NCBI GenBank assembly: GCA_902786855.1
Contig: CADAEH010000001.1
Location: 62,001 to 126,000, forward strand
Reading direction: 5' to 3'
Length of the DNA stretch: 64,000 nt
Origin: an uncultured Eubacteriales bacterium
GTDB taxonomy: Bacteria; Bacillota; Clostridia; Peptostreptococcales; Anaerovoracaceae
How positions within the stretch are numbered: position 1 is the stretch's first letter; each line of letters starts with the position of its first letter. A program made the translations under genes and the position numbers. The notes beneath the pieces were generated by a model. That model ran no database searches. It was not told the origin of the DNA and saw nothing but the letters and a program-made list of their open reading frames with translations. Of this stretch, positions 1-64,000 are shown one piece after another.

Positions 1-3000
1 TCCCGACGATCCCGCCTGCAGAGTAGGCTTTTTCCATCTTCACGCTGGCGGTGCAGTTTTCAATAAGAGTATCGATAGCGTTCCCTGCTATGCTGCCTCC
101 GTTGGCTCCATTTTTGAAGCTGCATTCCATATCAGCACCATCGTTACCTGTATATGTTCCGGATTCAACATTTACATTTCTGATAACCGCCCCGACGGTG
201 ACTCCGAACAGGCCGCCGTTTCTTCCATCGCTGTACCCCAGCGCAAAATTCCTGTGCATGTACCTGATGGTATGACCCTGTCCGTCAAAAGTTCCCCTGA
301 AGGAATTCTTCTCGCTTGCACCGATCCCGATCCAGCTTCTTTCATATCCGTAATTATCACCGCTGTTCGCTTCAGTATTATCCAGACTGATGTCCGCGCC
401 CAGTTTTACTGTCACTCCTTCAAAACTTGTTCCGGAGGAACATAGTTTTGCCAGACCGGCAAGCTGCCTGGCTGTTGTGAGGGTAAATGTATCAGTTCCT
501 GCTTTATACCATGATGTGTCAGCAACACTTGTCCACTGTTTGCCCTGTGTCTTAGGCAAAACAGTGATGTCTATGTCCTCAACGTCACCCGTTACTTTAT
601 ATGTTCTTGCCAGCTTGTTCACTACTTCAAGTGACCATTCTGTATATTCAGGATCTCCGAATTTACCGGTGTACTCAATATATTTAATGTCCGGCTGCGT
701 CGTTGTCAGCCTGATATCTACCGGTGTGATCCTGATGACATCGTCCATATCGATCTGGTCACCGCTGCGGAGTACTACAGGAGGATCGCATGCTCCGTCA
801 TCTGCATCAGACATCTTTTCTACTTTAATATAGTAAGGAGCTCCGTCGTTTTCCTCCATGAATCTGATCGTAGAAGGAACTCTCTCTCCGAATATGCCTT
901 CTATTGTCACATCCCTGCCGGTGACTGTGTAGAAACCGTTGGCCGGGATGAGCTTTTCAGAAGAATCGCCAAAAGTCACCTTATATCCGTTCAGTCTCTT
1001 TCCCTTGTCTGCCTTTGCACTTAGTTCAATGACCGTCCCATATGGGATCTGTGTAAGATCTGAACCGGATGATATGGTGCCGCCTTCGACCTGACGCAGG
1101 GTGACAGTCGCTTTGGCTGAACCTGAAGATTTCTGGAAATACAGCAGCGGGTAACCGTTGTTGATATTTTCAGTATCCTTTACGAACACTTCTCCGTTTG
1201 CGTTCAGCTTTTCGAGGGTCTCATCAGATGTGAGGTCTGCTGCTTCTACATTTGTGACCTTTGCTTTTCTGTTGATCGAAGATTCGCCGACAGAATAGCC
1301 TGTTTTGCCTTCTTCAGGTGAATCCGGCTGCAGGTAATAGCAATTTGAGACCTTATAAGAAGCAAAAGCCTCTCCATCCACCCCGATTTCCTGACCGTCA
1401 TAGACCCAGGAATCAGATGCCCGGTCATATTTAGCTGTTTCTCCGCAGTTATAGCAGTTATAAATATCTGCGGCAACAGGATCTCTGCCCTCGCTTCCCT
1501 CGTATCCGTTGCTTCCTATTATGCCGCCGTGCTCCCAGTAGTTTGAATGGATCACTCCGGCGTTATAGCAGTTGCGGATAACGCCTTTGCCCCATGCAGC
1601 ACCTGCGATACCCGCACAGCCCCTCATATCAGTAGCATAGACACTTGCATAGTTCACGCAGTTCTCGATCACGATACCGTAATTCGTTTCACCGGTTCTG
1701 CCTACTACTCCGGCGACCATTCTGCGGCCCTTTACATCTCCTCTGACCACCAGGTTCCTGACAGTAGGTACCCAGTATTTTGCATAATCCATACATGTGT
1801 CCTTCGGATAGCCGTTATTGTAATCTACACCGCCTCCGAGATAGCCGATGAATGCGATCTCCATTGCATATGCAAACCCCAGTTTTGCCATTCGGTCACA
1901 GTTGATGGTCACGGTGTGTCCCTGCCCGTCAAATACTCCCTGGAAGCGTGTGTCCAGGACTTTTGCATCATAGCCATTGTCTGCGTCACGGTTCATGGCA
2001 TACTTACCGCCTATAGGCGTCCAGTTCTTGTTTCCCATGTCCATATCTGCAGTAAGCCGGACTGTCCTGTACATGAAATCGTTATGCAGATCATCTTCTG
2101 CAAGTTTCCTGTGCTCAGATTCCGGAAGTCTCCACGCAGTGTCTCTGACCTGTCCGGTGCCTTCGCTTTTGTTAGGAGAAAGCAGATCCACGAGAGCAGG
2201 TTCTGTGGAGATATACCTGTGAGTGTATTCCCCGTCAGCGAACGTCCTGCCCTCATTGTCCTTTATCATGTATTCTTCAGTAACATTCCCGTCTACCATA
2301 CCATTGGTGATGGCGGCAAGTCCTGCCAGCTGGGCAGGCGTGGAAATGTCATATGATGTTTCGTCCGGATCATACCATGTGAGGTCAACGGCACCATCCC
2401 ACTTATCCAGATCATAGAAATAAGCTGTGACAGTATCATAGCCTTCGCAGTTTACCGGTCCGAAATCATATCCGCCGCTGCTTTTAGTGTAATCAACATA
2501 TAATTCTGTTACTGTCCCGCTTTCATCTGTGCCGATAAGCCTTATCGTCGCAAGATCATAGCCCTCGGCAGGAACAGCTCTTCCTGTTATTTCTCCATTT
2601 TCTGAAATTTCAGATATCGTAACTGTTCCGTTCTCTATATTTTCATCAACTCCGGGAGCTGCCGGACTTTTGGCAGTTCCCAAAGCAGCATTGTTTTCTA
2701 CTTTTTCCAGCTGAGTCCCTTCCGGCAGCTCTGCTTCCGGCATTTCCTCAGCTGTTACATCATCTGCATCTTCCTCTGCAGAAATATCATCTGTCTGTTC
2801 TTCAGTTTCCGGATTTTCTTCCTCATCCGCAGCCTTTGTGACAACTCCATCCGCTGCATCCTGAGTTTCTTCGGAGTCAATGGAGGCTGCAGGTCCACCT
2901 GCAGCCTCCGTGTTTTCGTTTCCGGAGACATCATCAACAGCCCATACCTGAAAGGCAGGGAAATATGATACTGCGATAAGTACCGACAGCATTATACTCA

Positions 3001-3025
3001 ATGTTTTTCTTAATACTCTGTTCAT
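1..3025 (-). CDS. Large secreted surface protein with GLUG-type repeats, 3' end outside the window
   Basis: An uninterrupted reading frame of about 1008 codons starts at the ATG at 3023-3025, behind a GGGAGG ribosome binding site, and runs off the left edge. The first 27 residues form a signal peptide (RKTLSIMLSVLIAVSYFPAF). A low-complexity acidic E/D-rich stretch follows to about residue 120. Then come glycine-rich repeats of the GLUG type, for example VIRNCYNAGVIHSN followed by GGIIGSNG, and two 'F(D)GQGHT' segments (FQGVFDGQGHTVTI and FRGTFDGQGHTIRY) that mark two copies of one module. Between them lies a bacterial beta-repeat segment (TLRQVEGGTISSG). GLUG repeats are known from extracellular proteases and adhesins; no catalytic motif is visible here, so adhesin or matrix protein is an inference. 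The missing C-terminus would show whether there is a wall anchor. Confidence 0.8.
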   Translation of the reverse strand, partial: MNRVLRKTLSIMLSVLIAVSYFPAFQVWAVDDVSGNENTEAAGGPAASIDSEETQDAADGVVTKAADEEENPETEEQTDDISAEEDADDVTAEEMPEAELPEGTQLEKVENNAALGTAKSPAAPGVDENIENGTVTISEISENGEITGRAVPAEGYDLATIRLIGTDESGTVTELYVDYTKSSGGYDFGPVNCEGYDTVTAYFYDLDKWDGAVDLTWYDPDETSYDISTPAQLAGLAAITNGMVDGNVTEEYMIKDNEGRTFADGEYTHRYISTEPALVDLLSPNKSEGTGQVRDTAWRLPESEHRKLAEDDLHNDFMYRTVRLTADMDMGNKNWTPIGGKYAMNRDADNGYDAKVLDTRFQGVFDGQGHTVTINCDRMAKLGFAYAMEIAFIGYLGGGVDYNNGYPKDTCMDYAKYWVPTVRNLVVRGDVKGRRMVAGVVGRTGETNYGIVIENCVNYASVYATDMRGCAGIAGAAWGKGVIRNCYNAGVIHSNYWEHGGIIGSNGYEGSEGRDPVAADIYNCYNCGETAKYDRASDSWVYDGQEIGVDGEAFASYKVSNCYYLQPDSPEEGKTGYSVGESSINRKAKVTNVEAADLTSDETLEKLNANGEVFVKDTENINNGYPLLYFQKSSGSAKATVTLRQVEGGTISSGSDLTQIPYGTVIELSAKADKGKRLNGYKVTFGDSSEKLIPANGFYTVTGRDVTIEGIFGERVPSTIRFMEENDGAPYYIKVEKMSDADDGACDPPVVLRSGDQIDMDDVIRITPVDIRLTTTQPDIKYIEYTGKFGDPEYTEWSLEVVNKLARTYKVTGDVEDIDITVLPKTQGKQWTSVADTSWYKAGTDTFTLTTARQLAGLAKLCSSGTSFEGVTVKLGADISLDNTEANSGDNYGYERSWIGIGASEKNSFRGTFDGQGHTIRYMHRNFALGYSDGRNGGLFGVTVGAVIRNVNVESGTYTGNDGADMECSFKNGANGGSIAGNAIDTLIENCTASVKMEKAYSAGGIVG

Positions 3026-3077
3026 AACGTCCTCCCGGATAATGATCATTATCTGTTTGTTGTCCCCAGACAGATCA

Positions 3078-4442
3078 CTACTTCTTGATCTTTACTTTCT
3101 TTGCAGTACTGAAACTGCTGTAGACTTTCTGACCGTTAACTACATTGTATGATCTTACCTTGTAGTAGTATGTTTTCTTCTTCTTGAGCTTCTTATTCTT
3201 GTAGTTGTTTGTCTGTACATCAGCTACCATCTTGTAGCCTTTTTTCTTCTTGGTTGATCTGAAGACCTCATAGCCCTCTGCGTTGGCTGCCTGAGCCCAG
3301 GAGATCTTAGCTGTCTTTTTCTTGACATTCTTTACCTTGAGACCTGTCGGCTTAGCAGGTGCCGGCTTGGAAACGACAGGAGCCGGAGTTGAAGGTGTTA
3401 CAGATGGAGTATTAGCTTCAACAGTGACATCCCACTCTGCGATAACTACGTCATACTGCTCAGCGGCATCATCCGGATAGATGCCCATTGTGATTTTAGT
3501 TGTACCTGCTTTAAGAGGTACCAGCTTTCCGGAATCATCAATGTCTGCAACGGAAGGGTCATCATTCATCCATGAAACAAATGCATTCTCACCGATGGCA
3601 TAGCAGAGAAGATCAATTTCCTTATCTGAATATTTTGTGCTCAGTGCCTGACCTGCATCGCCAACCTTCATCTTCAGGCTGGATTTTTCCGGCTCTGCAG
3701 GCTGATCTATGAGAATATTCAATGTGTCAGGATCTGATATGGAGAACTTTCCTACATAGTTAAATGATTTTCCTCCATCCTGGTCTCCACCCTTCTTCAG
3801 CCATACATCTTCATCTCTGAGGATCCCGCCGACATAAGCGCGGATATTGGTGCTGGCAGGTGTCCACGAATCCAGATTGACCATTTCTGATGCTGCTGCG
3901 AATGTTAATTTTTCTGTTTCCCCATAGGCAATGATCGGGGTAACTGTTTCATACCCTGCTTCTGTTCTAGGAGCAGCACATAGATTCTGCTCAGTACTGA
4001 AATTTTCTGTGATCTCATTGTCATCAGTACCGTTTGTCAGCTTGAAGTTGCTGGTTGCCAGCTTAAGGTCTTCAACGGAAAGTGTAAAATTATTTACAGT
4101 GCTTCCGTTCTTCAGCCACTGGATCCTGGTTTTTCCGATCTCATCAAGGCTTTCTATGCCCAGTGCTTCCTGCAATACAGATTCATAGCTGCGGCCTTTG
4201 GCAACTGTGTATGAGAAGCTCCCTCCTCCTTTCTGTGTTGCGAAAGGGAAGACCTGCGGTCCTACTGCATAGTCCGGATCTGTAAGCGACTCCCTGCTTA
4301 TCTCGCCGATCACATTTCCGTTGACCGCGACGTCAAATGCTTTGGTTTCAGCATTTGCAGGCGCTGCCAGAAATGGCATCATGGTGACCACCAGTGCGAG
4401 CGTCAGCAGCAGCGCGCTGATTTTCTTCATGACATTTGTCAT
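3078..4442 (-). CDS. Exported ligand-binding-like protein with Big-type and fibronectin III domains
   Basis: A 454-residue protein with a clear signal peptide (KKISALLLTLALVVTMM, cleavage near ANA-ET, about residue 31). Residues about 35-250 form a domain that recurs in the protein encoded at 5557-6927: both have an 'S(I/V)L..A.GI' segment, a V-T/E-P-(I/M) core and an aromatic-rich end. Residues about 255-345 look like a Big (bacterial Ig-like) domain, with a VPLKAGTTKITMGI core. A Thr/Pro/Ala linker leads to a fibronectin type III domain at about 365-454 that is very lysine-rich (KKKKTYYYKVRSYN). The start has an AGGAGG site nine bases upstream. It sits directly downstream of the DUF2149 and ExbB-like genes, so it probably belongs to that uptake unit as a wall-associated receptor. 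The ligand is unknown. Confidence 0.7.
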   Translation of the reverse strand: MTNVMKKISALLLTLALVVTMMPFLAAPANAETKAFDVAVNGNVIGEISRESLTDPDYAVGPQVFPFATQKGGGSFSYTVAKGRSYESVLQEALGIESLDEIGKTRIQWLKNGSTVNNFTLSVEDLKLATSNFKLTNGTDDNEITENFSTEQNLCAAPRTEAGYETVTPIIAYGETEKLTFAAASEMVNLDSWTPASTNIRAYVGGILRDEDVWLKKGGDQDGGKSFNYVGKFSISDPDTLNILIDQPAEPEKSSLKMKVGDAGQALSTKYSDKEIDLLCYAIGENAFVSWMNDDPSVADIDDSGKLVPLKAGTTKITMGIYPDDAAEQYDVVIAEWDVTVEANTPSVTPSTPAPVVSKPAPAKPTGLKVKNVKKKTAKISWAQAANAEGYEVFRSTKKKKGYKMVADVQTNNYKNKKLKKKKTYYYKVRSYNVVNGQKVYSSFSTAKKVKIKK

Positions 4443-4555
4443 ACATTACCTCCTGTTTTCTTGATTATGACAATAGTTATAACTTATTTATATATTCAGT
4501 CAGGGTCAGGTGTGTTGTGCCCTCCCTTTCCGATATATCAGTTCCTTCCGGGCAA

Positions 4556-4915
4556 TCAGTTTTCCACCGCCATTTCAGATCCGTCCTGTGCGATGATATA
4601 GTATTTATCAGTATCCGGATCATAGTATACCGTGCCTTGCTTTTCGAGTTTGTCCTGGGGTACCTCGGTGTCTTTTATGTCTTCTTCGGTGAAATCGCTC
4701 AGCGCGTCTTCCTTTCTTGCGTTATCGCTTACCTGGCCGTTTTCGGCAATATTAAGATTCCAGCTTACGATAAGCGCAAGCATTATGCCTACCGCGAGCA
4801 CCAGCATAGCATCGACCAGATTGGCTACAGCTGACATCGGATCGACTTCCTCGCGGTGAGCAAAACTGTTTTCCCCTGATGCAGATAATCTTCCGCTTCC
4901 GTTACGCCTCAGCAT
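4556..4915 (-). CDS. DUF2149 family membrane protein, partner of the TolQ/ExbB-type channel
   Basis: A 119-residue protein. An arginine-rich N-terminus leads into the DPMSAVANLVDAMLVLAVG segment at about residues 26-44, which matches the DUF2149 signature, and one membrane span at about 33-52. The acidic C-terminal half (about 55-119) should lie outside the membrane. Known family context: DUF2149 proteins occur beside MotA/TolQ/ExbB channel proteins in methanogen and Bacteroidetes heme- or corrin-related loci and have an ExbD-like layout. The first 14 bases overlap the end of the upstream channel gene, which implies translational coupling. I infer that the two form an ion-driven motor that powers uptake of a chelated metal or tetrapyrrole. 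Confidence 0.75.
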   Translation of the reverse strand: MLRRNGSGRLSASGENSFAHREEVDPMSAVANLVDAMLVLAVGIMLALIVSWNLNIAENGQVSDNARKEDALSDFTEEDIKDTEVPQDKLEKQGTVYYDPDTDKYYIIAQDGSEMAVEN

Positions 4916-5552
4916 GATGTTTCTTCTCTGCCTCCAGTATGCATTCCATAAGTGTCTCCAATATTGACATGTAGTCTGTGTACCATCTGGTCCTTATGGT
5001 CGATATCACGATAGCTATCGCTGCCGCGATCAGTCCCATGATAGTTGTGTCAAAAGCTGTCAGAAGTGAAGATGACAGTGTGATGGTATCTCCCTGGCCC
5101 AGCGCGATGATCCCCGGGCCGAGCGGTATCAGCGTACCGAGCAGTCCAAGCATCGGTCCTATCTTGGCTATGACATCAGAGATCTTGAGTCTTCTGTCAT
5201 AGAAAGCCTGCTCCTGCTGTATGAGTCTGACTGCAAGTGACTCTCTCATAAGCGGAGTGACATCAGGATGGGCGATAAGTTCCCACAGAGCATCTTTTTG
5301 CCTGACCAGCAGCTTGCTGTTCCTGATGCAACGGTCGATCCCTGCTGTATCAGTCGTGTAATTGATCTCATCTATCAGCCACGGCATACTCTCTTTGAGA
5401 TGCCTTCTCTCGGTTATCGCTTCAGAAATGATCCATCCGATCATGAAGACTGATACTGCCACAAGTAACAGAAGCAGTATGATCACCGGCATCTCCATAG
5501 AGGATGCTATCGCCCGCATTGCTTTGCTCAGTATATTGCCTGTACTTTCCAT
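4902..5552 (-). CDS. MotA/TolQ/ExbB-type proton channel protein
   Basis: A 216-residue protein with three predicted membrane spans, at about residues 20-42, 132-156 and 170-190. A long cytoplasmic stretch lies between the first and second, which is the TolQ/ExbB topology. The segment LKISDVIAKIGPMLGLLGTL followed by PLGPGIIALGQGD is the family's conserved glycine/proline-rich core. ATG start with a GGTGGGG site; the upstream gene ends four bases before. Classical ExbB works with TonB and an outer membrane. Here it sits with DUF2149, two exported proteins and an ABC importer in a Gram-positive setting, so the target of the motor must differ. The family call is firm; the role in uptake is inferred from neighbours. 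Confidence 0.85.
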   Translation of the reverse strand: MESTGNILSKAMRAIASSMEMPVIILLLLLVAVSVFMIGWIISEAITERRHLKESMPWLIDEINYTTDTAGIDRCIRNSKLLVRQKDALWELIAHPDVTPLMRESLAVRLIQQEQAFYDRRLKISDVIAKIGPMLGLLGTLIPLGPGIIALGQGDTITLSSSLLTAFDTTIMGLIAAAIAIVISTIRTRWYTDYMSILETLMECILEAEKKHHAEA

Positions 5553-5556
5553 CCGG

Positions 5557-6927
5557 CTAACCCCACCTTTGTTTTCTGTATCTTATGAATCCGAATATGG
5601 ATCCTTCAGCTGCAATGATCCCGTTTATAAGGCCCATCGCTCCTGCAATATTATTATCGTCTTTTTTCACCTTGAGCTGCTCGGTATCCTTGTCCATCTC
5701 AGTCTGATGCGTACTCATGGATGCCTCTTCAGCCGGTGCCTGCTTATTAAGTGCCAGTCTCAGATTCTTGCTTGCTTCATCAGAGAGTACGAAAGTCTTA
5801 GAGCCTGTCCGCTTCACTTCCACTTTTTCACTTTTTACCTGCTTTGAGGTGTTGCTTCCGACTTTGGCCGGATCTGTGCCCTGCCCTTTCGCGCTTCCCT
5901 TTCCCTTGCCTTTACCTTTTCCGTTTCCCTTACCGTCACCTGTAGTTGTACCTGCATCAGTATCAGGCTTTATTTCCGGTTCTTCGTCTCCTTCATCACC
6001 GACCGTGATAGTAAACGTCCTGGTCGCTCCACCGCTGGTAGCATAAATGGTTGCGGTTCCCTTCTTCTTGAATGTCAGGTTTCCCATATCGTCGACCTCT
6101 ACAACGCTGGTGTCACTCGAGCTCCATTCGATATTGCTCTGTATCACATCTTCAAGTGCCTCATCGACCGCTGCTGCAGTGATCCTTAGCTGGTGCTCGC
6201 TTCCCACCTTGGCATCGATGTTGGTCTCATCGGATGTAAGCTGCGGGGTGCCTGAGAACATAACGTATATCGTATGCACCATTTTGGCAGAATTGAATGT
6301 TCGCTTCTCAGTAGGTGAAGCCTGTCCGAAATTCAGCCTGAATCTGTTAGCCGTTCCGAGATTGTCCGTTCCGGTAGCATCTGCAGTTCCAAGCTCGTAC
6401 CAGGTCCAGTTCTCTTCGAGAGCCATCATCGGTTCGACTCTTTGCGCGTAGTTCCAGGCTTCATCCTCATCACATTGCAGGTTATTGTCCTCATCATAGT
6501 AGAAAAAGGTCGCAAGATCCTGGAAATAGTAGCGCTTGGTGCCAAGGAGCTGCTGCCATGTAAAGCTGGTAAATGCTCCGTTGCCTGAGTCTGCCGTCCA
6601 GAAATCGAGATTGGCTATCGAACTCTGATCTATCCCTGCAGCATCAAGTATCGTAGATATCGGCACACCGTATGAGGAGTCAATAGCAACTCTCTTGCTG
6701 CCATCCCAGTATGAATAGAATTCATCATAGGCACCCATGTCATACAGATCCGATGCGCTGAAAACTGCCTTTTCGACATAATCGGAAGTAGGCCATCCGT
6801 AGTAGCCTATCTTGATCGTCAGCTCATCTACAGCATTAGCGCTGCCGATAATCGTCCACATGCCAAAACCGGTCGTAAGAACCAGCAGTGTCACTATTAA
6901 TAATCTCGCCGTATTCTTTCTGGTCAT
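5557..6927 (-). CDS. Exported protein with Big2 domain and C-terminal membrane anchor
   Basis: A 456-residue protein. Residues 1-32 are a signal peptide or N-terminal span (ARLLIVTLLVLTTGFGMWTI). Residues about 35-225 are a paralogue of the N-terminal domain of the protein at 3078-4442 (compare ISTILDAAGIDQSSIANLDF here). Residues about 230-315 form a Big2 Ig-like domain (IEWSSSDTSVVEVDDMGNLT). A Gly/Lys-rich spacer with repeated GKGKGKGK (about 330-345) leads to a charged linker and a short C-terminal hydrophobic segment (AGAMGLINGIIAAEGSIFGF) followed by RYRKQRWG, a membrane-anchor and stop-transfer arrangement. It is four bases upstream of the channel gene, so it is the likely surface partner of the channel/DUF2149 motor. 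Ligand and function are not recognised. Confidence 0.7.
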   Translation of the reverse strand: MTRKNTARLLIVTLLVLTTGFGMWTIIGSANAVDELTIKIGYYGWPTSDYVEKAVFSASDLYDMGAYDEFYSYWDGSKRVAIDSSYGVPISTILDAAGIDQSSIANLDFWTADSGNGAFTSFTWQQLLGTKRYYFQDLATFFYYDEDNNLQCDEDEAWNYAQRVEPMMALEENWTWYELGTADATGTDNLGTANRFRLNFGQASPTEKRTFNSAKMVHTIYVMFSGTPQLTSDETNIDAKVGSEHQLRITAAAVDEALEDVIQSNIEWSSSDTSVVEVDDMGNLTFKKKGTATIYATSGGATRTFTITVGDEGDEEPEIKPDTDAGTTTGDGKGNGKGKGKGKGSAKGQGTDPAKVGSNTSKQVKSEKVEVKRTGSKTFVLSDEASKNLRLALNKQAPAEEASMSTHQTEMDKDTEQLKVKKDDNNIAGAMGLINGIIAAEGSIFGFIRYRKQRWG

Positions 6928-6944
6928 GGCTCAGCCGTGTCTGA

Positions 6945-8045
6945 TCAAATCTTTCCCGCAGAATTCTGCAGCATTTCCTGCAGCTCTTCCTCACTCAGAT
7001 CATAATGCCAGAACAGTTTGTAATAGTTCCTGACATCCTCGTATATATCTCCTTCATACTGATCCGGATAGACCACGCTCATCAGCCATCTCGCTCCAAG
7101 CACCTGATTCACGCTCGGCGGCGCAGACATCCAGCTGTATGGTCTGCCGGGGATCTCATAGTAATGATCTTCCTTGACAGCCCGCAGTTCTTTCCACTGG
7201 GAATCGCTGTCGCCCAGTTTTTCATACGGTCCCCCTGAAGCAAGAATTATTATGTCCGGATCCACTTTATATACAGTTTCAAAATCGACCGGATTGCCTC
7301 CGTCTCTGCCGTTAACTTCCTCTTCACCTACCTGTATGGCATTTTCGGCTCCGATCAGCTCTATGACCCTTGACTGCACGCTGCCTGACACATTGCAGTT
7401 GAGACCTGTCGAACTGACACCGAAAAGGACCGTTCTGATATCCTCCTCAGATAGTTTGCCTTTTACATTTTCTGCCAGAGCCAGTGTCTCCTCGCAGTAT
7501 TCAGCAAGAGCCTCGGCTTCCTCTTCCTTGCCCAGTATGGCTCCCAGTTTTCTGTAAGCGTCAGGATAGGTCTCAGGTGATGCTTCGATATAGATCGTCG
7601 CTATCCCTGTCTGCCTCTGGATGTTATCCATATCCTCGTTTCCCTCTTCCTGGATCTCACCGACATCGATGATTATCTCGGTGTCGGTTTCCATCAGGTT
7701 CTCGAGGTTGAGGCTCATTTTCTTTCCGTAGAACTGTCCCAGTGTCGGGAGGTCTACATAGTTCTCAGGAAAATACGGCTGCTGTGCCCTGCTTGGTGCC
7801 TCGGCAAGTCCTACCATCATCTCAGGCGCCAGAGTGACAAGGATCATCTGGGCGTTAGGGCCGGATGCCACGATCCTGCTGATATCTTTTCTGAGCTCGA
7901 CCTCTCTTCCATAATCGTCCGTGTAGATATAGGTCTCTACATCATCAGGATACTCAAGCTCAGTACTGCTGCCGCATCCGGTAAGGATGCATACAGCAGA
8001 CAGGCATATTATTAATGAAAGAAATAACTGTTTCAGTAGTTTCAT
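6945..8045 (-). CDS. Substrate-binding lipoprotein of an Fe-siderophore/heme/B12-type ABC importer
   Basis: A 366-residue protein with a lipoprotein signal: a hydrophobic stretch, then the lipobox LTGC with the lipidated Cys at residue 24. The mature part has the two-lobe TroA/BtuF-like fold pattern: a beta strand and ISRIVASGPNAQMILVTLAP in lobe one, a long linking helix near 165-205, and VDPDIIILASGGPYEKLG in lobe two. The C-terminal PYSWMSAPPSVNQVLGARWL segment is typical of iron(III)-chelate binding proteins in anaerobes. The ATPase and permease of the importer follow in the same operon. The substrate (siderophore, heme, corrinoid or an oxyanion) cannot be read from the sequence. Confidence 0.85.
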   Translation of the reverse strand: MKLLKQLFLSLIICLSAVCILTGCGSSTELEYPDDVETYIYTDDYGREVELRKDISRIVASGPNAQMILVTLAPEMMVGLAEAPSRAQQPYFPENYVDLPTLGQFYGKKMSLNLENLMETDTEIIIDVGEIQEEGNEDMDNIQRQTGIATIYIEASPETYPDAYRKLGAILGKEEEAEALAEYCEETLALAENVKGKLSEEDIRTVLFGVSSTGLNCNVSGSVQSRVIELIGAENAIQVGEEEVNGRDGGNPVDFETVYKVDPDIIILASGGPYEKLGDSDSQWKELRAVKEDHYYEIPGRPYSWMSAPPSVNQVLGARWLMSVVYPDQYEGDIYEDVRNYYKLFWHYDLSEEELQEMLQNSAGKI

Positions 8046-8067
8046 TATGCGGTCTTTTCCCTCTTCA

Positions 8068-8835
8068 TTACTGCTTCAGAATGAAAAACCTCGCTTTATC
8101 ATCTCCGCTTGAGATCATCTCAACGTCAATATTGTACAGATCCCTTATAAGCTGCTCGTCGAGTACTTCTTCCGGCCTGCCCTGCCTGTAAATACGTCCG
8201 TCCCGGATACATATGATCCGGTCTGCAAAAATATAGGCCTGTTCGGGGTTGTGCGAACTCTGGATAATCGTATAGCCGTCTTCTATCAGCTTTGTCAGCT
8301 GCTTCTGGACTCTCATCTGATTGCCGTAATCCAGGCTCGAAGTAGGCTCATCCATGATGAGGATGCGTGCTCCCTGTGCTATAGCCCTTGCAATGATCAC
8401 AAGCTGCTGCTCGCCTCCGGATATCTGCGAATAACTTCGCATAGCCAGATCTTCTATCCCCAGACGGGCAAGAGCATCCATGGCGATCTCTTTTTCAGCA
8501 TTGCCGGGACTGAGTCTGCCGGAAAGCTGCGGCATAGTGCCCATCAGCACCATATCCGCAACGCTGTAGGAAAAAGCAGGATTAGCTGCCTGCGGTATGT
8601 ATGCCACGCAGTGTGCTCTTTCCACAGCACTCATATCGCTGATATTTTTCCCGTCTATACTTACACTCCCGCTGTAGCCCCTGAGAATGCCAAGCATGCA
8701 TTTGAAGAGAGTGCTTTTGCCGGCGCCGTTATGTCCCAGGACACACAGCATCTCACCGGGCTCGGCTGTGAAGGATATCCCCTTCAGGACCTCGTGCCTG
8801 CCGTATGAAAAACTCAGTTCTCTGACTTCTATCAT
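8068..8835 (-). CDS. ATPase of the FecE/BtuD-type ABC importer
   Basis: A 255-residue ABC ATPase. Walker A is GHNGAGKS at residues 34-41, the Q-loop region is AYIPQAANPAF, the signature is SGGEQQL and Walker B is ILIMDEPTSSLD, followed by the switch histidine in IIQSSHNPEQ. Length and motif spacing match the iron-chelate/B12 importer class. The start codon overlaps the stop codon of the permease gene by four bases (ATGA), and the binding-protein gene follows 22 bases downstream, so all three are co-transcribed. Confidence 0.93.
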   Translation of the reverse strand: MIEVRELSFSYGRHEVLKGISFTAEPGEMLCVLGHNGAGKSTLFKCMLGILRGYSGSVSIDGKNISDMSAVERAHCVAYIPQAANPAFSYSVADMVLMGTMPQLSGRLSPGNAEKEIAMDALARLGIEDLAMRSYSQISGGEQQLVIIARAIAQGARILIMDEPTSSLDYGNQMRVQKQLTKLIEDGYTIIQSSHNPEQAYIFADRIICIRDGRIYRQGRPEEVLDEQLIRDLYNIDVEMISSGDDKARFFILKQ

Positions 8836-9842
8836 GCAGTCTCGCCTCCCTTCGTGATCAGATATATGAAGAAAGGCGCACCGATCAATGCGGTAAGGAT
8901 CCCTATAGGAATCTCGACCTCAAACAGGTTGCGGGAGACGTTATCTACCATAAGGAGGAAGAAAGCTCCTGTCAGTATCGATGCCGGAAGCAGGTATTTG
9001 AAATTGTTTCCGATTATCTTTCGACAGAAGTGCGGAACAACGAGCCCGACCCAGCCGATCATCCCGCTGATCGATACTGCAGCCGCTGTGATCAGCGTGG
9101 CACAGACCAGTGAGACCGCTCTCACTGCATCGACTCTGACTCCCATCGTCGATGCTTCCTGCTCTCCGATCGTAAGGATGTTGAGCTTCCACCTAAGCAG
9201 CATGAGCGGGATCGTTCCGATCAGAATTATGATGAAGGCAAAGAGAACATCCTCACCCGTAATACCGGTAAGGCTTCCCATCAGCCAGTATGTGATCTCC
9301 GGAAGTTCGTTGGTCTGGTCAGCTACCAGTTTTATAAAGCTGGTGCCCGCCTGCGCTAGAGCACTGACCATAAGTCCGGCAAGTACCAGTCCGACAGTCT
9401 TGTTTCCCCGTGTCCTGTTTCCTATCATATATACCAGGCAGATCGTCAGCAGGCTCATGAAGAATGCCATAGCTGTGATCATCCGGTCTCCCATGCCGAG
9501 TATTATCGCGAGCGCGGCTCCGAGCGCAGCTCCGCTTGATGCCCCGAGGAAATCAGGAGCCGCCATAGGGTTTTCAAATACTCCCTGATAAACGCAGCCT
9601 GCACACGAAAGCGCTGTTCCGACGATACATGCGGCAAGTATTCTCGGCATTCTCACAGTCCACAGGATATGTTCCTGCTGGCTGGTCCAGAATACATCGA
9701 TATCCGCAAACTGAGATATGATGATCCCCCACAGCTCTCTCGGTGTTATAGAAAATTTACCGAGAAAAACCGATACCACGATCCCGGCCGCCAGGAGGAC
9801 AGCCATTCCGCATATTATCAGTCGCTTTCTGGAATCTGCCAT
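8832..9842 (-). CDS. FecCD/BtuC-type permease of the ABC importer
   Basis: A 336-residue membrane protein with about ten hydrophobic segments, the usual size for the FecCD family. Family hallmarks are RMPRILAACIVGTALSCAGC followed by VYQGVFENPMAAPDFLGASS near residues 62-103, and the cytoplasmic GMIGWVGLVVPHFCRKIIG loop near residues 259-277 that contacts the ATPase. ATG start, four bases after the end of the AOR-like gene. It should form the homodimeric channel of the importer encoded at 6945-9842. Confidence 0.92.
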   Translation of the reverse strand: MADSRKRLIICGMAVLLAAGIVVSVFLGKFSITPRELWGIIISQFADIDVFWTSQQEHILWTVRMPRILAACIVGTALSCAGCVYQGVFENPMAAPDFLGASSGAALGAALAIILGMGDRMITAMAFFMSLLTICLVYMIGNRTRGNKTVGLVLAGLMVSALAQAGTSFIKLVADQTNELPEITYWLMGSLTGITGEDVLFAFIIILIGTIPLMLLRWKLNILTIGEQEASTMGVRVDAVRAVSLVCATLITAAAVSISGMIGWVGLVVPHFCRKIIGNNFKYLLPASILTGAFFLLMVDNVSRNLFEVEIPIGILTALIGAPFFIYLITKGGETA

Positions 9843-9846
9843 CTTA

Positions 9847-11412
9847 TTACTCCCGCTTTTCTCCGAAATACCTGTACAGGACCTTTGTAAATGGAGGTAT
9901 ATTGCTTTCCTGAGCCTGTTTCCATCTGTGCTCTGTAAAGTCCCTCTCTCTTTCCATCACCCGGCTTGCCTGGACGATCAGCTTCTCTCCGCTCATTTCT
10001 GCGCCTGTTCTGGCTGTGAACATTTCTGCCAGCAGATCAAAGGCTTCCGTATTGTCGAGCAGAGCGGATGAAGTGAATATGCATATGCCCAGATTCTCAA
10101 GCACAAACACCTGAGCATAGAGAAGCTGCATCTCATCAAGTCCGGAAAGGCCCTTATATGCTGTGCTCATTCTGAGTTTATATAAATGTTCGTCTTCTAT
10201 CGCTCTGCGGTCGATCAGATCCTGCATTTCAACATCGCCATACAGTGCGCTGACGCCAAAAGTACGCGAAGCTATGACCCTTCCGGTGAGTGTTCCTGAT
10301 GCTATTTCATCAAGCCAATCCAGGAGATAGTTTTCACCATCAACAATATTCTGGGTCTCAGCAAAAGTCTTGCATGCTGTAACGAACTCGGTTGCAACGA
10401 TGCCGATCTCGGTCGCTTTTCTCTGCACTTCGTCCGAAAGTGCAAAATCATCTGTTCCAAAACATTTCTCTATCGCCGCCCGTGTCTCGACCTGTGACGG
10501 ACTGCGGTACATCAGACCGTTCCTGTCCGAATGGCGGTTGAGGCAGCCGATAACACACATAGGAGCGCAGGTCCTGTTCATGCGGGACCCGCTTAGATCT
10601 TCAGCTTTCGGGCGGGCATGCTCCCCACTATTTGCGGGCGCTATCTGTTCCTCGCTGAGGATCTTCATGATAGCAGTCGACCCATATGCAGGAAGTGCTC
10701 CGCCGCAGATATCATCGTTGATTATTATCCGGGTCAGTTTTCTTCCTGCTGAAACGAACCGCTCCCGATCGCAGCATTCGCGCCCGAAATATTCATCGCC
10801 TGTTACAACTACAGCACGAAGATTCTTGGATCCCCAGACATCACCGAATCCGTGTCTCGGACAGTGATATGCCGGCTGCCCCTCCGGATAAGAGCAAAAA
10901 TAGCCTGACAGAGGCATCCTCATATCTCCGGCTATTCCACTGCCAATGATGGCACAGTCTTTTCCGTATTTTGTCCTTAAAGCTGAATATATATCTGATA
11001 CAAAAGCATCATTAAGCTGAGGCTCGGCACTGAACTCTACACCTTTGCTGCTTATATGAACGACAGTCCCTCTGTGCTCGGAGCAGCCTTTCAGAACTAC
11101 TGCTGCAATGCCCAGGCTGCCGAGTTTCTGGGGCATGTTTCCGGTCGTATTGCTGACCTGGATACCCTTTTCACGGCCTTCAATGGTAGCGACAAGCATC
11201 CTGCATGCACTCGGCGCCGGATTGCCTGTGAACAGACCCGGTACGATCGCAATAATATTCTCCGGACTGTATCGGTCTGCTTTATCTGAAACATGATCGC
11301 AGAATAAATCTATGAGCAGCCCTCTTCCGTATGATCCCGCGGTCTCATAGGAATACTTCTGAACATCGCATGTCATATTATTCAGATCAATGATAAGAAC
11401 TTTTTCTGACAT
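9847..11412 (-). CDS. Divergent aldehyde:ferredoxin oxidoreductase (AOR) family protein
   Basis: A 521-residue protein from the ATG at 11410-11412, which has AGGG seven bases upstream. A TTG 27 bases further out is in frame but has no ribosome binding site. The AOR fold is shown by YSPENIIAIVPGLFTGNPAP, FGDVWGSKNLRAVVVTG and the iron-sulfur cysteines in TCAPMCVIGC plus a later Cys in LENLGICIF. Two positions that contact the tungstopterin in characterised AORs look changed: the usual LDTIS-type aspartate region reads EIGIVATEF, and the second DxxGLC-type motif reads ENLGIC. At about 520 residues it is shorter than catalytic AORs (about 600). It is the first gene of the ABC importer/ExbB operon. 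It may be a redox protein for the imported ligand (for example chelate reduction) rather than an aldehyde oxidase; that is inference. Confidence 0.75.
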   Translation of the reverse strand: MSEKVLIIDLNNMTCDVQKYSYETAGSYGRGLLIDLFCDHVSDKADRYSPENIIAIVPGLFTGNPAPSACRMLVATIEGREKGIQVSNTTGNMPQKLGSLGIAAVVLKGCSEHRGTVVHISSKGVEFSAEPQLNDAFVSDIYSALRTKYGKDCAIIGSGIAGDMRMPLSGYFCSYPEGQPAYHCPRHGFGDVWGSKNLRAVVVTGDEYFGRECCDRERFVSAGRKLTRIIINDDICGGALPAYGSTAIMKILSEEQIAPANSGEHARPKAEDLSGSRMNRTCAPMCVIGCLNRHSDRNGLMYRSPSQVETRAAIEKCFGTDDFALSDEVQRKATEIGIVATEFVTACKTFAETQNIVDGENYLLDWLDEIASGTLTGRVIASRTFGVSALYGDVEMQDLIDRRAIEDEHLYKLRMSTAYKGLSGLDEMQLLYAQVFVLENLGICIFTSSALLDNTEAFDLLAEMFTARTGAEMSGEKLIVQASRVMERERDFTEHRWKQAQESNIPPFTKVLYRYFGEKRE

Positions 11413-11449
11413 GTCCGGACCCTGATAATAAGTTTTCAAAGCATTGAAA

Positions 11450-11480
11450 AATCAGCATTTCGCAAAGCAAAATACTGATT
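11450..11480 (-). terminator. Hairpin with T-run between the MATE gene and the AOR-like gene
   Basis: Two 14-base arms (11450-11463 and 11467-11480) pair with two mismatches around an AAA loop. On the minus strand the hairpin is followed by TTTTTC. It lies 120 bases after the MATE gene stop and 38 bases before the AOR-like start, so it can end the upstream transcript or act as an attenuator for the importer operon. Confidence 0.6.
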
Positions 11481-11600
11481 AAAATATATCAAGTACCGGC
11501 AATCTAATCGAATAGATAGAATCGATCAGACCAACGGCATTATTTAAAAAACTTATAGGTGAGATGCTTTCTATATCGATTACTTATCGAAAACAAGTCG

Positions 11601-12962
11601 CTATTTGTGCTCTCTTTTTCTGAAATACAGGACAGCCGCTATATCAATTACAACAGCTATGATCCATGACAGCACCTCGGCAGCAGGCAATACATCCGAT
11701 CCGAGTGCCTTATACCCTAAGTAGGCAAGGAGCAGCCGGCCCGCAAGTCCGGTGATGGAGGCTGCTGATGTTATGCCTGTATGTTTTGCACCGTTAAGGA
11801 ATCCATGGAATACAAACTGCAGGCCGAATATCCAGTAGAACGGGATGCATACCAGAACATATCTGTAACCGATCCCGGCTACCGCATCATCAAGACCGAA
11901 CAGTGTAAACAGCGGATATCCGAACTTCCACAGAACCAGTGACATGACGACGGAAAAGACCACGGCTGCTGCGCTGCTGATCCTGAGCGTCTGCCTGACT
12001 CTGTCAGGCTTTTCTGCACCGATATTCTGCCCGACAAAAACAGCTACTGCCGTAGACATGCAGAAGATCGGGATAAGAAGAAGCGAGTCGACTTTGAACG
12101 CAACCGTAACTCCGATAACGACACCCGCCCCGAGAATATTCGTTATGTTCTGCAGCAAAACGTTTCCGGCTGATGATACCACTGACTGCAATATCTGCGG
12201 TATGCTGAGGTCAATGCACTCTCTGACATCTGATTTTGATCTGCCGGCTGTTACTTCACTGTCATCTCCCGGCTCTGCGGAGCCCGGCAGCGATCTGCGC
12301 CTGTCCTCGAGTCTGATCCACAGATATGCTGCCGAAAGCATTTCAGCTGCAACTGTAGCTATAGCTGCCCCGGTTATCCCGAGATCCAGCGCAACGACAA
12401 AGAGCAGATCAAGACCGATATTGACTGCACTTGAAACGGCCATGCCTCCGAGCGGTCTCTTGCTGTCACCCATACCTCTCAGGACTCCGGCCTGAAGACT
12501 GTACAATGCAGTGAAAGGAACACCTGCAAAATTTATCCTGAGATATCTCGCCGCTCCCCCAAACAGGGTGTCCGGGGTATGTATGAGTCTCAGCAGCTGC
12601 GGTGTGAATAAGAAAGCGATGGCAGCTATGATCAGTGAAAATATTATGATCAGTCTTCGTATGTCTTTTATCAGTATCCCAAGGTCCCGGTACTTTCTTG
12701 CTCCGTGCAGATGAGATACCATGATGGAACATCCTCCTGCCAGACCAAGCTGTATCAGTGTGCAGATATCCAGGATCGAGGAACAAGTGCTCACTGACCC
12801 AAGAGCTTCCTGGCTTATCGCATTGCCGAGGATCAGACCGTCTGCTATCGCATAAGACTGCATCAGCAGGCTTGAAAGCATCAGGGGTATCATGAACGCA
12901 ATAAAAGAAGGAAGCAGCGCTCCATCTGTTATGTTGTTTACTGCTTCCTTCCGGTATTCCAT
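11601..12962 (-). CDS. MATE family multidrug/metabolite efflux protein
   Basis: A 453-residue protein with about twelve hydrophobic segments in two similar halves, the MATE layout. The first half contains PLMLSSLLMQSYAIADGLIL and the second SIPQILQSVVSSAGNVLLQN, the paired MatE motifs. MATE proteins export organic cations or metabolites using Na+ or H+ gradients. It starts five bases after the stop of the CdhC/AcsB-like gene, so it is probably the last gene of the dehydratase-type locus transcribed from the right, before the hairpin at 11450-11480. The substrate is unknown. Confidence 0.9.
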   Translation of the reverse strand: MEYRKEAVNNITDGALLPSFIAFMIPLMLSSLLMQSYAIADGLILGNAISQEALGSVSTCSSILDICTLIQLGLAGGCSIMVSHLHGARKYRDLGILIKDIRRLIIIFSLIIAAIAFLFTPQLLRLIHTPDTLFGGAARYLRINFAGVPFTALYSLQAGVLRGMGDSKRPLGGMAVSSAVNIGLDLLFVVALDLGITGAAIATVAAEMLSAAYLWIRLEDRRRSLPGSAEPGDDSEVTAGRSKSDVRECIDLSIPQILQSVVSSAGNVLLQNITNILGAGVVIGVTVAFKVDSLLLIPIFCMSTAVAVFVGQNIGAEKPDRVRQTLRISSAAAVVFSVVMSLVLWKFGYPLFTLFGLDDAVAGIGYRYVLVCIPFYWIFGLQFVFHGFLNGAKHTGITSAASITGLAGRLLLAYLGYKALGSDVLPAAEVLSWIIAVVIDIAAVLYFRKREHK

Positions 12963-12967
12963 GTTTC

Positions 12968-13705
12968 CTAGCCTTTGAATTCCTTTTTCTCTTTTCCGAA
13001 GTGGAGTTCCTTGAGTCCTTCTACTTCATCGCAGATCTCTCTGAGGCTGCAGCTGTGACAGTCTGTAGCCATCCCTTCGAGGATCTTCGAAAGAGTCATC
13101 GTGATGTCTCTTGTCTTTTTCGCATCAGCTCTCATTCCGGCATAATCGGCATCATCTGCTGTGACGAAGATCATTTTGACAGCAACTATATTAGGATTCT
13201 GCTTATACTGCCTGATGTATGAATTGCCGACCTGCTCGAAAGTGATACCCTTTCTTACAGCTTCCTTAGAGACTCTCACCTGCTCACGGAAGCTGTCGGA
13301 AGAGGATCTGATCATGTAGCCTTTAGGATATACATGATATTTTACAAAGTCAATATCCTGTATCGCTCTGAAGAGAGGTTCTGTATCCTCTTCTCCCTCG
13401 CCGTCAAGGACATTGACCTTGATGACAGCTATCCTGGCAAAAGGAACGCTGCCACTGATATGATTGAGATCGCGTCCGTATACAAGGATCTCGTCTTCCT
13501 CTGCATAATCGCCCGAAGTAACGCATGCATAATGTACAGCAGGCTTGTTGTCGCCGCCCAGCTCATATGCGGATTCTCTCATCATGACCAGCTGGTTGCC
13601 GCCTACATCTTCCCAGGTTTTATTCGGATCATACTTGTAGCGTTTCGGCTGCGAACTGCCGAGCATGCCGTCGATCTTTTCTATAATAGTGTTATACAGT
13701 TCCAT
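12968..13705 (-). CDS. Protein resembling the N-terminal half of acetyl-CoA synthase (CdhC/AcsB), A-cluster part absent
   Basis: 245 residues from the ATG at 13703-13705, chosen because GGAGAG lies five bases upstream; in-frame ATGs further out have no such site. Several segments line up with my memory of CdhC/AcsB: a 'GrDLN...' turn (YGRDLNHISGS), IAVIKVNVLDGEG, an EPLF..I.D.DF.KY block, RVSKEAVRKG, and IVAVKMIFVTADD. In CdhC these precede the cysteine-rich A-cluster domain. That domain is missing; the protein ends instead with CHSCSLREIC (CxxCx4C) and EVEGLKELHFGK. The CxxCx4C could hold an iron-sulfur cluster or another metal. It lies in a run with a dehydratase-type activator and a CooC-like ATPase. 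Homology is by eye, so the family call is moderate and the function unknown. Confidence 0.55.
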   Translation of the reverse strand: MELYNTIIEKIDGMLGSSQPKRYKYDPNKTWEDVGGNQLVMMRESAYELGGDNKPAVHYACVTSGDYAEEDEILVYGRDLNHISGSVPFARIAVIKVNVLDGEGEEDTEPLFRAIQDIDFVKYHVYPKGYMIRSSSDSFREQVRVSKEAVRKGITFEQVGNSYIRQYKQNPNIVAVKMIFVTADDADYAGMRADAKKTRDITMTLSKILEGMATDCHSCSLREICDEVEGLKELHFGKEKKEFKG

Positions 13706-13799
13706 TTCTCTCTCCATGAGTGGAGCTTTCACTGCGCCTGCGCATTTTCCAGAACGGAAAACGTGCATAACGTCTCTGAATACTCCCGAGTATACATAC

Positions 13800-13824
13800 T
13801 GCCCCCGCATCTGGTGCGGGGGCA
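13800..13824 (-). other. GC-rich hairpin in the leader of the CdhC/AcsB-like gene
   Basis: Perfect 10-base arms TGCCCCCGCA and TGCGGGGGCA flank a five-base loop. On the minus strand no T-run follows, so it looks like a processing or stability hairpin between the 60-residue microprotein gene and the CdhC/AcsB-like gene. On the plus strand it is followed by CTTTT but no gene reads into it. Confidence 0.5.
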
Positions 13825-13843
13825 GCTTTTGACTTAATGTCTG

Positions 13844-14026
13844 TCAGAACTTGATGTCTACCGGTTTGCGGTCGAAAATCTCATTGACTCTCGCATATGA
13901 CCAGGCAAGCACCTTCTGGTCGAGGTTGAGCATATAGACCATGAAGAGCGCTCCTGTAGCGATGCAGCCAACCTTAACTGTTGTGCCGACTACCTTGCAG
14001 ACAGGACATTTTTTCTTCTTTGCCAT
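13844..14026 (-). CDS. 60-residue CxxC membrane microprotein
   Basis: Starts at the ATG at 14024-14026, behind AAAGGAG six bases upstream. The layout is a basic N-terminus with a Cys pair (AKKKKCPVCK), one membrane span (about residues 17-38) and a tail with LNLDQKVLAWSY. The span and the LNLDQKVL block resemble the 86-residue protein at 20952-21212 (VGTLVAAYAGLFCVF, then FDLDGKLLYYV), so the two are paralogues. Each lies just downstream of a dehydratase-type gene. A membrane anchor or electron-transfer adaptor for the iron-sulfur proteins is my inference; I do not recognise a named family. Confidence 0.7.
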   Translation of the reverse strand: MAKKKKCPVCKVVGTTVKVGCIATGALFMVYMLNLDQKVLAWSYARVNEIFDRKPVDIKF

Positions 14027-14088
14027 GTTGTGCTCCTTTCGGGATTGCAACAAGGTTTACCACCAGTGTGATGGATCCTTATTGACTC

Positions 14089-14880
14089 TTACTTAGCCTG
14101 TCCCTTCTGGCGAGCGAACTCAGCAGCGCCGAGAGCTCCCATCAGCTGAGGGTCTGTCTTGAGGTTGATAACCTTGAGCTTGAGAACGTGTTCGATAGCG
14201 TCCTTAAGACCATCGTTCTTAGCGCATCCGCCTGTCAGTGTGATGGAATCGGTAGCGCCGGCCTTCTTAGCCATTACGAAACATCTCTTAGCAACAGCCA
14301 TCTGGATGCCTGCAGCGATCTCGTCCATTGGCTTGTTCTCACCAACGAGTGTGATTACTTCAGACTCAGCGAATACTGTGCACTGTGCTGTGATAGGAAT
14401 CACGTTCTTAGCTGTGAGTGACAGTCTTGAGAACTCAGGAAGAGTCATCTCGAATGATCTTGCCATAGCTTCGTAGAATCTGCCTGTTCCGGCAGCGCAC
14501 TTATCGTTCATAGCGAAGTTCTTGACTGTTCCGTCTGTATCGACTGCGATACCCTTAACGTCCTGTCCGCCGATATCGATGATAGCCTTTACGGATGGAT
14601 CGGTTACGTGTACGCCCATAGCGTGGCATGAGATCTCGGAGATGTTCTCATCAGCGAAAGGAACCTTGTTACGTCCGTATCCTGTTCCGATGAGGTATGC
14701 GAGTTCCTTGGAGGACTTCAGGCCAACCTTGCCCAGTACTTCGTCCATAGCCAGTCTTGCGGAAGCCTCGGAATTGATCTTGCTCTTGATTGTGGTATCA
14801 GCTACGATCTTGCCGTTCTCGTCAAGAATAACTGCCTTAGTATAAGTTGAACCTACATCACAGCCGCCATAATATTTCAT
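14089..14880 (-). CDS. Activator ATPase of 2-hydroxyacyl-CoA dehydratase / benzoyl-CoA reductase type (HgdC/BcrA family)
   Basis: 263 residues from the ATG at 14878-14880 (AAGGAG upstream); the open frame extends 18 codons further out without a ribosome binding site. The ASKHA-fold ATPase motifs are GGCDVGSTYTK (5-15) and DIGGQDVKG (102-110). The two cysteines that hold the homodimer-bridging [4Fe-4S] cluster in this family are present: Cys128 in NDKCAAGTGRF and Cys167 in AQCTVFAESE. Family role: ATP hydrolysis drives single-electron transfer at very low potential from ferredoxin into a dehydratase or reductase heterodimer. It follows the pair at 14992-18044 and is the only activator in the window, so it may serve all three pairs. 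Confidence 0.92.
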   Translation of the reverse strand: MKYYGGCDVGSTYTKAVILDENGKIVADTTIKSKINSEASARLAMDEVLGKVGLKSSKELAYLIGTGYGRNKVPFADENISEISCHAMGVHVTDPSVKAIIDIGGQDVKGIAVDTDGTVKNFAMNDKCAAGTGRFYEAMARSFEMTLPEFSRLSLTAKNVIPITAQCTVFAESEVITLVGENKPMDEIAAGIQMAVAKRCFVMAKKAGATDSITLTGGCAKNDGLKDAIEHVLKLKVINLKTDPQLMGALGAAEFARQKGQAK

Positions 14881-14991
14881 AACTATCTTCTCCTTTTTAG
14901 TCACTTTTATCGAATAAAGTTCTATGCTGCCCACATTATATTCACTAACATGGGTATTGTAAACTATTTTTTAACAAACGGTCAGTTTTAA

Positions 14992-16854
14992 CTACATTGA
15001 GGTCTCGTCATCGAACTCTTCCAGTGTAGGGTCGATAGGCTCGGCTCTCATGACTGTTCTCATGTATTCGTTGACCTTGCCTCTCATATTCTTTCTGGAA
15101 ACTGTTCTTGGGTCCATCAGATCGTGCTCGATCCAGATCATGTGATAGTTCTTGTCTCTGCACTGATCATCGAGGATACCCTGCAGTGTAGCCATGTTCT
15201 TGCATGCTACGTTCTGGTACATGATGATGATCTCAGCTCTCCAGTCTTCGACCTGTCTCCAGAGCTCGTCTACGACGTTATGATATCCGCCGTTGGTATG
15301 TCTTCTCATTACCATACGCTCGTAGAGTCTTGCGAGGTCCATGAGAGCCTCTTCCTTATCCTCTGTCTCGAGGACCTTGGTGAAGTTGAGGGATTCCATC
15401 TCTACCAGGATGTCGATTCCCCAGCAGTTAGCCAGCCAGTTGCTGAAATTAGCATAGTAGTGTGCCGGGCAGGACCATACGATTCCTCTGTACTTCATCT
15501 TGCCGCGCCATGCTTCTTCGCGTCTCTCGTAAGCCTTCATCATGATGTCGTTGACCTTTTCGAAGGTCCTCATGGTACGAGGGTCGGCACCGCCGTCCAT
15601 CTCGTAGTTCCACTTACGGAAGAGCTCGTAGCAAGGTCCGATGATCTGAGGATAATCGGTCTTGTTGACTTCCCACTTCTGCAGCTCGTAAGCGGTCTCT
15701 TCATTGAAGCGCTTCATCTGCTTGAAGTAGTTGTCCCAGCTCCACTTAGCGCCTGTAACTTTCTCAACGAATTTGATGCAGCCCTTGATGTCTTCAACAG
15801 CATCCTGAGTAGTCTCTTCGTATTCGTATCTTACAGGGAATGTCAGATGATATACCGGAAGATCCGGGAATCTTCTCGACATGTATTCGGAAGCCATTAC
15901 CGAACCGTCGCATGGCATCGAGCTTGAGATGAAGCATGATCCCATGTGTGGCAGAGCGTCGATTACGAGCGCGCCGCATTCTGAACTCGGTACCGGACAG
16001 GTATCAGCAGGGAGTCCGAAACTCTCGACTGCATCGATGTATGGGATACATGTGAGCTGGTCGATCTCGGATACCAGGAATACCGGCATCAGCTGATAAG
16101 GGATACCTACCAGATCAGGGAATCCTGCCATGATCTGTCCCATTGTCATCTCGTCGAAGAGAACGACTTTCTTGTTAAGTTCGGAATTACCGTTCTTGGC
16201 ATCGCACTTAGCAAGGAATACGAGGTTCTCAGCAACATAGCGGAAAATGTCGAAGATCATCAGATGTGACATTCTCAGTGCGCTGCCCTTCTGGCCGAAT
16301 GTGTTCTTGTCCATGAAGCCTACGCAGCAGAAGTATGAGATCATCCATCTGTAGTACAGTGCGGAGTTGAGCGCAGGTACGAGATCCTTTGAGAATGTCA
16401 TGAGGAGCATGCCCCACATTCTGAGCCATTCTTTGAAGTCGTATGCTGTATCTACAGCACCCTTCCACTCTCTTCTTACTGTAGCCATGTCGCCCTTGCG
16501 GTAGAGCTTACCGAGGGTCTTTTCTCCGTGGAGGAATACGTCCTTGAGTTCTGCAGGGCTCATCTCTTTTGCCTGCTTAAGCTCGAGAGCGCATCTTGCA
16601 AGATCATCCTTGCATCTGTCGAGCTGGAGCTTTGCGAAAGCTTTGTAGTCAGCTTCCTTGGCCATCTCCATGCAGATACCGGCTACCTCCATGAAGTTCT
16701 TGCCCTGTGCTTTCCAGTCGATATGGTCCTTGGCGCGGAAGAATGCAGGGTTAGGATATTTCACTTTGCCCTTTGCAGCAGCCTTCTTAGCCCTGGCTTC
16801 TTTCTTTTCGGCAAGAGAGTTCCTGATGCCGAGCAATTCTGTGCTTAATACCAT
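14992..16854 (-). CDS. Large subunit A, HgdA/BcrB-like iron-sulfur protein (620 residues)
   Basis: Member of the 2-hydroxyacyl-CoA dehydratase / benzoyl-CoA reductase / double-cubane-protein superfamily. The three cluster cysteines fit the family pattern: Cys286 in PADTCPVPSSE, Cys315 in SMPCDGS and Cys551 in VACKNMATLQG. At 620 residues it exceeds typical subunits (about 380-480). The extra length is an N-terminal helical, Lys/Ala-rich region (about 1-125) and a C-terminal block ending near AEPIDPTLEEFDD. The segments VRREWKGAVDTAYD and ANCWG, the exact 70-residue distance from the third Cys to the C-terminus and the EP(I/L)DP tail all recur in the large subunits at 21228-22865 and 25037-26641. 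Its start overlaps the stop of its small-subunit gene by one base (TAATG). Substrate unknown. Confidence 0.88.
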   Translation of the reverse strand: MVLSTELLGIRNSLAEKKEARAKKAAAKGKVKYPNPAFFRAKDHIDWKAQGKNFMEVAGICMEMAKEADYKAFAKLQLDRCKDDLARCALELKQAKEMSPAELKDVFLHGEKTLGKLYRKGDMATVRREWKGAVDTAYDFKEWLRMWGMLLMTFSKDLVPALNSALYYRWMISYFCCVGFMDKNTFGQKGSALRMSHLMIFDIFRYVAENLVFLAKCDAKNGNSELNKKVVLFDEMTMGQIMAGFPDLVGIPYQLMPVFLVSEIDQLTCIPYIDAVESFGLPADTCPVPSSECGALVIDALPHMGSCFISSSMPCDGSVMASEYMSRRFPDLPVYHLTFPVRYEYEETTQDAVEDIKGCIKFVEKVTGAKWSWDNYFKQMKRFNEETAYELQKWEVNKTDYPQIIGPCYELFRKWNYEMDGGADPRTMRTFEKVNDIMMKAYERREEAWRGKMKYRGIVWSCPAHYYANFSNWLANCWGIDILVEMESLNFTKVLETEDKEEALMDLARLYERMVMRRHTNGGYHNVVDELWRQVEDWRAEIIIMYQNVACKNMATLQGILDDQCRDKNYHMIWIEHDLMDPRTVSRKNMRGKVNEYMRTVMRAEPIDPTLEEFDDETSM

Positions 16855-18044
16855 TACTTCTTGCCTCCTTTCTGGATCTTCTTGATCTCAAGAGATTCGA
16901 CGAACGCCTGGAATCTTGTTCTCAGCTGTCCGGATCCTCTAGCGTTGTACAGTCTGTCTATGGACAGTACCGGCCATCCGTATTCTTCTGCCATGATGTG
17001 GCTGACGAGAGCTCTTTCGAATCCCCAGAAGTCGCAGTATTTCATCTGCTCATAGATGATACCGTCTGCTTTGAATTCCTTGGCCAGTCTGTCGGCTGTC
17101 TCTCTTCTCTGCTTTACCTTGTTGTCAGCGATGTAGCGTGCGCACTCAGAAGTGTTCATGTAGTGGCGAACGATCTGAGGAAGTGCGTCTTCCTTGTCGG
17201 AAAGCTCGATGACTTCTCTGCCAGGAATGGATCCGAAGCAGTGTCTGTCGAACACTACTCTTGCGCCTGCGTCCTCGATCATCTTGGTGAATTCAGGGTC
17301 ATCGATCTCGGAACCGACGATGCCGACTCTTGCTCTAGGGAGAACCTTGTCAGGTTTTCTCTTCTTGAGCTCTGCCAGTGTCTCTTTGAGATAAGGCAGG
17401 ATGAGGTACTTAGGACATGTGTAGCTGACGAGGTTCAGGATGTGGAACTCGTATCCTGTGATAACCGGGTTCTCTTCCTTACGCATCTCGCTGATCTCCT
17501 GTATCACAGCACAGACCTCATTGTGCAGGGCAACTGCTTCGCGGATCTTGGCATCAGAGATGTCTGTTCCAAGATGCTCTTTCATAGCATCAAGCAGTCT
17601 TACCTCAAGCTGTCTCTGCATGTGCTTGTAGGAGAAGTCCTCGGTCTTGTAAGGAACGTCCAGGATCGGCAGGAAGAAGTGATCTTTGTCGTTGCACTTG
17701 AGGATGCTGAAATGCTCATAGAATCTGTTCATCATGGAGCATGCATCAACTCCGGCAATGCCGTCAAGGAACTGGTATCCGCCTTCGATAGCTCTTTCCA
17801 GAAGAGCACGTGCAAATTCGCAGACGTAGTTCGACATATAGTATGTGGAAATATCTATCGATCCGGTTCTAGGTGCACGCATTCTTACGGAAACGCAGTT
17901 GTCAACGTTCAGAAGAACTTCAGGGATGTGATAGCAAGTGTATCCCATGATCATCTTGCCGTCTTTCTTCGCCTGTTCAACGAGCTCGTTGTCTGCATTG
18001 TCCAGAAGACTCTCGAAGTAGATCATATGCTTCAAGTCTTTCAA
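16854..18044 (-). CDS. Small subunit A, HgdB/BcrC-like iron-sulfur protein
   Basis: 396 residues. It begins with a TTG codon (18042-18044) behind GGGAGG; this start is supported by the M(K/R)DLKH.(I/L)YFE N-terminus shared with the paralogues at 22868-24058 and 26641-27843, which use ATG. Cysteines at 37 (GYTCYHIPE), 75 (NYVCEFARALLER), 102 (DACSMMNR) and 337 (KYCDFWGFER) are candidate cluster ligands; the first three are at identical positions in all three paralogues. The C-terminal SGQLRTRFQAFVES matches the family signature of dehydratase/benzoyl-CoA reductase subunits. It forms a presumed heterodimer with the 620-residue protein. Confidence 0.88.
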   Translation of the reverse strand: MKDLKHMIYFESLLDNADNELVEQAKKDGKMIMGYTCYHIPEVLLNVDNCVSVRMRAPRTGSIDISTYYMSNYVCEFARALLERAIEGGYQFLDGIAGVDACSMMNRFYEHFSILKCNDKDHFFLPILDVPYKTEDFSYKHMQRQLEVRLLDAMKEHLGTDISDAKIREAVALHNEVCAVIQEISEMRKEENPVITGYEFHILNLVSYTCPKYLILPYLKETLAELKKRKPDKVLPRARVGIVGSEIDDPEFTKMIEDAGARVVFDRHCFGSIPGREVIELSDKEDALPQIVRHYMNTSECARYIADNKVKQRRETADRLAKEFKADGIIYEQMKYCDFWGFERALVSHIMAEEYGWPVLSIDRLYNARGSGQLRTRFQAFVESLEIKKIQKGGKK

Positions 18045-18070
18045 TGTTATACAACCTCCCTCTTAAATAT

Positions 18071-18147
18071 GGTGACAAGGGACGGTTCTGTTGCCACCTG
18101 TTTATTGATTCTTTTAAGGTGACAAGAGAACCGTCCCTGCTGCCACC
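18071..18147. repeat. REP-like inverted repeat pair
   Basis: Two units (18071-18098 and 18118-18147) are inverted relative to each other. Each starts GGTGACAAG and ends TGCCACC, and the cores GGGACGGTTCT and AGAACCGTCCC are reverse complements. The units are separated by 19 bases. Terminal GGTGACA/TGCCACC and the GGGACGG core resemble the extragenic palindromes mobilised by REP-associated tyrosine transposases in many bacteria. It lies in the 114-base gap between the cooC-like gene and small subunit A, where the folded RNA could stabilise or separate transcripts. Confidence 0.75.
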
Positions 18148-18158
18148 TGTATAACAAG

Positions 18159-18926
18159 TTATATGAGCTGCATCTTTCTGAGAGCTTCACGTGTCCCAAC
18201 CATTACCGGTGAATCCGCCGGCAGGTCGAATACGCTGATGCCCATGATGTCGTTGTCGGAGTGTGCCTTGTCTTCCGGGATGTATGCAAGGATCTCTGCC
18301 GACTCGACTTTTACATATGGAATGGACTCTTCTTTCACCCTGTTGACGATGACGCCGCACTTGTCGTACATGACGAGCTCGTCAGCAACGCTCTTGATCG
18401 TGTCCACTACCTTGCAGCCCTTACGGCTCGGGTCAGTTATGAGGAAAAGGTGTGTGACCTTTTCCATGACGCGGCGGTTGATCTGTTCGATCCCCGCCTC
18501 GCCGTCGATTACTACATAGTCGAAGTCGTTGGCCAGCAGGCTTATGACTTCTTTCAGATAAGCATTGACCTTACAGTAGCACCCTGCTGCCTCCGGTCTG
18601 CCTATGGCGAGAAAACTGAATCTGTTTTCCTCTACCATGGTGTCGAAGATCCTGAATCTGGCCTCGTTGAGCATCTCGATCGCTTCTTTGGGCCGGCCGT
18701 CCTCTACACTGCCGACGATCTTCTTTCTGATGCCGTCGAGTGTATCAGTCGGCTCAACACCGAGAGCAGTCGTCAGCCCGATAGCGGGGTCAGCATCGAT
18801 GGCAAGTATCCTCGAGTCAGGGTATTCCTCAGTGAGGATCCTCACCATAGCCGAAGAGATCGAAGTCTTGCCGACTCCTCCCTTGCCTGCCACTGTTAAG
18901 ATCTTAGTATCACGCTTATCACTCAT
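18159..18926 (-). CDS. cooC: CooC-type nickel-maturation ATPase
   Basis: 255 residues of the MinD/ParA-like P-loop class. The deviant Walker A AGKGGVGKT is at about 13-21, the DADP switch at about 45-48 and the Walker B region VVIDGEAGIEQ further on. The Cys-x-Cys in GCYCKVNAYLKE (Cys116, Cys118) matches the metal-binding CxC that distinguishes CooC from MinD and other relatives. CooC binds nickel at a dimer interface and matures carbon monoxide dehydrogenase or acetyl-CoA synthase. No CODH gene is in the window, so it may serve a distant enzyme or the iron-sulfur proteins beside it. It stands 74 bases after htpG and before the REP pair and subunits A. Confidence 0.82.
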   Translation of the reverse strand: MSDKRDTKILTVAGKGGVGKTSISSAMVRILTEEYPDSRILAIDADPAIGLTTALGVEPTDTLDGIRKKIVGSVEDGRPKEAIEMLNEARFRIFDTMVEENRFSFLAIGRPEAAGCYCKVNAYLKEVISLLANDFDYVVIDGEAGIEQINRRVMEKVTHLFLITDPSRKGCKVVDTIKSVADELVMYDKCGVIVNRVKEESIPYVKVESAEILAYIPEDKAHSDNDIMGISVFDLPADSPVMVGTREALRKMQLI

Positions 18927-19000
18927 TACTTAGACTTCCTTTTACTAAAGATTCGTTTTTGCTTACTCTTATGAAAAATACTATTCGGCTGATAGCCTAT

Positions 19001-20917
19001 TTAGAAGAATGAGCAGACGATGTCTGTGTAACCAGACGGATCGTTGATCGGAAGTCCTGCTATCAGGAGAGCCTGATTGAGCAGCACTTCGCACATCTTC
19101 TTAGCCCTCTCCGGGTCATCGAGCCTCGCTCTGTCGAGAGCAAGGAACGCTTTGTGATCCACGTTGAGTTCGAGTATCCTCTTGGCCTTCATTCCGAGAT
19201 CAGGATTGACAGCCGTGAAGTATTTCTCCATCTCGAACGTGATACCGTCTCCGCTTGAGAGACACACCGGATGGGTCTTGAGCTTGGTGGTCGCTTTGAC
19301 GACATCGACCTTGTCTCCGAGAGCTTCCTTGACAAAATCAAAGGTGTCCTTGAACGTCTCGTTCATCTTCTCTTCTGACTTTCCATCGCCGAGATCGAAG
19401 TCTCCGTCTATGACCGACATGTACTTCTTGTCCTTGTAGGTTCTGAACATGTCGGAGATGAACTCATCCGTGCTTTCGGTGAAATACAGGATCTCGATGC
19501 CCCTGTCCTTGAGGACTTCCGTCTGAGGCATCTTGTCTACCGCCTCGAGGCTGTCGCCGCTTGCGTAGTAGATGTATTCCTGATCCTCTTTCATCCGATC
19601 AACATACTCAGCAAGTGTGACGAGCTTCTTCTCTGTCGAGGAGTAGAACATCAGGAAATCCTGGAGCTCTTCCCTGTACTTGCCGTAGTCATCGAGAGCA
19701 CAGAGCTTGAGCTGGCGGCCAAAGCTCTTGTAAAACTTCTCGTATTTCTCACGGTCTTTGTCCCGCATATCTTCGAGCTTGCCGCGGATCTTTTTCTCGA
19801 GATTTTTCGAGATAAGCCTCAGCTGCCTGTCGTGCTGCAGCACCTCTCTTGAGATATTGAGCGAGAGATCAGGAGAGTCAACGACGCCCCTGACGAAGTT
19901 GAAATACTCAGGGAGCAGTTCTTTGCACTTCTCCATGATGAGTACGCCTGAGCTGTAGAGCGAAAGCCCTCCGGTAAAGTCGTCTGTATAGTACTTGTTA
20001 GGTACGAGCTCAGGGATGAACATCAGAGCATCATAGCTTACCATGCCTTCGACCGAGACAGTGATCGTCTCGAGCGGCGGTGTGTCATCCTGGAACGTCG
20101 ACTTGTAGAACTCTTCGTACTCTTCCCTGGTGACATCTGCGCGCTTTCTCTGCCACAGAGGCACCATGGAGTTGAACACTTCATATTCCCAGACCTCTTC
20201 ATACTCAGGATTCTCAGGGTCGGATCCCTCTTTGACCTGTGGATGAGGCATCAGCATCTTGATAGGGAAGCGGATGTAGTCAGAGTACTTCTTGACGAGT
20301 TTGTATATAGGGTACTCTCTCATGTACTGGCTGAATTCATCGGCGTCCTCGCCATCCTCTCTGATGTGCATGATGACATCAGTTCCGTGACCGTCTCTGT
20401 CTGCAGGCTCTATAGTATAGCCTCCTGCACCCTCGGATACCCATCTGTAAGCCTGGTCTTCACCATACTTCTTACTGACCACTTCGACCTTGTCGGATAC
20501 CATGAATGCGGAATAGAATCCTACTCCGAACTGTCCGATGATATCTACCTGGTCTGCCATGCTCGCAGCGGCGGTTCCGGTCTTTTCCTTGTCAGCTTTC
20601 TCGATCTCTTCTGAAAACTTCTTGCTGCCTGAGAAAGCGATGGTGCCGAGGTTCTTCTCGAGTTCTTCTTCGTTCATACCGATCCCGTTGTCGCTGACCG
20701 TGAGAGTACGATTCTCTTTATCGAGAGTCAGGATGATCTCAAAATCGCTGCGGCTCATTCCTACTGACTTATCGGTGAGTGCCAGATAGCACATCTTGTC
20801 GATGGCATCTGATGCGTTGGAGATGATCTCACGCAGAAAGATCTCCTTGTGCGTGTAGATCGAGTTGATCATCATGTCCAGCAGACGCTGGGATTCGGCT
20901 TTAAACTTCTTCTTCAT
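19001..20917 (-). CDS. htpG: HtpG, bacterial Hsp90 chaperone
   Basis: 638 residues, the normal length. The GHKL ATP-binding domain carries REIISNASDAIDK, TVSDNGIGMNEEEL and GQFGVGFYSAFMVSDKVEV in the first 150 residues. The middle domain has VVDSPDLSLNISREVLQ, and the dimerisation domain follows. ATP-driven folding chaperone. It lies 34 bases after the 86-residue microprotein gene and 74 bases before cooC, so it looks embedded in the same transcript as the dehydratase-type genes, an uncommon place for a general chaperone. Confidence 0.96.
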   Translation of the reverse strand: MKKKFKAESQRLLDMMINSIYTHKEIFLREIISNASDAIDKMCYLALTDKSVGMSRSDFEIILTLDKENRTLTVSDNGIGMNEEELEKNLGTIAFSGSKKFSEEIEKADKEKTGTAAASMADQVDIIGQFGVGFYSAFMVSDKVEVVSKKYGEDQAYRWVSEGAGGYTIEPADRDGHGTDVIMHIREDGEDADEFSQYMREYPIYKLVKKYSDYIRFPIKMLMPHPQVKEGSDPENPEYEEVWEYEVFNSMVPLWQRKRADVTREEYEEFYKSTFQDDTPPLETITVSVEGMVSYDALMFIPELVPNKYYTDDFTGGLSLYSSGVLIMEKCKELLPEYFNFVRGVVDSPDLSLNISREVLQHDRQLRLISKNLEKKIRGKLEDMRDKDREKYEKFYKSFGRQLKLCALDDYGKYREELQDFLMFYSSTEKKLVTLAEYVDRMKEDQEYIYYASGDSLEAVDKMPQTEVLKDRGIEILYFTESTDEFISDMFRTYKDKKYMSVIDGDFDLGDGKSEEKMNETFKDTFDFVKEALGDKVDVVKATTKLKTHPVCLSSGDGITFEMEKYFTAVNPDLGMKAKRILELNVDHKAFLALDRARLDDPERAKKMCEVLLNQALLIAGLPINDPSGYTDIVCSFF

Positions 20918-20951
20918 TTTGTGATAACTTCTTTCTATATCCTGTAACTAT

Positions 20952-21212
20952 TTAAAATTTTGACATATATTCTGAATCGATCTGATCGTATGGTACGTCG
21001 TGCGGATCTCTTCTCTCCATGTTGTCGAAGTGGTTCTTCATGAACGGCTCAACAACGTAGTAGAGCAGCTTTCCGTCGAGATCGAAGTAGAATACGCAGA
21101 ACAGTCCTGCGTAAGCAGCAACCAGAGTACCGACCGTTCTCCTTACAAATCTCTTGGCCTTTTTGGCTCTTTTTGCTTTTTTACGCGCTTTTCTCGATTT
21201 CCTTCCTAGCAT
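20952..21212 (-). CDS. 86-residue basic membrane microprotein
   Basis: ATG at 21210-21212 behind AAAGGAG. The first 25 residues are almost all Arg/Lys/Ala (RKARKKAKRAKKAKR). One membrane span follows (about 27-44, VGTLVAAYAGLFCVFYF), then DLDGKLLYYVVEPF and an acidic tail. The span and DLDGKLL block resemble the 60-residue protein at 13844-14026; the Cys pair of that protein is not conserved. The gene starts 15 bases after large subunit B, which suggests it anchors or organises that complex. Family not recognised. Confidence 0.75.
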   Translation of the reverse strand: MLGRKSRKARKKAKRAKKAKRFVRRTVGTLVAAYAGLFCVFYFDLDGKLLYYVVEPFMKNHFDNMERRDPHDVPYDQIDSEYMSKF

Positions 21213-21227
21213 CGGACGGTCTCCTTT

Positions 21228-22865
21228 CTACCAGCTATCGATATCGTCAAAGTCGAGCAGTGACGGATCGAGCGGTTCTTCTCCCATTACAGTGAACATG
21301 TAGTCGTTGATGATCTGTCTGATCTGCGATCTAGGAACTGTTCTCTTGTCAGGCAGAGCGTGAGGCATCCAGATAGCGTGGATATTTCTTGCTCTGAACT
21401 CGTCCTCGAAGAGTCCTACGACACCCTGCATGCCCTTGCACTGCAGCTGGTCGTACATCATGACCATGTCGCAGTTGAACTTTTCCATGTTTTCCCAGAG
21501 TTCGAAGATGTGCTGCAGTCCTCCTACAGCCATTCTTCTCATCGGAGCCCATTCATGATATTTCGCGATATCCAGCAGACAGTTCTCATAAGTATCTGTC
21601 CTGATGTCAAGGTCGAACATCAGCGAGTCCATGTTGATGATGGTGTTGAGGCCCCAGCAATTGTAAGCCCATGTGCACCATGCAGAGTAGTACAGCGGAG
21701 CGCATGACCATGCGATGACTCTGTGTCTCGTCATCGGGAAGGTGTTGATGTCTTCATTTACGCACTTCTCCATGATCTTCTTGACGCGTCTGTCAACATC
21801 ATGCCAGAAAGGTCTCTCACCGTACTGCGAGTAGAAGATCCTGTACAGAGCCTGAGCTACACCATTGATAGGATAGCTGTGAGTATTCGCAGCTACATCC
21901 CATTTCTCTCTCTCGAACTGGTTCTGCTTGTTCTGCAGCTCGATGTGCTTCTTGAGCTCTTCCCAGTGGAACTCAAGTCCGGTCTGCTCTTCCATGAATC
22001 TCCATGCCAGCTCGATCTCCTTGGCGCAGTTTTCGAGAACGGAATCGTCATCGAACTGCATGACCTGCGGCATCGCGAAGAGCGGCTTGTTCATCATCCA
22101 GTCCTGAATGACGGATGTACCTACCGAGCTGTCGCAGGCTTCGTTCGTCGTGACCATCGCGACGAATGAATCAGGAACATCATCCTCGATGTAGATGCCG
22201 GCCTCGGCCTGGCACATCGGGCAAGGGTCGCCCGGAAGTCCGTATGCCTGGACCGCGTCGATGTAGTTGAGTACTGTGTGGTTGTTGCAGTGGCATGTTA
22301 CGAAGTACGGGATCATCTGTGTTGGCAGGTAATAGCCGCCCTGATCCATGTACGGATAGATGATGCCGCCCCATACTGTCTCGTCTGTACCGATTGTCTT
22401 CGCTCTGAGAGCCGGATCTCCGCCGATGTTGAGGTCTCTGTTGAAGAATCCGGTGATCTGGTACAGGCATGCACTTGTGATCCCTCTGAAGTGCCATGCG
22501 GAAGCTTTGAGTGTCTCGCCTCTCATACCCTCGAGGCATCTGTCGAACCAGTGCATTACGGTCAGGTATGTCTGACCCATCCATCTGTATCTCCATGTTC
22601 CCTTGAGGAACTGGATCGCGCCCTTAGGACCGCCGCCGTATACCATGAGGTCATGTACGATCATTCCGTAGTTGTACAGCCAGATGTTATTGAAGTAGTA
22701 CATGGTATCCTTGATACCACGCCACTCTCTGTGTTTATACAGACCTGTCTTAGGGATATACAGGTCTCCGAGTCTTCTCTCTCCATGAGGCTTGCCGTAG
22801 ACAAAATCCCTGGCAGCCTTCTTGAAGTCGACCTCTTTGAGTTTCTTCAGATCAGGTTTCTTCAT
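21228..22865 (-). CDS. Large subunit B, HgdA/BcrB-like iron-sulfur protein (545 residues)
   Basis: Paralogue of the large subunits at 14992-16854 and 25037-26641. Cluster cysteines: Cys215 in PGDPCPMCQAEAG, Cys244 in NEACDSS and Cys476 in LQCKGMQG. An extra Cys at 218 makes a CPMC pair absent from the other two, which read CPVP and CPMP. The N-terminal HREWRGIKDTMYYF and the tail GEEPLDPSLLDFDD are shared with the paralogues. Upstream, the small subunit gene ends two bases before the start; downstream is a membrane microprotein. No separate activator gene accompanies this pair. Substrate unknown. Confidence 0.87.
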   Translation of the reverse strand: MKKPDLKKLKEVDFKKAARDFVYGKPHGERRLGDLYIPKTGLYKHREWRGIKDTMYYFNNIWLYNYGMIVHDLMVYGGGPKGAIQFLKGTWRYRWMGQTYLTVMHWFDRCLEGMRGETLKASAWHFRGITSACLYQITGFFNRDLNIGGDPALRAKTIGTDETVWGGIIYPYMDQGGYYLPTQMIPYFVTCHCNNHTVLNYIDAVQAYGLPGDPCPMCQAEAGIYIEDDVPDSFVAMVTTNEACDSSVGTSVIQDWMMNKPLFAMPQVMQFDDDSVLENCAKEIELAWRFMEEQTGLEFHWEELKKHIELQNKQNQFEREKWDVAANTHSYPINGVAQALYRIFYSQYGERPFWHDVDRRVKKIMEKCVNEDINTFPMTRHRVIAWSCAPLYYSAWCTWAYNCWGLNTIINMDSLMFDLDIRTDTYENCLLDIAKYHEWAPMRRMAVGGLQHIFELWENMEKFNCDMVMMYDQLQCKGMQGVVGLFEDEFRARNIHAIWMPHALPDKRTVPRSQIRQIINDYMFTVMGEEPLDPSLLDFDDIDSW

Positions 22866-22867
22866 GT

Positions 22868-24058
22868 CTACTTAACCTCCTGTATCTTCTTGAGCTCTAC
22901 GCTCTCAACGAATGCCTGGAATCTTGTTCTGAGCTGTCCGGATGCCGTGTTGATGTACTCCTTCTCGATGGAGCATACCGGATATCCGAAGTCTCTAGGC
23001 AGAACGATCGTGTCGATCATTCTCTCAAAGCTCCAGTATTCGCAGAACTTATTGGATTCAACGATGATACCGTCTGCCTTGTACTCCTTTGCATAATCAG
23101 CGAGCACCTTCTTGCGGCGCCTCATCTCCTGCTGCTCCATGAATCTAGCGCACTGGCTTGTCAGCAGGTAATGTCTGGCAACTGCTGTCAGAGGATCTTC
23201 TCCATCCTTGATGTCGATATGCTGTCTGGCCTCGAGCGAGCCGTAACAGTGTCTGTCGGCTACTACGAGAGCTCCGCAGCCTTCGATCAGCTTGATGAAG
23301 TCAGGGTCATCGTTCTCAGAACCCGCGAGAAGCACCTTGATCTTATAATTAGGCTTGTCATCAGGCTCTCTGGTCTTGAGCTCCTCAAGTGTCTCTCTCA
23401 GCTTATCTACGATCAGGTATTTAGGACATACCATTGAGACCAGTGTGATGACGCTGAACTCGTAACCTGTGATGGTCGGATTGTCGAGTTTGCGGAAGTT
23501 ACCGATCTCAGTGATGATGTCGTTAACTTCGTTGTTGATCCTGATCGCCTTAAGGATAGCCTCGTCAGATGTATCGACTCCGAATTCCTTAGCAAGGAAA
23601 TCGAGGACTTTGATCTTCAGCTGCTTCCTGTAGTGATCGATACTGTTCTCATTCTTCTTGAACGGAACGTCGGTGAATGAAGTCTTGAACGTAGCGTTGT
23701 TGATAACGCCTTCCATGTAGTCGAGATGCTCCTGGAATCTGCATGTTACCGTGCAGGTCTCTGTGGCGAGCTGGGCGTCAATGAAATTGAATCCACCCTC
23801 AAGAGCTCTCTCGAGAAGTGATCTGCCGTAATGGCATGTACGACCGGACATATAGTATGATGCCATATCCGGCGATGTGCATTTAGGCGCTCTCAGTCTT
23901 ACTGCGAAGCAGCCAGGCAGATCGAGGAGGACCTCAGGCATGAAATAGCATGTGTAGCCGAGACACAGATTGCCGTCTTCCTTGCCCTTGCGCACGAGGT
24001 CATTATTGGCCTCCTGCAGCAGATCCTCAAAGTAGATCAGATGCTTTAAGTCACGCAT
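22868..24058 (-). CDS. Small subunit B, HgdB/BcrC-like iron-sulfur protein
   Basis: 396 residues, ATG start. Cys37 (GYTCYFMPE), Cys75 (GRTCHYGRSLLER) and Cys102 (ETCTVTCRF) occupy the same positions as in the other two small subunits, with a late Cys in NKFCEYWSFER. Extra cysteines at 32, 50, 60 and 106 make it the most cysteine-rich of the three. The C-terminal SGQLRTRFQAFVES is the family signature. It is the first gene of the B operon; the 400-base gap upstream separates it from the divergent histidine-rich gene and should hold its promoter. Confidence 0.87.
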   Translation of the reverse strand: MRDLKHLIYFEDLLQEANNDLVRKGKEDGNLCLGYTCYFMPEVLLDLPGCFAVRLRAPKCTSPDMASYYMSGRTCHYGRSLLERALEGGFNFIDAQLATETCTVTCRFQEHLDYMEGVINNATFKTSFTDVPFKKNENSIDHYRKQLKIKVLDFLAKEFGVDTSDEAILKAIRINNEVNDIITEIGNFRKLDNPTITGYEFSVITLVSMVCPKYLIVDKLRETLEELKTREPDDKPNYKIKVLLAGSENDDPDFIKLIEGCGALVVADRHCYGSLEARQHIDIKDGEDPLTAVARHYLLTSQCARFMEQQEMRRRKKVLADYAKEYKADGIIVESNKFCEYWSFERMIDTIVLPRDFGYPVCSIEKEYINTASGQLRTRFQAFVESVELKKIQEVK

Positions 24059-24458
24059 GGTGTATCACCTTTCCTCCCTCTCTTTTAATTACTTATTGGT
24101 AAGGAACCGCCTGCTGCGGTTTCATCTCAAAAACCACAAAAACCGTCTCAGGGCGCACTATCCCTTACAATATACTATTGGTATAATTTTAATGTTCTTG
24201 AGATAAAAGTGTCAATGAGATATACTCATGAAAACAGCGGAAAATGCAGGGATTTTTGTATTTTTTTAGAACTTGTTTTTCCACTTGTTCAGAATCCCCT
24301 ATATGGGGATAGAAAAGCTTAAAGACACACTATTTATGGTAACCACTTGTTTAAGCAACAGGCTGCAACGGGCACTCATAAAAACGCTGATTCACCCCTG
24401 TAGCTTTCCACGCGGTCACTATAGCAGCAGTATAAATCTATATCGGAGGACTTTAGAA
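24059..24458. promoter_or_regulatory. Divergent intergenic region with a C4/G4 palindrome
   Basis: The 400 bases between small subunit B (leftward) and the histidine-rich gene (rightward) are AT-rich and hold no gene. At 24294-24310 there is a perfect palindrome with C4 and G4 tracts around TATAT (ATCCCC-TATAT-GGGGAT). Paired C/G tracts around a short AT centre recall operators of CsoR/RcnR-type metal sensors, but this match is loose. On the plus strand the histidine-rich gene has a strong CGGAGGA site at 24445-24451. I could not settle on one clear -35/-10 pair in either direction. Confidence 0.45.
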
Positions 24459-24770
24459 ATGCATGACCATAACAGCCCACAGCACGCATCAGTAACTCAC
24501 TCCCACGAACATGACGGACACACTCATGTGCACACCCATGCTGACGGGACAACTCATTCACACTCTCATGCGACGGCTTCTTCTCCTGAAGAGGCTCTGG
24601 CACTTCTGACATACATGCTGAACCATAACAGGCATCATGCAGAGGAACTTCACGACCTTGCTCACTGCTTTGATGAGGTCTCAGGCGACCTGGTCCATGA
24701 AGCCGTCGACAAGCTCGAAGAGAGCAACGCGCTTCTTGAGCAGGCTCTGTCACTGCTTAAGAATCAGTAA
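24459..24770 (+). CDS. Histidine-rich putative metal-binding protein
   Basis: 103 residues from the ATG at 24459, behind CGGAGGA; the longer upstream frame lacks a ribosome binding site. The first 37 residues contain 13 histidines in HxH clusters (THSHEHDGHTHVHTH), typical of nickel, cobalt or zinc storage segments. Residues 41-103 form a helical hairpin-like domain with more histidines (NHNRHHAEELHDLAHC) and a leucine-rich end. Short proteins of this build are sometimes labelled 'cobalt transporter' in clostridial annotations, but no transport segment is present. It is the only rightward gene between 11.6 and 29 kb, divergent from pair B. A role in nickel or cobalt supply for this locus is inference, fitting the CooC-type gene. 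Confidence 0.75.
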   Translation: MHDHNSPQHASVTHSHEHDGHTHVHTHADGTTHSHSHATASSPEEALALLTYMLNHNRHHAEELHDLAHCFDEVSGDLVHEAVDKLEESNALLEQALSLLKNQ

Positions 24771-24798
24771 TATCCGCATATTTCAGGCAAAACAAAAG

Positions 24799-24828
24799 TG
24801 CAGCCGCTTTTATGCATAAGCGGCTGCA
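24799..24828. terminator. Bidirectional terminator between convergent genes
   Basis: Perfect 11-base arms (TGCAGCCGCTT and AAGCGGCTGCA) enclose an eight-base loop. On the minus strand it is followed by CTTTTGTTTT, and on the plus strand by an AT-rich run. It lies 28 bases after the histidine-rich gene stop and 24 bases after the end of the small leftward ORF at 24853-24975, so it can end both transcripts. Confidence 0.85.
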
Positions 24829-24852
24829 TATTAATTTGTTCCTGTTTGCGGC

Positions 24853-24975
24853 TTATTCTTCCCCGCTTTCCGGTGTTTCCCGGTCATTGACACACAGAGA
24901 CAGTGACAGCACCATCACCAGCAGCAATGATATTAACTTTCCTGATATTTTCATATCGGACAGATCTTTTTCCAT
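24853..24975 (-). CDS. Possible 40-residue lipoprotein-like peptide downstream of large subunit C
   Basis: A short frame with ATG at 24973-24975 and stop at 24853-24855, beginning 61 bases after large subunit C. It reads as a charged start, a second Met, a hydrophobic stretch (GKLISLLLVMVLSLSLC) and an acidic tail (VNDRETPESGEE). LSLC followed by a polar tail could be a lipobox, or the stretch could be a single span. Position matches the membrane microproteins that follow pairs A and B, but sequence similarity to them is not evident. GAAAGG lies upstream at fair spacing. Coding status is uncertain. Confidence 0.4.
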   Translation of the reverse strand: MEKDLSDMKISGKLISLLLVMVLSLSLCVNDRETPESGEE

Positions 24976-25036
24976 TTCCGGGCCTTTCACCGATCAGCTG
25001 TTACAAGCCTTAACTAAGCGTCTTCAAAATGTGTTT

Positions 25037-26641
25037 TTACCACATGTTCTCATCAGGGATGTTCTCGAGAGTCGGATCGAGCGGTTCTTCGCGGAGTACT
25101 GTACGCATGTATTGGCTGAACTCATCACGGATAGCCTGGCGGGTGTATACACGAGGGTCGCAGAGGTCATGGCATACCCATACGACATGGATGCCTCTTT
25201 CTCTGCCCTGCTCCTCGAACATTCCGTGGAGTCCGTCAAGAGCTTTGCAGGACATGTGCTCCCACATCATGACCATATCGGCGTTCATCTTCTCGCAGAA
25301 CTCCCAGAGCTCATCTACGAGAACCTTGTATCCGCCGTGTGTACGGTTTCTCATGATCATGTTCTCGTTGAGCCATGCCATGTCGTAATATGCTTTCTCT
25401 CTGTTCTCCGGAGTATCCTCTTCATTGATCATCTTGGTGTTGACCATTGAAAGCATATCTGTCAGAGGCAATACGCCCCAGCAGTTGATCATCCAGTAGA
25501 GCATGTGGATGTTGTACTGAGGCTGCACGCCCCAGATGATACATCTGTGCCTGTATTCAGGCGCCATCATGGTCTTTCTCTTGTAACCTCTCTGGACGAG
25601 CTTGGTTATTTTCCTGTCGATCGGCGGGAAAAGCGGCGATCTGCCGCAGTTGCCCATGTAGTTGGTATCATTGTAAAGCGAGAATACCGAACCCACGAAC
25701 TGCGGATAATCCGTACAGTTGATGTCCAGCCATTCCTGACGGTGGCGGGTAGCATCATTGACTCTCGCGGCACTTTCGAAGTATCTCTTCCAGTTCCACT
25801 TCTCTCCGGCATGATCTTCTACGAATTTTATCGCAGCCTTGATATCATTAGCGGCATAGTCCTGTACGTCATCTTCGCGGTGACGCATAGGAGCAGCCAG
25901 CTGGAATGTCGGGATGCCGTATTCTCTCTCGAGTCTGCTTGCTATGACGCCGTTACCCATCAGGGATCCATCACAGGTAGTGTTGACCTGTACTGCGCAG
26001 CATCCGAGTACGGCAAAATCATCGTCGATGGAGATGCCGGCCTCTGCCTCAGGCATCGGGCATACATCTCCAGGGATACCGAATTCCTGAGCGACATCGA
26101 GATAGTGCGTCGTCGAATACTGAGTCAGGAGGTTGGCAACGAACATTGTAGGCACCTCTCTGAGGATAGCCTTGGTCTCGTCAAAACCCATCATGAACGC
26201 TGTCATAGCATTCTCGTCAGTGAGTACGCAGTGGCTTGAGTACTCTTCGTCATTGCCTGTCCTGCGGTCGCCTCTGAAGATGTTGTCCATCGTCTGGGCA
26301 ACGTCATATATGACGAAGTTCATTGCAGTATGAGTGATGCGGAGCGGCTCGTCACGCAGTCCCATCGTGAACTTGTCCATCATATGCGGAACTGCAAGAT
26401 AGTTAGCCATCCATCTGTAGCGGAACATCGCCTTGACGTTACGCGGCTTGGATATGAACCTGGCGAGGATGGACATGATATACAGCCATCTTGTGTAATC
26501 GTAAAGTGTATCCTTGACACCTCTCCATTCGCGGCGCCTCATGACCTTGCTCTTGTTGTTGGTCGGATAGAGTTTGCCGAGATACTGGTCACCTTTGCGC
26601 TTCTTAGGGTTGGTGATCTTCTTAACCTGTTTGAATGCCAT
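25037..26641 (-). CDS. Large subunit C, HgdA/BcrB-like iron-sulfur protein (534 residues)
   Basis: Third large paralogue. Cluster cysteines: Cys194 in PGDVCPMPEAEAG, Cys223 in TTCDGSLMG and Cys465 in MSCKALDG. The N-terminal RRREWRGVKDTLYDY and the tail REEPLDPTLE match large subunits A and B, and the third Cys is again exactly 70 residues from the end. The segment equivalent to VWSCPAHYY of subunit A reads IWGVQPQYN, so one Cys conserved in A and B is lost. Its start overlaps the stop of its small-subunit gene by one base (TAATG). No activator gene adjoins it. Substrate unknown. Confidence 0.87.
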   Translation of the reverse strand: MAFKQVKKITNPKKRKGDQYLGKLYPTNNKSKVMRRREWRGVKDTLYDYTRWLYIMSILARFISKPRNVKAMFRYRWMANYLAVPHMMDKFTMGLRDEPLRITHTAMNFVIYDVAQTMDNIFRGDRRTGNDEEYSSHCVLTDENAMTAFMMGFDETKAILREVPTMFVANLLTQYSTTHYLDVAQEFGIPGDVCPMPEAEAGISIDDDFAVLGCCAVQVNTTCDGSLMGNGVIASRLEREYGIPTFQLAAPMRHREDDVQDYAANDIKAAIKFVEDHAGEKWNWKRYFESAARVNDATRHRQEWLDINCTDYPQFVGSVFSLYNDTNYMGNCGRSPLFPPIDRKITKLVQRGYKRKTMMAPEYRHRCIIWGVQPQYNIHMLYWMINCWGVLPLTDMLSMVNTKMINEEDTPENREKAYYDMAWLNENMIMRNRTHGGYKVLVDELWEFCEKMNADMVMMWEHMSCKALDGLHGMFEEQGRERGIHVVWVCHDLCDPRVYTRQAIRDEFSQYMRTVLREEPLDPTLENIPDENMW

Positions 26642-27843
26642 TATCTGTCACCTCCCTGCAGCTTTTTTATCTCAACGCTTTCAACGAATGCCTGGATACG
26701 TGTACGCATCTGCCCTGCTCCGCCGGCGATGTTGTACGGTCTGTCTACTGAAAGGACAGGGAAGCCGTAATCTTCACGGAGCATATGTGAACCGAGCATC
26801 CTCTCGTAAGCCCATGGATCGCAGAACTTGACCTGCTGATAGATGATACCGTCCGCTCCATATTCCTTCGCAATATCGTTGACGTATTTCTTGCGGCCGT
26901 ACACCTTGTCCATATTCATCATACGAGGGCACTGTCCCCAGTATACATAGTGGCGGCAGACCTGAGTCAGGATGTCTTCTTCGGAATTATCATCGATCAC
27001 GATAGGTTCCCTTCCCGGGAATGATCCGAAGCAATACCTGTCAGCACATACATAGGTATCACAGCCCTCGATCAGCTTGATGAACTCGACATCATCGACC
27101 TCGGAGCCGACCACCATGACGCGGGCACGCCACTTCTTACCGTCGGGCTCTCTGGTTTTGACCTCTTCAAGTGTCTCTCTCAGCTTATCTATGACCAGAT
27201 ATTTAGGTGCCACATATGTCGCAAGTGTGAATACTGCAAACTCGTAGCCTGTGATCCTCGGATCTGCTTCCTTACGGAATTCGCCCAGCTCTCTGAGCAG
27301 GCGGCACACTTCATTGTGCTCTTCCACAGCCTTGCGGATCGCCTCATCGGAGATATCGATACCGTATTTCTCATGCAGAGGCCTGAGAATGTGGTTCTTG
27401 CACTGCAGCACGAGCAGATCGACTCCATTCTCGTCAGCCTTGAGCGGTATCTCCATAAATTCATAGAAGAAGTTCTTCTTTCCTTCGTCCATTGTGTGCA
27501 GGAGATACATATTCTCTGCTGCACGGTTCATCATCGTGCAGCCGTCGGCTGCGATAAGGCAGTCGGCAAAATTGAAACCTCCTTCGATCGCTCTCTCCAG
27601 AAGTGCGCGGCTCGTCTCACACAGGAGATTGGTCATATAATATGTCGCAATATCCAGTGAGCCGGAATTAGGCGCAAAAAGACGAACTGAGAACGCATTG
27701 CCGAGGTTCATCAGCGGCTCCGGCAGGTTTTCACATGTGAAAGCTGCACAGATCTTCCCCTCGGACTTGGCCTGTTCGATCAGTTCGTTGTTAGCATTCT
27801 GGAGGAGATCCTCAAAATACAAAAGATGCTTAAGATCTTTCAT
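26641..27843 (-). CDS. Small subunit C, HgdB/BcrC-like iron-sulfur protein
   Basis: 400 residues, ATG start. Cys37 (AFTCENLPE), Cys75 (LLCETSRALLER) and Cys102 (DGCTMMNR) match small subunits A and B, with a late Cys in VKFCDPWAYER. The family C-terminal signature here is AGQMRTRIQAFVES. Cys50, present in A and B, is Ala. First gene of the C unit; an AT-rich leader of about 230 bases lies between it and the terminator of the next gene to the right, with a weak TTGAAA...TATACA pair (about 15-base spacing) on the minus strand near 27965-27990. Confidence 0.87.
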   Translation of the reverse strand: MKDLKHLLYFEDLLQNANNELIEQAKSEGKICAAFTCENLPEPLMNLGNAFSVRLFAPNSGSLDIATYYMTNLLCETSRALLERAIEGGFNFADCLIAADGCTMMNRAAENMYLLHTMDEGKKNFFYEFMEIPLKADENGVDLLVLQCKNHILRPLHEKYGIDISDEAIRKAVEEHNEVCRLLRELGEFRKEADPRITGYEFAVFTLATYVAPKYLVIDKLRETLEEVKTREPDGKKWRARVMVVGSEVDDVEFIKLIEGCDTYVCADRYCFGSFPGREPIVIDDNSEEDILTQVCRHYVYWGQCPRMMNMDKVYGRKKYVNDIAKEYGADGIIYQQVKFCDPWAYERMLGSHMLREDYGFPVLSVDRPYNIAGGAGQMRTRIQAFVESVEIKKLQGGDR

Positions 27844-28073
27844 GGAACACCTCTTTCTTATTTCCCTCTCTCAGCAGAAGCAAAAGCACATCCCGTGTTC
27901 TGGACAAACGGTATCAGCTCAGACCGGAATGAGTTTCTGTTACCTTTGTAAAAAGTGTATATTACACGGCTTGTATTTTCAAGGACTAACGGTATACATC
28001 CGTGTATTTTGTGTAACAGGTGGTAAGAATAGAAAACCACCAGTTGAACTATGGTATACACCGGGATCGAAAA

Positions 28074-28104
28074 TAGCCAGGGGCTATAAAATAGTCCCTG
28101 GCTA
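28074..28104 (-). terminator. Terminator of the exported-protein gene at 28141
   Basis: Nine-base arms TAGCCAGGG (28074-28082) and CCCTGGCTA (28096-28104), followed on the minus strand by TTTTCG. It is 36 bases after the stop of the gene at 28141-29067 and separates it from unit C. Confidence 0.8.
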
Positions 28105-28140
28105 CTCGTTTGTGTATATTGACGCTTAGTATATTGATGC

Positions 28141-29067
28141 TTAGCCAAAATACTTATCCTCGATCCCCATCTGCCTGAACATCGTTCCATCTGCGGCATA
28201 TTTGCATGGCTTCCAGTACTTCTCAGGAGCATTCACGGTCTTGTACTGGTATGTGGTCACTACTTTATCGCGATGTGAATCTCCGTCGGAATCTTTACGC
28301 TTGGTGGTTGTGGTAGTCTGTATCAGCCTGCCATTTCCATCATATTTGTTCTGTATGGTCGTGGTCTCATTTGTAGACGATCTGTTGATCTTACTGCCGC
28401 GAGCCACAAGAACCTGTTTGCTCAGCTTGCCCTTGTTTTTGCCCTTCTTTATGTAAGTATTTTTGACCTTGGTTTTTATTGTTAAGCGAGTCTTAGCCTT
28501 TTTAGAGCCTTCTTTTGTTTTCCATTTCATTACAATTGATGTAGGGTCACCCTTCTTGTTGAATTTGTATTTATATGAATATGTATCGGTGCTCCTGCCT
28601 TCTGTGTAGGAACAGTGCGCGATATATCCCTTCTTATTAAAGCTCCACTTATAGCTATTGCCTTTTACCGGTTGATATACGACATTCCTGATCCTGCCGT
28701 TTTTCCAATATGTATAGGTATATGTTCCGTCCAGACCGCTGTCAGAATATTGCTGTTCCTGCAGCGTGCGTCCGTTTCCATCTCTTATGCTTACTGAGTA
28801 CTTGTTGTATAAACCGTTCTTGTCTCCAATAGATCTGCTCATATACAAGCCTTCATCAGTAAACTCGCGAGTTTCTGTAATTATTGCATTATCACCATCT
28901 GAATCGCTGTACCTGCTGGTCAATACAGTAGGAATATAGAAAGTCTTCTCACCTGATGCCGCATTGACTTCCATTACCGGTGCAAATACGAACACAAGGG
29001 TCAGTATCATTACTGCAGGCAGAATGATCATTCTTCTCAAACTTCTCAAATTACTTTTACGCTTCAT
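28141..29067 (-). CDS. Exported lysine-rich protein with degenerate YD-like repeats
   Basis: 308 residues with a signal peptide (RMIILPAVMILTLVFVFAPV, cleavage near VNA-AS at about 36). The mature part has short beta-type repeats of the form 'Y.Y..N..G....' (YTYTYWKNGRIRNVVY, WSFNKKGYIAHCSY, YKYKFNKKGDPTSIVM, IQNKYDGNGRLIQT), like the RHS/YD class but without toxin or protease motifs. Lysine-rich patches suggest contact with acidic wall polymers. It has its own promoter (29094-29122) and terminator (28074-28104). Function unknown. Confidence 0.7.
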   Translation of the reverse strand: MKRKSNLRSLRRMIILPAVMILTLVFVFAPVMEVNAASGEKTFYIPTVLTSRYSDSDGDNAIITETREFTDEGLYMSRSIGDKNGLYNKYSVSIRDGNGRTLQEQQYSDSGLDGTYTYTYWKNGRIRNVVYQPVKGNSYKWSFNKKGYIAHCSYTEGRSTDTYSYKYKFNKKGDPTSIVMKWKTKEGSKKAKTRLTIKTKVKNTYIKKGKNKGKLSKQVLVARGSKINRSSTNETTTIQNKYDGNGRLIQTTTTTKRKDSDGDSHRDKVVTTYQYKTVNAPEKYWKPCKYAADGTMFRQMGIEDKYFG

Positions 29068-29093
29068 CTCGTTTCCTCCTTATTTCTTATAAC

Positions 29094-29122
29094 ATTGTAG
29101 TTTGCTACAGAATCATTTTCAA
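29094..29122 (-). promoter_or_regulatory. Sigma-A-type promoter of the exported-protein gene
   Basis: On the minus strand TTGAAA, a 17-base spacer and TACAAT lie 27 bases before the ATG at 29067, with AAGGAGG close to the start. Both hexamers are close to consensus. Confidence 0.75.
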
Positions 29123-29273
29123 TAGTTATCCGCACTTGGTTTGTTCAGCTGGTTTGATTCGTTATTGAATTGTTTATTCATAAGTAACTAATTTATTTGA
29201 TATTGGAATTATAGTTACATTTATTGAATATGTCAAGCATTTATTAATCGTTATTTGAATTTTAAAATTATTA

Positions 29274-29302
29274 TTTGATTTTAGATAGTAATGTGATACT
29301 AT
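29274..29302 (+). promoter_or_regulatory. Probable promoter of the XRE regulator gene
   Basis: TTTGAT and TACTAT are separated by 17 bases, 82 bases upstream of the ATG at 29384. The surrounding stretch 29130-29350 is very AT-rich (many TTATT/ATTTAT runs) and holds no gene; with the leftward promoter at 29094-29122 it forms a divergent control region. Confidence 0.5.
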
Positions 29303-29383
29303 AACTAAAACAAAAATGATCAGGCAATAATTATTTATCAAGAAAAGAATTAAAAAGATTACTTCTTTGAGGAGATTACTACT

Positions 29384-29767
29384 ATGAGTGCAAGCAAAAC
29401 AACATATACAGATTCCATCGCCAGATATATCAATTCCAGCGGAAAAAGTCAGAAAGAGATCGCTGATGAGCTGAGCATCTCACAGTCAACTATCAGCGGC
29501 ATAGTGAATGGAGAGCGGGACCCGAAGCTCAGTACCGTGATTGGTCTGGCGGATCTTTTCGGAGTAAGTATTGATACGCTTACAGGGTACACTCCGGGCA
29601 GCCACGCAAAAACTCAGGAGGAGATCCGTCTTGAGAATGAACTCGAAAGATTGGACAATAATGTCAAGGCCTGTGCCAAATGGAAGGAAGAATGGACCGC
29701 TTCAGATATGGCGGAATATGTATCACAGGAAATCTTCCTCATACTCCACCGGCATGAACTGTTATAA
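29384..29767 (+). CDS. XRE-family DNA-binding regulator
   Basis: 127 residues. A Cro/C1-type helix-turn-helix at about 10-65 (KSQKEIADELSISQSTISGIVNG, then RDPKLSTVIGLADLFGVSID), followed by a short helical C-terminus without a known ligand domain. ATG start with GAGGAG nine bases upstream. It is divergent from the exported-protein gene at 28141-29067 and convergent with the small lipoprotein gene at 29832-30119, so it may regulate the former or itself. Confidence 0.88.
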   Translation: MSASKTTYTDSIARYINSSGKSQKEIADELSISQSTISGIVNGERDPKLSTVIGLADLFGVSIDTLTGYTPGSHAKTQEEIRLENELERLDNNVKACAKWKEEWTASDMAEYVSQEIFLILHRHELL

Positions 29768-29831
29768 GACATACGTAATCGGAATACTTGATAGCATTTT
29801 GGGCATCATCAATTACGAAACCGTTGGAATT

Positions 29832-30119
29832 CTATGGAATCCCAACGGTTTTGCGCTTTTCAAACTCAATAATGTAACTGTGGTTCAACCAGGAGCGAGC
29901 GACGCCGTACTTATCGGTCGAACCCGTGATAGTGCAGTTGATGTTGTTATCGTCAATGTCGATGCTGTCGCTTCCGATATCATACGACCCGTTATTCTCC
30001 GCGTCCTTGGCGTAAGCGCATGAAAAGAGGCCCGCAATAATGATGAGGGCGCATGTGATGATCAGCAGAAATGCAGCTCTTATCCTTATTTTTCCTGATA
30101 CTGGATCAACTGAATACAT
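29832..30119 (-). CDS. Small lipoprotein-like exported protein
   Basis: 95 residues, ATG start with AGGGG upstream. A basic start, a hydrophobic stretch (AAFLLIITCALIIIAGLFSC) ending in a plausible lipobox (LFSC), then an acidic Asp/Asn-rich domain (GSDSIDIDDNNINCTITGS). It lies 36 bases downstream of the antiporter gene. The DNA of its STDKYGVARS segment is nearly repeated at 51159-51183 in the decayed region near the parS sites. No family recognised. Confidence 0.6.
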   Translation of the reverse strand: MYSVDPVSGKIRIRAAFLLIITCALIIIAGLFSCAYAKDAENNGSYDIGSDSIDIDDNNINCTITGSTDKYGVARSWLNHSYIIEFEKRKTVGIP

Positions 30120-30155
30120 GATAGTCCCCTATAGCAGAAGCATGCTTCTGTTTGC

Positions 30156-31409
30156 CTAAGCATTAGCGCTTATCATCCGATATACTTTTTTCATTGAAAG
30201 TCCCTGTACGACCGTCGTAAAGAAAACGATCGCATAGGTACATCCCAGCAGGATGTAATATGTTTCTTCAGGCAGCATTGCAGCGGTGCTCATTGCAAGA
30301 GCAATCGAAAGTCCTCCCCGCAGACCGCCCCAGGTAAACAGTATCGTAAAGTTTTTCCGGCTGAAACCATCCGGTATCGGTCCGAGTAAAAATGACCCTG
30401 CCCAAACGCTTCCAGATCTTCCCAGGAGATTGCAAAGGATAGCTATGAATGACAGCAGTATTACATGCGGCATCTGCAGAATACGCGCAAAAGTCAGACC
30501 CAGGATCACATAAAGCACGGAATTCAGCAGCGTATCCAGCACTTCCCAGAATATGTCAAAATCCATCAGTTCCCATACCATGCCCTTCTGAGCTTCTCTT
30601 TCCCTAAGCGTGGAGAAGAGGACGCCGGCTACGACACAGGAAATGGCGCCGGAACACTCCAGGATCTCACAAAGGACATAAGCACAGGAAACAGAAAACA
30701 GGCTGGCCAGGATCTGCAGGTATTTATCCTTTGTATTACGTATCACCAGAAAACTGGCTGCCGTAACAATTGCCCCGATGAGTACCGCTCCCAATACTTC
30801 CCGGGCCATTACGGCAACAAAGCCGTTGCCTTTCTGTGCAGTCACGATCCCGGAAAAGACCACAAACAGAGCAACACCGACTCCATCATTAAGCAGTGAT
30901 TCCCCTTCCATCAGAAAACCTGTCAGTTTCGGCAGCCCGAATTTATTCAGGATGCTCGTTGCCGCAATTGGATCTGTAGGAGCCGTGACACTGCCGAACA
31001 TAAAGCAGACCGGAAGGCTGAACGGAAGGTTCAGCAAAATGGAAGCGAGTCTGAACAGGACCCCGTACAGAAGCGCTCCGAGAAGTGTACAGACAAATGC
31101 AAGTACGCTGACCTGCCTGGCCTGTTCTCTGAACTGTGATAGTTTCAACCGGCATGAACCTGCAAACAGCATAAAGCACAGCACCCCGTTCATAAGAAAT
31201 GTCTCAATGTTGAAAACATGAACATTCTGCATAACTTCCATAAGCGAACCGCTATGGAACGCTGCAAGCAGAGTCAGCCCCGCTCCGATCAGCACTGAAA
31301 ACAGCAGAAGAGAGATCTCATATGTCAGATGAAACAATTTCTCATTTAGAAATCCGATAAGTACAGCGATCCCAAGTGTAATCGCAGTCAAAATAAGAAA
31401 AGAATCCAT
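30156..31409 (-). CDS. CPA1-type Na+(K+)/H+ antiporter
   Basis: 417 residues with about twelve membrane spans. The segments GSVTAPTDPIAATSILNKFG and GESLLNDGVGVALFVVF are the paired CPA1/NhaP motifs that hold the ion-binding aspartates, and FTWGGLRGGLSIALAMS is the conserved arginine loop. It exchanges protons for sodium or potassium across the membrane. No cytoplasmic TrkA-type domain follows. The 160 bases upstream, up to the aldo/keto reductase gene, contain no gene I can support. Confidence 0.9.
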   Translation of the reverse strand: MDSFLILTAITLGIAVLIGFLNEKLFHLTYEISLLLFSVLIGAGLTLLAAFHSGSLMEVMQNVHVFNIETFLMNGVLCFMLFAGSCRLKLSQFREQARQVSVLAFVCTLLGALLYGVLFRLASILLNLPFSLPVCFMFGSVTAPTDPIAATSILNKFGLPKLTGFLMEGESLLNDGVGVALFVVFSGIVTAQKGNGFVAVMAREVLGAVLIGAIVTAASFLVIRNTKDKYLQILASLFSVSCAYVLCEILECSGAISCVVAGVLFSTLREREAQKGMVWELMDFDIFWEVLDTLLNSVLYVILGLTFARILQMPHVILLSFIAILCNLLGRSGSVWAGSFLLGPIPDGFSRKNFTILFTWGGLRGGLSIALAMSTAAMLPEETYYILLGCTYAIVFFTTVVQGLSMKKVYRMISANA

Positions 31410-31569
31410 ACTGTTCTCCTGTGCTCTCAGTCTTCCTTGTGCTCGTTAAGCCTTATCATGAGACTCTCCGCCGCTGCCTTTTGAGATGGCTTTGGCTGTC
31501 AGCATGCCCGAGCCTTCAGTAGTTATTCTGATCGGCTTGTTGGCAATAGGTTCAGTCTATATGTATTCA

Positions 31570-32715
31570 TTATTCACCGGCGAGCAATTCGGTGAATTTT
31601 TTCATGGTACCCGGAATATCAATGGTCTGAGGACAGACCTTCGCACATGCTCCGCAGCCTATGCACGCAGATGGAAGCTTGTCCTTATCGATGGCAGCCA
31701 GAGCCATAGGTGCGATAAAGCCTCCCTCACTGTATGCGTGCTCATTATAGAGTGCGAGCAGCCTCGGGATATCCAGCTGCTGCGGACAATGTGTGGTGCA
31801 GTATCTGCAGGCAGTACAAGGCACGGTGCCTGCATTCTTTCCTGTCGTATCGAAATGAGCTGCTGTAAGCAATGTCGCGATATCGTCATCGCTGATCGCA
31901 TGTTTCTCGCTGAAAAATTCTATGTTCTGCTTAAGCTGCTCAAAATTTGACATCCCTGAAAGGATGACTGTGACTCCCGGGACTGACTCAAGGAACGCGA
32001 ATGCCCAGTTGGCAGGCGTCCAGTCCGGATTGCTCTTGGAGAGGATCTTTTCAGCTCCGAGTGCGGACTTAGCCAGCTTGCCTCCCCTGAGTCCTTCCAT
32101 TACCCAGATCGGCATGCCGAGGTTGTTCAGATACTCGACTTTGCTCTTGGCATCCTGGAACTCAAAATCCAGATAGTTGAGCTGGATCTGACAGAATTCA
32201 AGATCCTGCCAGTACTTCTTCACGAATCTGTGCATGGTCTCGAATGTTCCGTGGCATGAGAATCCCAGATGCCTGATGCGGCCTGCTTCTTTCTGCTTCA
32301 CCAGAAAATCGCGCAAGCCGATCTCATCATCAAGATACTTGTCGATATTCATCTCGCATACATTGTGGAACAGGTAAAAATCAAAGTAGTCCACTCCGCA
32401 CTTTTCCAGCTGTGCCTCGAATATCTCCTCGATCCTGTCGAAACTGGACAGATCATAGCCCGGGAACTTTGATGCGATATAGTAATCCTTGTGATCGTAT
32501 TTCGCCAGCGCTTTGCCGAGCACTATTTCACTGTTTCCGCCGTGGTATCCCCATGCGGTGTCATAATAGTTGATATCGTTAGCCATCGCATAGTCTACCA
32601 TCTCACAGACTGCGGCTTCATCCGGTCTGCTGTCATCGCCGTCGATCACAGGCAGTCTCATGCATCCCATACCGAGAGCTGACAGCTCTATGTCACGAAA
32701 CTTGTTATAATACAT
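31570..32715 (-). CDS. Aldo/keto reductase with C-terminal 4Fe-4S ferredoxin domain
   Basis: 381 residues. The aldo/keto reductase barrel spans about 1-280: MGCMRLPV at the start, INYYDTAWGYHGG with catalytic Asp/Tyr, and IRHLGFSCHGT. The C-terminal 100 residues hold two cluster motifs, CTACRYCTTHC followed by P, and CIGCGACAKVCPQTIDIP, each CxxCxxCxxxC. Such fused enzymes in anaerobes are thought to link carbonyl reduction or oxidation to ferredoxin. It lies 27 bases after the CooT-type gene, probably co-transcribed. Substrate unknown. Confidence 0.92.
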   Translation of the reverse strand: MYYNKFRDIELSALGMGCMRLPVIDGDDSRPDEAAVCEMVDYAMANDINYYDTAWGYHGGNSEIVLGKALAKYDHKDYYIASKFPGYDLSSFDRIEEIFEAQLEKCGVDYFDFYLFHNVCEMNIDKYLDDEIGLRDFLVKQKEAGRIRHLGFSCHGTFETMHRFVKKYWQDLEFCQIQLNYLDFEFQDAKSKVEYLNNLGMPIWVMEGLRGGKLAKSALGAEKILSKSNPDWTPANWAFAFLESVPGVTVILSGMSNFEQLKQNIEFFSEKHAISDDDIATLLTAAHFDTTGKNAGTVPCTACRYCTTHCPQQLDIPRLLALYNEHAYSEGGFIAPMALAAIDKDKLPSACIGCGACAKVCPQTIDIPGTMKKFTELLAGE

Positions 32716-32742
32716 ACTTATTCCCCCCCCCGATTTCTGTTC

Positions 32743-32925
32743 TTACTTCACGATGATAAAGTTCTCTGTCAGATCGATCTGCTGCAGAGTCCCATCGAAC
32801 GTAGTGCGGATGCCCATGATATCAGTAAAATATATCTTTCCGTCTTCGATCCTGATGTCCGCTACATTCTTGGCCAGCAGATTGCTGTCATCTACTTTTT
32901 CTCTGTAAACATTTGAAAGGCACAT
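32743..32925 (-). CDS. CooT-type small nickel-binding protein
   Basis: 60 residues starting MCLSNVY, with the Cys at position 2 that binds nickel in Rhodospirillum rubrum CooT. The rest is a compact beta protein (VADIRIEDGKIYFTDIMG) of the usual length. ATG with GGAGA upstream. CooT is a nickel chaperone of the CODH system, although relatives are widespread in anaerobes without it. Together with the CooC-type ATPase 14 kb away it hints at nickel handling in this organism. Confidence 0.82.
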   Translation of the reverse strand: MCLSNVYREKVDDSNLLAKNVADIRIEDGKIYFTDIMGIRTTFDGTLQQIDLTENFIIVK

Positions 32926-32951
32926 TTTCTGTTCTCCATTTCTATTACTTA

Positions 32952-33581
32952 CTAGCGCTTCTGTTTCTTAAGCTCTTTCCAGTCGATCCTCTCGCCTCTG
33001 AAAAAGGTCTCCCGGTCTAAGCGGCTGATCTTACGTATTACTTTGCACGGATTTCCGAATGCGACCACATTCGCAGGTATGTCACGTGTGACGACGCTTC
33101 CTGCGCCGATCACGCTGTTCTCCCCGATAGTAACACCCGGGCATACGACCGTACCGGCTCCGATCCATACATTTCTGCCGATATGTATGTCCTTGTTATA
33201 CTGCAGCAGAGGATCCTCTCTCAGCTCCGGAAGTATCGGATGTCCTGCTGTAGCCAGAGTCACGTTGGGACCGATCTGGACCCAGTCTCCTATGTAGATA
33301 TGCCCGTCGTCTACGAGCATCAGATTGTAATTCGCGAAAATATTCGAACCAAGATGAACGTGTCGGCATCCCCAGTTGGAGTGAACAGGGCTTTCCAGCT
33401 GAATGTTGCTGCCGCACTCAGCGAACATCTCATGTATGAGACGAGCTCTCTCTTCAAGCTGGGACGGACGCAGCCGGTTGAACTCCCACAGCTTGTCCTG
33501 ATATGACATCTGTTCTGTCAGCACCTCTTCATCCGCGGGATCATAGAGGAGTCCCTTTTCCATTCTTTCATATTCTGTCAT
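32952..33581 (-). CDS. Maltose/galactoside O-acetyltransferase family protein
   Basis: 209 residues. An N-terminal Mac domain (TEYERMEKGLLYDPADEEV) is followed by a left-handed beta-helix of hexapeptide repeats (IGRNVWIGAGTVVCPGVTIG, ENSVIGAGSVV). The catalytic His sits in TLATAGHPI. Transfers acetyl from acetyl-CoA to a sugar or related hydroxyl. Size and domain order are those of Maa/LacA/NodL. Confidence 0.93.
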   Translation of the reverse strand: MTEYERMEKGLLYDPADEEVLTEQMSYQDKLWEFNRLRPSQLEERARLIHEMFAECGSNIQLESPVHSNWGCRHVHLGSNIFANYNLMLVDDGHIYIGDWVQIGPNVTLATAGHPILPELREDPLLQYNKDIHIGRNVWIGAGTVVCPGVTIGENSVIGAGSVVTRDIPANVVAFGNPCKVIRKISRLDRETFFRGERIDWKELKKQKR

Positions 33582-33618
33582 CCGTTATGCCCCCTCTCTG
33601 CAGCATCATGGTGTGATG

Positions 33619-35721
33619 CTATTTTCGTTCTGCAATTATCGCTCTGTCCAGACCCGCCATATCCTGTATCTTGCGGACATTTTCCCAGGCCTTGTTCTTC
33701 ATGAGAAGTCTTTTGACAGATCCGGCCTGATCCGCTCCGATCTCAAGCACCATAACGCCTCCGGATCTCAGGTGCATGCTGGCATCCTTTGCTATGATTC
33801 TGTAGAAATCAAGGCCGTCTTTTCCGCCGTCAAGGGCTGATTTAGGCTCGTGATCTCTTACCTCTATACTGAGGTCATCGATATCTGCGGTCCTGACATA
33901 TGGCGGATTGCTTATTATCATGTCGTATTCCCTGTCAGTCGGAAGAGCCTTGAACATGTCTCCGAGCAGGAATACGCACTGACGATTGACTTCATTCAGA
34001 CTTGCGTTGCCGGCTGCCGTGCGCAGTGCTTCTTCAGAAACATCTGTCATGGTAACTATGGCCTCAGGTACCTTGACCGCCACGGTCACGCCTATGGCAC
34101 CGCTCCCTGTGCACAGATCGAGCACATCCGGATGAGCCCAGTCTTTTTCTTTTATGATTTTTATAGCTTCTTCAACTACTATCTCGGTATCCAGTCGCGG
34201 TATAAGGACTGACGGGTTGACCCTGATAGGCAGGCCCATGAATTCCTGCATGCCGAGTATATATTGAAGAGGCGTACCGGTCAGTCTGTCATGTATGCGC
34301 TTTTCATATTCGATGAAGTCATCCTCATCCATCAGCTCTTTGCTCTTGGTTATGAGCTCAGTCTGTGTAAGTCCTGTCGCATACTGAAGGATGATGCGCG
34401 CCTCATTTTTACCGTTTTCAACCATGCTGAGAGCTGCCTGCCCCCAGTTCAGAGCATTTTCTATCGTAGTGATATCTGCAGTGAACCTTCTTGCGAGAAT
34501 CGAGGACTTGGCTTCTTCCTGGATGTGGTCAGCGATGGCCTGCGGAAGTGATACTGTATCTTCTGCTGTATGCACTACCATCGTATAGCCGTTTTCATCG
34601 AGACTGTCCAGGAATTTTATCGCCTCATTGATGCTGTTTTCATCAGCCGGTCTGATCTCTTCATCCTCATCCGGAAGCTTTTTACTCATGACCTCCGAGC
34701 CCGGTTTCCAGAAAGAGTCACCGATCATGTTGCCGTCTTTGTCAACGAATCCCTCGATCATCGGCATATCCTTGTCGACCAGCACGGCCTTGAGTGACAG
34801 CAGCCCGACCTCAAGCTGCTCTTTTGTAGGCTCTGCAGTCGTCAGTTTCTGCAGCATGAGACCCGGATAACTGAGTATCTTGACAATGATGTTGTCTGAG
34901 CGTCCTGCCCATTTAAGAAGTTCATAGCTGAGCCCTGCTATCACCGGTATAAGTATGATCCTCGATGCTATCCTCAGGACCAGATTAGGCCAGCCGAGAA
35001 AGCTGAAGAGCAAAAGGCTGATGATCAGCACGAAGACCAGGAAGCTGGTCCCGCACCTTGGATGCAGAGTGTAGAATTGCTGAGCATTCTCAGGTGTCAG
35101 CTCGAGATTGTTCTCAAAGCAATGTATGGATTTATGCTCAGCCCCGTGATATTGAAAAAGGGTGTGGATCTCGTTCATCCGCCGTATCAGGATGATATAT
35201 CCAATGAAAATAGCTATCCTGAGTATTCCCTCTATCAGATTGAGGACTATCGTGCTGTTTATCCATCTTCCAAGGAAGTTAACTACCCATGTAGGGAATA
35301 TAACGAATATCAATATGGATAAAACTACGGCAAAAACCAGAGAAAGCGTCATCAGGATGTTCCAGGCAGCGCGCTCACCGAACTTTTTATTGACCCATTT
35401 CTCAAATTTTGTCTCCTCTTCGCTGTATTCTTCCGGTGCGTATTTCTCCAGGATGTCAGCTGACTCCATGAGTGTCGTCATCCCGTTGATAAGAGAACGC
35501 ACAAAAGCGACCACGCCTCTGATGACCGGCACCTTCATCGCTTTCGGATCAGCCTGTTTCTCTTTCGTTTTGAGATACAGTTCTCCCGAAGGCAGCCTCA
35601 TCGCAAGGGCGATGCGGTCAGGGCCCTGCATCATGACGCCCTCCATAACTGCCTGACCTCCTATGGAAGTCGGACATGCGCCTTTTATGAAGATCTTGCT
35701 GTAATCTATTTTATTGCTCAT
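33619..35721 (-). CDS. prmC: Fusion of YqhQ-like DUF1385 membrane protein and PrmC release-factor methyltransferase
   Basis: 700 residues in one uninterrupted frame. Residues about 1-300 are DUF1385 (YqhQ): GGQAVMEGVMMQGPDRIAL, RMNEIHTLFQYHGAEHKSIH, HPRCGTSFLVFV, with several membrane spans. A linker of about 110 residues follows. Residues about 420-700 are PrmC/HemK: an N-terminal helical domain, VLDLCTGSGAIGV (AdoMet site) and the catalytic NPPYV, ending SGGVMVLEIGADQ. PrmC methylates the GGQ glutamine of release factors. In many Firmicutes yqhQ, prmC and prfA are separate neighbours after rho-rpmE; here rho adjoins the fusion and neither rpmE nor prfA follows. The membrane part would tether the methyltransferase. 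Confidence 0.9.
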   Translation of the reverse strand: MSNKIDYSKIFIKGACPTSIGGQAVMEGVMMQGPDRIALAMRLPSGELYLKTKEKQADPKAMKVPVIRGVVAFVRSLINGMTTLMESADILEKYAPEEYSEEETKFEKWVNKKFGERAAWNILMTLSLVFAVVLSILIFVIFPTWVVNFLGRWINSTIVLNLIEGILRIAIFIGYIILIRRMNEIHTLFQYHGAEHKSIHCFENNLELTPENAQQFYTLHPRCGTSFLVFVLIISLLLFSFLGWPNLVLRIASRIILIPVIAGLSYELLKWAGRSDNIIVKILSYPGLMLQKLTTAEPTKEQLEVGLLSLKAVLVDKDMPMIEGFVDKDGNMIGDSFWKPGSEVMSKKLPDEDEEIRPADENSINEAIKFLDSLDENGYTMVVHTAEDTVSLPQAIADHIQEEAKSSILARRFTADITTIENALNWGQAALSMVENGKNEARIILQYATGLTQTELITKSKELMDEDDFIEYEKRIHDRLTGTPLQYILGMQEFMGLPIRVNPSVLIPRLDTEIVVEEAIKIIKEKDWAHPDVLDLCTGSGAIGVTVAVKVPEAIVTMTDVSEEALRTAAGNASLNEVNRQCVFLLGDMFKALPTDREYDMIISNPPYVRTADIDDLSIEVRDHEPKSALDGGKDGLDFYRIIAKDASMHLRSGGVMVLEIGADQAGSVKRLLMKNKAWENVRKIQDMAGLDRAIIAERK

Positions 35722-35789
35722 TATCTGTGTGTATGTATACCTCTCGTTTATTCGCTGTTACTCTGATCAGACTTGCCGCGCAATGAAGT

Positions 35790-37052
35790 TCAATGCATCT
35801 TCTTGAGCATAAAGTTGACAAAGTCCGCATTGCACTTGGTGCTCGACAGGTTGTCTATGATCTCTTCTGTCACATCCATAACATTTCCGGATGCCATCGC
35901 TCTTCTGAGCATGAACATCACCTGGTATTCCTCAGGTGTGAGCAGAAGATCCTCTCTTCTCGTACCCGACTTGTTGAGATCTATCGCCGGGAATATCCTG
36001 CGCTCTGAGAGCTGTCTGTCGAGATGCAGCTCCATGTTGCCGGTACCCTTGAATTCTTCATAGATCACATCGTCCATGCGGCTGCCCGTATCTACGAGTG
36101 CCGTTGCGAGAATGGTCACACTGCCGCCTTCCTCAATGTTGCGGGCAGTACCGAAGAATTTTTTAGGCGGATGCAGAGCTCCCGGGTCAAGTCCGCCTGA
36201 CAGCGTCCTTCCCGAAGACGGGACCTCCATATTGTAGGCTCTTGCCAGCCTGGTGATGGAATCGAGCAGAATGACTACGTCTCTGCCGGACTCTGCCAGT
36301 CTTTTAGCCCTCTCTATGACCATCTGTGCCACCTTGACGTGGTGTCTTGTCTCTTCGTCAAAAGTCGAATATATGACCTCACCGCGGTGCAGGCTCCTCT
36401 TCATGTCGGTGACCTCTTCAGGTCTCTCATCTACAAGAAGTACGATCAGCTCAATATCAGGATACTTGTCTTCGATAGAGGCCGCGATCTTCTTGAGCAG
36501 CACAGTTTTACCCGCTTTAGGCTGGGCAACGATAAGTCCTCTCTGCCCTCTGCCTATAGGAGCGACGAGATCCATGACCCTGGTCGAAAGATCTATGCTC
36601 GAGTTCTCGAGTACGATCTTTTCATCGGGGAAGATCGGCGTCAGGTCATCAAAATGCGGGCGCCTTTTGGACGCTACCGGATCCATTCCGTTTACGGATT
36701 TGACATACAGAAGCGCGCCGAATCTCTCTCCTGCGCGCGGCTTTCTGGTGATGCCGTGGATCTTGTCCCCGGTCCTCAGTCCAAAACGCCTGATCTGGCT
36801 GTTCGATACGTATATGTCTTTATTCGAAGTAAGGAAATTGTCAAATCTGAGAAAGCCAAAACCGTCTTCTGCTATCTCGAGGATCCCTTCTACTTCAGGT
36901 CTCTCTTCCTGAGTTGTTTCTTCGGCTGCCGGTTCGGCCGGAGCAGCTTCACCCTCAGCTGTTTCGCTGATGTCTTCTTCTGCAGGAATGACTTTTTGCG
37001 TTTCTTCCTCTATCTTTTCTTCAGTTGTTTCCTTGATCAGTTCATCTGACAT
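35790..37052 (-). CDS. rho: Transcription termination factor Rho
   Basis: 420 residues. After an acidic Glu/Ala/Thr-rich N-terminal stretch (1-52) comes the cold-shock-like RNA-binding domain ([20 protein letters not shown]), then the hexameric helicase core with Walker A AQPKAGKT, Walker [20 protein letters not shown] and the R-loop region ([12 protein letters not shown]). AGGAGG lies upstream of the ATG. It stands 134 bases after the ltaS-like gene, long enough for its own promoter or an autoregulatory leader. Confidence 0.96.
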
Positions 37053-37109
37053 TTCTAGTCCTCCTTGATTTAGATGGGATATTTAAGAATGGGATTATCT
37101 TTATAGAGA

Positions 37110-37131
37110 GGATCAGCTGCATAGCTGATCC
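37110..37131 (-). terminator. Hairpin between the ltaS-like gene and rho
   Basis: Eight-base arms GGATCAGC and GCTGATCC around a six-base loop, followed on the minus strand by TCTCTATAAAG with no T-run. A further GC-rich imperfect stem covers 37136-37181. It may be a weak or Rho-assisted terminator for the long operon upstream, or part of a rho leader. Confidence 0.4.
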
Positions 37132-37186
37132 GTGAGGGGCTTGCCGGTAGCCGGTACTTAGCGATAAGCGAGCAGCTGCCCCTTCA

Positions 37187-39292
37187 TTACAATTCTTCAT
37201 TCGCGCCGACAGTTGTCAGGATCTCTTCTTCTGACTTGTCGACCTGGCTGACCTCGAGTTTGTTGATGTCCTCAGGATCCACACTTTCAGTCAGAGCCAG
37301 CAGTGTAGGCGACAGATATACTGTCGACAGCTGCTTGCCTTCAAGACTGATAATAGATCTCTCGGTGAAGTTCTTTCCGCTGATATAGTATCTGTCTCCG
37401 ATCTTTCTGATGCCCTCGATGGATATGTCTTTATGTCCCATCTTCATCTCTGCCGGAGCAAACGGTGCAGTGCCGCCGAATGCATAATTTTTGCCATAGA
37501 GCATGTCATATGCCAGGGCTTCCATATCTTTCAGATAGCTTGGATCGTCTTCCTTGGTTGTCTGCTGGTAATCGAAAAGGATCCCTTCATGGCTGAGCCC
37601 GGCGTCTCTGAGAAGGACCGCACCGCTCTGATACGAAGCAATATCTCTGTCTTTTTTGGTCAGTCCGATATTATCCCAGATGACATATCTTGTCTGATAC
37701 AGGTTATCAAGTTTGTAATTCTCTTCTTTGACATCCAGAGCAGGGATATGGTCACCGTAAATGATCATGACGGTCGGTTCATCTGCCTTATTGATCTCTT
37801 TGATGAGATCTCCTATGAAGGTATCCATCTCATGGCATTCATTCAGATAGTATTCGTATTTCCACTTCAGTTCTTCATCATCACAGGTGACTGTAGTATA
37901 CGGTTTCTTGAACACTCTGTCGGTCGGATATGCTCCGTGACCCTCTACGGATATGACATGCATGAAATCCCTTTCTTCTGTAGACTTCATGATCTCCATG
38001 ATCTCTCCTGTCAGAACTGTGTCCTTGCACCAGTTGGTCGGAGTGAATGTCACATTGTTCATGTATTCGACAGATGTGAATGTATCAAAACCGAGATTCG
38101 CGTACACTTCATTACGGTTGTAGAAAAGAGCTCTGTGGTCATGGAGAGCGCTTGTCTGATATCCATGGCTCTTTGCTACGTATGCCATGCTTTCAAGGGT
38201 CTCTTTTCTCAGCTTGCCCTTGTATGGATACTCGCCCGGCCCGAAGAACTTCGCACTTATACCTGTCAGCACTTCAAACTCGGTATTGGCCGTTCCGGCT
38301 CCGCACGCAGGGACAGTGAAGGTGCCGGAAGTGTAATTCTTATACAGCTTGTTGAATACCGGCGTCGGATCGCGGTCGACCTCGATATTTGCATAATCCT
38401 GAGCAACAGTAAACGATTCCATCTGGAGCACGATAATATTCGGGTGATCCAGACTGTCATCCTTTTCGGCAAGAGCTGTGTCCTTGCCTTTCTTCGTCTT
38501 TTCCTCAAGAATGCCTTCTATCATAGCATCAGAATAGCCTCTCGGCTTTGAGATGCCTGCGTTGGCTGATGTCATGATGAAACAGTACGGCATGCCGTAG
38601 TCTCTGTATGCATAATTGAGATTACCGAAGAAAGTGCCGATCACACCGATGTGGATAAGAAACACTGTCGCGCCGGCAGTCACTGCGGCAGACAGCAGAA
38701 TCGCAGCGATACTCTTCGTGTATTTGATGTTTTTCCACTTTTCACTTCTGATGAAGATCATCACCAGTGCTATGACTCCGAGTACCAGAGCAATGCCGAG
38801 CAGCACGATCTGCCACATGCTGTAGTATGTGGTCATTATGGTCAGACCGTCTGCAAAGTTCTGCATATCGTACAGGGTAAACGGGGTCATGCGGGAAAGA
38901 AGGATCGCACCGTTGACCGATCCTATTATTATCCACACCACAGAAATGATGAACCAGGCAAAGCGTCTTCGCTTGAACAGCAGTGCCAGCGTCATGGTGC
39001 TGAAGATTATCAGCATGTTGTACAGAAAAACGACCGGATGGGTCAGTGACCACCGGAAGCCCTCAAAGACTCCGGTAGACAGCCTTGCAAACCATTCGAT
39101 GTACAAGTTGATAGCGAATGCGACCAAAGCCATCAGCAGGATATACCTGACCTCATGGCGGTCGGCATCGAAGTATTTCGCCGCTCTCCTTGGGAATATT
39201 TTATGAAAGACCTGTTCTATGCCATGTCCCAGCCTTTTGAGAAATACTGCGATAATGGCAAGGAACTCTTTCAGCTTTTCGACTGCTTTCAA
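37187..39292 (-). CDS. Lipoteichoic-acid-synthase-type sulfatase-fold phosphoglycerol transferase
   Basis: 701 residues. It starts with TTG (39290-39292) six bases after a perfect AGGAGG, overlapping the ksgA stop by four bases. An N-terminal part with five spans (about 45-240) is followed by the extracellular alkaline-phosphatase/sulfatase-type domain: NIIVLQMESF (metal-binding Glu), ACGAGTANTEFEVLTG (nucleophile Thr region), VEGHGAYP and IIYGDHIPAL. Family role: transfer of glycerol-phosphate from phosphatidylglycerol to a glycolipid or polymer. The C-terminal 100 residues after the sulfatase fold are an extra beta-type region. Specificity (LTA or another polymer) is open. Confidence 0.9.
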   Translation of the reverse strand: MKAVEKLKEFLAIIAVFLKRLGHGIEQVFHKIFPRRAAKYFDADRHEVRYILLMALVAFAINLYIEWFARLSTGVFEGFRWSLTHPVVFLYNMLIIFSTMTLALLFKRRRFAWFIISVVWIIIGSVNGAILLSRMTPFTLYDMQNFADGLTIMTTYYSMWQIVLLGIALVLGVIALVMIFIRSEKWKNIKYTKSIAAILLSAAVTAGATVFLIHIGVIGTFFGNLNYAYRDYGMPYCFIMTSANAGISKPRGYSDAMIEGILEEKTKKGKDTALAEKDDSLDHPNIIVLQMESFTVAQDYANIEVDRDPTPVFNKLYKNYTSGTFTVPACGAGTANTEFEVLTGISAKFFGPGEYPYKGKLRKETLESMAYVAKSHGYQTSALHDHRALFYNRNEVYANLGFDTFTSVEYMNNVTFTPTNWCKDTVLTGEIMEIMKSTEERDFMHVISVEGHGAYPTDRVFKKPYTTVTCDDEELKWKYEYYLNECHEMDTFIGDLIKEINKADEPTVMIIYGDHIPALDVKEENYKLDNLYQTRYVIWDNIGLTKKDRDIASYQSGAVLLRDAGLSHEGILFDYQQTTKEDDPSYLKDMEALAYDMLYGKNYAFGGTAPFAPAEMKMGHKDISIEGIRKIGDRYYISGKNFTERSIISLEGKQLSTVYLSPTLLALTESVDPEDINKLEVSQVDKSEEEILTTVGANEEL

Positions 39293-40179
39293 TTACTGCC
39301 TCCTCTGAGAGAATCCGCCAGTCTCGCGAATTCTTCCATATTAAGACTTTCTGCTCTCCGCTCAGGCTCTATTCCTGCTGCTGCGAGAGCCCCGGCGATT
39401 TCCGATTTCTCATAACCGCCCATTGACATAAGTGAGTTAAGGATAGTTTTGCGTCGCTGAGAAAACCCTGCTTTGATGCATCTGAAGAAAAGATCCTCAT
39501 CTTCAACGCGCACAGGACATTCATCACGAATGTCCAGCCTCAGCACGACGGAATCGACTTTTGGCACAGGGTAAAAGCATTCTCTGCCGACATCAGTTAT
39601 CTCTGTGACATCCGCATAGTAATGTACAGAATAAGTGATAGCACCGGATAGTTTAGTGCCCGGTTCGGCAGCGATCCTGTCTCCGACTTCCTTCTGCATC
39701 ATAGCCGTTATGCTTGCTGCTCCTGTGCCTGTCTCAAGCAACTTCATGATTATCGGGGTGGTGATGTAGTATGGCAGATTGCCCACTATCCTGACCTCGT
39801 TCAGATCGTATTTTTCGAGGTTTTCTCTGATCAGGCTTTTCAGGTCGACCTTGAGTATGTCGTCATGTATGATCTCGACGTTGCCCAGACTGTATGTTTT
39901 GACTCTCAGTCCCGGGATCATCCTCTCATCGAGTTCTACAGCTACTACCCGGCCGGCCCTTTCGGCCATAGGAAGTGTCAGGGCGCCCGTGCCGGGACCG
40001 ATCTCTATTACAAGAGTGTCCTTGCCGATGCCGCTTCCCGCTACGATCGTTTCTATTATGCCCTCATCTATGAGGAAATTCTGTCCCAGACTTTTGGATG
40101 GTCTTATGCCGGCCGCCGCGGGAGCTTTTCCTCTGTGTTTAGTATATCGTTTTGTTGTTTTTTTATGATTTTTGCTCAT
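39289..40179 (-). CDS. ksgA: 16S rRNA dimethyltransferase KsgA/RsmA
   Basis: 296 residues. The class I methyltransferase core shows KSLGQNFLID, IEIGPGTGALTLPMAERAG and the catalytic NLPYYITTPI, with the C-terminal FSQRRKTILNSL. Dimethylates two adenines of the 16S rRNA 3' hairpin. A basic N-terminal extension of about 25 residues precedes the core. Its start overlaps the RNase M5 gene by 17 bases, the usual rnmV-ksgA pairing. Confidence 0.96.
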   Translation of the reverse strand: MSKNHKKTTKRYTKHRGKAPAAAGIRPSKSLGQNFLIDEGIIETIVAGSGIGKDTLVIEIGPGTGALTLPMAERAGRVVAVELDERMIPGLRVKTYSLGNVEIIHDDILKVDLKSLIRENLEKYDLNEVRIVGNLPYYITTPIIMKLLETGTGAASITAMMQKEVGDRIAAEPGTKLSGAITYSVHYYADVTEITDVGRECFYPVPKVDSVVLRLDIRDECPVRVEDEDLFFRCIKAGFSQRRKTILNSLMSMGGYEKSEIAGALAAAGIEPERRAESLNMEEFARLADSLRGGSN

Positions 40180-40807
40180 CTGTCTCCGTCAGCTGCATCA
40201 CAGCAGCCAGCAGTTCTTCATATCCTATCCGGAATCCCTTCAGTCTTTTTACCAGTGCGTGCGAATTGCAGAAGCCTATCCCCAGCGCCTTGCATACCGC
40301 CGCCCTTTTGCTTTTAGAACCATCCGCCCCGGAGAGTCCGAGATCCCGGATATCTGAAGCTCGTACTTCCCGGTAATGTCCGTTTACTGCAGCACCGGTA
40401 TCCGCTGAGGTCCTGCTCTCTGCTGCTTCATGAAGTTCCAGCGCTCTTGACAGAGCTGCGCGGATATCTTCAGGGCATGCATTTTCTATCCCTATATCAT
40501 CTCCTGAAACAGCGTCCTCTCTTGCAAGAAAGCACTGGAAAGAGCCCGGGAATTTCTCTGAAAGTCTGCGCCGTATCTCTTCTCCGGCATGGTCCGGATC
40601 GGTAAGAATGATCAGACCTTTTTCGTCATATGCTTTGGCTATCACTGCCCAGGTCTCCTGTGTGATCCCGAAACCGTGCGTAGGGATTATCAGCGCATCG
40701 CATGCAGCTGACACTGCAGCAACATCGTCACGTCCCTCGACCACTATCGCTCTGTCGATGCAGAGTTTTCCGTCTTCCGTAGAACTATTCTTTCTTTTCC
40801 CCGTCAT
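40163..40807 (-). CDS. rnmV: Ribonuclease M5
   Basis: 214 residues, slightly longer than usual because of a charged insert near residues 125-145. Toprim core: AIVVEGRDDVAAV (catalytic Glu) and LIILTDPDHAGEEIRRRL (DxD). The C-terminal domain ends GYEELLAAVMQL. Cuts the 5S rRNA precursor in Firmicutes. It overlaps the FtsB-like gene by 23 bases and ksgA by 17. Confidence 0.93.
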   Translation of the reverse strand: MTGKRKNSSTEDGKLCIDRAIVVEGRDDVAAVSAACDALIIPTHGFGITQETWAVIAKAYDEKGLIILTDPDHAGEEIRRRLSEKFPGSFQCFLAREDAVSGDDIGIENACPEDIRAALSRALELHEAAESRTSADTGAAVNGHYREVRASDIRDLGLSGADGSKSKRAAVCKALGIGFCNSHALVKRLKGFRIGYEELLAAVMQLTETDEQKS

Positions 40808-41459
40808 TTTGCTCCGCAGCTTCTTTCTCTGCTGCTTCCTGCTTTGCCTTTTCTTTGGCTTCCTTTTTGGCCTTTTTTTCGGCCTCTTTCTTAGCCTTTT
40901 CCGCAGCTTTCTTTGCTTTTTTTAATTCTTTCTTCGCTTTTTTGGCGCTCTTTTCAGCGGTCTGGTCTATAGTCTCCACGACCTCTTCGGCATCTTTTCT
41001 GACCTCTTCTTTTTCCTGTTCCTCAGCCTTTGCCTCTTCTTCCGCAGCTACTTCCTCCTCTGTCTTTCCCTCTTCAAAGACGAACATGAGCTCTCCCGGA
41101 TCGAGGAGTCTTAACTGCCTTCTTGCCTGATCTTTAACGTATTCCTTGTTTCCTACTATGGCCAGCTCCTTGGCAAGGCGGTCCCTCTGCTCTTCGAGCT
41201 CCTCATGCTGTCTCTTAAGAGCCAGATTTTCAGCCTTGAGCCTCACGATCTCCCGGCCGCACATCGTAAGAAGGAACACGAAAACAAGGATCATCCCGAG
41301 TATCATCCTTCTTTTCTTACGTTTCCTGTCCTTGCGGTTCCGAATGCGTCTTTTTTCTATCTTAGCCGCTAATTCCTGATCCTCAGGTGACAGTTCAGAC
41401 ATGGCGTCTGCTGCTTTGTATTCGTTATAGCTTGTATATCTTTTTTCTTCTTCCGACAA
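40785..41459 (-). CDS. FtsB/DivIC-type septum formation initiator with long charged tail
   Basis: 224 residues from a TTG at 41457-41459, chosen because AGGAG lies six bases upstream and the preceding gene ends 20 bases before; the open frame reaches further into that gene without a start signal. Layout: a short cytoplasmic basic stretch (RKDRKRKKRRM), one span (ILGMILVFVFLLTMC), then a DivIC coiled coil (RLKAENLALKRQHEELEEQR) and the YVKDQARRQLRLLDPGELMF motif of the family. The last 90 residues are a Lys/Ala/Glu coiled-coil tail (KKAKKELKKAKKAAEKAKKE). Role: bridging protein of the divisome. Confidence 0.85.
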   Translation of the reverse strand: MSEEEKRYTSYNEYKAADAMSELSPEDQELAAKIEKRRIRNRKDRKRKKRRMILGMILVFVFLLTMCGREIVRLKAENLALKRQHEELEEQRDRLAKELAIVGNKEYVKDQARRQLRLLDPGELMFVFEEGKTEEEVAAEEEAKAEEQEKEEVRKDAEEVVETIDQTAEKSAKKAKKELKKAKKAAEKAKKEAEKKAKKEAKEKAKQEAAEKEAAEQNDGEKKE

Positions 41460-41479
41460 TTTCTGCTCCTGACGGACTC

Positions 41480-43378
41480 CTATATTCCGAGGATCGGTCT
41501 CGGATTGATCGGAGTTCCGTTCCTGTGTATCTCGAAGTGCAGGTGCGATCCAAAACTGTGCCCGGTATTTCCTACCAGACTGACTACCTGACCCTGATAT
41601 ACCTGATCTCCGACATTGACCAGTATCTTGCTGCAATGGCCGTATCTTGTCTCTCTTCCGTTACCATGGTCGATATCCACGCAAAGTCCGTATCCGGAAT
41701 ACCATCCTGCTCTTGTGACTGTTCCGCCATCTGAAGCGTAAATCGGGGTACCGGTCGGTGCGGCCATATCTATACCCGCATGCAGACGTCCCCATCTGTA
41801 TCCGAAGTTGGATGAAAGCGTGTAGTGGTCGATAGGCATTGCATATGTACCGGTAGGAGCTGTCTTAGGTCTCTCTGCCGTTCCGATCAGGATGATCTTG
41901 TCCTTCTTCTCTCTGATCTTCTCAATGCTTCTTGCGTCTCTTCTTGCAATATTGCCGCCTATCTTGGTGATCGTTCCCTCGAAGATCTGTATTCCGTCGA
42001 CACCTTCCTGCTTAGTATAAGTATCTCCTTTATAATACTTGTCTGATTCCTTTTTGATCGTATCGTACTCTATGGTCTCTCTCATCCTCCCGGTCTCGAC
42101 CATCTTGACGCTGACCGGTTCGACCTCCTTATGGATGCAGACCATGTCACCCTGCATGATCTCAGTTGCTACATCACTGTTATATTCATCGAAAATGTTT
42201 TCCTGTTCTACACTGAAAGACTGCGACAGAGTCTCCGGGGTCTCTCCCTCTTCAACGATGTGATAGATCTCCATCTTGCCGCCCTCAGTCATCAGCGTAT
42301 ATGCATCATGGTTACTCTGCACGCTGGTAAGCAATACATTTACAGGGCGTATATCGAGCTGATTTGAAAAATCAGCCGAGACCAGACTCATGCCTTTGTC
42401 CGGAACGCTCAGACCCTGCTTAGCCATGGCAAGAAGCTCTTCTGCATCCTCATTGCTCTTGACTACTGCAGCAAGATCATCTCCGTCATACACTCCGAAC
42501 GCCTCGGTCTCTATATCTGTCATATAGACCAGCTTATTGATGGCTGTGTCAGCGTCATCGATGCTCTTACCTCTGCTGTCTACCAGATTGAATGTGACAT
42601 TCTGGTTCGCGGTAAAACGGATCTCAGTATTTCCGGAGGAATTCTCCGTAAGCATGGTCCCTGCTATATCCAAAACGTCAGTAACGTCTTCCTGATTGCT
42701 GACGTAACCGAGAGTTTTTCCGTTATATGCGTACTCGTAGACTGTGTATTTATCAAATATCGCAAGGATAACAGCCGCAAGGATGCCTATAAGCAGCAGA
42801 GCGATGCCTATCACTCTTCTGCTCTGCCGGTATGTAGATGTCAGCCTGTGAGCGGCGATCACAAAATTCTGCCAGGCATTCTTTACAGAATTATCTGCTT
42901 TGAACTGCAGGATGTCGTGAGTGTCTATTGCTCTCGCCATAAAGCCCGGCTTTTTGCCTGTCTTTTCGAGTTCGGCAGCAAGAGCAGCGATCTGCTCCTG
43001 CGACAGCTCGGCAGCAGCAAACATCTTACGTGCATCTCCCCTGGATGCTTTGATTTTTGCTTTCTTTCTTTTCTGTTTTTCCGGGGTTTCTGCGGCGACC
43101 TTCGCAGCCGGAGTTTCCTCTGCTTTCGACTCTTCTGCTGTATCTGCTTCCTTGAGTTCTTCCGGTTCATCCGCAGGAACTGAGACCTGCGGTTCCTCAG
43201 GTATATCAATTACAGGAAGCGAATCAGTGAAAGTAGGTTCTCCCGGCTTGATATCATGCTCTGCCAGATATTTTGCGTATGCTGAAGCAAGAGCCTTCAG
43301 CTCTTCAGCACTTGCTTCCGGCAGCTTCGTCTCCCCTTTTTCTGCATATACTTCTACTGGTTTCTTTTCTGGATCCAT
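41480..43378 (-). CDS. Membrane-anchored M23 (lysostaphin-type) peptidase with LysM/G5-like region
   Basis: 632 residues. A long acidic cytoplasmic N-terminus (about 1-190) precedes one span (RRVIGIALLLIGILAAVILA). Outside are a beta-rich region, a LysM-like segment (HIVEEGETPETLSQSFSV, then ENIFDEYN), a G5-like segment (RMRETIEYDTIKKESDKYYK) and the C-terminal M23 domain with zinc ligands in HAGIDMAAPTGTPIYASDGG and HLHFEIHRNG. A cell-wall endopeptidase or activator, consistent with the divisome gene beside it. It overlaps the dnaD gene by 25 bases. Confidence 0.93.
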   Translation of the reverse strand: MDPEKKPVEVYAEKGETKLPEASAEELKALASAYAKYLAEHDIKPGEPTFTDSLPVIDIPEEPQVSVPADEPEELKEADTAEESKAEETPAAKVAAETPEKQKRKKAKIKASRGDARKMFAAAELSQEQIAALAAELEKTGKKPGFMARAIDTHDILQFKADNSVKNAWQNFVIAAHRLTSTYRQSRRVIGIALLLIGILAAVILAIFDKYTVYEYAYNGKTLGYVSNQEDVTDVLDIAGTMLTENSSGNTEIRFTANQNVTFNLVDSRGKSIDDADTAINKLVYMTDIETEAFGVYDGDDLAAVVKSNEDAEELLAMAKQGLSVPDKGMSLVSADFSNQLDIRPVNVLLTSVQSNHDAYTLMTEGGKMEIYHIVEEGETPETLSQSFSVEQENIFDEYNSDVATEIMQGDMVCIHKEVEPVSVKMVETGRMRETIEYDTIKKESDKYYKGDTYTKQEGVDGIQIFEGTITKIGGNIARRDARSIEKIREKKDKIILIGTAERPKTAPTGTYAMPIDHYTLSSNFGYRWGRLHAGIDMAAPTGTPIYASDGGTVTRAGWYSGYGLCVDIDHGNGRETRYGHCSKILVNVGDQVYQGQVVSLVGNTGHSFGSHLHFEIHRNGTPINPRPILGI

Positions 43379-44703
43379 TTATAAGCCTCTTCTGCACGTT
43401 CTTTTGCACATGTGCAGACTCTTCCTTCATCTGTATATCCGGAATCTTTGCAGATATTGCATCTGTATTTTCTCTGAAGATAATCCTCCGGATATCCGTT
43501 TTGTTTCAGGAGTGCCTTTTTCTCCTCCTCGAGCTCATACCTTTTTTCTTTAAGCTGAGCGCGCTTCTCTCTTGCATCTGGGCCCGGATTCATGGTAATG
43601 ACCATGCTGTTCAGCCGGGTCTCCGCAGAGAATATATCTTTTATGGCAGGAACAGCGTTGGTCACCTCAGCGATCCTGGTCTTGTACCTGCTCTCTTCTT
43701 CATTTCTTATATACTCGTAGTAGTCTCTCAGAACTTTGCGGCTGACCTTTGCAGTCTCCTCTGTCTGCGGAGAAGCTGTTGCTGACGGCACTGCTGCCTT
43801 ACGCTGATCAGCTGTTCTGGTGTTGACCCCTCCTTTTTCGAGGATCCTGTTCTCGATCACCTTGTTGACATATCTGAGGTTCGGCTCTCTCATGCCGCCT
43901 GCCGCTTTGCAGGCATCGAGCACTTCTGCCAGGCTGCAGCCCATTTCGTCAAACCATCTGTCCATGATCTCTCTGTCTGACGGATTATGCATCCGGTTGA
44001 AGCCGAGCGCAGCGAAGATTTTTCTGTATGCGTCATTACGCTTGCTGTGGCGGTCTATCATCTGCTTGACAGCAGCCACGTCTCTTGCACCTTCTTCTGT
44101 CCAGCGCAATGCCACCTTGCAGATATAATCAACGCTGTATTTATCGATGCCTATACAGTAGTCGATGGCAAAATCAAGCACATCGGGCTCTATGTTATAC
44201 AGCTTGACCGCATCTGTGAGCTTGTCCGTCTCCACTCTCGAGACCGTTCTGCCCGTGAGGTCCTGATATTTAAGGAAGATCTCCCTGAGCTGCTGATTGG
44301 TAAGTCTCTCGATGATAGCTTCCGCGCTTTCCTCTGTCTGTTCCGCCTGCCCGTCATTCTGCCGGATATCATCCACGGTCTTTCCGTAGAAAAGATCTAT
44401 CTGCCTGATGAATCCGACATCTGCCTGGCCGCTCTCTTCGTCATATGTAAAACTGACAAGACCCTTAGACTCCCAGTATTTCCAGGCGTTATTTACGTCC
44501 TTTTCCGTCATCCCGAGAGTGAAAGCCATGGTTCTTGAGTCGATCTCCTGCTCATACTGGGCATACATCAGACCAAAAAGAAACACCTTAACACAGTCTC
44601 CCGGTGCACCCGGAAGAAATTCGTTGATAAACAGGTTCTCTACATTCGTGCTGTAGAGAAAGATATCCTTTTTGTCTCCTCTTGTGAATCTGGTTTTTGC
44701 CAT
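43354..44703 (-). CDS. DnaD-domain replication initiation protein with DnaI-like zinc tail
   Basis: 449 residues. An N-terminal winged helix (EFLPGAPGDCVKVFLFGLMY) is followed by two DnaD-type helical blocks (about 140-215, containing YSVDYICKVALRWTEEG, and about 215-290). The C-terminal 100 residues (YYEYIRNEEESRYKTR...) end in CNICKDSGYTDEGRVCTCAK, the four-Cys zinc motif typical of the N-terminus of DnaI/DnaC helicase loaders. It thus looks like DnaD joined to the helicase-binding part of the loader. It lies 74 bases downstream of dnaB, fitting a helicase-loading role. No loader ATPase gene is in the window. Confidence 0.85.
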   Translation of the reverse strand: MAKTRFTRGDKKDIFLYSTNVENLFINEFLPGAPGDCVKVFLFGLMYAQYEQEIDSRTMAFTLGMTEKDVNNAWKYWESKGLVSFTYDEESGQADVGFIRQIDLFYGKTVDDIRQNDGQAEQTEESAEAIIERLTNQQLREIFLKYQDLTGRTVSRVETDKLTDAVKLYNIEPDVLDFAIDYCIGIDKYSVDYICKVALRWTEEGARDVAAVKQMIDRHSKRNDAYRKIFAALGFNRMHNPSDREIMDRWFDEMGCSLAEVLDACKAAGGMREPNLRYVNKVIENRILEKGGVNTRTADQRKAAVPSATASPQTEETAKVSRKVLRDYYEYIRNEEESRYKTRIAEVTNAVPAIKDIFSAETRLNSMVITMNPGPDAREKRAQLKEKRYELEEEKKALLKQNGYPEDYLQRKYRCNICKDSGYTDEGRVCTCAKERAEEAYKWIQKRNQ

Positions 44704-44777
44704 TGAGCTGATCGCTTTTTATTTTCTGTTTTCTGTATAGCGAGATGCATTTTATGCATCAGGTTTCTGACTCTTGG

Positions 44778-46163
44778 TCAGAATTGCCCCGGAACGTTCT
44801 GTTCATGCGCGATGTTTCCGAACTTGACATATCTTGGCACCCATGCCAGAGTCGCCGACCCTACAGGTCCGTTACGATGTTTCGCTATATTTACAATGCA
44901 TGTAAGCCCTGTACTGTTATCAGTCTGGGCTCTTTCGTCATCGCTCTGATAATAGTCTTCTCTCTTGAGGAATATGACAACGTCAGCGTCCTGCTCGATC
45001 GCACCTGAATCCCTGAGGTCAGAAAGCTTAGGCATGTGATCGCCTCCGCGCTGCTCAGGTCCTCTGGAAAGCTGCGAGAGAAGAATGACCGCACAATCAA
45101 GCTCTTTTGCCATGATCTTGATGGATCTTGTGATGGCAGCGATCTCTTTTTCTCTCTGCTCTATTCTGTATCCGCCCATGCTCATGAGCTGAAGATAGTC
45201 GATGATCACCAGGTCAAGCCCGTCTTTTTCCTGTTTGAACCTGCGGCACTTGTTTTTCATCTCGACAGGAGTGATAACAGACGATTCGTCTATGACCATA
45301 TCTGCTCCGAAAAAGCTGTCCTGTGCTGCGCTGAGGCTGTCCCAGTCTTCCGGACTGATCTCTCCTTTGCGTATATTCTCAAGCGGAACGCTTGAGGTCA
45401 TCGAGAGAAGTCTCTGTCCAAGCTGAAGATTGGACATCTCAAGGCTGAATACCATTACCTTGTGTCCTATGGAAGCCGCATGTTCTGCTATATTGAGTGC
45501 CCACGCTGTCTTGCCAACACCCGGACGCGCGGCAAGAATGATAAGGTCCGTCTTCTGGAATCCGCCGAGTATCCTGTCGACATCCCTGAAGCCTGTCTCA
45601 ATTCCCTTGATCTCTCCGCCTTTACGCTCGAGTTCCTGGATCTCCTTGATATTCTCAACTATGACATCGCTGATATCTGTGTATCTTACCTTTTGGGTCT
45701 TCTGAGCGATCTCGAGTATTCTCTGCTCTGCACCGTCAAGAATATCGTCCGGGGGCAGCTCGCTTGAATACGCTGCCTCTCTGATCTTTTCCGATTCAGC
45801 GATGAGCTGTCTCATCTTGGACTTATCGAGTATGGTAGCAGCATAATATTTTGCATTCGAAACAACGATGGTCTCATCCATCAGCTTGCTGAGGTATGTG
45901 ATCCCACCGACCATATCAGCGGTCTTTCTCTGTCTCAGTGCAGAATAGACAGTAGTTATATCAACGCCTGTACCTTTCTGCTCCATTTCCATCATCGTCC
46001 TGAAGATTTCCTGATGTTCGTTCAGGTAAAAATCAGTGGCTCTGAGGATCCCGCTCACGTCCGCTCTCGCATCCTGACTCTTGAGCATGGCTCCGAGAAC
46101 GGCTTTTTCTGCTTCTATATCCTGTGGTGGGATAAGAACATTGTTATTTCTTTCCTCATCCAT
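44778..46163 (-). CDS. dnaB: Replicative DNA helicase DnaB
   Basis: 461 residues. The N-terminal helical domain (PPQDIEAEKAVLGAMLKS) and the RecA-like C-terminal core are present: Walker A AARPGVGKTAW, Walker B LVIIDYLQLM, arginine finger region QLSRGPEQRGG and the DLRDSGAIEQDADVV motif. Unwinds DNA at the replication fork. 11 bases after rplI, the classic rplI-dnaB order. Confidence 0.97.
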   Translation of the reverse strand: MDEERNNNVLIPPQDIEAEKAVLGAMLKSQDARADVSGILRATDFYLNEHQEIFRTMMEMEQKGTGVDITTVYSALRQRKTADMVGGITYLSKLMDETIVVSNAKYYAATILDKSKMRQLIAESEKIREAAYSSELPPDDILDGAEQRILEIAQKTQKVRYTDISDVIVENIKEIQELERKGGEIKGIETGFRDVDRILGGFQKTDLIILAARPGVGKTAWALNIAEHAASIGHKVMVFSLEMSNLQLGQRLLSMTSSVPLENIRKGEISPEDWDSLSAAQDSFFGADMVIDESSVITPVEMKNKCRRFKQEKDGLDLVIIDYLQLMSMGGYRIEQREKEIAAITRSIKIMAKELDCAVILLSQLSRGPEQRGGDHMPKLSDLRDSGAIEQDADVVIFLKREDYYQSDDERAQTDNSTGLTCIVNIAKHRNGPVGSATLAWVPRYVKFGNIAHEQNVPGQF

Positions 46164-46174
46164 GTGTCTATCTG

Positions 46175-46618
46175 CTATCCTTCGATCCTGACTTTTACTT
46201 TTGCTGTCACGTCAGTAAAGAGTTTTACTCCGACATCAAACACGCCTGTCTCTTTGATCGGCTTGTCGAGAATGATCTTTTTCTTATCGATCTCAGTTCC
46301 GAGCTGCTCGCTGACAGCCTGAGCGATATCCATAGAAGTGATGGAACCGAAAAGCTTTCCGTTATCTCCTACTCTTGTCTTTACCACTACAGGAGCAGCA
46401 GAGAGTTTTTTGGCGAGTTTTTCTGCTGCTTCTTTTTCTGCTGCGAACTTCTCAGCTGCTTTTGCCTTCTCTCTGGCAATCGCTCTCTTGTTAGCCTCAG
46501 TCGCTTCTACCGCAAGTCCTCCCGGTATCAGCTTGTTACGTGCAAAACCGTCGCTGACTTTAACGATATCGCCTTCTTTGCCTGTGCCTTTTACATCTTT
46601 TTTAAGAATAACTTCCAT
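46175..46618 (-). CDS. rplI: 50S ribosomal protein L9
   Basis: 147 residues. N-terminal L9 motif GKEGDIVKVSDGFARNKLIP, the long connecting helix (Lys/Ala/Glu-rich) and C-terminal domain VGDNGKLFGSITSMDIA. Normal length. Sits between the GdpP-like gene and dnaB, a common clostridial order. Confidence 0.97.
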   Translation of the reverse strand: MEVILKKDVKGTGKEGDIVKVSDGFARNKLIPGGLAVEATEANKRAIAREKAKAAEKFAAEKEAAEKLAKKLSAAPVVVKTRVGDNGKLFGSITSMDIAQAVSEQLGTEIDKKKIILDKPIKETGVFDVGVKLFTDVTAKVKVRIEG

Positions 46619-46656
46619 TTTATGTTCCTTCTTCCTTATATATCTCCGCGTCGGTT

Positions 46657-48408
46657 TCAGTCATCATGTTCCTTTTCCAGGGTTGTCTTGACCAGTTTGC
46701 GCAGCTGTTCTTCTACATATTCAAGGGGTTCTGAGGACTGTGCTGCAGCTGAAGTGAAATGGCCGCCGCCTCCGAACTTCTCCATGATCTGCTGGACGTT
46801 GATCTCTCCGAGAGACCTTGCGCTGATTATCGTCTGCTCTCTCTCATTAGTACCCAGGGCGAATGTTGCTTTTACACCTTTTACCATAAGGAGTTCGTCG
46901 GCAACCTGAGCATTGATGATCTGTGTATTGCCGGTATGTCCTCTGGTGGTTGCAAAGGCAACGCCTTCCTCTGAAAAGTCCGCTCTGGCGATAGCGCTCG
47001 CTTTGGACATGAAGTCGGCCTTAGCCATCTGGAAAAACCGCTTGACTTCCGTGGTATCTGCACCGGCTCTCTTGAGCCATGAAGCAGCCTCAAACGTACG
47101 AACGCCTGTCCTTCCGGAGAAATTATTGGTATCGACCATGATCCCGGCCAGCATAGCTTCGGCTTCAAACTTGTTGATGATCTTCTTCTGTGCATAATTC
47201 TGCAGCAGTTCGGCAAGAAGCTCACTTGCTGACGAAGCGTACGACTCGATGTATGCCAGCGAGGCATCCCTGAAGGAATCCTCCGTCATCCTGTGATGGT
47301 CGATGATAATACGGCTGTCGCATCTATCTACCAGTTCCATGCATTCGACCAGCATTGGCCTGTTCGTATCGACTACTATCAGCAGCGTCTCAGGTGTGAC
47401 CAGCTTGATGGCCTTCTCCTGTTTTATGATGTTATAGTCTTCTGAGTTGACCGCCTGAGTATAAATCGTATCGAGCGCATCATTGTGCTTGTCGATTACG
47501 ATATATGCATCCTTGCCCAGATACCTGCATATCGCACTGACGCCGATGGCTGAACCAAATGCATCCATATCCGGCCACTTGTGTCCCATGATCAGGACTT
47601 TATCGGCATCTTTTATCATCTGCTTCATGGCATGTGCGATGACTCTTGCCTTGCCCCTGTTGCTCTTCTCAATAGACTGGAGCGTTCCGCCATAATACTT
47701 CGTGCCTTCGTCTGTTTTGATGACTGCCTGGTCTCCTCCGCGTCCGAGCGCAAGTTCAAGAGCTTCTCCGGCCATTTCCGTTGTCTCGATCAGAGATTTT
47801 TCGGAAATTCCGGCTCCAATGCTTATGGATGCAGGAAAATCGATCTTAGCTTCGATCTTTCTGACTTCATCGAGCACGCCGAACTTGCTCTGGATCATCT
47901 TATTGAGCTTGCCGTAGTTCGAGTACATGATGTACTTGTCATCATCAGTACTGATGACAGGCGAATCAAATGATGCCCCCCACTTCCTGACGATACTGTC
48001 TATCATTGAAGGGATAGCTCTCTTGCCGTCATCACTTGTGCTGGCAACGAGGTCATCATAATTATCTATGTTGATATAGATGATGACTGCTCTGTCTGCC
48101 TCGAGCTTGCTGCGGAAAGACTCCCTGATGGTAGTCTCATCGAACAGTACTGCAATGTCTTCGTTTTCTTTTGGCTCATCATTGGTCCAGATCTTGAAGA
48201 CCCGGTTGTTTCTCTCGATGATGACCTCGCTTGAATTAGCGGTCAGAAGAGTCTCTCTCTTCACGCCGGTCAGAGCAAAGAAATTTGCACCGATAATGTC
48301 TTCATAAACGATCACGTTCTTCATGAAGCCGTTGGCCTTGGTGATGAGTCCGTTACTCCCCACGACACATGCAGGTATAGGCAGCTGCGTAATAAAAGTC
48401 TTTTTCAT
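46657..48408 (-). CDS. GdpP-type cyclic-di-AMP phosphodiesterase lacking the membrane helices
   Basis: 583 residues. A PAS-like segment (PIPACVVGSNGLITKANGFM) is right at the N-terminus, then a degenerate GGDEF domain (about 105-235, AVIIYINIDNYDDLVAS and SISIGAGISE), the DHH domain (VLIMGHKWPDMDAFGSAIG, IIIDHHRM) and DHHA1 (EKFGGGGHFTSAAAQ). Family GdpP proteins are about 655 residues with two N-terminal spans; here there is no room for them, since parB ends 11 bases upstream and the ATG has AAGGTG before it. It should hydrolyse c-di-AMP in the cytoplasm. Placed in the usual parB-gdpP-rplI-dnaB order. Confidence 0.9.
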   Translation of the reverse strand: MKKTFITQLPIPACVVGSNGLITKANGFMKNVIVYEDIIGANFFALTGVKRETLLTANSSEVIIERNNRVFKIWTNDEPKENEDIAVLFDETTIRESFRSKLEADRAVIIYINIDNYDDLVASTSDDGKRAIPSMIDSIVRKWGASFDSPVISTDDDKYIMYSNYGKLNKMIQSKFGVLDEVRKIEAKIDFPASISIGAGISEKSLIETTEMAGEALELALGRGGDQAVIKTDEGTKYYGGTLQSIEKSNRGKARVIAHAMKQMIKDADKVLIMGHKWPDMDAFGSAIGVSAICRYLGKDAYIVIDKHNDALDTIYTQAVNSEDYNIIKQEKAIKLVTPETLLIVVDTNRPMLVECMELVDRCDSRIIIDHHRMTEDSFRDASLAYIESYASSASELLAELLQNYAQKKIINKFEAEAMLAGIMVDTNNFSGRTGVRTFEAASWLKRAGADTTEVKRFFQMAKADFMSKASAIARADFSEEGVAFATTRGHTGNTQIINAQVADELLMVKGVKATFALGTNEREQTIISARSLGEINVQQIMEKFGGGGHFTSAAAQSSEPLEYVEEQLRKLVKTTLEKEHDD

Positions 48409-48419
48409 GACTGCACCTT

Positions 48420-49376
48420 CTATCTGAATGCCTCTCTGATGATATCAATTAGCCTGTTAAGCTCTTCTATACTGTAAAATTCCAGTTCCAGTTTTCCTCT
48501 GCTGTCTCCGGTAATATTAACTTTAGTACCTGTAAGTGTCATCAGCTCGCGCTCGACAGCAAGTACGTCATCTGACTTGACCTGTTTGTGCTCGCTGCCG
48601 GAAGGATTCCGGCGGCGCTTTCTTTCAGGCCTCAGCTCGTCTTTGACCTTTTCAGCAAGCTTTTCTGTAGCTCTCACAGACAGATCGTTGCGTATGATCT
48701 TTTCTGCGATCTCTTTCTGCTTCTTTTCATCCGGTATATTGATAATAGTTCGTCCGTGTGCTGCGGACATCTGTCCGCTTGATACGTATTCCTGTATCTC
48801 AACCGGCAATTTCAGCAGCCTGATGCTGTTTGCTATGTATGTGCGGCTCCTTCCCAGAGATACAGATACCTGCTCCTGAGTAAAGCCGTATTTCTCGGTG
48901 ATGGACTTGAGACCCCTTGCTTCTTCGATTGGATTGAGGTCTTCACGCTGCATGTTTTCAATGATGGCGACTATGGCATTCTGCCTGTCGTCAAAATCTC
49001 TGACAATACATGGAATGGTCCTGAGCCCCGCAATGCGTGATGCTCTCCATCTTCTCTCACCGGCAACAAGCTCATATCCGTTTTCTGCTTCGCGTACGAT
49101 CAGAGGCTGGATCACGCCGTTTGCTTTGATGGAACCGGCGAGTTCCTTGAGCTTGTCTTCATCAAACACACTTCTCGGCTGCGCGCTGTTAGGTCTGATG
49201 TCGTTGATGTCTACATATATAATACGGTCTCTGTCTGTTGTTTCAGGCGATTCACCGCCCTCTGACGAAACCTCTTTTAATCTTTTAGAAGAATCTTTCT
49301 GTTCTTCTTCATTTATAGGAGCTACGTCAGCAAACAATGCATCGAGCCCCCGTCCAAGTCCTGCTTTCCTGGCCAT
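48420..49376 (-). CDS. parB: Chromosome partition protein ParB (Spo0J)
   Basis: 318 residues. N-terminal KAGLGRGLDALF (binds ParA), an acidic linker, then the CTP-binding core with QPRSVFDEDKLKELAGSIK and GERRWRA (106-112), and the parS-binding helix-turn-helix (TEKYGFTQEQVSVSLGRSRT). ParB loads on parS and spreads as a CTP-gated clamp. Two perfect parS sites lie 1.3 and 2 kb upstream. The start is two bases after the parA stop. Confidence 0.96.
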   Translation of the reverse strand: MARKAGLGRGLDALFADVAPINEEEQKDSSKRLKEVSSEGGESPETTDRDRIIYVDINDIRPNSAQPRSVFDEDKLKELAGSIKANGVIQPLIVREAENGYELVAGERRWRASRIAGLRTIPCIVRDFDDRQNAIVAIIENMQREDLNPIEEARGLKSITEKYGFTQEQVSVSLGRSRTYIANSIRLLKLPVEIQEYVSSGQMSAAHGRTIINIPDEKKQKEIAEKIIRNDLSVRATEKLAEKVKDELRPERKRRRNPSGSEHKQVKSDDVLAVERELMTLTGTKVNITGDSRGKLELEFYSIEELNRLIDIIREAFR

Positions 49377-49378
49377 GT

Positions 49379-50167
49379 CTATTTCTTCGCTTTCTTTCTT
49401 GCTCTTTCTCTAGCCAGGAATTCCTTGGTGAATGCCTGGTATGCCTTGGCTCCCGGTGCCGAAGGATCGTATTTTATAATAGGTACTCCATAACTCGGCG
49501 CTTCTGCAAGCCTGACATTTCGCGGGATTATCGTTTCATACATGGCTGGTCCGAAGAAAGAACGCACATCCTGTACCACGGCCTGGGACAGATTGGTCCT
49601 CCCGTCGAACATACTCAATATAACTCCATCGATATAGAGTGATGGATTGAGCCGTTTTCTGACCATCTCTATCGTACTGATAAGCTGGCTGACACCCTCA
49701 AGAGCATAAAACTCGCACTGGATAGGTATCAGCACGCTGTCAACAGCGGTAAGGGAATTGATCGTCAGAACACCAAGCGAAGGAGGGCAGTCGACAAGAA
49801 TAAAGTCATATTCTTTCCTGACCGCATCGATTACACGCTTGAGCCTTCTCTCTCTTGCTTCAAGCCTGGCAAGTTCGACCTCCGCTCCGGCAAGATCAAC
49901 GCTCGCGGGTATTATGAAAAGATTGTCAGTGTTAGTCGGAAGGATCGCCTTCCTCACATCAAAATTCTCATCGATCAGACAATCATAAAGAGTCGTCTTA
50001 AGAGTCCTCTTTCTGATGCCTATACCGCTGGTAGTGTTGCCCTGAGGATCGATATCGACCATCAGCACCTTCTTGCCTCTATTGGCAAGACACGCTGCAA
50101 GATTGATATTGGTCGTGGTCTTTCCTACTCCACCCTTCTGATTGAAAATAGCAATTGCTTTGCCCAT
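49379..50167 (-). CDS. parA: Chromosome partition ATPase ParA (Soj)
   Basis: 262 residues. Deviant Walker A KGGVGKTT at 10-17, DIDPQGNTTSGIGI, and Walker B FILVDCPPSLGVLT. Non-specific DNA-binding ATPase that moves ParB-parS complexes and regulates replication initiation. GGGAGG site upstream. A TATAAT-like -10 box lies 100 bases before the start (50267-50272, minus strand) with no clear -35. Confidence 0.96.
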   Translation of the reverse strand: MGKAIAIFNQKGGVGKTTTNINLAACLANRGKKVLMVDIDPQGNTTSGIGIRKRTLKTTLYDCLIDENFDVRKAILPTNTDNLFIIPASVDLAGAEVELARLEARERRLKRVIDAVRKEYDFILVDCPPSLGVLTINSLTAVDSVLIPIQCEFYALEGVSQLISTIEMVRKRLNPSLYIDGVILSMFDGRTNLSQAVVQDVRSFFGPAMYETIIPRNVRLAEAPSYGVPIIKYDPSAPGAKAYQAFTKEFLARERARKKAKK

Positions 50168-50655
50168 TTATTGACCTCCCGGTGTATTTTTTAGACGCAG
50201 TTAAGGAAGCCTCCTCTTCAGGATTCCTTCCTAAACGGCATAATACCCGATTAAATACTTCTACGTATTATACTTCTTTTTGTTTGAAAATTTCCAGTTT
50301 TCTTAACGTCTGTATGTGTAGATTGAGTGATATTGCTGGATTAAAAAATGTGCATCGAATAAATTGTGGCTGTTCCGAATTTTACATACTATATATTGTA
50401 AGAAGTTTGTCAACAATCTATCATTCTTCTTCATTCCATAATGATAAAACATCCTTAAAACAGGTAAATAATAAGCAGGGAGCGGCCTTGCAGATCAGTC
50501 TCTGCCATTTCCAGGAGAATGATCACCTTCGAAATCAATGATTCTATCCGGCAAACCGTTGACAGGATCCCGTCGGTTCGTGACACCTCACATCAGATTG
50601 GCTGCTTTAGTAAAACATCCATCCTTAGTGACGGGGATTATCCGGTGTATGTTGT

Positions 50656-50671
50656 TGTTTCACGTGAAACA
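50656..50671. other. parS site 1
   Basis: Perfect 16-base palindrome TGTTTCACGTGAAACA, the consensus ParB-binding site of Firmicutes, 489 bases upstream of parA. Its left flank (GGTGTATGTTGTTG) is nearly repeated at parS site 2. Confidence 0.97.
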
Positions 50672-51365
50672 TTTTACTGTCAATCAGTCGCATTTCTTTA
50701 CAGATATGCAATACAGAATGGTTAAATCAGGAGCGAAGCTCTGTCAAGCTGTTATCAGAACTTCTACCCCCGATATTCCAGGTGGTTTCCTCAAGACTAC
50801 TTTTCCTTGATTGTGACACAGTACTTATCGGAGAAAATCTGCCTTCGGAGCTCAAAACTTCCGCCTTTATAACAACACCGCATGATCCGAAGAAGCACTT
50901 ACACGCGCAGAGAGTTTCAGCTCCATAGACTATCGTTGAGAGATTGATATCTATAACTATGACTGAGAATGGAGCCAATGTCAGGACTTCATCATTTTGT
51001 GATATATTACATCAAGTCGTCAATCTTCGGAATTAACAACTAATCATAATAGCCGGGATCCCCCGTATAAGTTCAACCAGATGCAAAACTCCAACGAGCC
51101 GTTATCGGTTCTTCTCCCTCTGCGTGGGTCCCCACCTCATAATCAGTTCGCTTGATTGGAGCGGGCGACGTCATACTTATCGGAAGGGTTCGGCTTCCAT
51201 AGATCAATGTTTCCGTCTTAAAGGCAACACCGTTTGAACCGGAGGAATCATTCACAGACGCTGGGGACTTTTGTTCCTGCGAGCATCAGTGGTGATTGTG
51301 CCCCACCACTGATGGTCGAAAATGGAGTCCGCTGCCTTAGAAGAAAAACAGCTGGTGTCTGTTAT

Positions 51366-51381
51366 TGTTTCACGTGAAACA
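51366..51381. other. parS site 2
   Basis: A second perfect TGTTTCACGTGAAACA, 710 bases from the first. The left flank GGTGTCTGTTATTG differs from that of site 1 at two of 14 positions, so the two sites were probably copied together with flanking DNA. Confidence 0.97.
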
Positions 51382-51966
51382 ATTTGTCACATACTTTTTA
51401 TATGCAAAGCAGCGCTCTTCCGGTGTATTGTCCTAACTGTTAACCAATCAGATAATATATCATTTTATAAATCTTTCAGATCAAAGAAGGAAATACATTG
51501 AATACAACCTCAGAATTATAAATCTAAAAGATTGACAGTATATCTGTAGATATCAATAATATCTGTCCTGCAATCTGACTTTATCATCAAAATGTAAACT
51601 AAAAACCAGAATAGAAAAAAACTAAGATCGGCATACCTTCATTTCCTGAGAGCAAATACGGGTATCGATATCCACCATAGACCGTCTAAATCCGAACCGA
51701 TGAGAGGACTCCGTCGATTCGTGAGATCTCACATCAGATCTGTCACCTTCAGTATAAGGTGACTGCCTTTATTAACCGGGACATCTGATGTAAATATAAA
51801 GTGTATATATAATATGTAGACTTTTTTATTGGGATTATTATATTATAGAACGTTTGTTCTTTTTAGGCAATAGTAATTTTATCCTTTCCCAATCAACAAT
51901 ATAACTTTATCCGCTTTTCATCAGCATTACAGAAACAAAAGAACAGTTACCCAATGCCAAAATAAA

Positions 51967-51988
51967 AAAATCCGCAATCGCGGATTTT
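51967..51988 (-). terminator. Terminator of the mnmE-mnmG-rsmG operon
   Basis: AATCCGC and GCGGATT arms around a four-base loop, with a run of seven T after it on the minus strand, nine bases after the rsmG stop. Confidence 0.9.
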
Positions 51989-51996
51989 ATAGAACT

Positions 51997-52689
51997 TTAT
52001 CTGATCGTTACTGTACCTTTTTCTTGCTCATCCTTTTTTATTAAGAGAAGAACATGTCCTGAGATATCCTGTGCCTGAGTATCTATCTGTACAGCTCTTA
52101 CAAGATTTCCTCTGAACTTACGGAGGCTCTTTCCTGCTGCTTCAAGTTCCTCTGCATAATTTTCTCCCTTGTATGCAATAAAGTATCCTCCTCTCCTGAC
52201 AAACGGGAGGCACCAGCCGGCAAGCTTATCAAGGCTTGCGACAGCACGGGATACACACAGGTCAAAAGATCCATTATATTCAGGCTTTTTAGAAAGCTCC
52301 TCTGCTCTGGCATGAACGGTCTGAACATTAGTGATCCCAAGGGTTTGAGCGAATTCATCTATAACTCTCAGCCTCTTGAGGGTAGAATCGAGAAGCACAA
52401 AATCCTTGTCAGGATCAGCTATTGCAAGGATAGCTCCGGGAAAACCCGCACCGGTACCTACATCAATAATACTGTGTGCAGCTCTGTATTCAGGGAGACT
52501 TGTTACAGACAGAGAATCCGCAAGATGTTTCTGCATAGCCTCGTCACGATCCCTGACGGCGGTGAGATTTATGTGCTCATTTCTCTCCAGGACCATGTCA
52601 ATATAAGATACAAGCTTATCAGCAGTATCTTTGCCGTATTCTTTTTCCAGTTCAGCAGTCAGTTTTAATGTGTCTGTATTTTGAGCCAT
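51997..52689 (-). CDS. rsmG: 16S rRNA G527 methyltransferase RsmG (GidB)
   Basis: 230 residues. N-terminal NLTAVRDRDEAMQKHLADSL, AdoMet motif IIDVGTGAGFPGAILAI and DLCVSRAVASLDKL are the family hallmarks. Adds the m7G527 methyl group of 16S rRNA. Starts two bases after the mnmG stop. Confidence 0.95.
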   Translation of the reverse strand: MAQNTDTLKLTAELEKEYGKDTADKLVSYIDMVLERNEHINLTAVRDRDEAMQKHLADSLSVTSLPEYRAAHSIIDVGTGAGFPGAILAIADPDKDFVLLDSTLKRLRVIDEFAQTLGITNVQTVHARAEELSKKPEYNGSFDLCVSRAVASLDKLAGWCLPFVRRGGYFIAYKGENYAEELEAAGKSLRKFRGNLVRAVQIDTQAQDISGHVLLLIKKDEQEKGTVTIR

Positions 52690-52691
52690 AA

Positions 52692-54668
52692 TTACTTGCC
52701 TGAACGCATTTCCTTTTCGAGATATATTAGAAGTACATTTATATCAGCCGGAGATACTCCGGATATCCTGCTCGCCTGACCGACTGTCAGCGGTCTGATA
52801 TCTGAAAGTTTCTGCCTGGCCTCGAGCCTGAGGCCTCGTATCGAGTTGTAATCGAGAGTTTCACTGAGCTTTTTCTTCTCGAGAGTGTGCAGCTTTTCTA
52901 CTTCATTGATCTGTTTACGTATATATCCGTCGTACTTGAGAGTGACTTCAACCTCAGTCTTTTCATTGCTGCTCAGAGACGGGCGTGTGTCATCGTCGAT
53001 TTCGGAAAGATCGTCATAAGTGATGGCCGGTCGTTTTAAGATATCCGCAAAAGTCTGATTTCCCGTTTCTTCGATGTCTTTTCTTTTGCGCTCTAAGATG
53101 TCAGGAGTGGCAGCAAGTCTGTCAGGGTCGCACTCATGTCTGAGCAGAAACTCTCTGAACGTTGAAATATCAGTCTTTTTTGACTGTAATCTAGCTATCT
53201 CAGCATCGACCTTCATGCTCTTTTTCAGATATCTCTGATATCGGTCTTCTGAAACCGATCCGTATTTATAGCCGATCGGGGTAAGTCTTCTGTCAGCGTT
53301 GTCCTGTCTCAGGAGCAGGCGGTATTCTGCTCTGGATGTCATGATCCTGTACGGCTCATTGGTTCCCTTGGTCACAAGGTCATCGATAAGAACACCGATA
53401 TATGCCTGATCACGTCTCAGGATAAGCGGATCTGCACCTTTTAATTTTCGTACTGCATTGATTCCTGCGATCAGGCCCTGTGCGGCGGCTTCTTCATAGC
53501 CGGAACTGCCGTTAAACTGCCCGGCGCAGAAAAGACCATCTAATATCTTGCTCTCAAGACTCGGTTTAACAGAAAGGGGGTCTACACAGTCGTATTCGAT
53601 CGCATAAGCCGGCCTTACTATTTCAGCGTGCTCCAGCCCGGGGATCGTAGCATAAAAAGCATGCTGCACATCTTCAGGAAGGCTTGAGCTCATGCCCTGT
53701 ATATACATCCAGTCGGTATCGAGTCCTTCGGGCTCAACGAAAAGCTGATGTCTCTTTCTGTCCCTGAATCGCGATACTTTGTCTTCGATGGAAGGGCAAT
53801 ATCTGGGACCTACTCCAACTATATTTCCGGAGTACATTGCTGATTTTTCAATGTTTTGAAGGATTATTTCATGTGTCTCTTCATTGGTATAGGACAGCCA
53901 GCACGATATCTGGTCTATATCATATTCAGTATCTTCATTGAGAAAACTGAAAGGTACGATGGTTTCATCGCCCTTCTGCTCTTTCATTTTGGAATAATCA
54001 AGGGTATCGCGAAGCATACGGGCAGGGGTCCCGGTCTTGAATCTGCGAATCGGGAATCCCAGTTCGCGCAGATTTTCTCCCAGCTCACATGCAGGAGGCA
54101 TACCCGCCGGTCCTGACACAGTCACATTGTCTCCAATGAAGATCTTACCGCCGAGGAATGTCCCTGTGCAGATTATTACTGCCTTCGAACAGTATTCTGT
54201 GCCATCTGCTGTCTTTACACCCCTGATGATCCCAATGTCAGTACTGGTTTCATCATTTCTGTCAACGATCAGCCTTGTGACTTCGGCCTCTATGATATCC
54301 AGGCCTTCCTGTCCATTGATGGTCTTGAGCATTTCCTCATGATAGCGATGCTTATCTGCCTGCGCTCTCAGTGAATGTACTGCAGGACCCTTGGAAGTGT
54401 TGAGCATCTTGGACTGGATGAAGGTCTTATCTATATTAAGACCCATCTCTCCGCCCAGAGCATCAACTTCGCGCACGAGATGTCCTTTTCCTGTTCCTCC
54501 AATAGAAGGATTGCACGGCATCATAGCAACAGACTCGATATCCGTGCAGAACATGAGTGTCTTCATACCCATTCTGGCCGCAACAAGACCGGCCTCGCAT
54601 CCTGCGTGACCGGCACCTATTACGATAACATCGTATTCTCTATTGTTTACTGTACCCGATACTTCCAT
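52692..54668 (-). CDS. mnmG: tRNA uridine-34 carboxymethylaminomethyl enzyme MnmG (GidA)
   Basis: 658 residues. FAD-binding VIGAGHAGCEAGLVAARMG near the N-terminus, MPCNPSIGGTGKGHLVREVD, the catalytic-Cys region TGTPARMLRDT and the C-terminal GLRLEARQKLSDIRPLTVGQ. Acts with MnmE to modify the wobble uridine. A conservative N-terminal extension of about ten residues precedes the FAD motif. Six bases after mnmE. Confidence 0.96.
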   Translation of the reverse strand: MEVSGTVNNREYDVIVIGAGHAGCEAGLVAARMGMKTLMFCTDIESVAMMPCNPSIGGTGKGHLVREVDALGGEMGLNIDKTFIQSKMLNTSKGPAVHSLRAQADKHRYHEEMLKTINGQEGLDIIEAEVTRLIVDRNDETSTDIGIIRGVKTADGTEYCSKAVIICTGTFLGGKIFIGDNVTVSGPAGMPPACELGENLRELGFPIRRFKTGTPARMLRDTLDYSKMKEQKGDETIVPFSFLNEDTEYDIDQISCWLSYTNEETHEIILQNIEKSAMYSGNIVGVGPRYCPSIEDKVSRFRDRKRHQLFVEPEGLDTDWMYIQGMSSSLPEDVQHAFYATIPGLEHAEIVRPAYAIEYDCVDPLSVKPSLESKILDGLFCAGQFNGSSGYEEAAAQGLIAGINAVRKLKGADPLILRRDQAYIGVLIDDLVTKGTNEPYRIMTSRAEYRLLLRQDNADRRLTPIGYKYGSVSEDRYQRYLKKSMKVDAEIARLQSKKTDISTFREFLLRHECDPDRLAATPDILERKRKDIEETGNQTFADILKRPAITYDDLSEIDDDTRPSLSSNEKTEVEVTLKYDGYIRKQINEVEKLHTLEKKKLSETLDYNSIRGLRLEARQKLSDIRPLTVGQASRISGVSPADINVLLIYLEKEMRSGK

Positions 54669-54674
54669 TCTTTA

Positions 54675-56108
54675 TCACTTTCCCAGGCAAAACTTGCTGA
54701 AAACTCTGTCGAGAACATCCTCACCGACTTCTTCACCCAGTATTTTGCCCAGTGAGTTGTAAGCATAGTGTGCAGAAAGCTCAGCAACTTCCATAGGTTC
54801 ACCGTTTTTGATCATTTTAATAGCTTCACTTATGTTGTCCTGCGCACTTCTGAGAAGATGCACATGTCTCTCACTTGTAATGATACTGGTTTCCCTTATA
54901 TCGATACTTCCGAGATCGAGCAGTTCTCCGATTTTCCCGGAAATCCTGCGTGCAGCGTCGACAGCAGCGGATCCGATCAGAGAAGTAGTGATGACAGTCG
55001 CATCAGGCATCCGGCGATGGACCTCTTCCTCAGAAACTGTAGCACCGAGATCTTCCTTGTTGATCACCACGATCAGATGCTCGGTGTTCATCCTTTCAAT
55101 GAACTGAAGTATCTTTTCATCCTCTTCATCAAGTGCCTGACTGCCGTCAAGAACCAATATCACTATATCTGCACCTGCAATCGCCAGAGTCGTACGCTCA
55201 ATACCGATCTTTTCCACTTTGTCTTCAGTATCCCGGAGACCTGCTGTATCAACAAGAACAATAGGGATTCCTGAGACCTGTGCCGTCTCCTCGACAGTAT
55301 CTCTTGTAGTTCCCGGGACATCGGTGACAATAACACGTCCCTCGCCAAGGATCGCATTCATAAGAGAGCTCTTGCCGGCATTAGGCTTTCCGACTATAAC
55401 AGCCCTGATACCGTCACGGGCGATCCTTCCGATCGAAGCTGTATCCAGCAGCTCCCTTATCTCAGAATTTACCCAGCGAAGACCGCTTATTATCTCAGAA
55501 CCAGCTTCTTCTTCGGGTTCATCCGGATCTGAATATTCGTCATATACCTCTGCTTCCGGATAGTCGATATCTACCGCCATACCGGCAAGCACATCCAGAA
55601 GAGACTCTCTTATCTCACGTATCGTATCACTCAGGCGCCCTTCGACCTGGCTCTCTGCAATGCTCAATGACAGATCTGTCTTCGCTTTTATCAGGTCTAT
55701 CACGGCCTCAGCCTGAGCAAGGTCCATCTTGCCGTTCAGAAAAGCCAGCTTGGTGAACTCTCCCGGCTCAGCCATCCGCACGCCGTCAAAACCGCTGTCG
55801 AGAACAGCTCTGAGTATCGCTTTCATCGAAGCGTTGCTGCCGTGTCCCTGTATCTCGAGCATATCTTCACCCGTGTATGAAGCAGGCTCTTTCATAAACA
55901 GAAATACCGCTTCATCAATGACCTCTGAGCCTGCGTCAGAGCTGTCTGCTACTACTTTTCCATAATAAGCGTGCCTTGGTTCTACTTCATCAGGACAACC
56001 CGGCATCATTTTACGCATTATATCAAGACTTGCAGGGCCGCTGACCCTTACTATACCGATACCGCCTTCGCCCGGCGCTGTTGAAATCGCTGTAATTGTT
56101 TCGGCCAC
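54675..56108 (-). CDS. mnmE: tRNA modification GTPase MnmE (TrmE)
   Basis: 477 residues from a GTG at 56106-56108. A GTG nine bases upstream is in frame, but the AAAGGAAG site touches it and is well spaced only for the chosen one, which also gives the family start (VAETITAISTAPGEGGIGIV). N-terminal folate-binding domain, helical domain, and inserted G domain with GKPNAGKS (240-247), DVPGTTRDTVEE, DTAGLRDTEDKVE and NKEDL. It ends FCLGK, the C-x-G-K motif needed for catalysis. An acidic insert (YSDPDEPEEEAGSE, about 191-205) lies in the helical domain. Confidence 0.95.
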   Translation of the reverse strand: MAETITAISTAPGEGGIGIVRVSGPASLDIMRKMMPGCPDEVEPRHAYYGKVVADSSDAGSEVIDEAVFLFMKEPASYTGEDMLEIQGHGSNASMKAILRAVLDSGFDGVRMAEPGEFTKLAFLNGKMDLAQAEAVIDLIKAKTDLSLSIAESQVEGRLSDTIREIRESLLDVLAGMAVDIDYPEAEVYDEYSDPDEPEEEAGSEIISGLRWVNSEIRELLDTASIGRIARDGIRAVIVGKPNAGKSSLMNAILGEGRVIVTDVPGTTRDTVEETAQVSGIPIVLVDTAGLRDTEDKVEKIGIERTTLAIAGADIVILVLDGSQALDEEDEKILQFIERMNTEHLIVVINKEDLGATVSEEEVHRRMPDATVITTSLIGSAAVDAARRISGKIGELLDLGSIDIRETSIITSERHVHLLRSAQDNISEAIKMIKNGEPMEVAELSAHYAYNSLGKILGEEVGEDVLDRVFSKFCLGK

Positions 56109-56171
56109 GATCAGCACTTCCTTTCTTCAAATACTTTATGTATTCTACCACACACACGTTACACGAAAAAA

Positions 56172-56200
56172 GAGCCATCCGGTAATTGTCCGGATGGCTC
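56172..56200 (-). terminator. Terminator of the nucleoside operon
   Basis: Eleven-base perfect arms GAGCCATCCGG and CCGGATGGCTC around a seven-base loop, with six T directly after on the minus strand, 15 bases after the deoB stop. It separates the nucleoside operon from mnmE. Confidence 0.95.
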
Positions 56201-56215
56201 CTGCTTAAGACCTTT

Positions 56216-57379
56216 TTAGAGAATTTTGGAAAGGAACGATGTTCCGTCTCCGCGGTAGGCTATGCCAAAATATTCAGCAATCGTAGCTGCCATATCGGCA
56301 AAGGTGTCGCATGTCCCGATGTCTACACCCTTCTTGAGGGAAGGTCCCCAGATCAGGCATGGAATATCCTCTCTCGTGTGATCGGTGCCAGTATATCCGG
56401 GATCACATCCGTGGTCAGCAGTGATCATCAGGATATCTTCAGGTCCCATCTTCTCCATCAGCTCGCCGAACTGTCTGTCAGCTGTGTTCAGAGCTTTGGT
56501 ATAACCCGCGATGTCTCTCCTGTGGCCATAGATCATATCCGTATCAACAAGATTTACATAGCACAGACCTTCAAAAGCAGCATCAGCTATATCGATGGTC
56601 CTGACCATGTTAGCTTCATTTCCCTTGTTGGAATAACTGAACATCACGCTCTTTCCTGCAAAGATGTCATAGATCTTGCCTACGCCGATGCTCATAAAGC
56701 CCTCTGCCTTGAGTGCATCGAGTACTGTTTCACGAGGTGGCTGCAGGCTGAAATCATGACGCCTTACAGTCCTCTGATACGGCCATTCACCTTCGAACGG
56801 TCTGGCAATGATGCGGCCGACTCCATGCTCGCCCTGCATTATGTCTCTTGCCTTATGGCAGATCTCGTAAAGTTCCTCAATAGGAACGATGTCCTCATGT
56901 GCTGCTATCTGCAGAACGGAATCCGCGCTGGTATAAACGATAAGATCGCCGGTCTCCACGTGCTGTTTGCCATAGTCCTTAATGACTTCTGTGCCGGAAT
57001 ACGTCTTATTGCACAGTATCCCGCGGCCTGTTGCCTTGCTCAGAGCATCGAGGATTTCCTGCGGAAAACCGTTAGGGTAGGTCGGCAGTGGTTTCGGGGA
57101 AACCATACCTGCCATCTCCCAGTGGCCTACTGTCGTGTCCTTGCCGCGCGACTTCTCATGCATACGGCAGTAACATCCTTCGATATCATCCTTCGGGTCA
57201 TAGAATGATGTACCTTCAATATTCTTCAGACCGAACTTCTCCATGTTCGGTACGTTCATCTCACCACTCTTATAACATGTGCCGAAAGTATCGGCTCCGG
57301 CATCGCCGAAGTCAGCGGCGTCAGGAGCGCCGCCAATGCCCGCGCTGTCGAGCACTATCCAGAATACTCTTTTACTCAT
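56216..57379 (-). CDS. deoB: Phosphopentomutase DeoB
   Basis: 387 residues. Alkaline-phosphatase-fold metal sites: VLDSAGIGGAPDAADFGD at the N-terminus and ITADHGCDPGYTGTDHTRED near the C-terminus; the phosphorylated Thr region is DAGADTFGT. Interconverts (deoxy)ribose 1- and 5-phosphate, joining the phosphorylase to DeoC. Last gene of the operon. Confidence 0.96.
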   Translation of the reverse strand: MSKRVFWIVLDSAGIGGAPDAADFGDAGADTFGTCYKSGEMNVPNMEKFGLKNIEGTSFYDPKDDIEGCYCRMHEKSRGKDTTVGHWEMAGMVSPKPLPTYPNGFPQEILDALSKATGRGILCNKTYSGTEVIKDYGKQHVETGDLIVYTSADSVLQIAAHEDIVPIEELYEICHKARDIMQGEHGVGRIIARPFEGEWPYQRTVRRHDFSLQPPRETVLDALKAEGFMSIGVGKIYDIFAGKSVMFSYSNKGNEANMVRTIDIADAAFEGLCYVNLVDTDMIYGHRRDIAGYTKALNTADRQFGELMEKMGPEDILMITADHGCDPGYTGTDHTREDIPCLIWGPSLKKGVDIGTCDTFADMAATIAEYFGIAYRGDGTSFLSKIL

Positions 57380-57432
57380 AATTCATACACCTTTCTTGAA
57401 GTGTGTCAGGAATATCCTTTTCCGGTGACACG

Positions 57433-58218
57433 TTATTCGGCTTTCTTCTTATCCTCTGCTATCATCAGGCGGATAGCTTCTACTGCTACTCGGATAGCCA
57501 GATCGGTGTCATGTTCCTGCGGATTAGGCAGTCCTGCTTTTTCTCTTTCCTGATTGGCTACGACGAGGAAACAGGAACCTACTCTGACCCTGCGGTATGA
57601 TCCGACGATGAAGAGGGCAGCGGATTCCATCTCGGAAGCCTTGCATCCCATGCGCAGCCATGCTTCCCATTTGTTGAGGAGCTCATAGCTGTTAGGAAGA
57701 GCCTCCGGCATGTGCTGTCCATAGAAAGCATCCTTGCACTGGACCACTCCGGCGTGATAGTCTGCTCCGATCTTCTTTGCTGCTTCAGCAAGAGCAACAG
57801 TTACTTCCATATCCGCTACAGCAGGATATTCAAGAGGAGCATACTCTCTGGAAGTGCCCTCCATTCTGATCGCTCCTGTTGCGATAACAACGTCACCGCC
57901 CTTGACATTGATATCCATACCGCCGCAGGTACCGACTCTGATAAAGGTCTTGGCTCCTACATTGGCAAGCTCTTCAAGTGCGATCGATGCTGACGGTCCG
58001 CCTATTCCCGTGCTGGTGCAGCTGACCTTTACACCGTCAAGTGTTCCTGTGTAAGTGACATATTCACGGCTGTCTGCTACCATCTCAGCATTGTCAAAAT
58101 ACGCTGCGATCTTAGGTACTCTTTTAGGATCTCCAGGCAAAATCACATATTCACCGACATCACCGGGTCTGACTCCAACATGGTACTGGTGGCCTGCACC
58201 TTCTGTATAATCAACCAT
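57433..58218 (-). CDS. udp: Uridine phosphorylase-type nucleoside phosphorylase
   Basis: 261 residues of the NP-I family. [11 protein letters not shown] (phosphate site), RVGTCGGMD and [10 protein letters not shown] (ribose contact) follow the uridine phosphorylase pattern, as does the [13 protein letters not shown] region. Releases ribose or deoxyribose 1-phosphate from pyrimidine nucleosides. Base preference cannot be fixed from sequence alone. In the leader, a perfect 10-base inverted repeat (arms 58236-58245 and 58260-58269) and the palindrome GTAAAACCTGTTTTAC (58335-58350) could be regulatory. Confidence 0.88.
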
Positions 58219-58353
58219 TTTGCGCTTCCTTTCTGTAATAATATTATGATTTATTTTAGAATATTATTATATCGTCCAGTTTTATCATCTGATGGACAAA
58301 GTGCTTTGGTTTACGATAAATATTATCAGTTGTTGTAAAACCTGTTTTACATG

Positions 58354-59010
58354 CTATTCTTCGAGTGACTTAGCGATCTTAACGATACGGCTTGTGCCTA
58401 ATCTGTCTGCGCCGAGCTCCATGAATTTTTCCGCATCTTCGAGGCTTGCAATACCACCGGAAGCTTTCATCTTAACAGCTTCTCCTATATTTTCAGCGAA
58501 CAGTTTGATATCCTCGAATGTAGCTCCGCCTCCGCCGAATCCTGTCGAAGTCTTGATGTAATCAGCTCCGGCAAATGTGACGATCTCGCACATTTTCTTC
58601 TTTTCTTCATCAGTCAGCATGCATGTCTCAATGATGACCTTGAGGACATGATCGCCGCAGGTCTCCTTGAGCAGGCTGATCTCACGTTCGATCTCATCCC
58701 ATTTTTTATCTTTGACCCAGCCGAGGTTGATGACCATATCGATCTCATCTGCTCCGTTATCTATAGCATCGCCGGTCTCAAATACTTTTACTGCTGTTGT
58801 GTTGTAGCCGTTAGGGAATCCGATGACTGTGCAGACCTTCACTCTGCCCTGTGCATATTCAGCAGCCTGCCTGACATACCCCGGAGGGATGCAGACCGAA
58901 GCGGTCTGATACTTGATGCCGTCGTCTATGATCTGCTTGATGTCATCCCATGTAGCTGTCTGCTTGAGAAGGGTGTGGTCGCAGTGACCGAGAATCTTTT
59001 TTACATCCAT
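58354..59010 (-). CDS. deoC: Deoxyribose-phosphate aldolase DeoC
   Basis: 218 residues. The Schiff-base lysine is Lys153 in [13 protein letters not shown], with the second active-site lysine Lys182 in KMKASGGI and Asp91 in [10 protein letters not shown]. Cleaves deoxyribose 5-phosphate to acetaldehyde and glyceraldehyde 3-phosphate. Between the transporter genes and the phosphorylase gene. Confidence 0.96.
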
Positions 59011-59096
59011 TGCCTTACTCCTTTTTTACTGAAGCCCGGACTCGCGCCCGGGCTCCCGAAAATACAAAATATTAGATTGTCTGAAAACGATATGGT

Positions 59097-60038
59097 TTAA
59101 CGCATTCCCTTGTCGTAAGGAATACCTTCTGCCTTAGGCGCTCTCGAATTCTTGGATGTGAATGCGAGTACTATGATAGAAATGATGTAAGGCAGCATGT
59201 TGTAAACCGTACTCGGAAGATTCAGTGCTTTGAGGAACGGGATACCTGTGTATACGTTAGACAGTGCACGGAAGAGTCCGAAGAGCAGTGCTGCAAGCGC
59301 AATGTTGGTCGGTTTCCACTGACCGAAAATCATTACAGCCAGAGCCAGGAAGCCGAAGCCCGCAACGCCCATCTCGAATTTCCACTCGGATACACCGGCC
59401 GTGATGTATACGATACCGCCGAGTCCTCCGAGGAATCCTGAGATCAGGACGCCTGCCCAGCGCATCTTGTATACATTGATACCTACGGAGTCCGCTGCCT
59501 GTGGGTTTTCACCGCAGGCCATGAGTCTGAGTCCGAATTTTGTCTTATAGAGTACAAACCACGATGCTATGAGCAGAACGACTGCCATTATCATGAACCA
59601 GTTGAACTCAAAGTTTCCAATATATTTAAGGAATGCCTTCTTAGGCTGGATATACTGGATCGAGCTTGATACGTTGTCAGGATTGATCGATGTATTCATA
59701 GCTCTTACGAATACTGTAGCCGCTGCTGTTGCGAGCAGGTTCATAGCTGTACCGATAAGTGTCTGGTCAGCCTTGAAGTTGATGCATGCGACAGCCAGCA
59801 GGCAGGAATAGAGCATTCCGACAAGTATCGCGAAAAGTGTTGTAGCAAGTACGATGACAATCTTGGATGTGCCGGCAGGAAGGAGGAACATCGTTACAGC
59901 TCCGCCGAGCGCTCCCATTACCATTATACCTTCAAGTCCCAGGTTGATAACGCCTGAGTGCTCCGAGAAGCATCCTCCGAGAGCCACGAGGCAAAGTACA
60001 GAGGCGAATATGATAGTGTATTGCAATAACAGTACCAT
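59097..60038 (-). CDS. nupQ: Nucleoside ABC transporter permease (NupQ/BmpC-like)
   Basis: 313 residues with about nine spans of the branched-chain/ribose permease type. HSGVINLGLEGIMVMGALGG near the N-terminus and CGENPQAADSVGINVYKMRW are characteristic of guanosine/nucleoside permeases. ATG overlaps the stop of the partner permease by one base. Confidence 0.9.
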   Translation of the reverse strand: MVLLLQYTIIFASVLCLVALGGCFSEHSGVINLGLEGIMVMGALGGAVTMFLLPAGTSKIVIVLATTLFAILVGMLYSCLLAVACINFKADQTLIGTAMNLLATAAATVFVRAMNTSINPDNVSSSIQYIQPKKAFLKYIGNFEFNWFMIMAVVLLIASWFVLYKTKFGLRLMACGENPQAADSVGINVYKMRWAGVLISGFLGGLGGIVYITAGVSEWKFEMGVAGFGFLALAVMIFGQWKPTNIALAALLFGLFRALSNVYTGIPFLKALNLPSTVYNMLPYIISIIVLAFTSKNSRAPKAEGIPYDKGMR

Positions 60039-61201
60039 TACTTGTCACCTCCTTCTTTTTTTGCATCATCATTTGTGACAGGCACATCATTTACATTAGG
60101 ACCGCCTTTGTCTCTCTTGCTTATCCAGGTGTTGAGAGCATACTTGAAGAACAGTACGAATCCGCAGAGATAGATGATGATCGATGAGATCAGATCAGAG
60201 ATCTGCGAAGGATATACCGACTTGTTGATAAGTGCTCCGCCATCCGTTATGGACTGGATGAAGAATGATGCGAAAATAGTTCCGATCGGATGCAGACCGC
60301 CAAGGAAGGTAGCCGCAATGCCGTTGAATCCCATCATTGGTACTGATGTCTGTGTGGTGGACCATTCCTGATATCCTGTGAGGAAGAGGAAGGATGCACC
60401 GATACCTGCGAGAGCACCGCCGATGGCCAGTGTGATGATTATGTTCTGCTTTTCTTTCATTCCGGCATACTTTGCCGCTTCCTTATTATATCCTGTTGCT
60501 TTGAGCTCGTAACCGAACTTGGTCTTAGCCAGGATCATCCAGATCAGGATAGCAAAGAGAATAGCCAGAGGAATGGCAAGAGTTACAGTCTTATTGTTAG
60601 CAAAAAGTGCATTGAGACCGGCTGATGGGATCAGCGCACCCTTGTTTCCGGACATAAGCTTGATAGTATACGGGCTTGCAGGGTCTTTGACCTTCTTGCC
60701 CGAAAGGATCATATTAGTCAGATAGAGCATGATCCAGTTGAGCATGATGCCCGAAATTACTTCGTTTACATTTCTGTATGCCTTGAGGGCACCGGAGATA
60801 GCTCCGACGATTGCACCGGCAAGACCTGCGAGTATAAGGCAGATGACCCAGTTCAGATGCCATGCGAGAGCTGCATAAAGACCGATGCATGCACCGGCTT
60901 CATACTGTCCCGGAGCTCCGATGTTGAAGAGTCCTACTTTATAGCAGAAACAGATCGAAAGTGCGCACATCAGCAGCGGTGCTGTCTTGGCAAGAGTATT
61001 GCCGAGAGCCTTCATCTGTGCTGCCTGACTGGATCTTGACAGGAAGTTGAGCAGGATCGTCTTGATCGCTGTACCTGCTCCTGCAGGATTGATCATCAGA
61101 AGTACGATGTATCCAATCAGAAGTCCGAGCACGATACAGAGCAGTGATGTAAGTATCGACTGTAAGGCCGGATTCTTTAATGAAAATTTCTTATCTTTCA
61201 T
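60038..61201 (-). CDS. nupP: Nucleoside ABC transporter permease (NupP/BmpB-like)
   Basis: 387 residues. Longer N-terminal part, then FCYKVGLFNIGAPGQYEAGA and KATGYNKEAAKYAGMKEKQN, the permease motif facing the ATPase. C-terminal tail is charged and cytoplasmic. Start overlaps the ATPase stop by one base; the two permeases should form a heterodimeric channel. Confidence 0.9.
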   Translation of the reverse strand: MKDKKFSLKNPALQSILTSLLCIVLGLLIGYIVLLMINPAGAGTAIKTILLNFLSRSSQAAQMKALGNTLAKTAPLLMCALSICFCYKVGLFNIGAPGQYEAGACIGLYAALAWHLNWVICLILAGLAGAIVGAISGALKAYRNVNEVISGIMLNWIMLYLTNMILSGKKVKDPASPYTIKLMSGNKGALIPSAGLNALFANNKTVTLAIPLAILFAILIWMILAKTKFGYELKATGYNKEAAKYAGMKEKQNIIITLAIGGALAGIGASFLFLTGYQEWSTTQTSVPMMGFNGIAATFLGGLHPIGTIFASFFIQSITDGGALINKSVYPSQISDLISSIIIYLCGFVLFFKYALNTWISKRDKGGPNVNDVPVTNDDAKKEGGDK

Positions 61202-62802
61202 TATTTTTCCTCCTTTCTTGCAGCCGCTGTGTCTATGACTTCAGATTCCTCTACTTCAGGGGTATTCGCGTCAATATCGACATTTCTCTTGGCGCCGGCC
61301 ATGTAGAGTCCGAGTTCTTCGACCGTCGTCTTCTTAGGATCGAGTTCTCCGACGATCTCGCCCTCATACATTACGAGTATCCTGTCAGGAACGTTCATTA
61401 CCTCTTCGAGTTCGAGCGATATGAGCAGTACAGCACGACCATTGTCTCTCTCTGCAATGAGGTTTTTATGAACACCCTCTATAGCTCCGACGTCCAGACC
61501 TCTGGTAGGCTGGACTGCAACAAGGAGTTGGTGATCTTTATCGATCTCTCTTGCAATAATTGCCTTCTGCTGGTTACCGCCGGACATAGCTCTTGCAATA
61601 GTTATCGGACCCTGACCGGATCTGACATCATATGCAGCTTCCAGCTTTTCAGAGTATTCACGGATCTCTTTTCTCTTGAGGAATCCGGCACCTGAAGTAA
61701 ATTCAGGCTGATAATATCTCTGAAGAACCATATTGTACTCAAGTGGGTAGTCGAGAACGAGTCCGTGCTTATGTCTGTCCTCAGGGATATGGCTCAGTAG
61801 CTTACTTCTCTGGCGGATAGAATCCTTAGTGATATCTTTGCCGCAAAGAGTGATCTTGCCATCTACAAGAGGTTCCATTCCGGTAAGACCATACACGAAT
61901 TCAGTCTGGCCGTTTCCGTCGATACCTGCGATACAGACTATTTCTCCTTTATGTACTTCGAAGCTTACATTTTTAACTGCATTGTTTGAATGCATCTTGG
62001 AAGCAACAGTCATATTCTCTACTTTGAGAATAACATCACCAGGTTTAGCAGGCTCTTTATCAACTACCATGTTGACATCACGGCCTACCATCATGCGGCT
62101 CATCTCTTCCTTGGAAGTAGTAGCAACATCTACAGTACCAATGTACTTACCGCGGCGGAGAACTGTAACTCTGTCAGCAACAGCTTTGATCTCGTTCAGC
62201 TTGTGTGTGATAAACAGGATCGATTTACCTTCTGCTCTGAGGTTATTCATGATCTCCATCAATTCTTCGATTTCCTGCGGTGTGAGCACGGCAGTAGGCT
62301 CGTCGAAAATGAGGATCTCATTGTCCCTGAAGAGCATCTTGAGGATCTCTGTCCTCTGCTGCATTCCTACTGTGATGTCTTCGATCTTGGCGTCCGGATC
62401 TACATGAAGACCATACTTTTCAGAAAGTGCCTTGACCTTGGCTCTCGCTTCATCCATCTGAAGCACGCCGCCCTTAGTCGACTCAACGCCGAGGATGATA
62501 TTCTCCAGTACAGTAAAACACTGGACCAGCTTGAAGTGCTGATGAACCATTCCTATACCAAGATCGTTGGCGTCATTAGGATTGTTGATTTTTACCTCTT
62601 TTCCGTCCTTTTTGATTACTCCTTCTTCAGCCTGATACAGACCGAAGAGAACGGACATGAGGGTAGATTTTCCGGCACCGTTCTCACCGAGCAGGGCATG
62701 GATTTCTCCTCTGCGAAGCTGCAGGGTAATATTGTCATTAGCAATAATGCCGGGGAATCTCTTTGTGATGTTTACCATTTCTATGGCATAAGGTGCATCC
62801 AT
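61201..62802 (-). CDS. nupO: Nucleoside ABC transporter double ATPase (NupO/BmpA-associated)
   Basis: 533 residues from the ATG at 62800-62802 (GGAGGG nine bases upstream; an ATG 33 bases further out is less well placed). Two ABC domains. The first has Walker A LLGENGAGKST, a VGMQQRTEI signature variant and Walker B ILIFDEPTAVLTPQE. The second has GIDGNGQTEF in place of Walker A, normal for this sugar/nucleoside class, and MSGGNQQK. Energises uptake of nucleosides. Confidence 0.93.
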   Translation of the reverse strand: MDAPYAIEMVNITKRFPGIIANDNITLQLRRGEIHALLGENGAGKSTLMSVLFGLYQAEEGVIKKDGKEVKINNPNDANDLGIGMVHQHFKLVQCFTVLENIILGVESTKGGVLQMDEARAKVKALSEKYGLHVDPDAKIEDITVGMQQRTEILKMLFRDNEILIFDEPTAVLTPQEIEELMEIMNNLRAEGKSILFITHKLNEIKAVADRVTVLRRGKYIGTVDVATTSKEEMSRMMVGRDVNMVVDKEPAKPGDVILKVENMTVASKMHSNNAVKNVSFEVHKGEIVCIAGIDGNGQTEFVYGLTGMEPLVDGKITLCGKDITKDSIRQRSKLLSHIPEDRHKHGLVLDYPLEYNMVLQRYYQPEFTSGAGFLKRKEIREYSEKLEAAYDVRSGQGPITIARAMSGGNQQKAIIAREIDKDHQLLVAVQPTRGLDVGAIEGVHKNLIAERDNGRAVLLISLELEEVMNVPDRILVMYEGEIVGELDPKKTTVEELGLYMAGAKRNVDIDANTPEVEESEVIDTAAARKEEK

Positions 62803-62881
62803 AAAATCTGTCCCTCCATCATATAAAATTCCCAATAGTTTACCTCTTTAAATATAGCAGAAAACATAATATCTAACAATA

Positions 62882-62922
62882 AAAAGACGATCCCGACACC
62901 TACCGGAACCGTCTTTTTTTAA
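62882..62922 (-). terminator. Hairpin between the binding-protein gene and nupO
   Basis: AAAAAGACG and CGTCTTTTT arms close an imperfect CCG/CGG stem; T-runs exist on both strands. Between a binding-protein gene and its ATPase such a leaky terminator usually keeps the binding protein in excess. Confidence 0.6.
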
Positions 62923-62952
62923 TTATTTCTAATTGTTATTCAGAACAGATCA

Positions 62953-64000
62953 TTAGCCCTTGATAGCGCCCTGATCATCAACCTTAACTGCTGTTGTTGC
63001 AGGAATAGCATCGATGTCAGCGGAAACTGTTCTTGTTCCGTCGAAGAGCTCTTTTACAAGAGTCTCATAGTCAGCCCGCTGGAATCCATCACCCCACTGT
63101 GTTGAATCCGGAAGCTGTACATAGTTCTCAGAAGGAACTTCTGATACGAGACCGAGGTTCTGGATCTGGCCTGCATAATCTTCCCACTTGCCTTCCTGGA
63201 TAGCTCCGAGGAGTGTGTTAACTGTAGCTCCGAGACCCTTCATAGCGGATGTAACTGTCATGCCTTCACCGTAAGCGCCGTCGATGATTCCCTGCTGGTC
63301 AACGTCTACACCGATTACCTTGCCGCCTGTCTTTGCAGCAGCTTCAGCAGCGGATGAATAGATGCCGCCGCCGCAAGCGAATACGCACTCTGTGCCTGAG
63401 CCGTACCATGTGTCCATAGCAGCTGTGATATCAGCATCGCCGAAGAACTGTCCGCCATATACGTACTTAATCTCTACGCCTTCAACTCCGCCTTCGGAAG
63501 CTGCAGCGTCAGCACCCTGAACGAATCCATGACCGTATCTCTGTACAGCAGGAACTGCCATTCCGCCGAGGAATCCAAGCTTGGTGTAACCGAGCTTAAC
63601 AGCAGCATAGCCAGCCATGTAACCAGCGAGCTCTTCCTGATAAACAGCACTGTATACGTTAGGTCCGTCAAATTCTCTCTCACCATAAGCAGTGAGGTCG
63701 CCTTCACTTACGTCAAGAGCAACGAACTTAACATCCTCATAAAGAGGCGCTACTTCATAAATAGCATTAGCGAATGCGTAACCAGGCATTACGATTACAT
63801 TGTAGCCTTCCTCGATTGCTTCCTCGATTGAAGAAACACGGTCAGCATCAGCATCGGAAGCAGGCTTCTTATAAGTGAACTCAACACCGTTTGCCTCACA
63901 ATAAGCCTTGCATGCTTCATAAGTTGTCTGGTTGAATGACTGGTCAGTGATATCACCATAGTCTGTGACCATAGCTACCTTCATTTCAGAATCACCATCC
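62953..64000 (-). CDS. BmpA/NupN-type nucleoside-binding lipoprotein, 5' end outside the window
   Basis: The frame is open to the right edge: residues GDSE precede the internal MKVAMVTDYGDITDQSFNQ, so the ATG at 63984 is not the start and the signal peptide lies beyond 64000. About 348 residues are visible. PBP1-like fold with MVTDYGDITDQSFNQTTYEA, a KLGFLGGMAVPAVQRYGHGF hinge region and VFACGGGIYSSAAEAAAKTG. Members bind nucleosides such as guanosine or adenosine; the downstream deo genes agree. Confidence 0.9.
   Translation of the reverse strand, partial: DGDSEMKVAMVTDYGDITDQSFNQTTYEACKAYCEANGVEFTYKKPASDADADRVSSIEEAIEEGYNVIVMPGYAFANAIYEVAPLYEDVKFVALDVSEGDLTAYGEREFDGPNVYSAVYQEELAGYMAGYAAVKLGYTKLGFLGGMAVPAVQRYGHGFVQGADAAASEGGVEGVEIKYVYGGQFFGDADITAAMDTWYGSGTECVFACGGGIYSSAAEAAAKTGGKVIGVDVDQQGIIDGAYGEGMTVTSAMKGLGATVNTLLGAIQEGKWEDYAGQIQNLGLVSEVPSENYVQLPDSTQWGDGFQRADYETLVKELFDGTRTVSADIDAIPATTAVKVDDQGAIKG

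Follow-up and report, generated by a model that had tools for sequence, protein, structure and literature searches.

The [8Fe-9S] double-cubane clusters are, according to one paper on them, known from DCCP and BzdN only, and BzdNO, a class I benzoyl-CoA reductase (BCR), has been made in E. coli together with its double-cubane (PMC11971306). We analyzed a window of 64,000 nt (the whole stretch of DNA under study) from an uncultured Eubacteriales bacterium, for which three small–large subunit pairs of the benzoyl-CoA-reductase/hydroxyacyl-CoA-dehydratase superfamily and one activator had been predicted from the sequence. All of these genes turned out to be real and correctly placed (PF06050 in the six subunits, PF01869 in the activator), and the parts list had omitted a CooC-like ATPase, an acetyl-CoA synthase (ACS) domain protein and a 60-aa membrane peptide. 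We found no description of this cassette in the open-licence PMC literature, subscription papers lying outside the search, nor any trace of it in the accessible parts of PMC10134865, PMC10418091, PMC13056359, PMC7306483, PMC7035244 and PMC5114307. The features of the region are:

9847-11439, minus strand: AFOR-family gene, C-terminal domain matching in part only; a Fec-type ABC transporter follows directly
12968..13705, minus strand: stand-alone ACS middle-domain protein (‘CdhC-like’), ending in CxxCx5C...H
13844..14026, minus strand: 60-aa single-span membrane peptide with the motif Y(F/W/M)xNLDxK, unannotated
14089..14880, minus strand: activator ATPase (ACT) of the BcrA/HgdC type; PF01869 E 1.6e-55, TIGR00241 211 bits against a cut-off of 125.4
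14992..16854, minus strand: large subunit LG1; PF06050 E 8.9e-36
16854..18044, minus strand: small subunit SM1; PF06050 E 9e-89, best PDB match BzdN (8s02_B, 1e-25)
18159..18926, minus strand: CooC-type P-loop ATPase with a CxC metal motif; best PDB match CooC (3kje, E 4.6e-17)
19001..20917, minus strand: HtpG (Hsp90); its gene lies immediately upstream of CooC in Mogibacterium loci and close to the cassette in locus L185
21228..22865, minus strand: large subunit LG2; PF06050 E 3.2e-28, four invariant cysteines
22868..24058, minus strand: small subunit SM2; PF06050 E 2.5e-86, six cysteines
25037..26641, minus strand: large subunit LG3, BzdO/HadB-like
26641..27843, minus strand: small subunit SM3, double-cubane type; PF06050 E 9.5e-81, all six BzdN cluster cysteines aligned

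Subunit signatures and the conserved helper genes

The HGD-D domain (PF06050) exceeded the Pfam cut-off in all six window subunits, with E values from 6.4e-27 to 9e-89. For the analysis of invariant residues we kept matches covering at least 85% of the query (more than 200 aa for the CdhC-like protein) and counted identical rows once, with additional filters for the small subunits (more than 45% identity) and for ACT (more than 60% identity or 300 bits). The six cysteines for an [8Fe-9S] cluster in the N/C-type subunit of a BCR are in place: the full set was observed in 14 of 14 complete small-subunit rows, while both HadC rows, the only two available as reference, lack C36 and C263. Since the small subunits have the full set of cysteines, of which HadC lacks two, dehydration is not supported as an option equal to low-potential reduction, as the original prediction had it; low-potential reduction itself is supported. 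The proposed separate subfamily is borne out by the small-subunit tree, in which the 15 rows form one clade with a support of 100/100 outside BzdN, HadC, DCCP and YjiM.

Most of the sequence features claimed for the large subunits hold across 104 rows. The (R/H)REW(R/K)G block is present in 103 of them and the C-terminal motif EP(L/I/V)DP in 99 (TPLDP in one row, no match in four rows that are cut short), and the third cysteine is indeed at a fixed distance from the end, with 69 residues following in 99 rows and 70 in one, the four remaining rows being cut short. Of the NCWG motif only the CWG core is kept, as the first residue varies (N 43, Q 39, H 21, S 1), and we hence refer to it as xCWG. 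Its cysteine was considered as a fourth cluster ligand and rejected: MAFFT placed it near C263 of BzdN, but hhalign (weakly, with a probability of 14%) and the secondary structure of the model disagreed and locate it where a helix ends, the one that precedes the second strand of the C-terminal domain. The first ~95 residues of LG3 have no counterpart in most structure rows. By sequence profile the best PDB match of the large subunit was DCCP (2.4e-10), ahead of BzdO (2.4e-5). In one scan at least 529 stretches encode relatives, and we retained the best 80; the closest among the matches listed is a goat-gut Mogibacterium MAG (97% identical over LG3), and most of those that follow are ruminant MAGs of Mogibacterium or of unnamed Clostridiales. 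A plasmid search with LG3 gave no match.

The claim that no pathway partners are present stands for the classical ones, but the CooC-type ATPase, the ACS middle-domain protein and the membrane peptide are conserved next to the pairs. The CYC of the CooC-like ATPase aligns to Cys112/Cys114 of CooC 3kje, the roles of which are treated in the accessible part of PMC6006190, and these are its only invariant cysteines in 17 rows. The CdhC-like protein has the fold of the ACS middle domain and lacks the A-cluster domain; proteins of this kind match ACS only from about position 306 to 467 of its 705, the exception being the true ACS of genome G221. Its likely start is ATG 13705, as in relatives, and the listed 280-aa frame starts at ATG 13810; a 12-pair hairpin at 13799-13825 spans this second ATG. 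No relatives were seen in a search of viral contigs. No Pfam or NCBIfam model matches the membrane peptide above its cut-off. The peptide occurs in 39 of 41 loci, or 21 of 23 distinct places, in which ACT adjoins the ACS-domain gene, and is missing in L042, L073 and, judged by spacing, L194. We located it with a pattern of the NLDxK type, which makes its motif in part a product of the search; its hydrophobic 19-mer has KD values of 1.73–3.52 in all 21 distinct sequences. Upstream of it we found GAAAGGAG. The window peptide carries an N-terminal CPVC, which among the 21 distinct sequences recurs only in Mogibacterium loci L158 and L159.

Gene order and distribution in other genomes

A recurrent gene order, CooC > SM > LG > ACT > CdhC-like, was observed in the relatives. 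It is complete in 11 loci (the window, L093, L094, L095, L098, L100, L102, L120, L122, L123 and L185) and also in L188, L189 and L190, with Mogibacterium, Lachnospiraceae, Solobacterium and other Clostridia as hosts. Other MAGs, most of them carrying the label Oscillospiraceae or Ruminococcaceae, have contigs that stop inside ACT, and an ACT remnant (88–96% identical) was found at the contig end beside the CdhC-like gene in eight of nine contigs tested. Pair 1 is missing between CooC and ACT in L042 and L194. The order is broken in L073 and L105, where the pair follows the CdhC-like gene, in L150/L179 (one genome), which has no nearby ACT, and in L152/L180 (one genome), which has CooC and the CdhC-like gene without ACT; these loci speak against the reductase reading given below.

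HtpG is associated with the cassette, though we are unsure of its membership. AFOR and the MATE gene at the left end of the region (11601-12962) were rejected, as neither has a match downstream of the cassette in the stretches from eight Mogibacterium relatives, and so was the Fec-type transporter, with only generic ABC-ATPase matches (33–36%) in three of the eight. OYE-type flavoproteins near the cassette (L120, L123, L185) and GltD-type flavoproteins (L093–L095, L100) are candidate electron donors. An Rfam scan of the window gave no match, promoter-like sites are not in excess (22 versus 21.6 in shuffles), and 20 terminator-like sites compare with 13.2 in shuffles.

Among the 291 Clostridia genomes of one fixed sample, five encode the CdhC-like protein, and a full-length large subunit (E at most 1e-150) was found in the same five, which span four families; 24 more genomes have weak partial large-subunit matches only (best 1.7e-12). 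This co-occurrence gives a Fisher p of 6e-11 with kinship ignored. Within the genus the large subunit occurs in 24 of 25 genomes and the CdhC-like protein in 22 of 25, one of these a 20-aa scrap; among 16 genomes of the order there is no CdhC-like protein, and only weak large-subunit matches in six. Of the genomes reached via pair loci, 17 of 18 have the CdhC-like protein, G334 being the one with a pair in which the search gave no match. CO dehydrogenase (CODH) was found in two of 24 pair-carrying genomes and not in the window's own genome (87% complete). The corrinoid protein CdhD exceeds its cut-off in two of 28 genomes (G221 strongly, G259 as a partial match of 28.9 bits) and reaches E 0.001 or better in six, and a full ACS scores above its own cut-off in one of 28. 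As CODH, CdhD and full ACS are this rare, the CooC-like ATPase and the ACS domain do not belong to a CODH/ACS in most of these genomes.

Probable activator sharing and the other family members of the genome

The cysteines in NDKCAAG and AQCTVF of ACT are invariant in 18 rows, and we take them to be the ligands of the bridging cluster; with both of them and the TIGR00241 score above the cut-off, ACT qualifies as an acyl-CoA dehydratase activase. Its start at ATG 14880 matches that of the relatives, and a longer GTG frame reaches 14934. The own genome (2.9 Mb, 62 contigs) encodes 12 HGD-D proteins over the cut-off. The predicted count of three pairs is too low, as a fourth pair of the cassette type is present on contig C3. 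Contig C35 carries a Had-type pair accompanied by a separate activator gene as well as genes for a CoA-transferase-like protein, a dehydrogenase and an acyl-CoA dehydrogenase (read by eye), C13 a DCCP-like gene with its own activator, and C5 a single YjiM-like gene. Besides the activators of C35 and C13, the family is represented by two domains within one C5 frame and by a 145-aa piece on C17; a match on C9 is below the threshold. Because the C35 and C13 activators adjoin other HGD-D genes, the window activator is the likely feeder of all four pairs. We searched 16 genus genomes for a window-type activator (93% identity or more): 13 have a single copy, and the search found none in the other three (G002, G009 and G010, 71–86% complete). 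The 24 genus genomes with any large-subunit match have two to seven (fragments and weak DCCP-type matches included). The idea of one activator for several pairs has thus gained ground, and we infer a single activator common to the four paralogous pairs.

Several side observations concern the other contigs. The C5 frame with two activator domains encodes 1517 aa (L023, 13885-18435) and presumably resembles the plasmalogen synthase PlsA, judged by domain layout. Beside the fourth pair lie LarE-like (by eye) and LarC C-terminal-half genes (L020, 3031-4362); a nickel-pincer link was rejected, since this arrangement is found only in the own genome and G007 of nine compared. A 926-aa GltD-type flavoprotein with ferredoxin modules is also located there (L020, 9417-12197), and its relatives (48–50%) adjoin the cassette in L093–L095 and L100.

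Proposed mechanism, alternatives and comparison with known systems

Taken together, the gene set, cysteine sets, folds and co-occurrence, as obtained from sequence and modelling, suggest an ATP-driven radical reductase system on its own branch of the superfamily, with one activator, four pairs and a helper set; we put its probability at roughly 0.6. The simplest interpretation adopts the electron path of BCR, with one activator for several pairs plus helpers. The sister enzymes look suited to very demanding ATP-powered reductions and are probably served by one activator and three conserved helper proteins, two of which are akin to components of the nickel-dependent CO-fixing machinery. The electrons would come from ferredoxin or from a flavoprotein, such as the OYE- or GltD-like ones encoded nearby in some relatives, and would reach the [4Fe-4S] cluster of the activator; ATP hydrolysis would lower their potential, and they would pass to the [8Fe-9S] double-cubane of the small subunit and on to the large-subunit [4Fe-4S] cluster with its three cysteines, the putative site of substrate reduction. 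The four paralogous pairs, three in the window and one on another contig, probably differ in substrate. Judged by homology, CoA or a substrate bound to CoA is the probable ligand of the ACS middle-domain protein, which may alternatively dock to the pair; the CooC-type ATPase would load a metal and the membrane peptide would tether the set to the membrane. As the BzdNO double-cubane forms in E. coli, this cluster alone does not explain why the CooC-type ATPase is kept, and its retention is our chief indication that another metal is involved. A bolder version, which we consider unlikely, has the CooC-type chaperone load nickel (or another metal) into the CxxCx5C...H site or the large-subunit cluster and the ACS domain present a CoA-bound substrate at the membrane to paralogous double-cubane enzymes, so that a nitrogenase-like ATP-driven reductase would be merged with nickel parts of CODH/ACS.

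Besides the loci with a broken gene order, several observations count against the reductase system: the large subunit has no counterpart of BzdO His131 and by profile matches DCCP better than BzdO, G334 has a pair but gave no CdhC-like match, the peptide is missing in L042, L073 and L194, and the genome in which one activator is assigned to four pairs is 87% complete. Other explanations have to be weighed as well. A true class I BCR for aromatic acids from plant feed would agree with the best PDB match of SM1 (BzdN), the identical two-cluster layout and the top fold match (8s02_C). We regard it as improbable, since every score is far below the BCR equivalog cut-offs of NCBIfam (bzdN 77–107 of 453.8, BcrC 52–55 of 421.15), there is one activator gene instead of two, and none of the window genes that we scanned or read was recognisable as a classical gene of aromatic degradation; moreover, the catalytic His131 of BzdO has no large-subunit counterpart (CDGS), the register being uncertain by one residue with no His at either place, and Glu65 did not align. 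About as improbable is a membrane lipid reductase comparable to PlsA, a member of the hydroxyacyl-CoA-dehydratase family with lipid substrates according to the accessible part of PMC12838417. The conserved membrane peptide would fit such a role, but it is missing in some loci, the cassette has no lipid gene, several divergent pairs occur per genome, and the genome has the separate PlsA-like frame with its two activator domains.

Ordinary Had-type hydroxyacyl-CoA dehydratases of amino-acid fermentation with chance neighbours are very improbable, given the C36 and C263 cysteines present in all complete small-subunit rows and lacking in the two HadC rows, the separate Had-type operon of C35, which has an activator and pathway genes to itself, the wide recurrence of the cassette order, and HadC scores of 79/68/69 bits against an NCBIfam cut-off of 700. 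We give least credence to a hidden non-canonical CODH/ACS-like fixation of CO2 or CO with the pairs in place of CODH. The CooC and ACS-domain genes do accompany pairs in genomes in which no CODH was found, and the accessible part of PMC7000372 reports acetogenesis without recognisable CODH in a Lachnospiraceae; yet CdhD and full ACS are scarce, the CdhC-like protein lacks the A-cluster domain, and several paralogous pairs per genome are ill-suited to one fixed reaction.

The ATP-driven reductase system would add a further kind of [8Fe-9S] protein, predicted to be heterodimeric, paralogue-rich, present in many gut bacteria and assisted by a defined group of helpers. Both the CODH-less CooC and the ACS middle domain that stands alone gain a testable context, and the cassette points to strong-reductant chemistry in gut fermentation. 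If the nickel/ACS-domain version were true, these enzymes would make up a new, heterometal class of double-cubane reductases that is widespread among the Clostridia of the ruminant gut.

Helper proteins of this kind are not described for BCR, HAD or DCCP in the literature covered. The CooC-type ATPase shares the P-loop and the CxC at the Cys112/Cys114 positions with CooC of CO dehydrogenase, but no such enzyme was found in 22 of 24 pair-carrying genomes; the CdhC-like protein differs from the ACS middle domain in standing alone with a short CxxCx5C...H tail and no A-cluster domain. Fold, large-subunit [4Fe-4S] cysteines and a BcrA-type activator are common to the cassette and HadBC/HgdAB, whereas the cassette keeps all six double-cubane cysteines, and we saw neither a CoA-transferase nor a dehydrogenase as its partner in the window. 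DCCP/YjiM have the same six cysteines and one activator, but DCCP is one gene forming a homodimer, the cassette has a small–large pair, and its small subunits score 121–139 bits against the NF040772 (DCCP) cut-off of 350. With class I BCR (BzdNO/BcrBC/MbdON) it shares the six-cysteine small subunit, the three-cysteine large subunit, the ATP-driven activator and the two-subunit fold; it differs in having one activator gene where BCR has two activator subunits, in the N-terminal extension, xCWG and EPxDP motifs of the large subunit, in the CooC, ACS-domain and membrane-peptide partners, and in its several pairs per genome.
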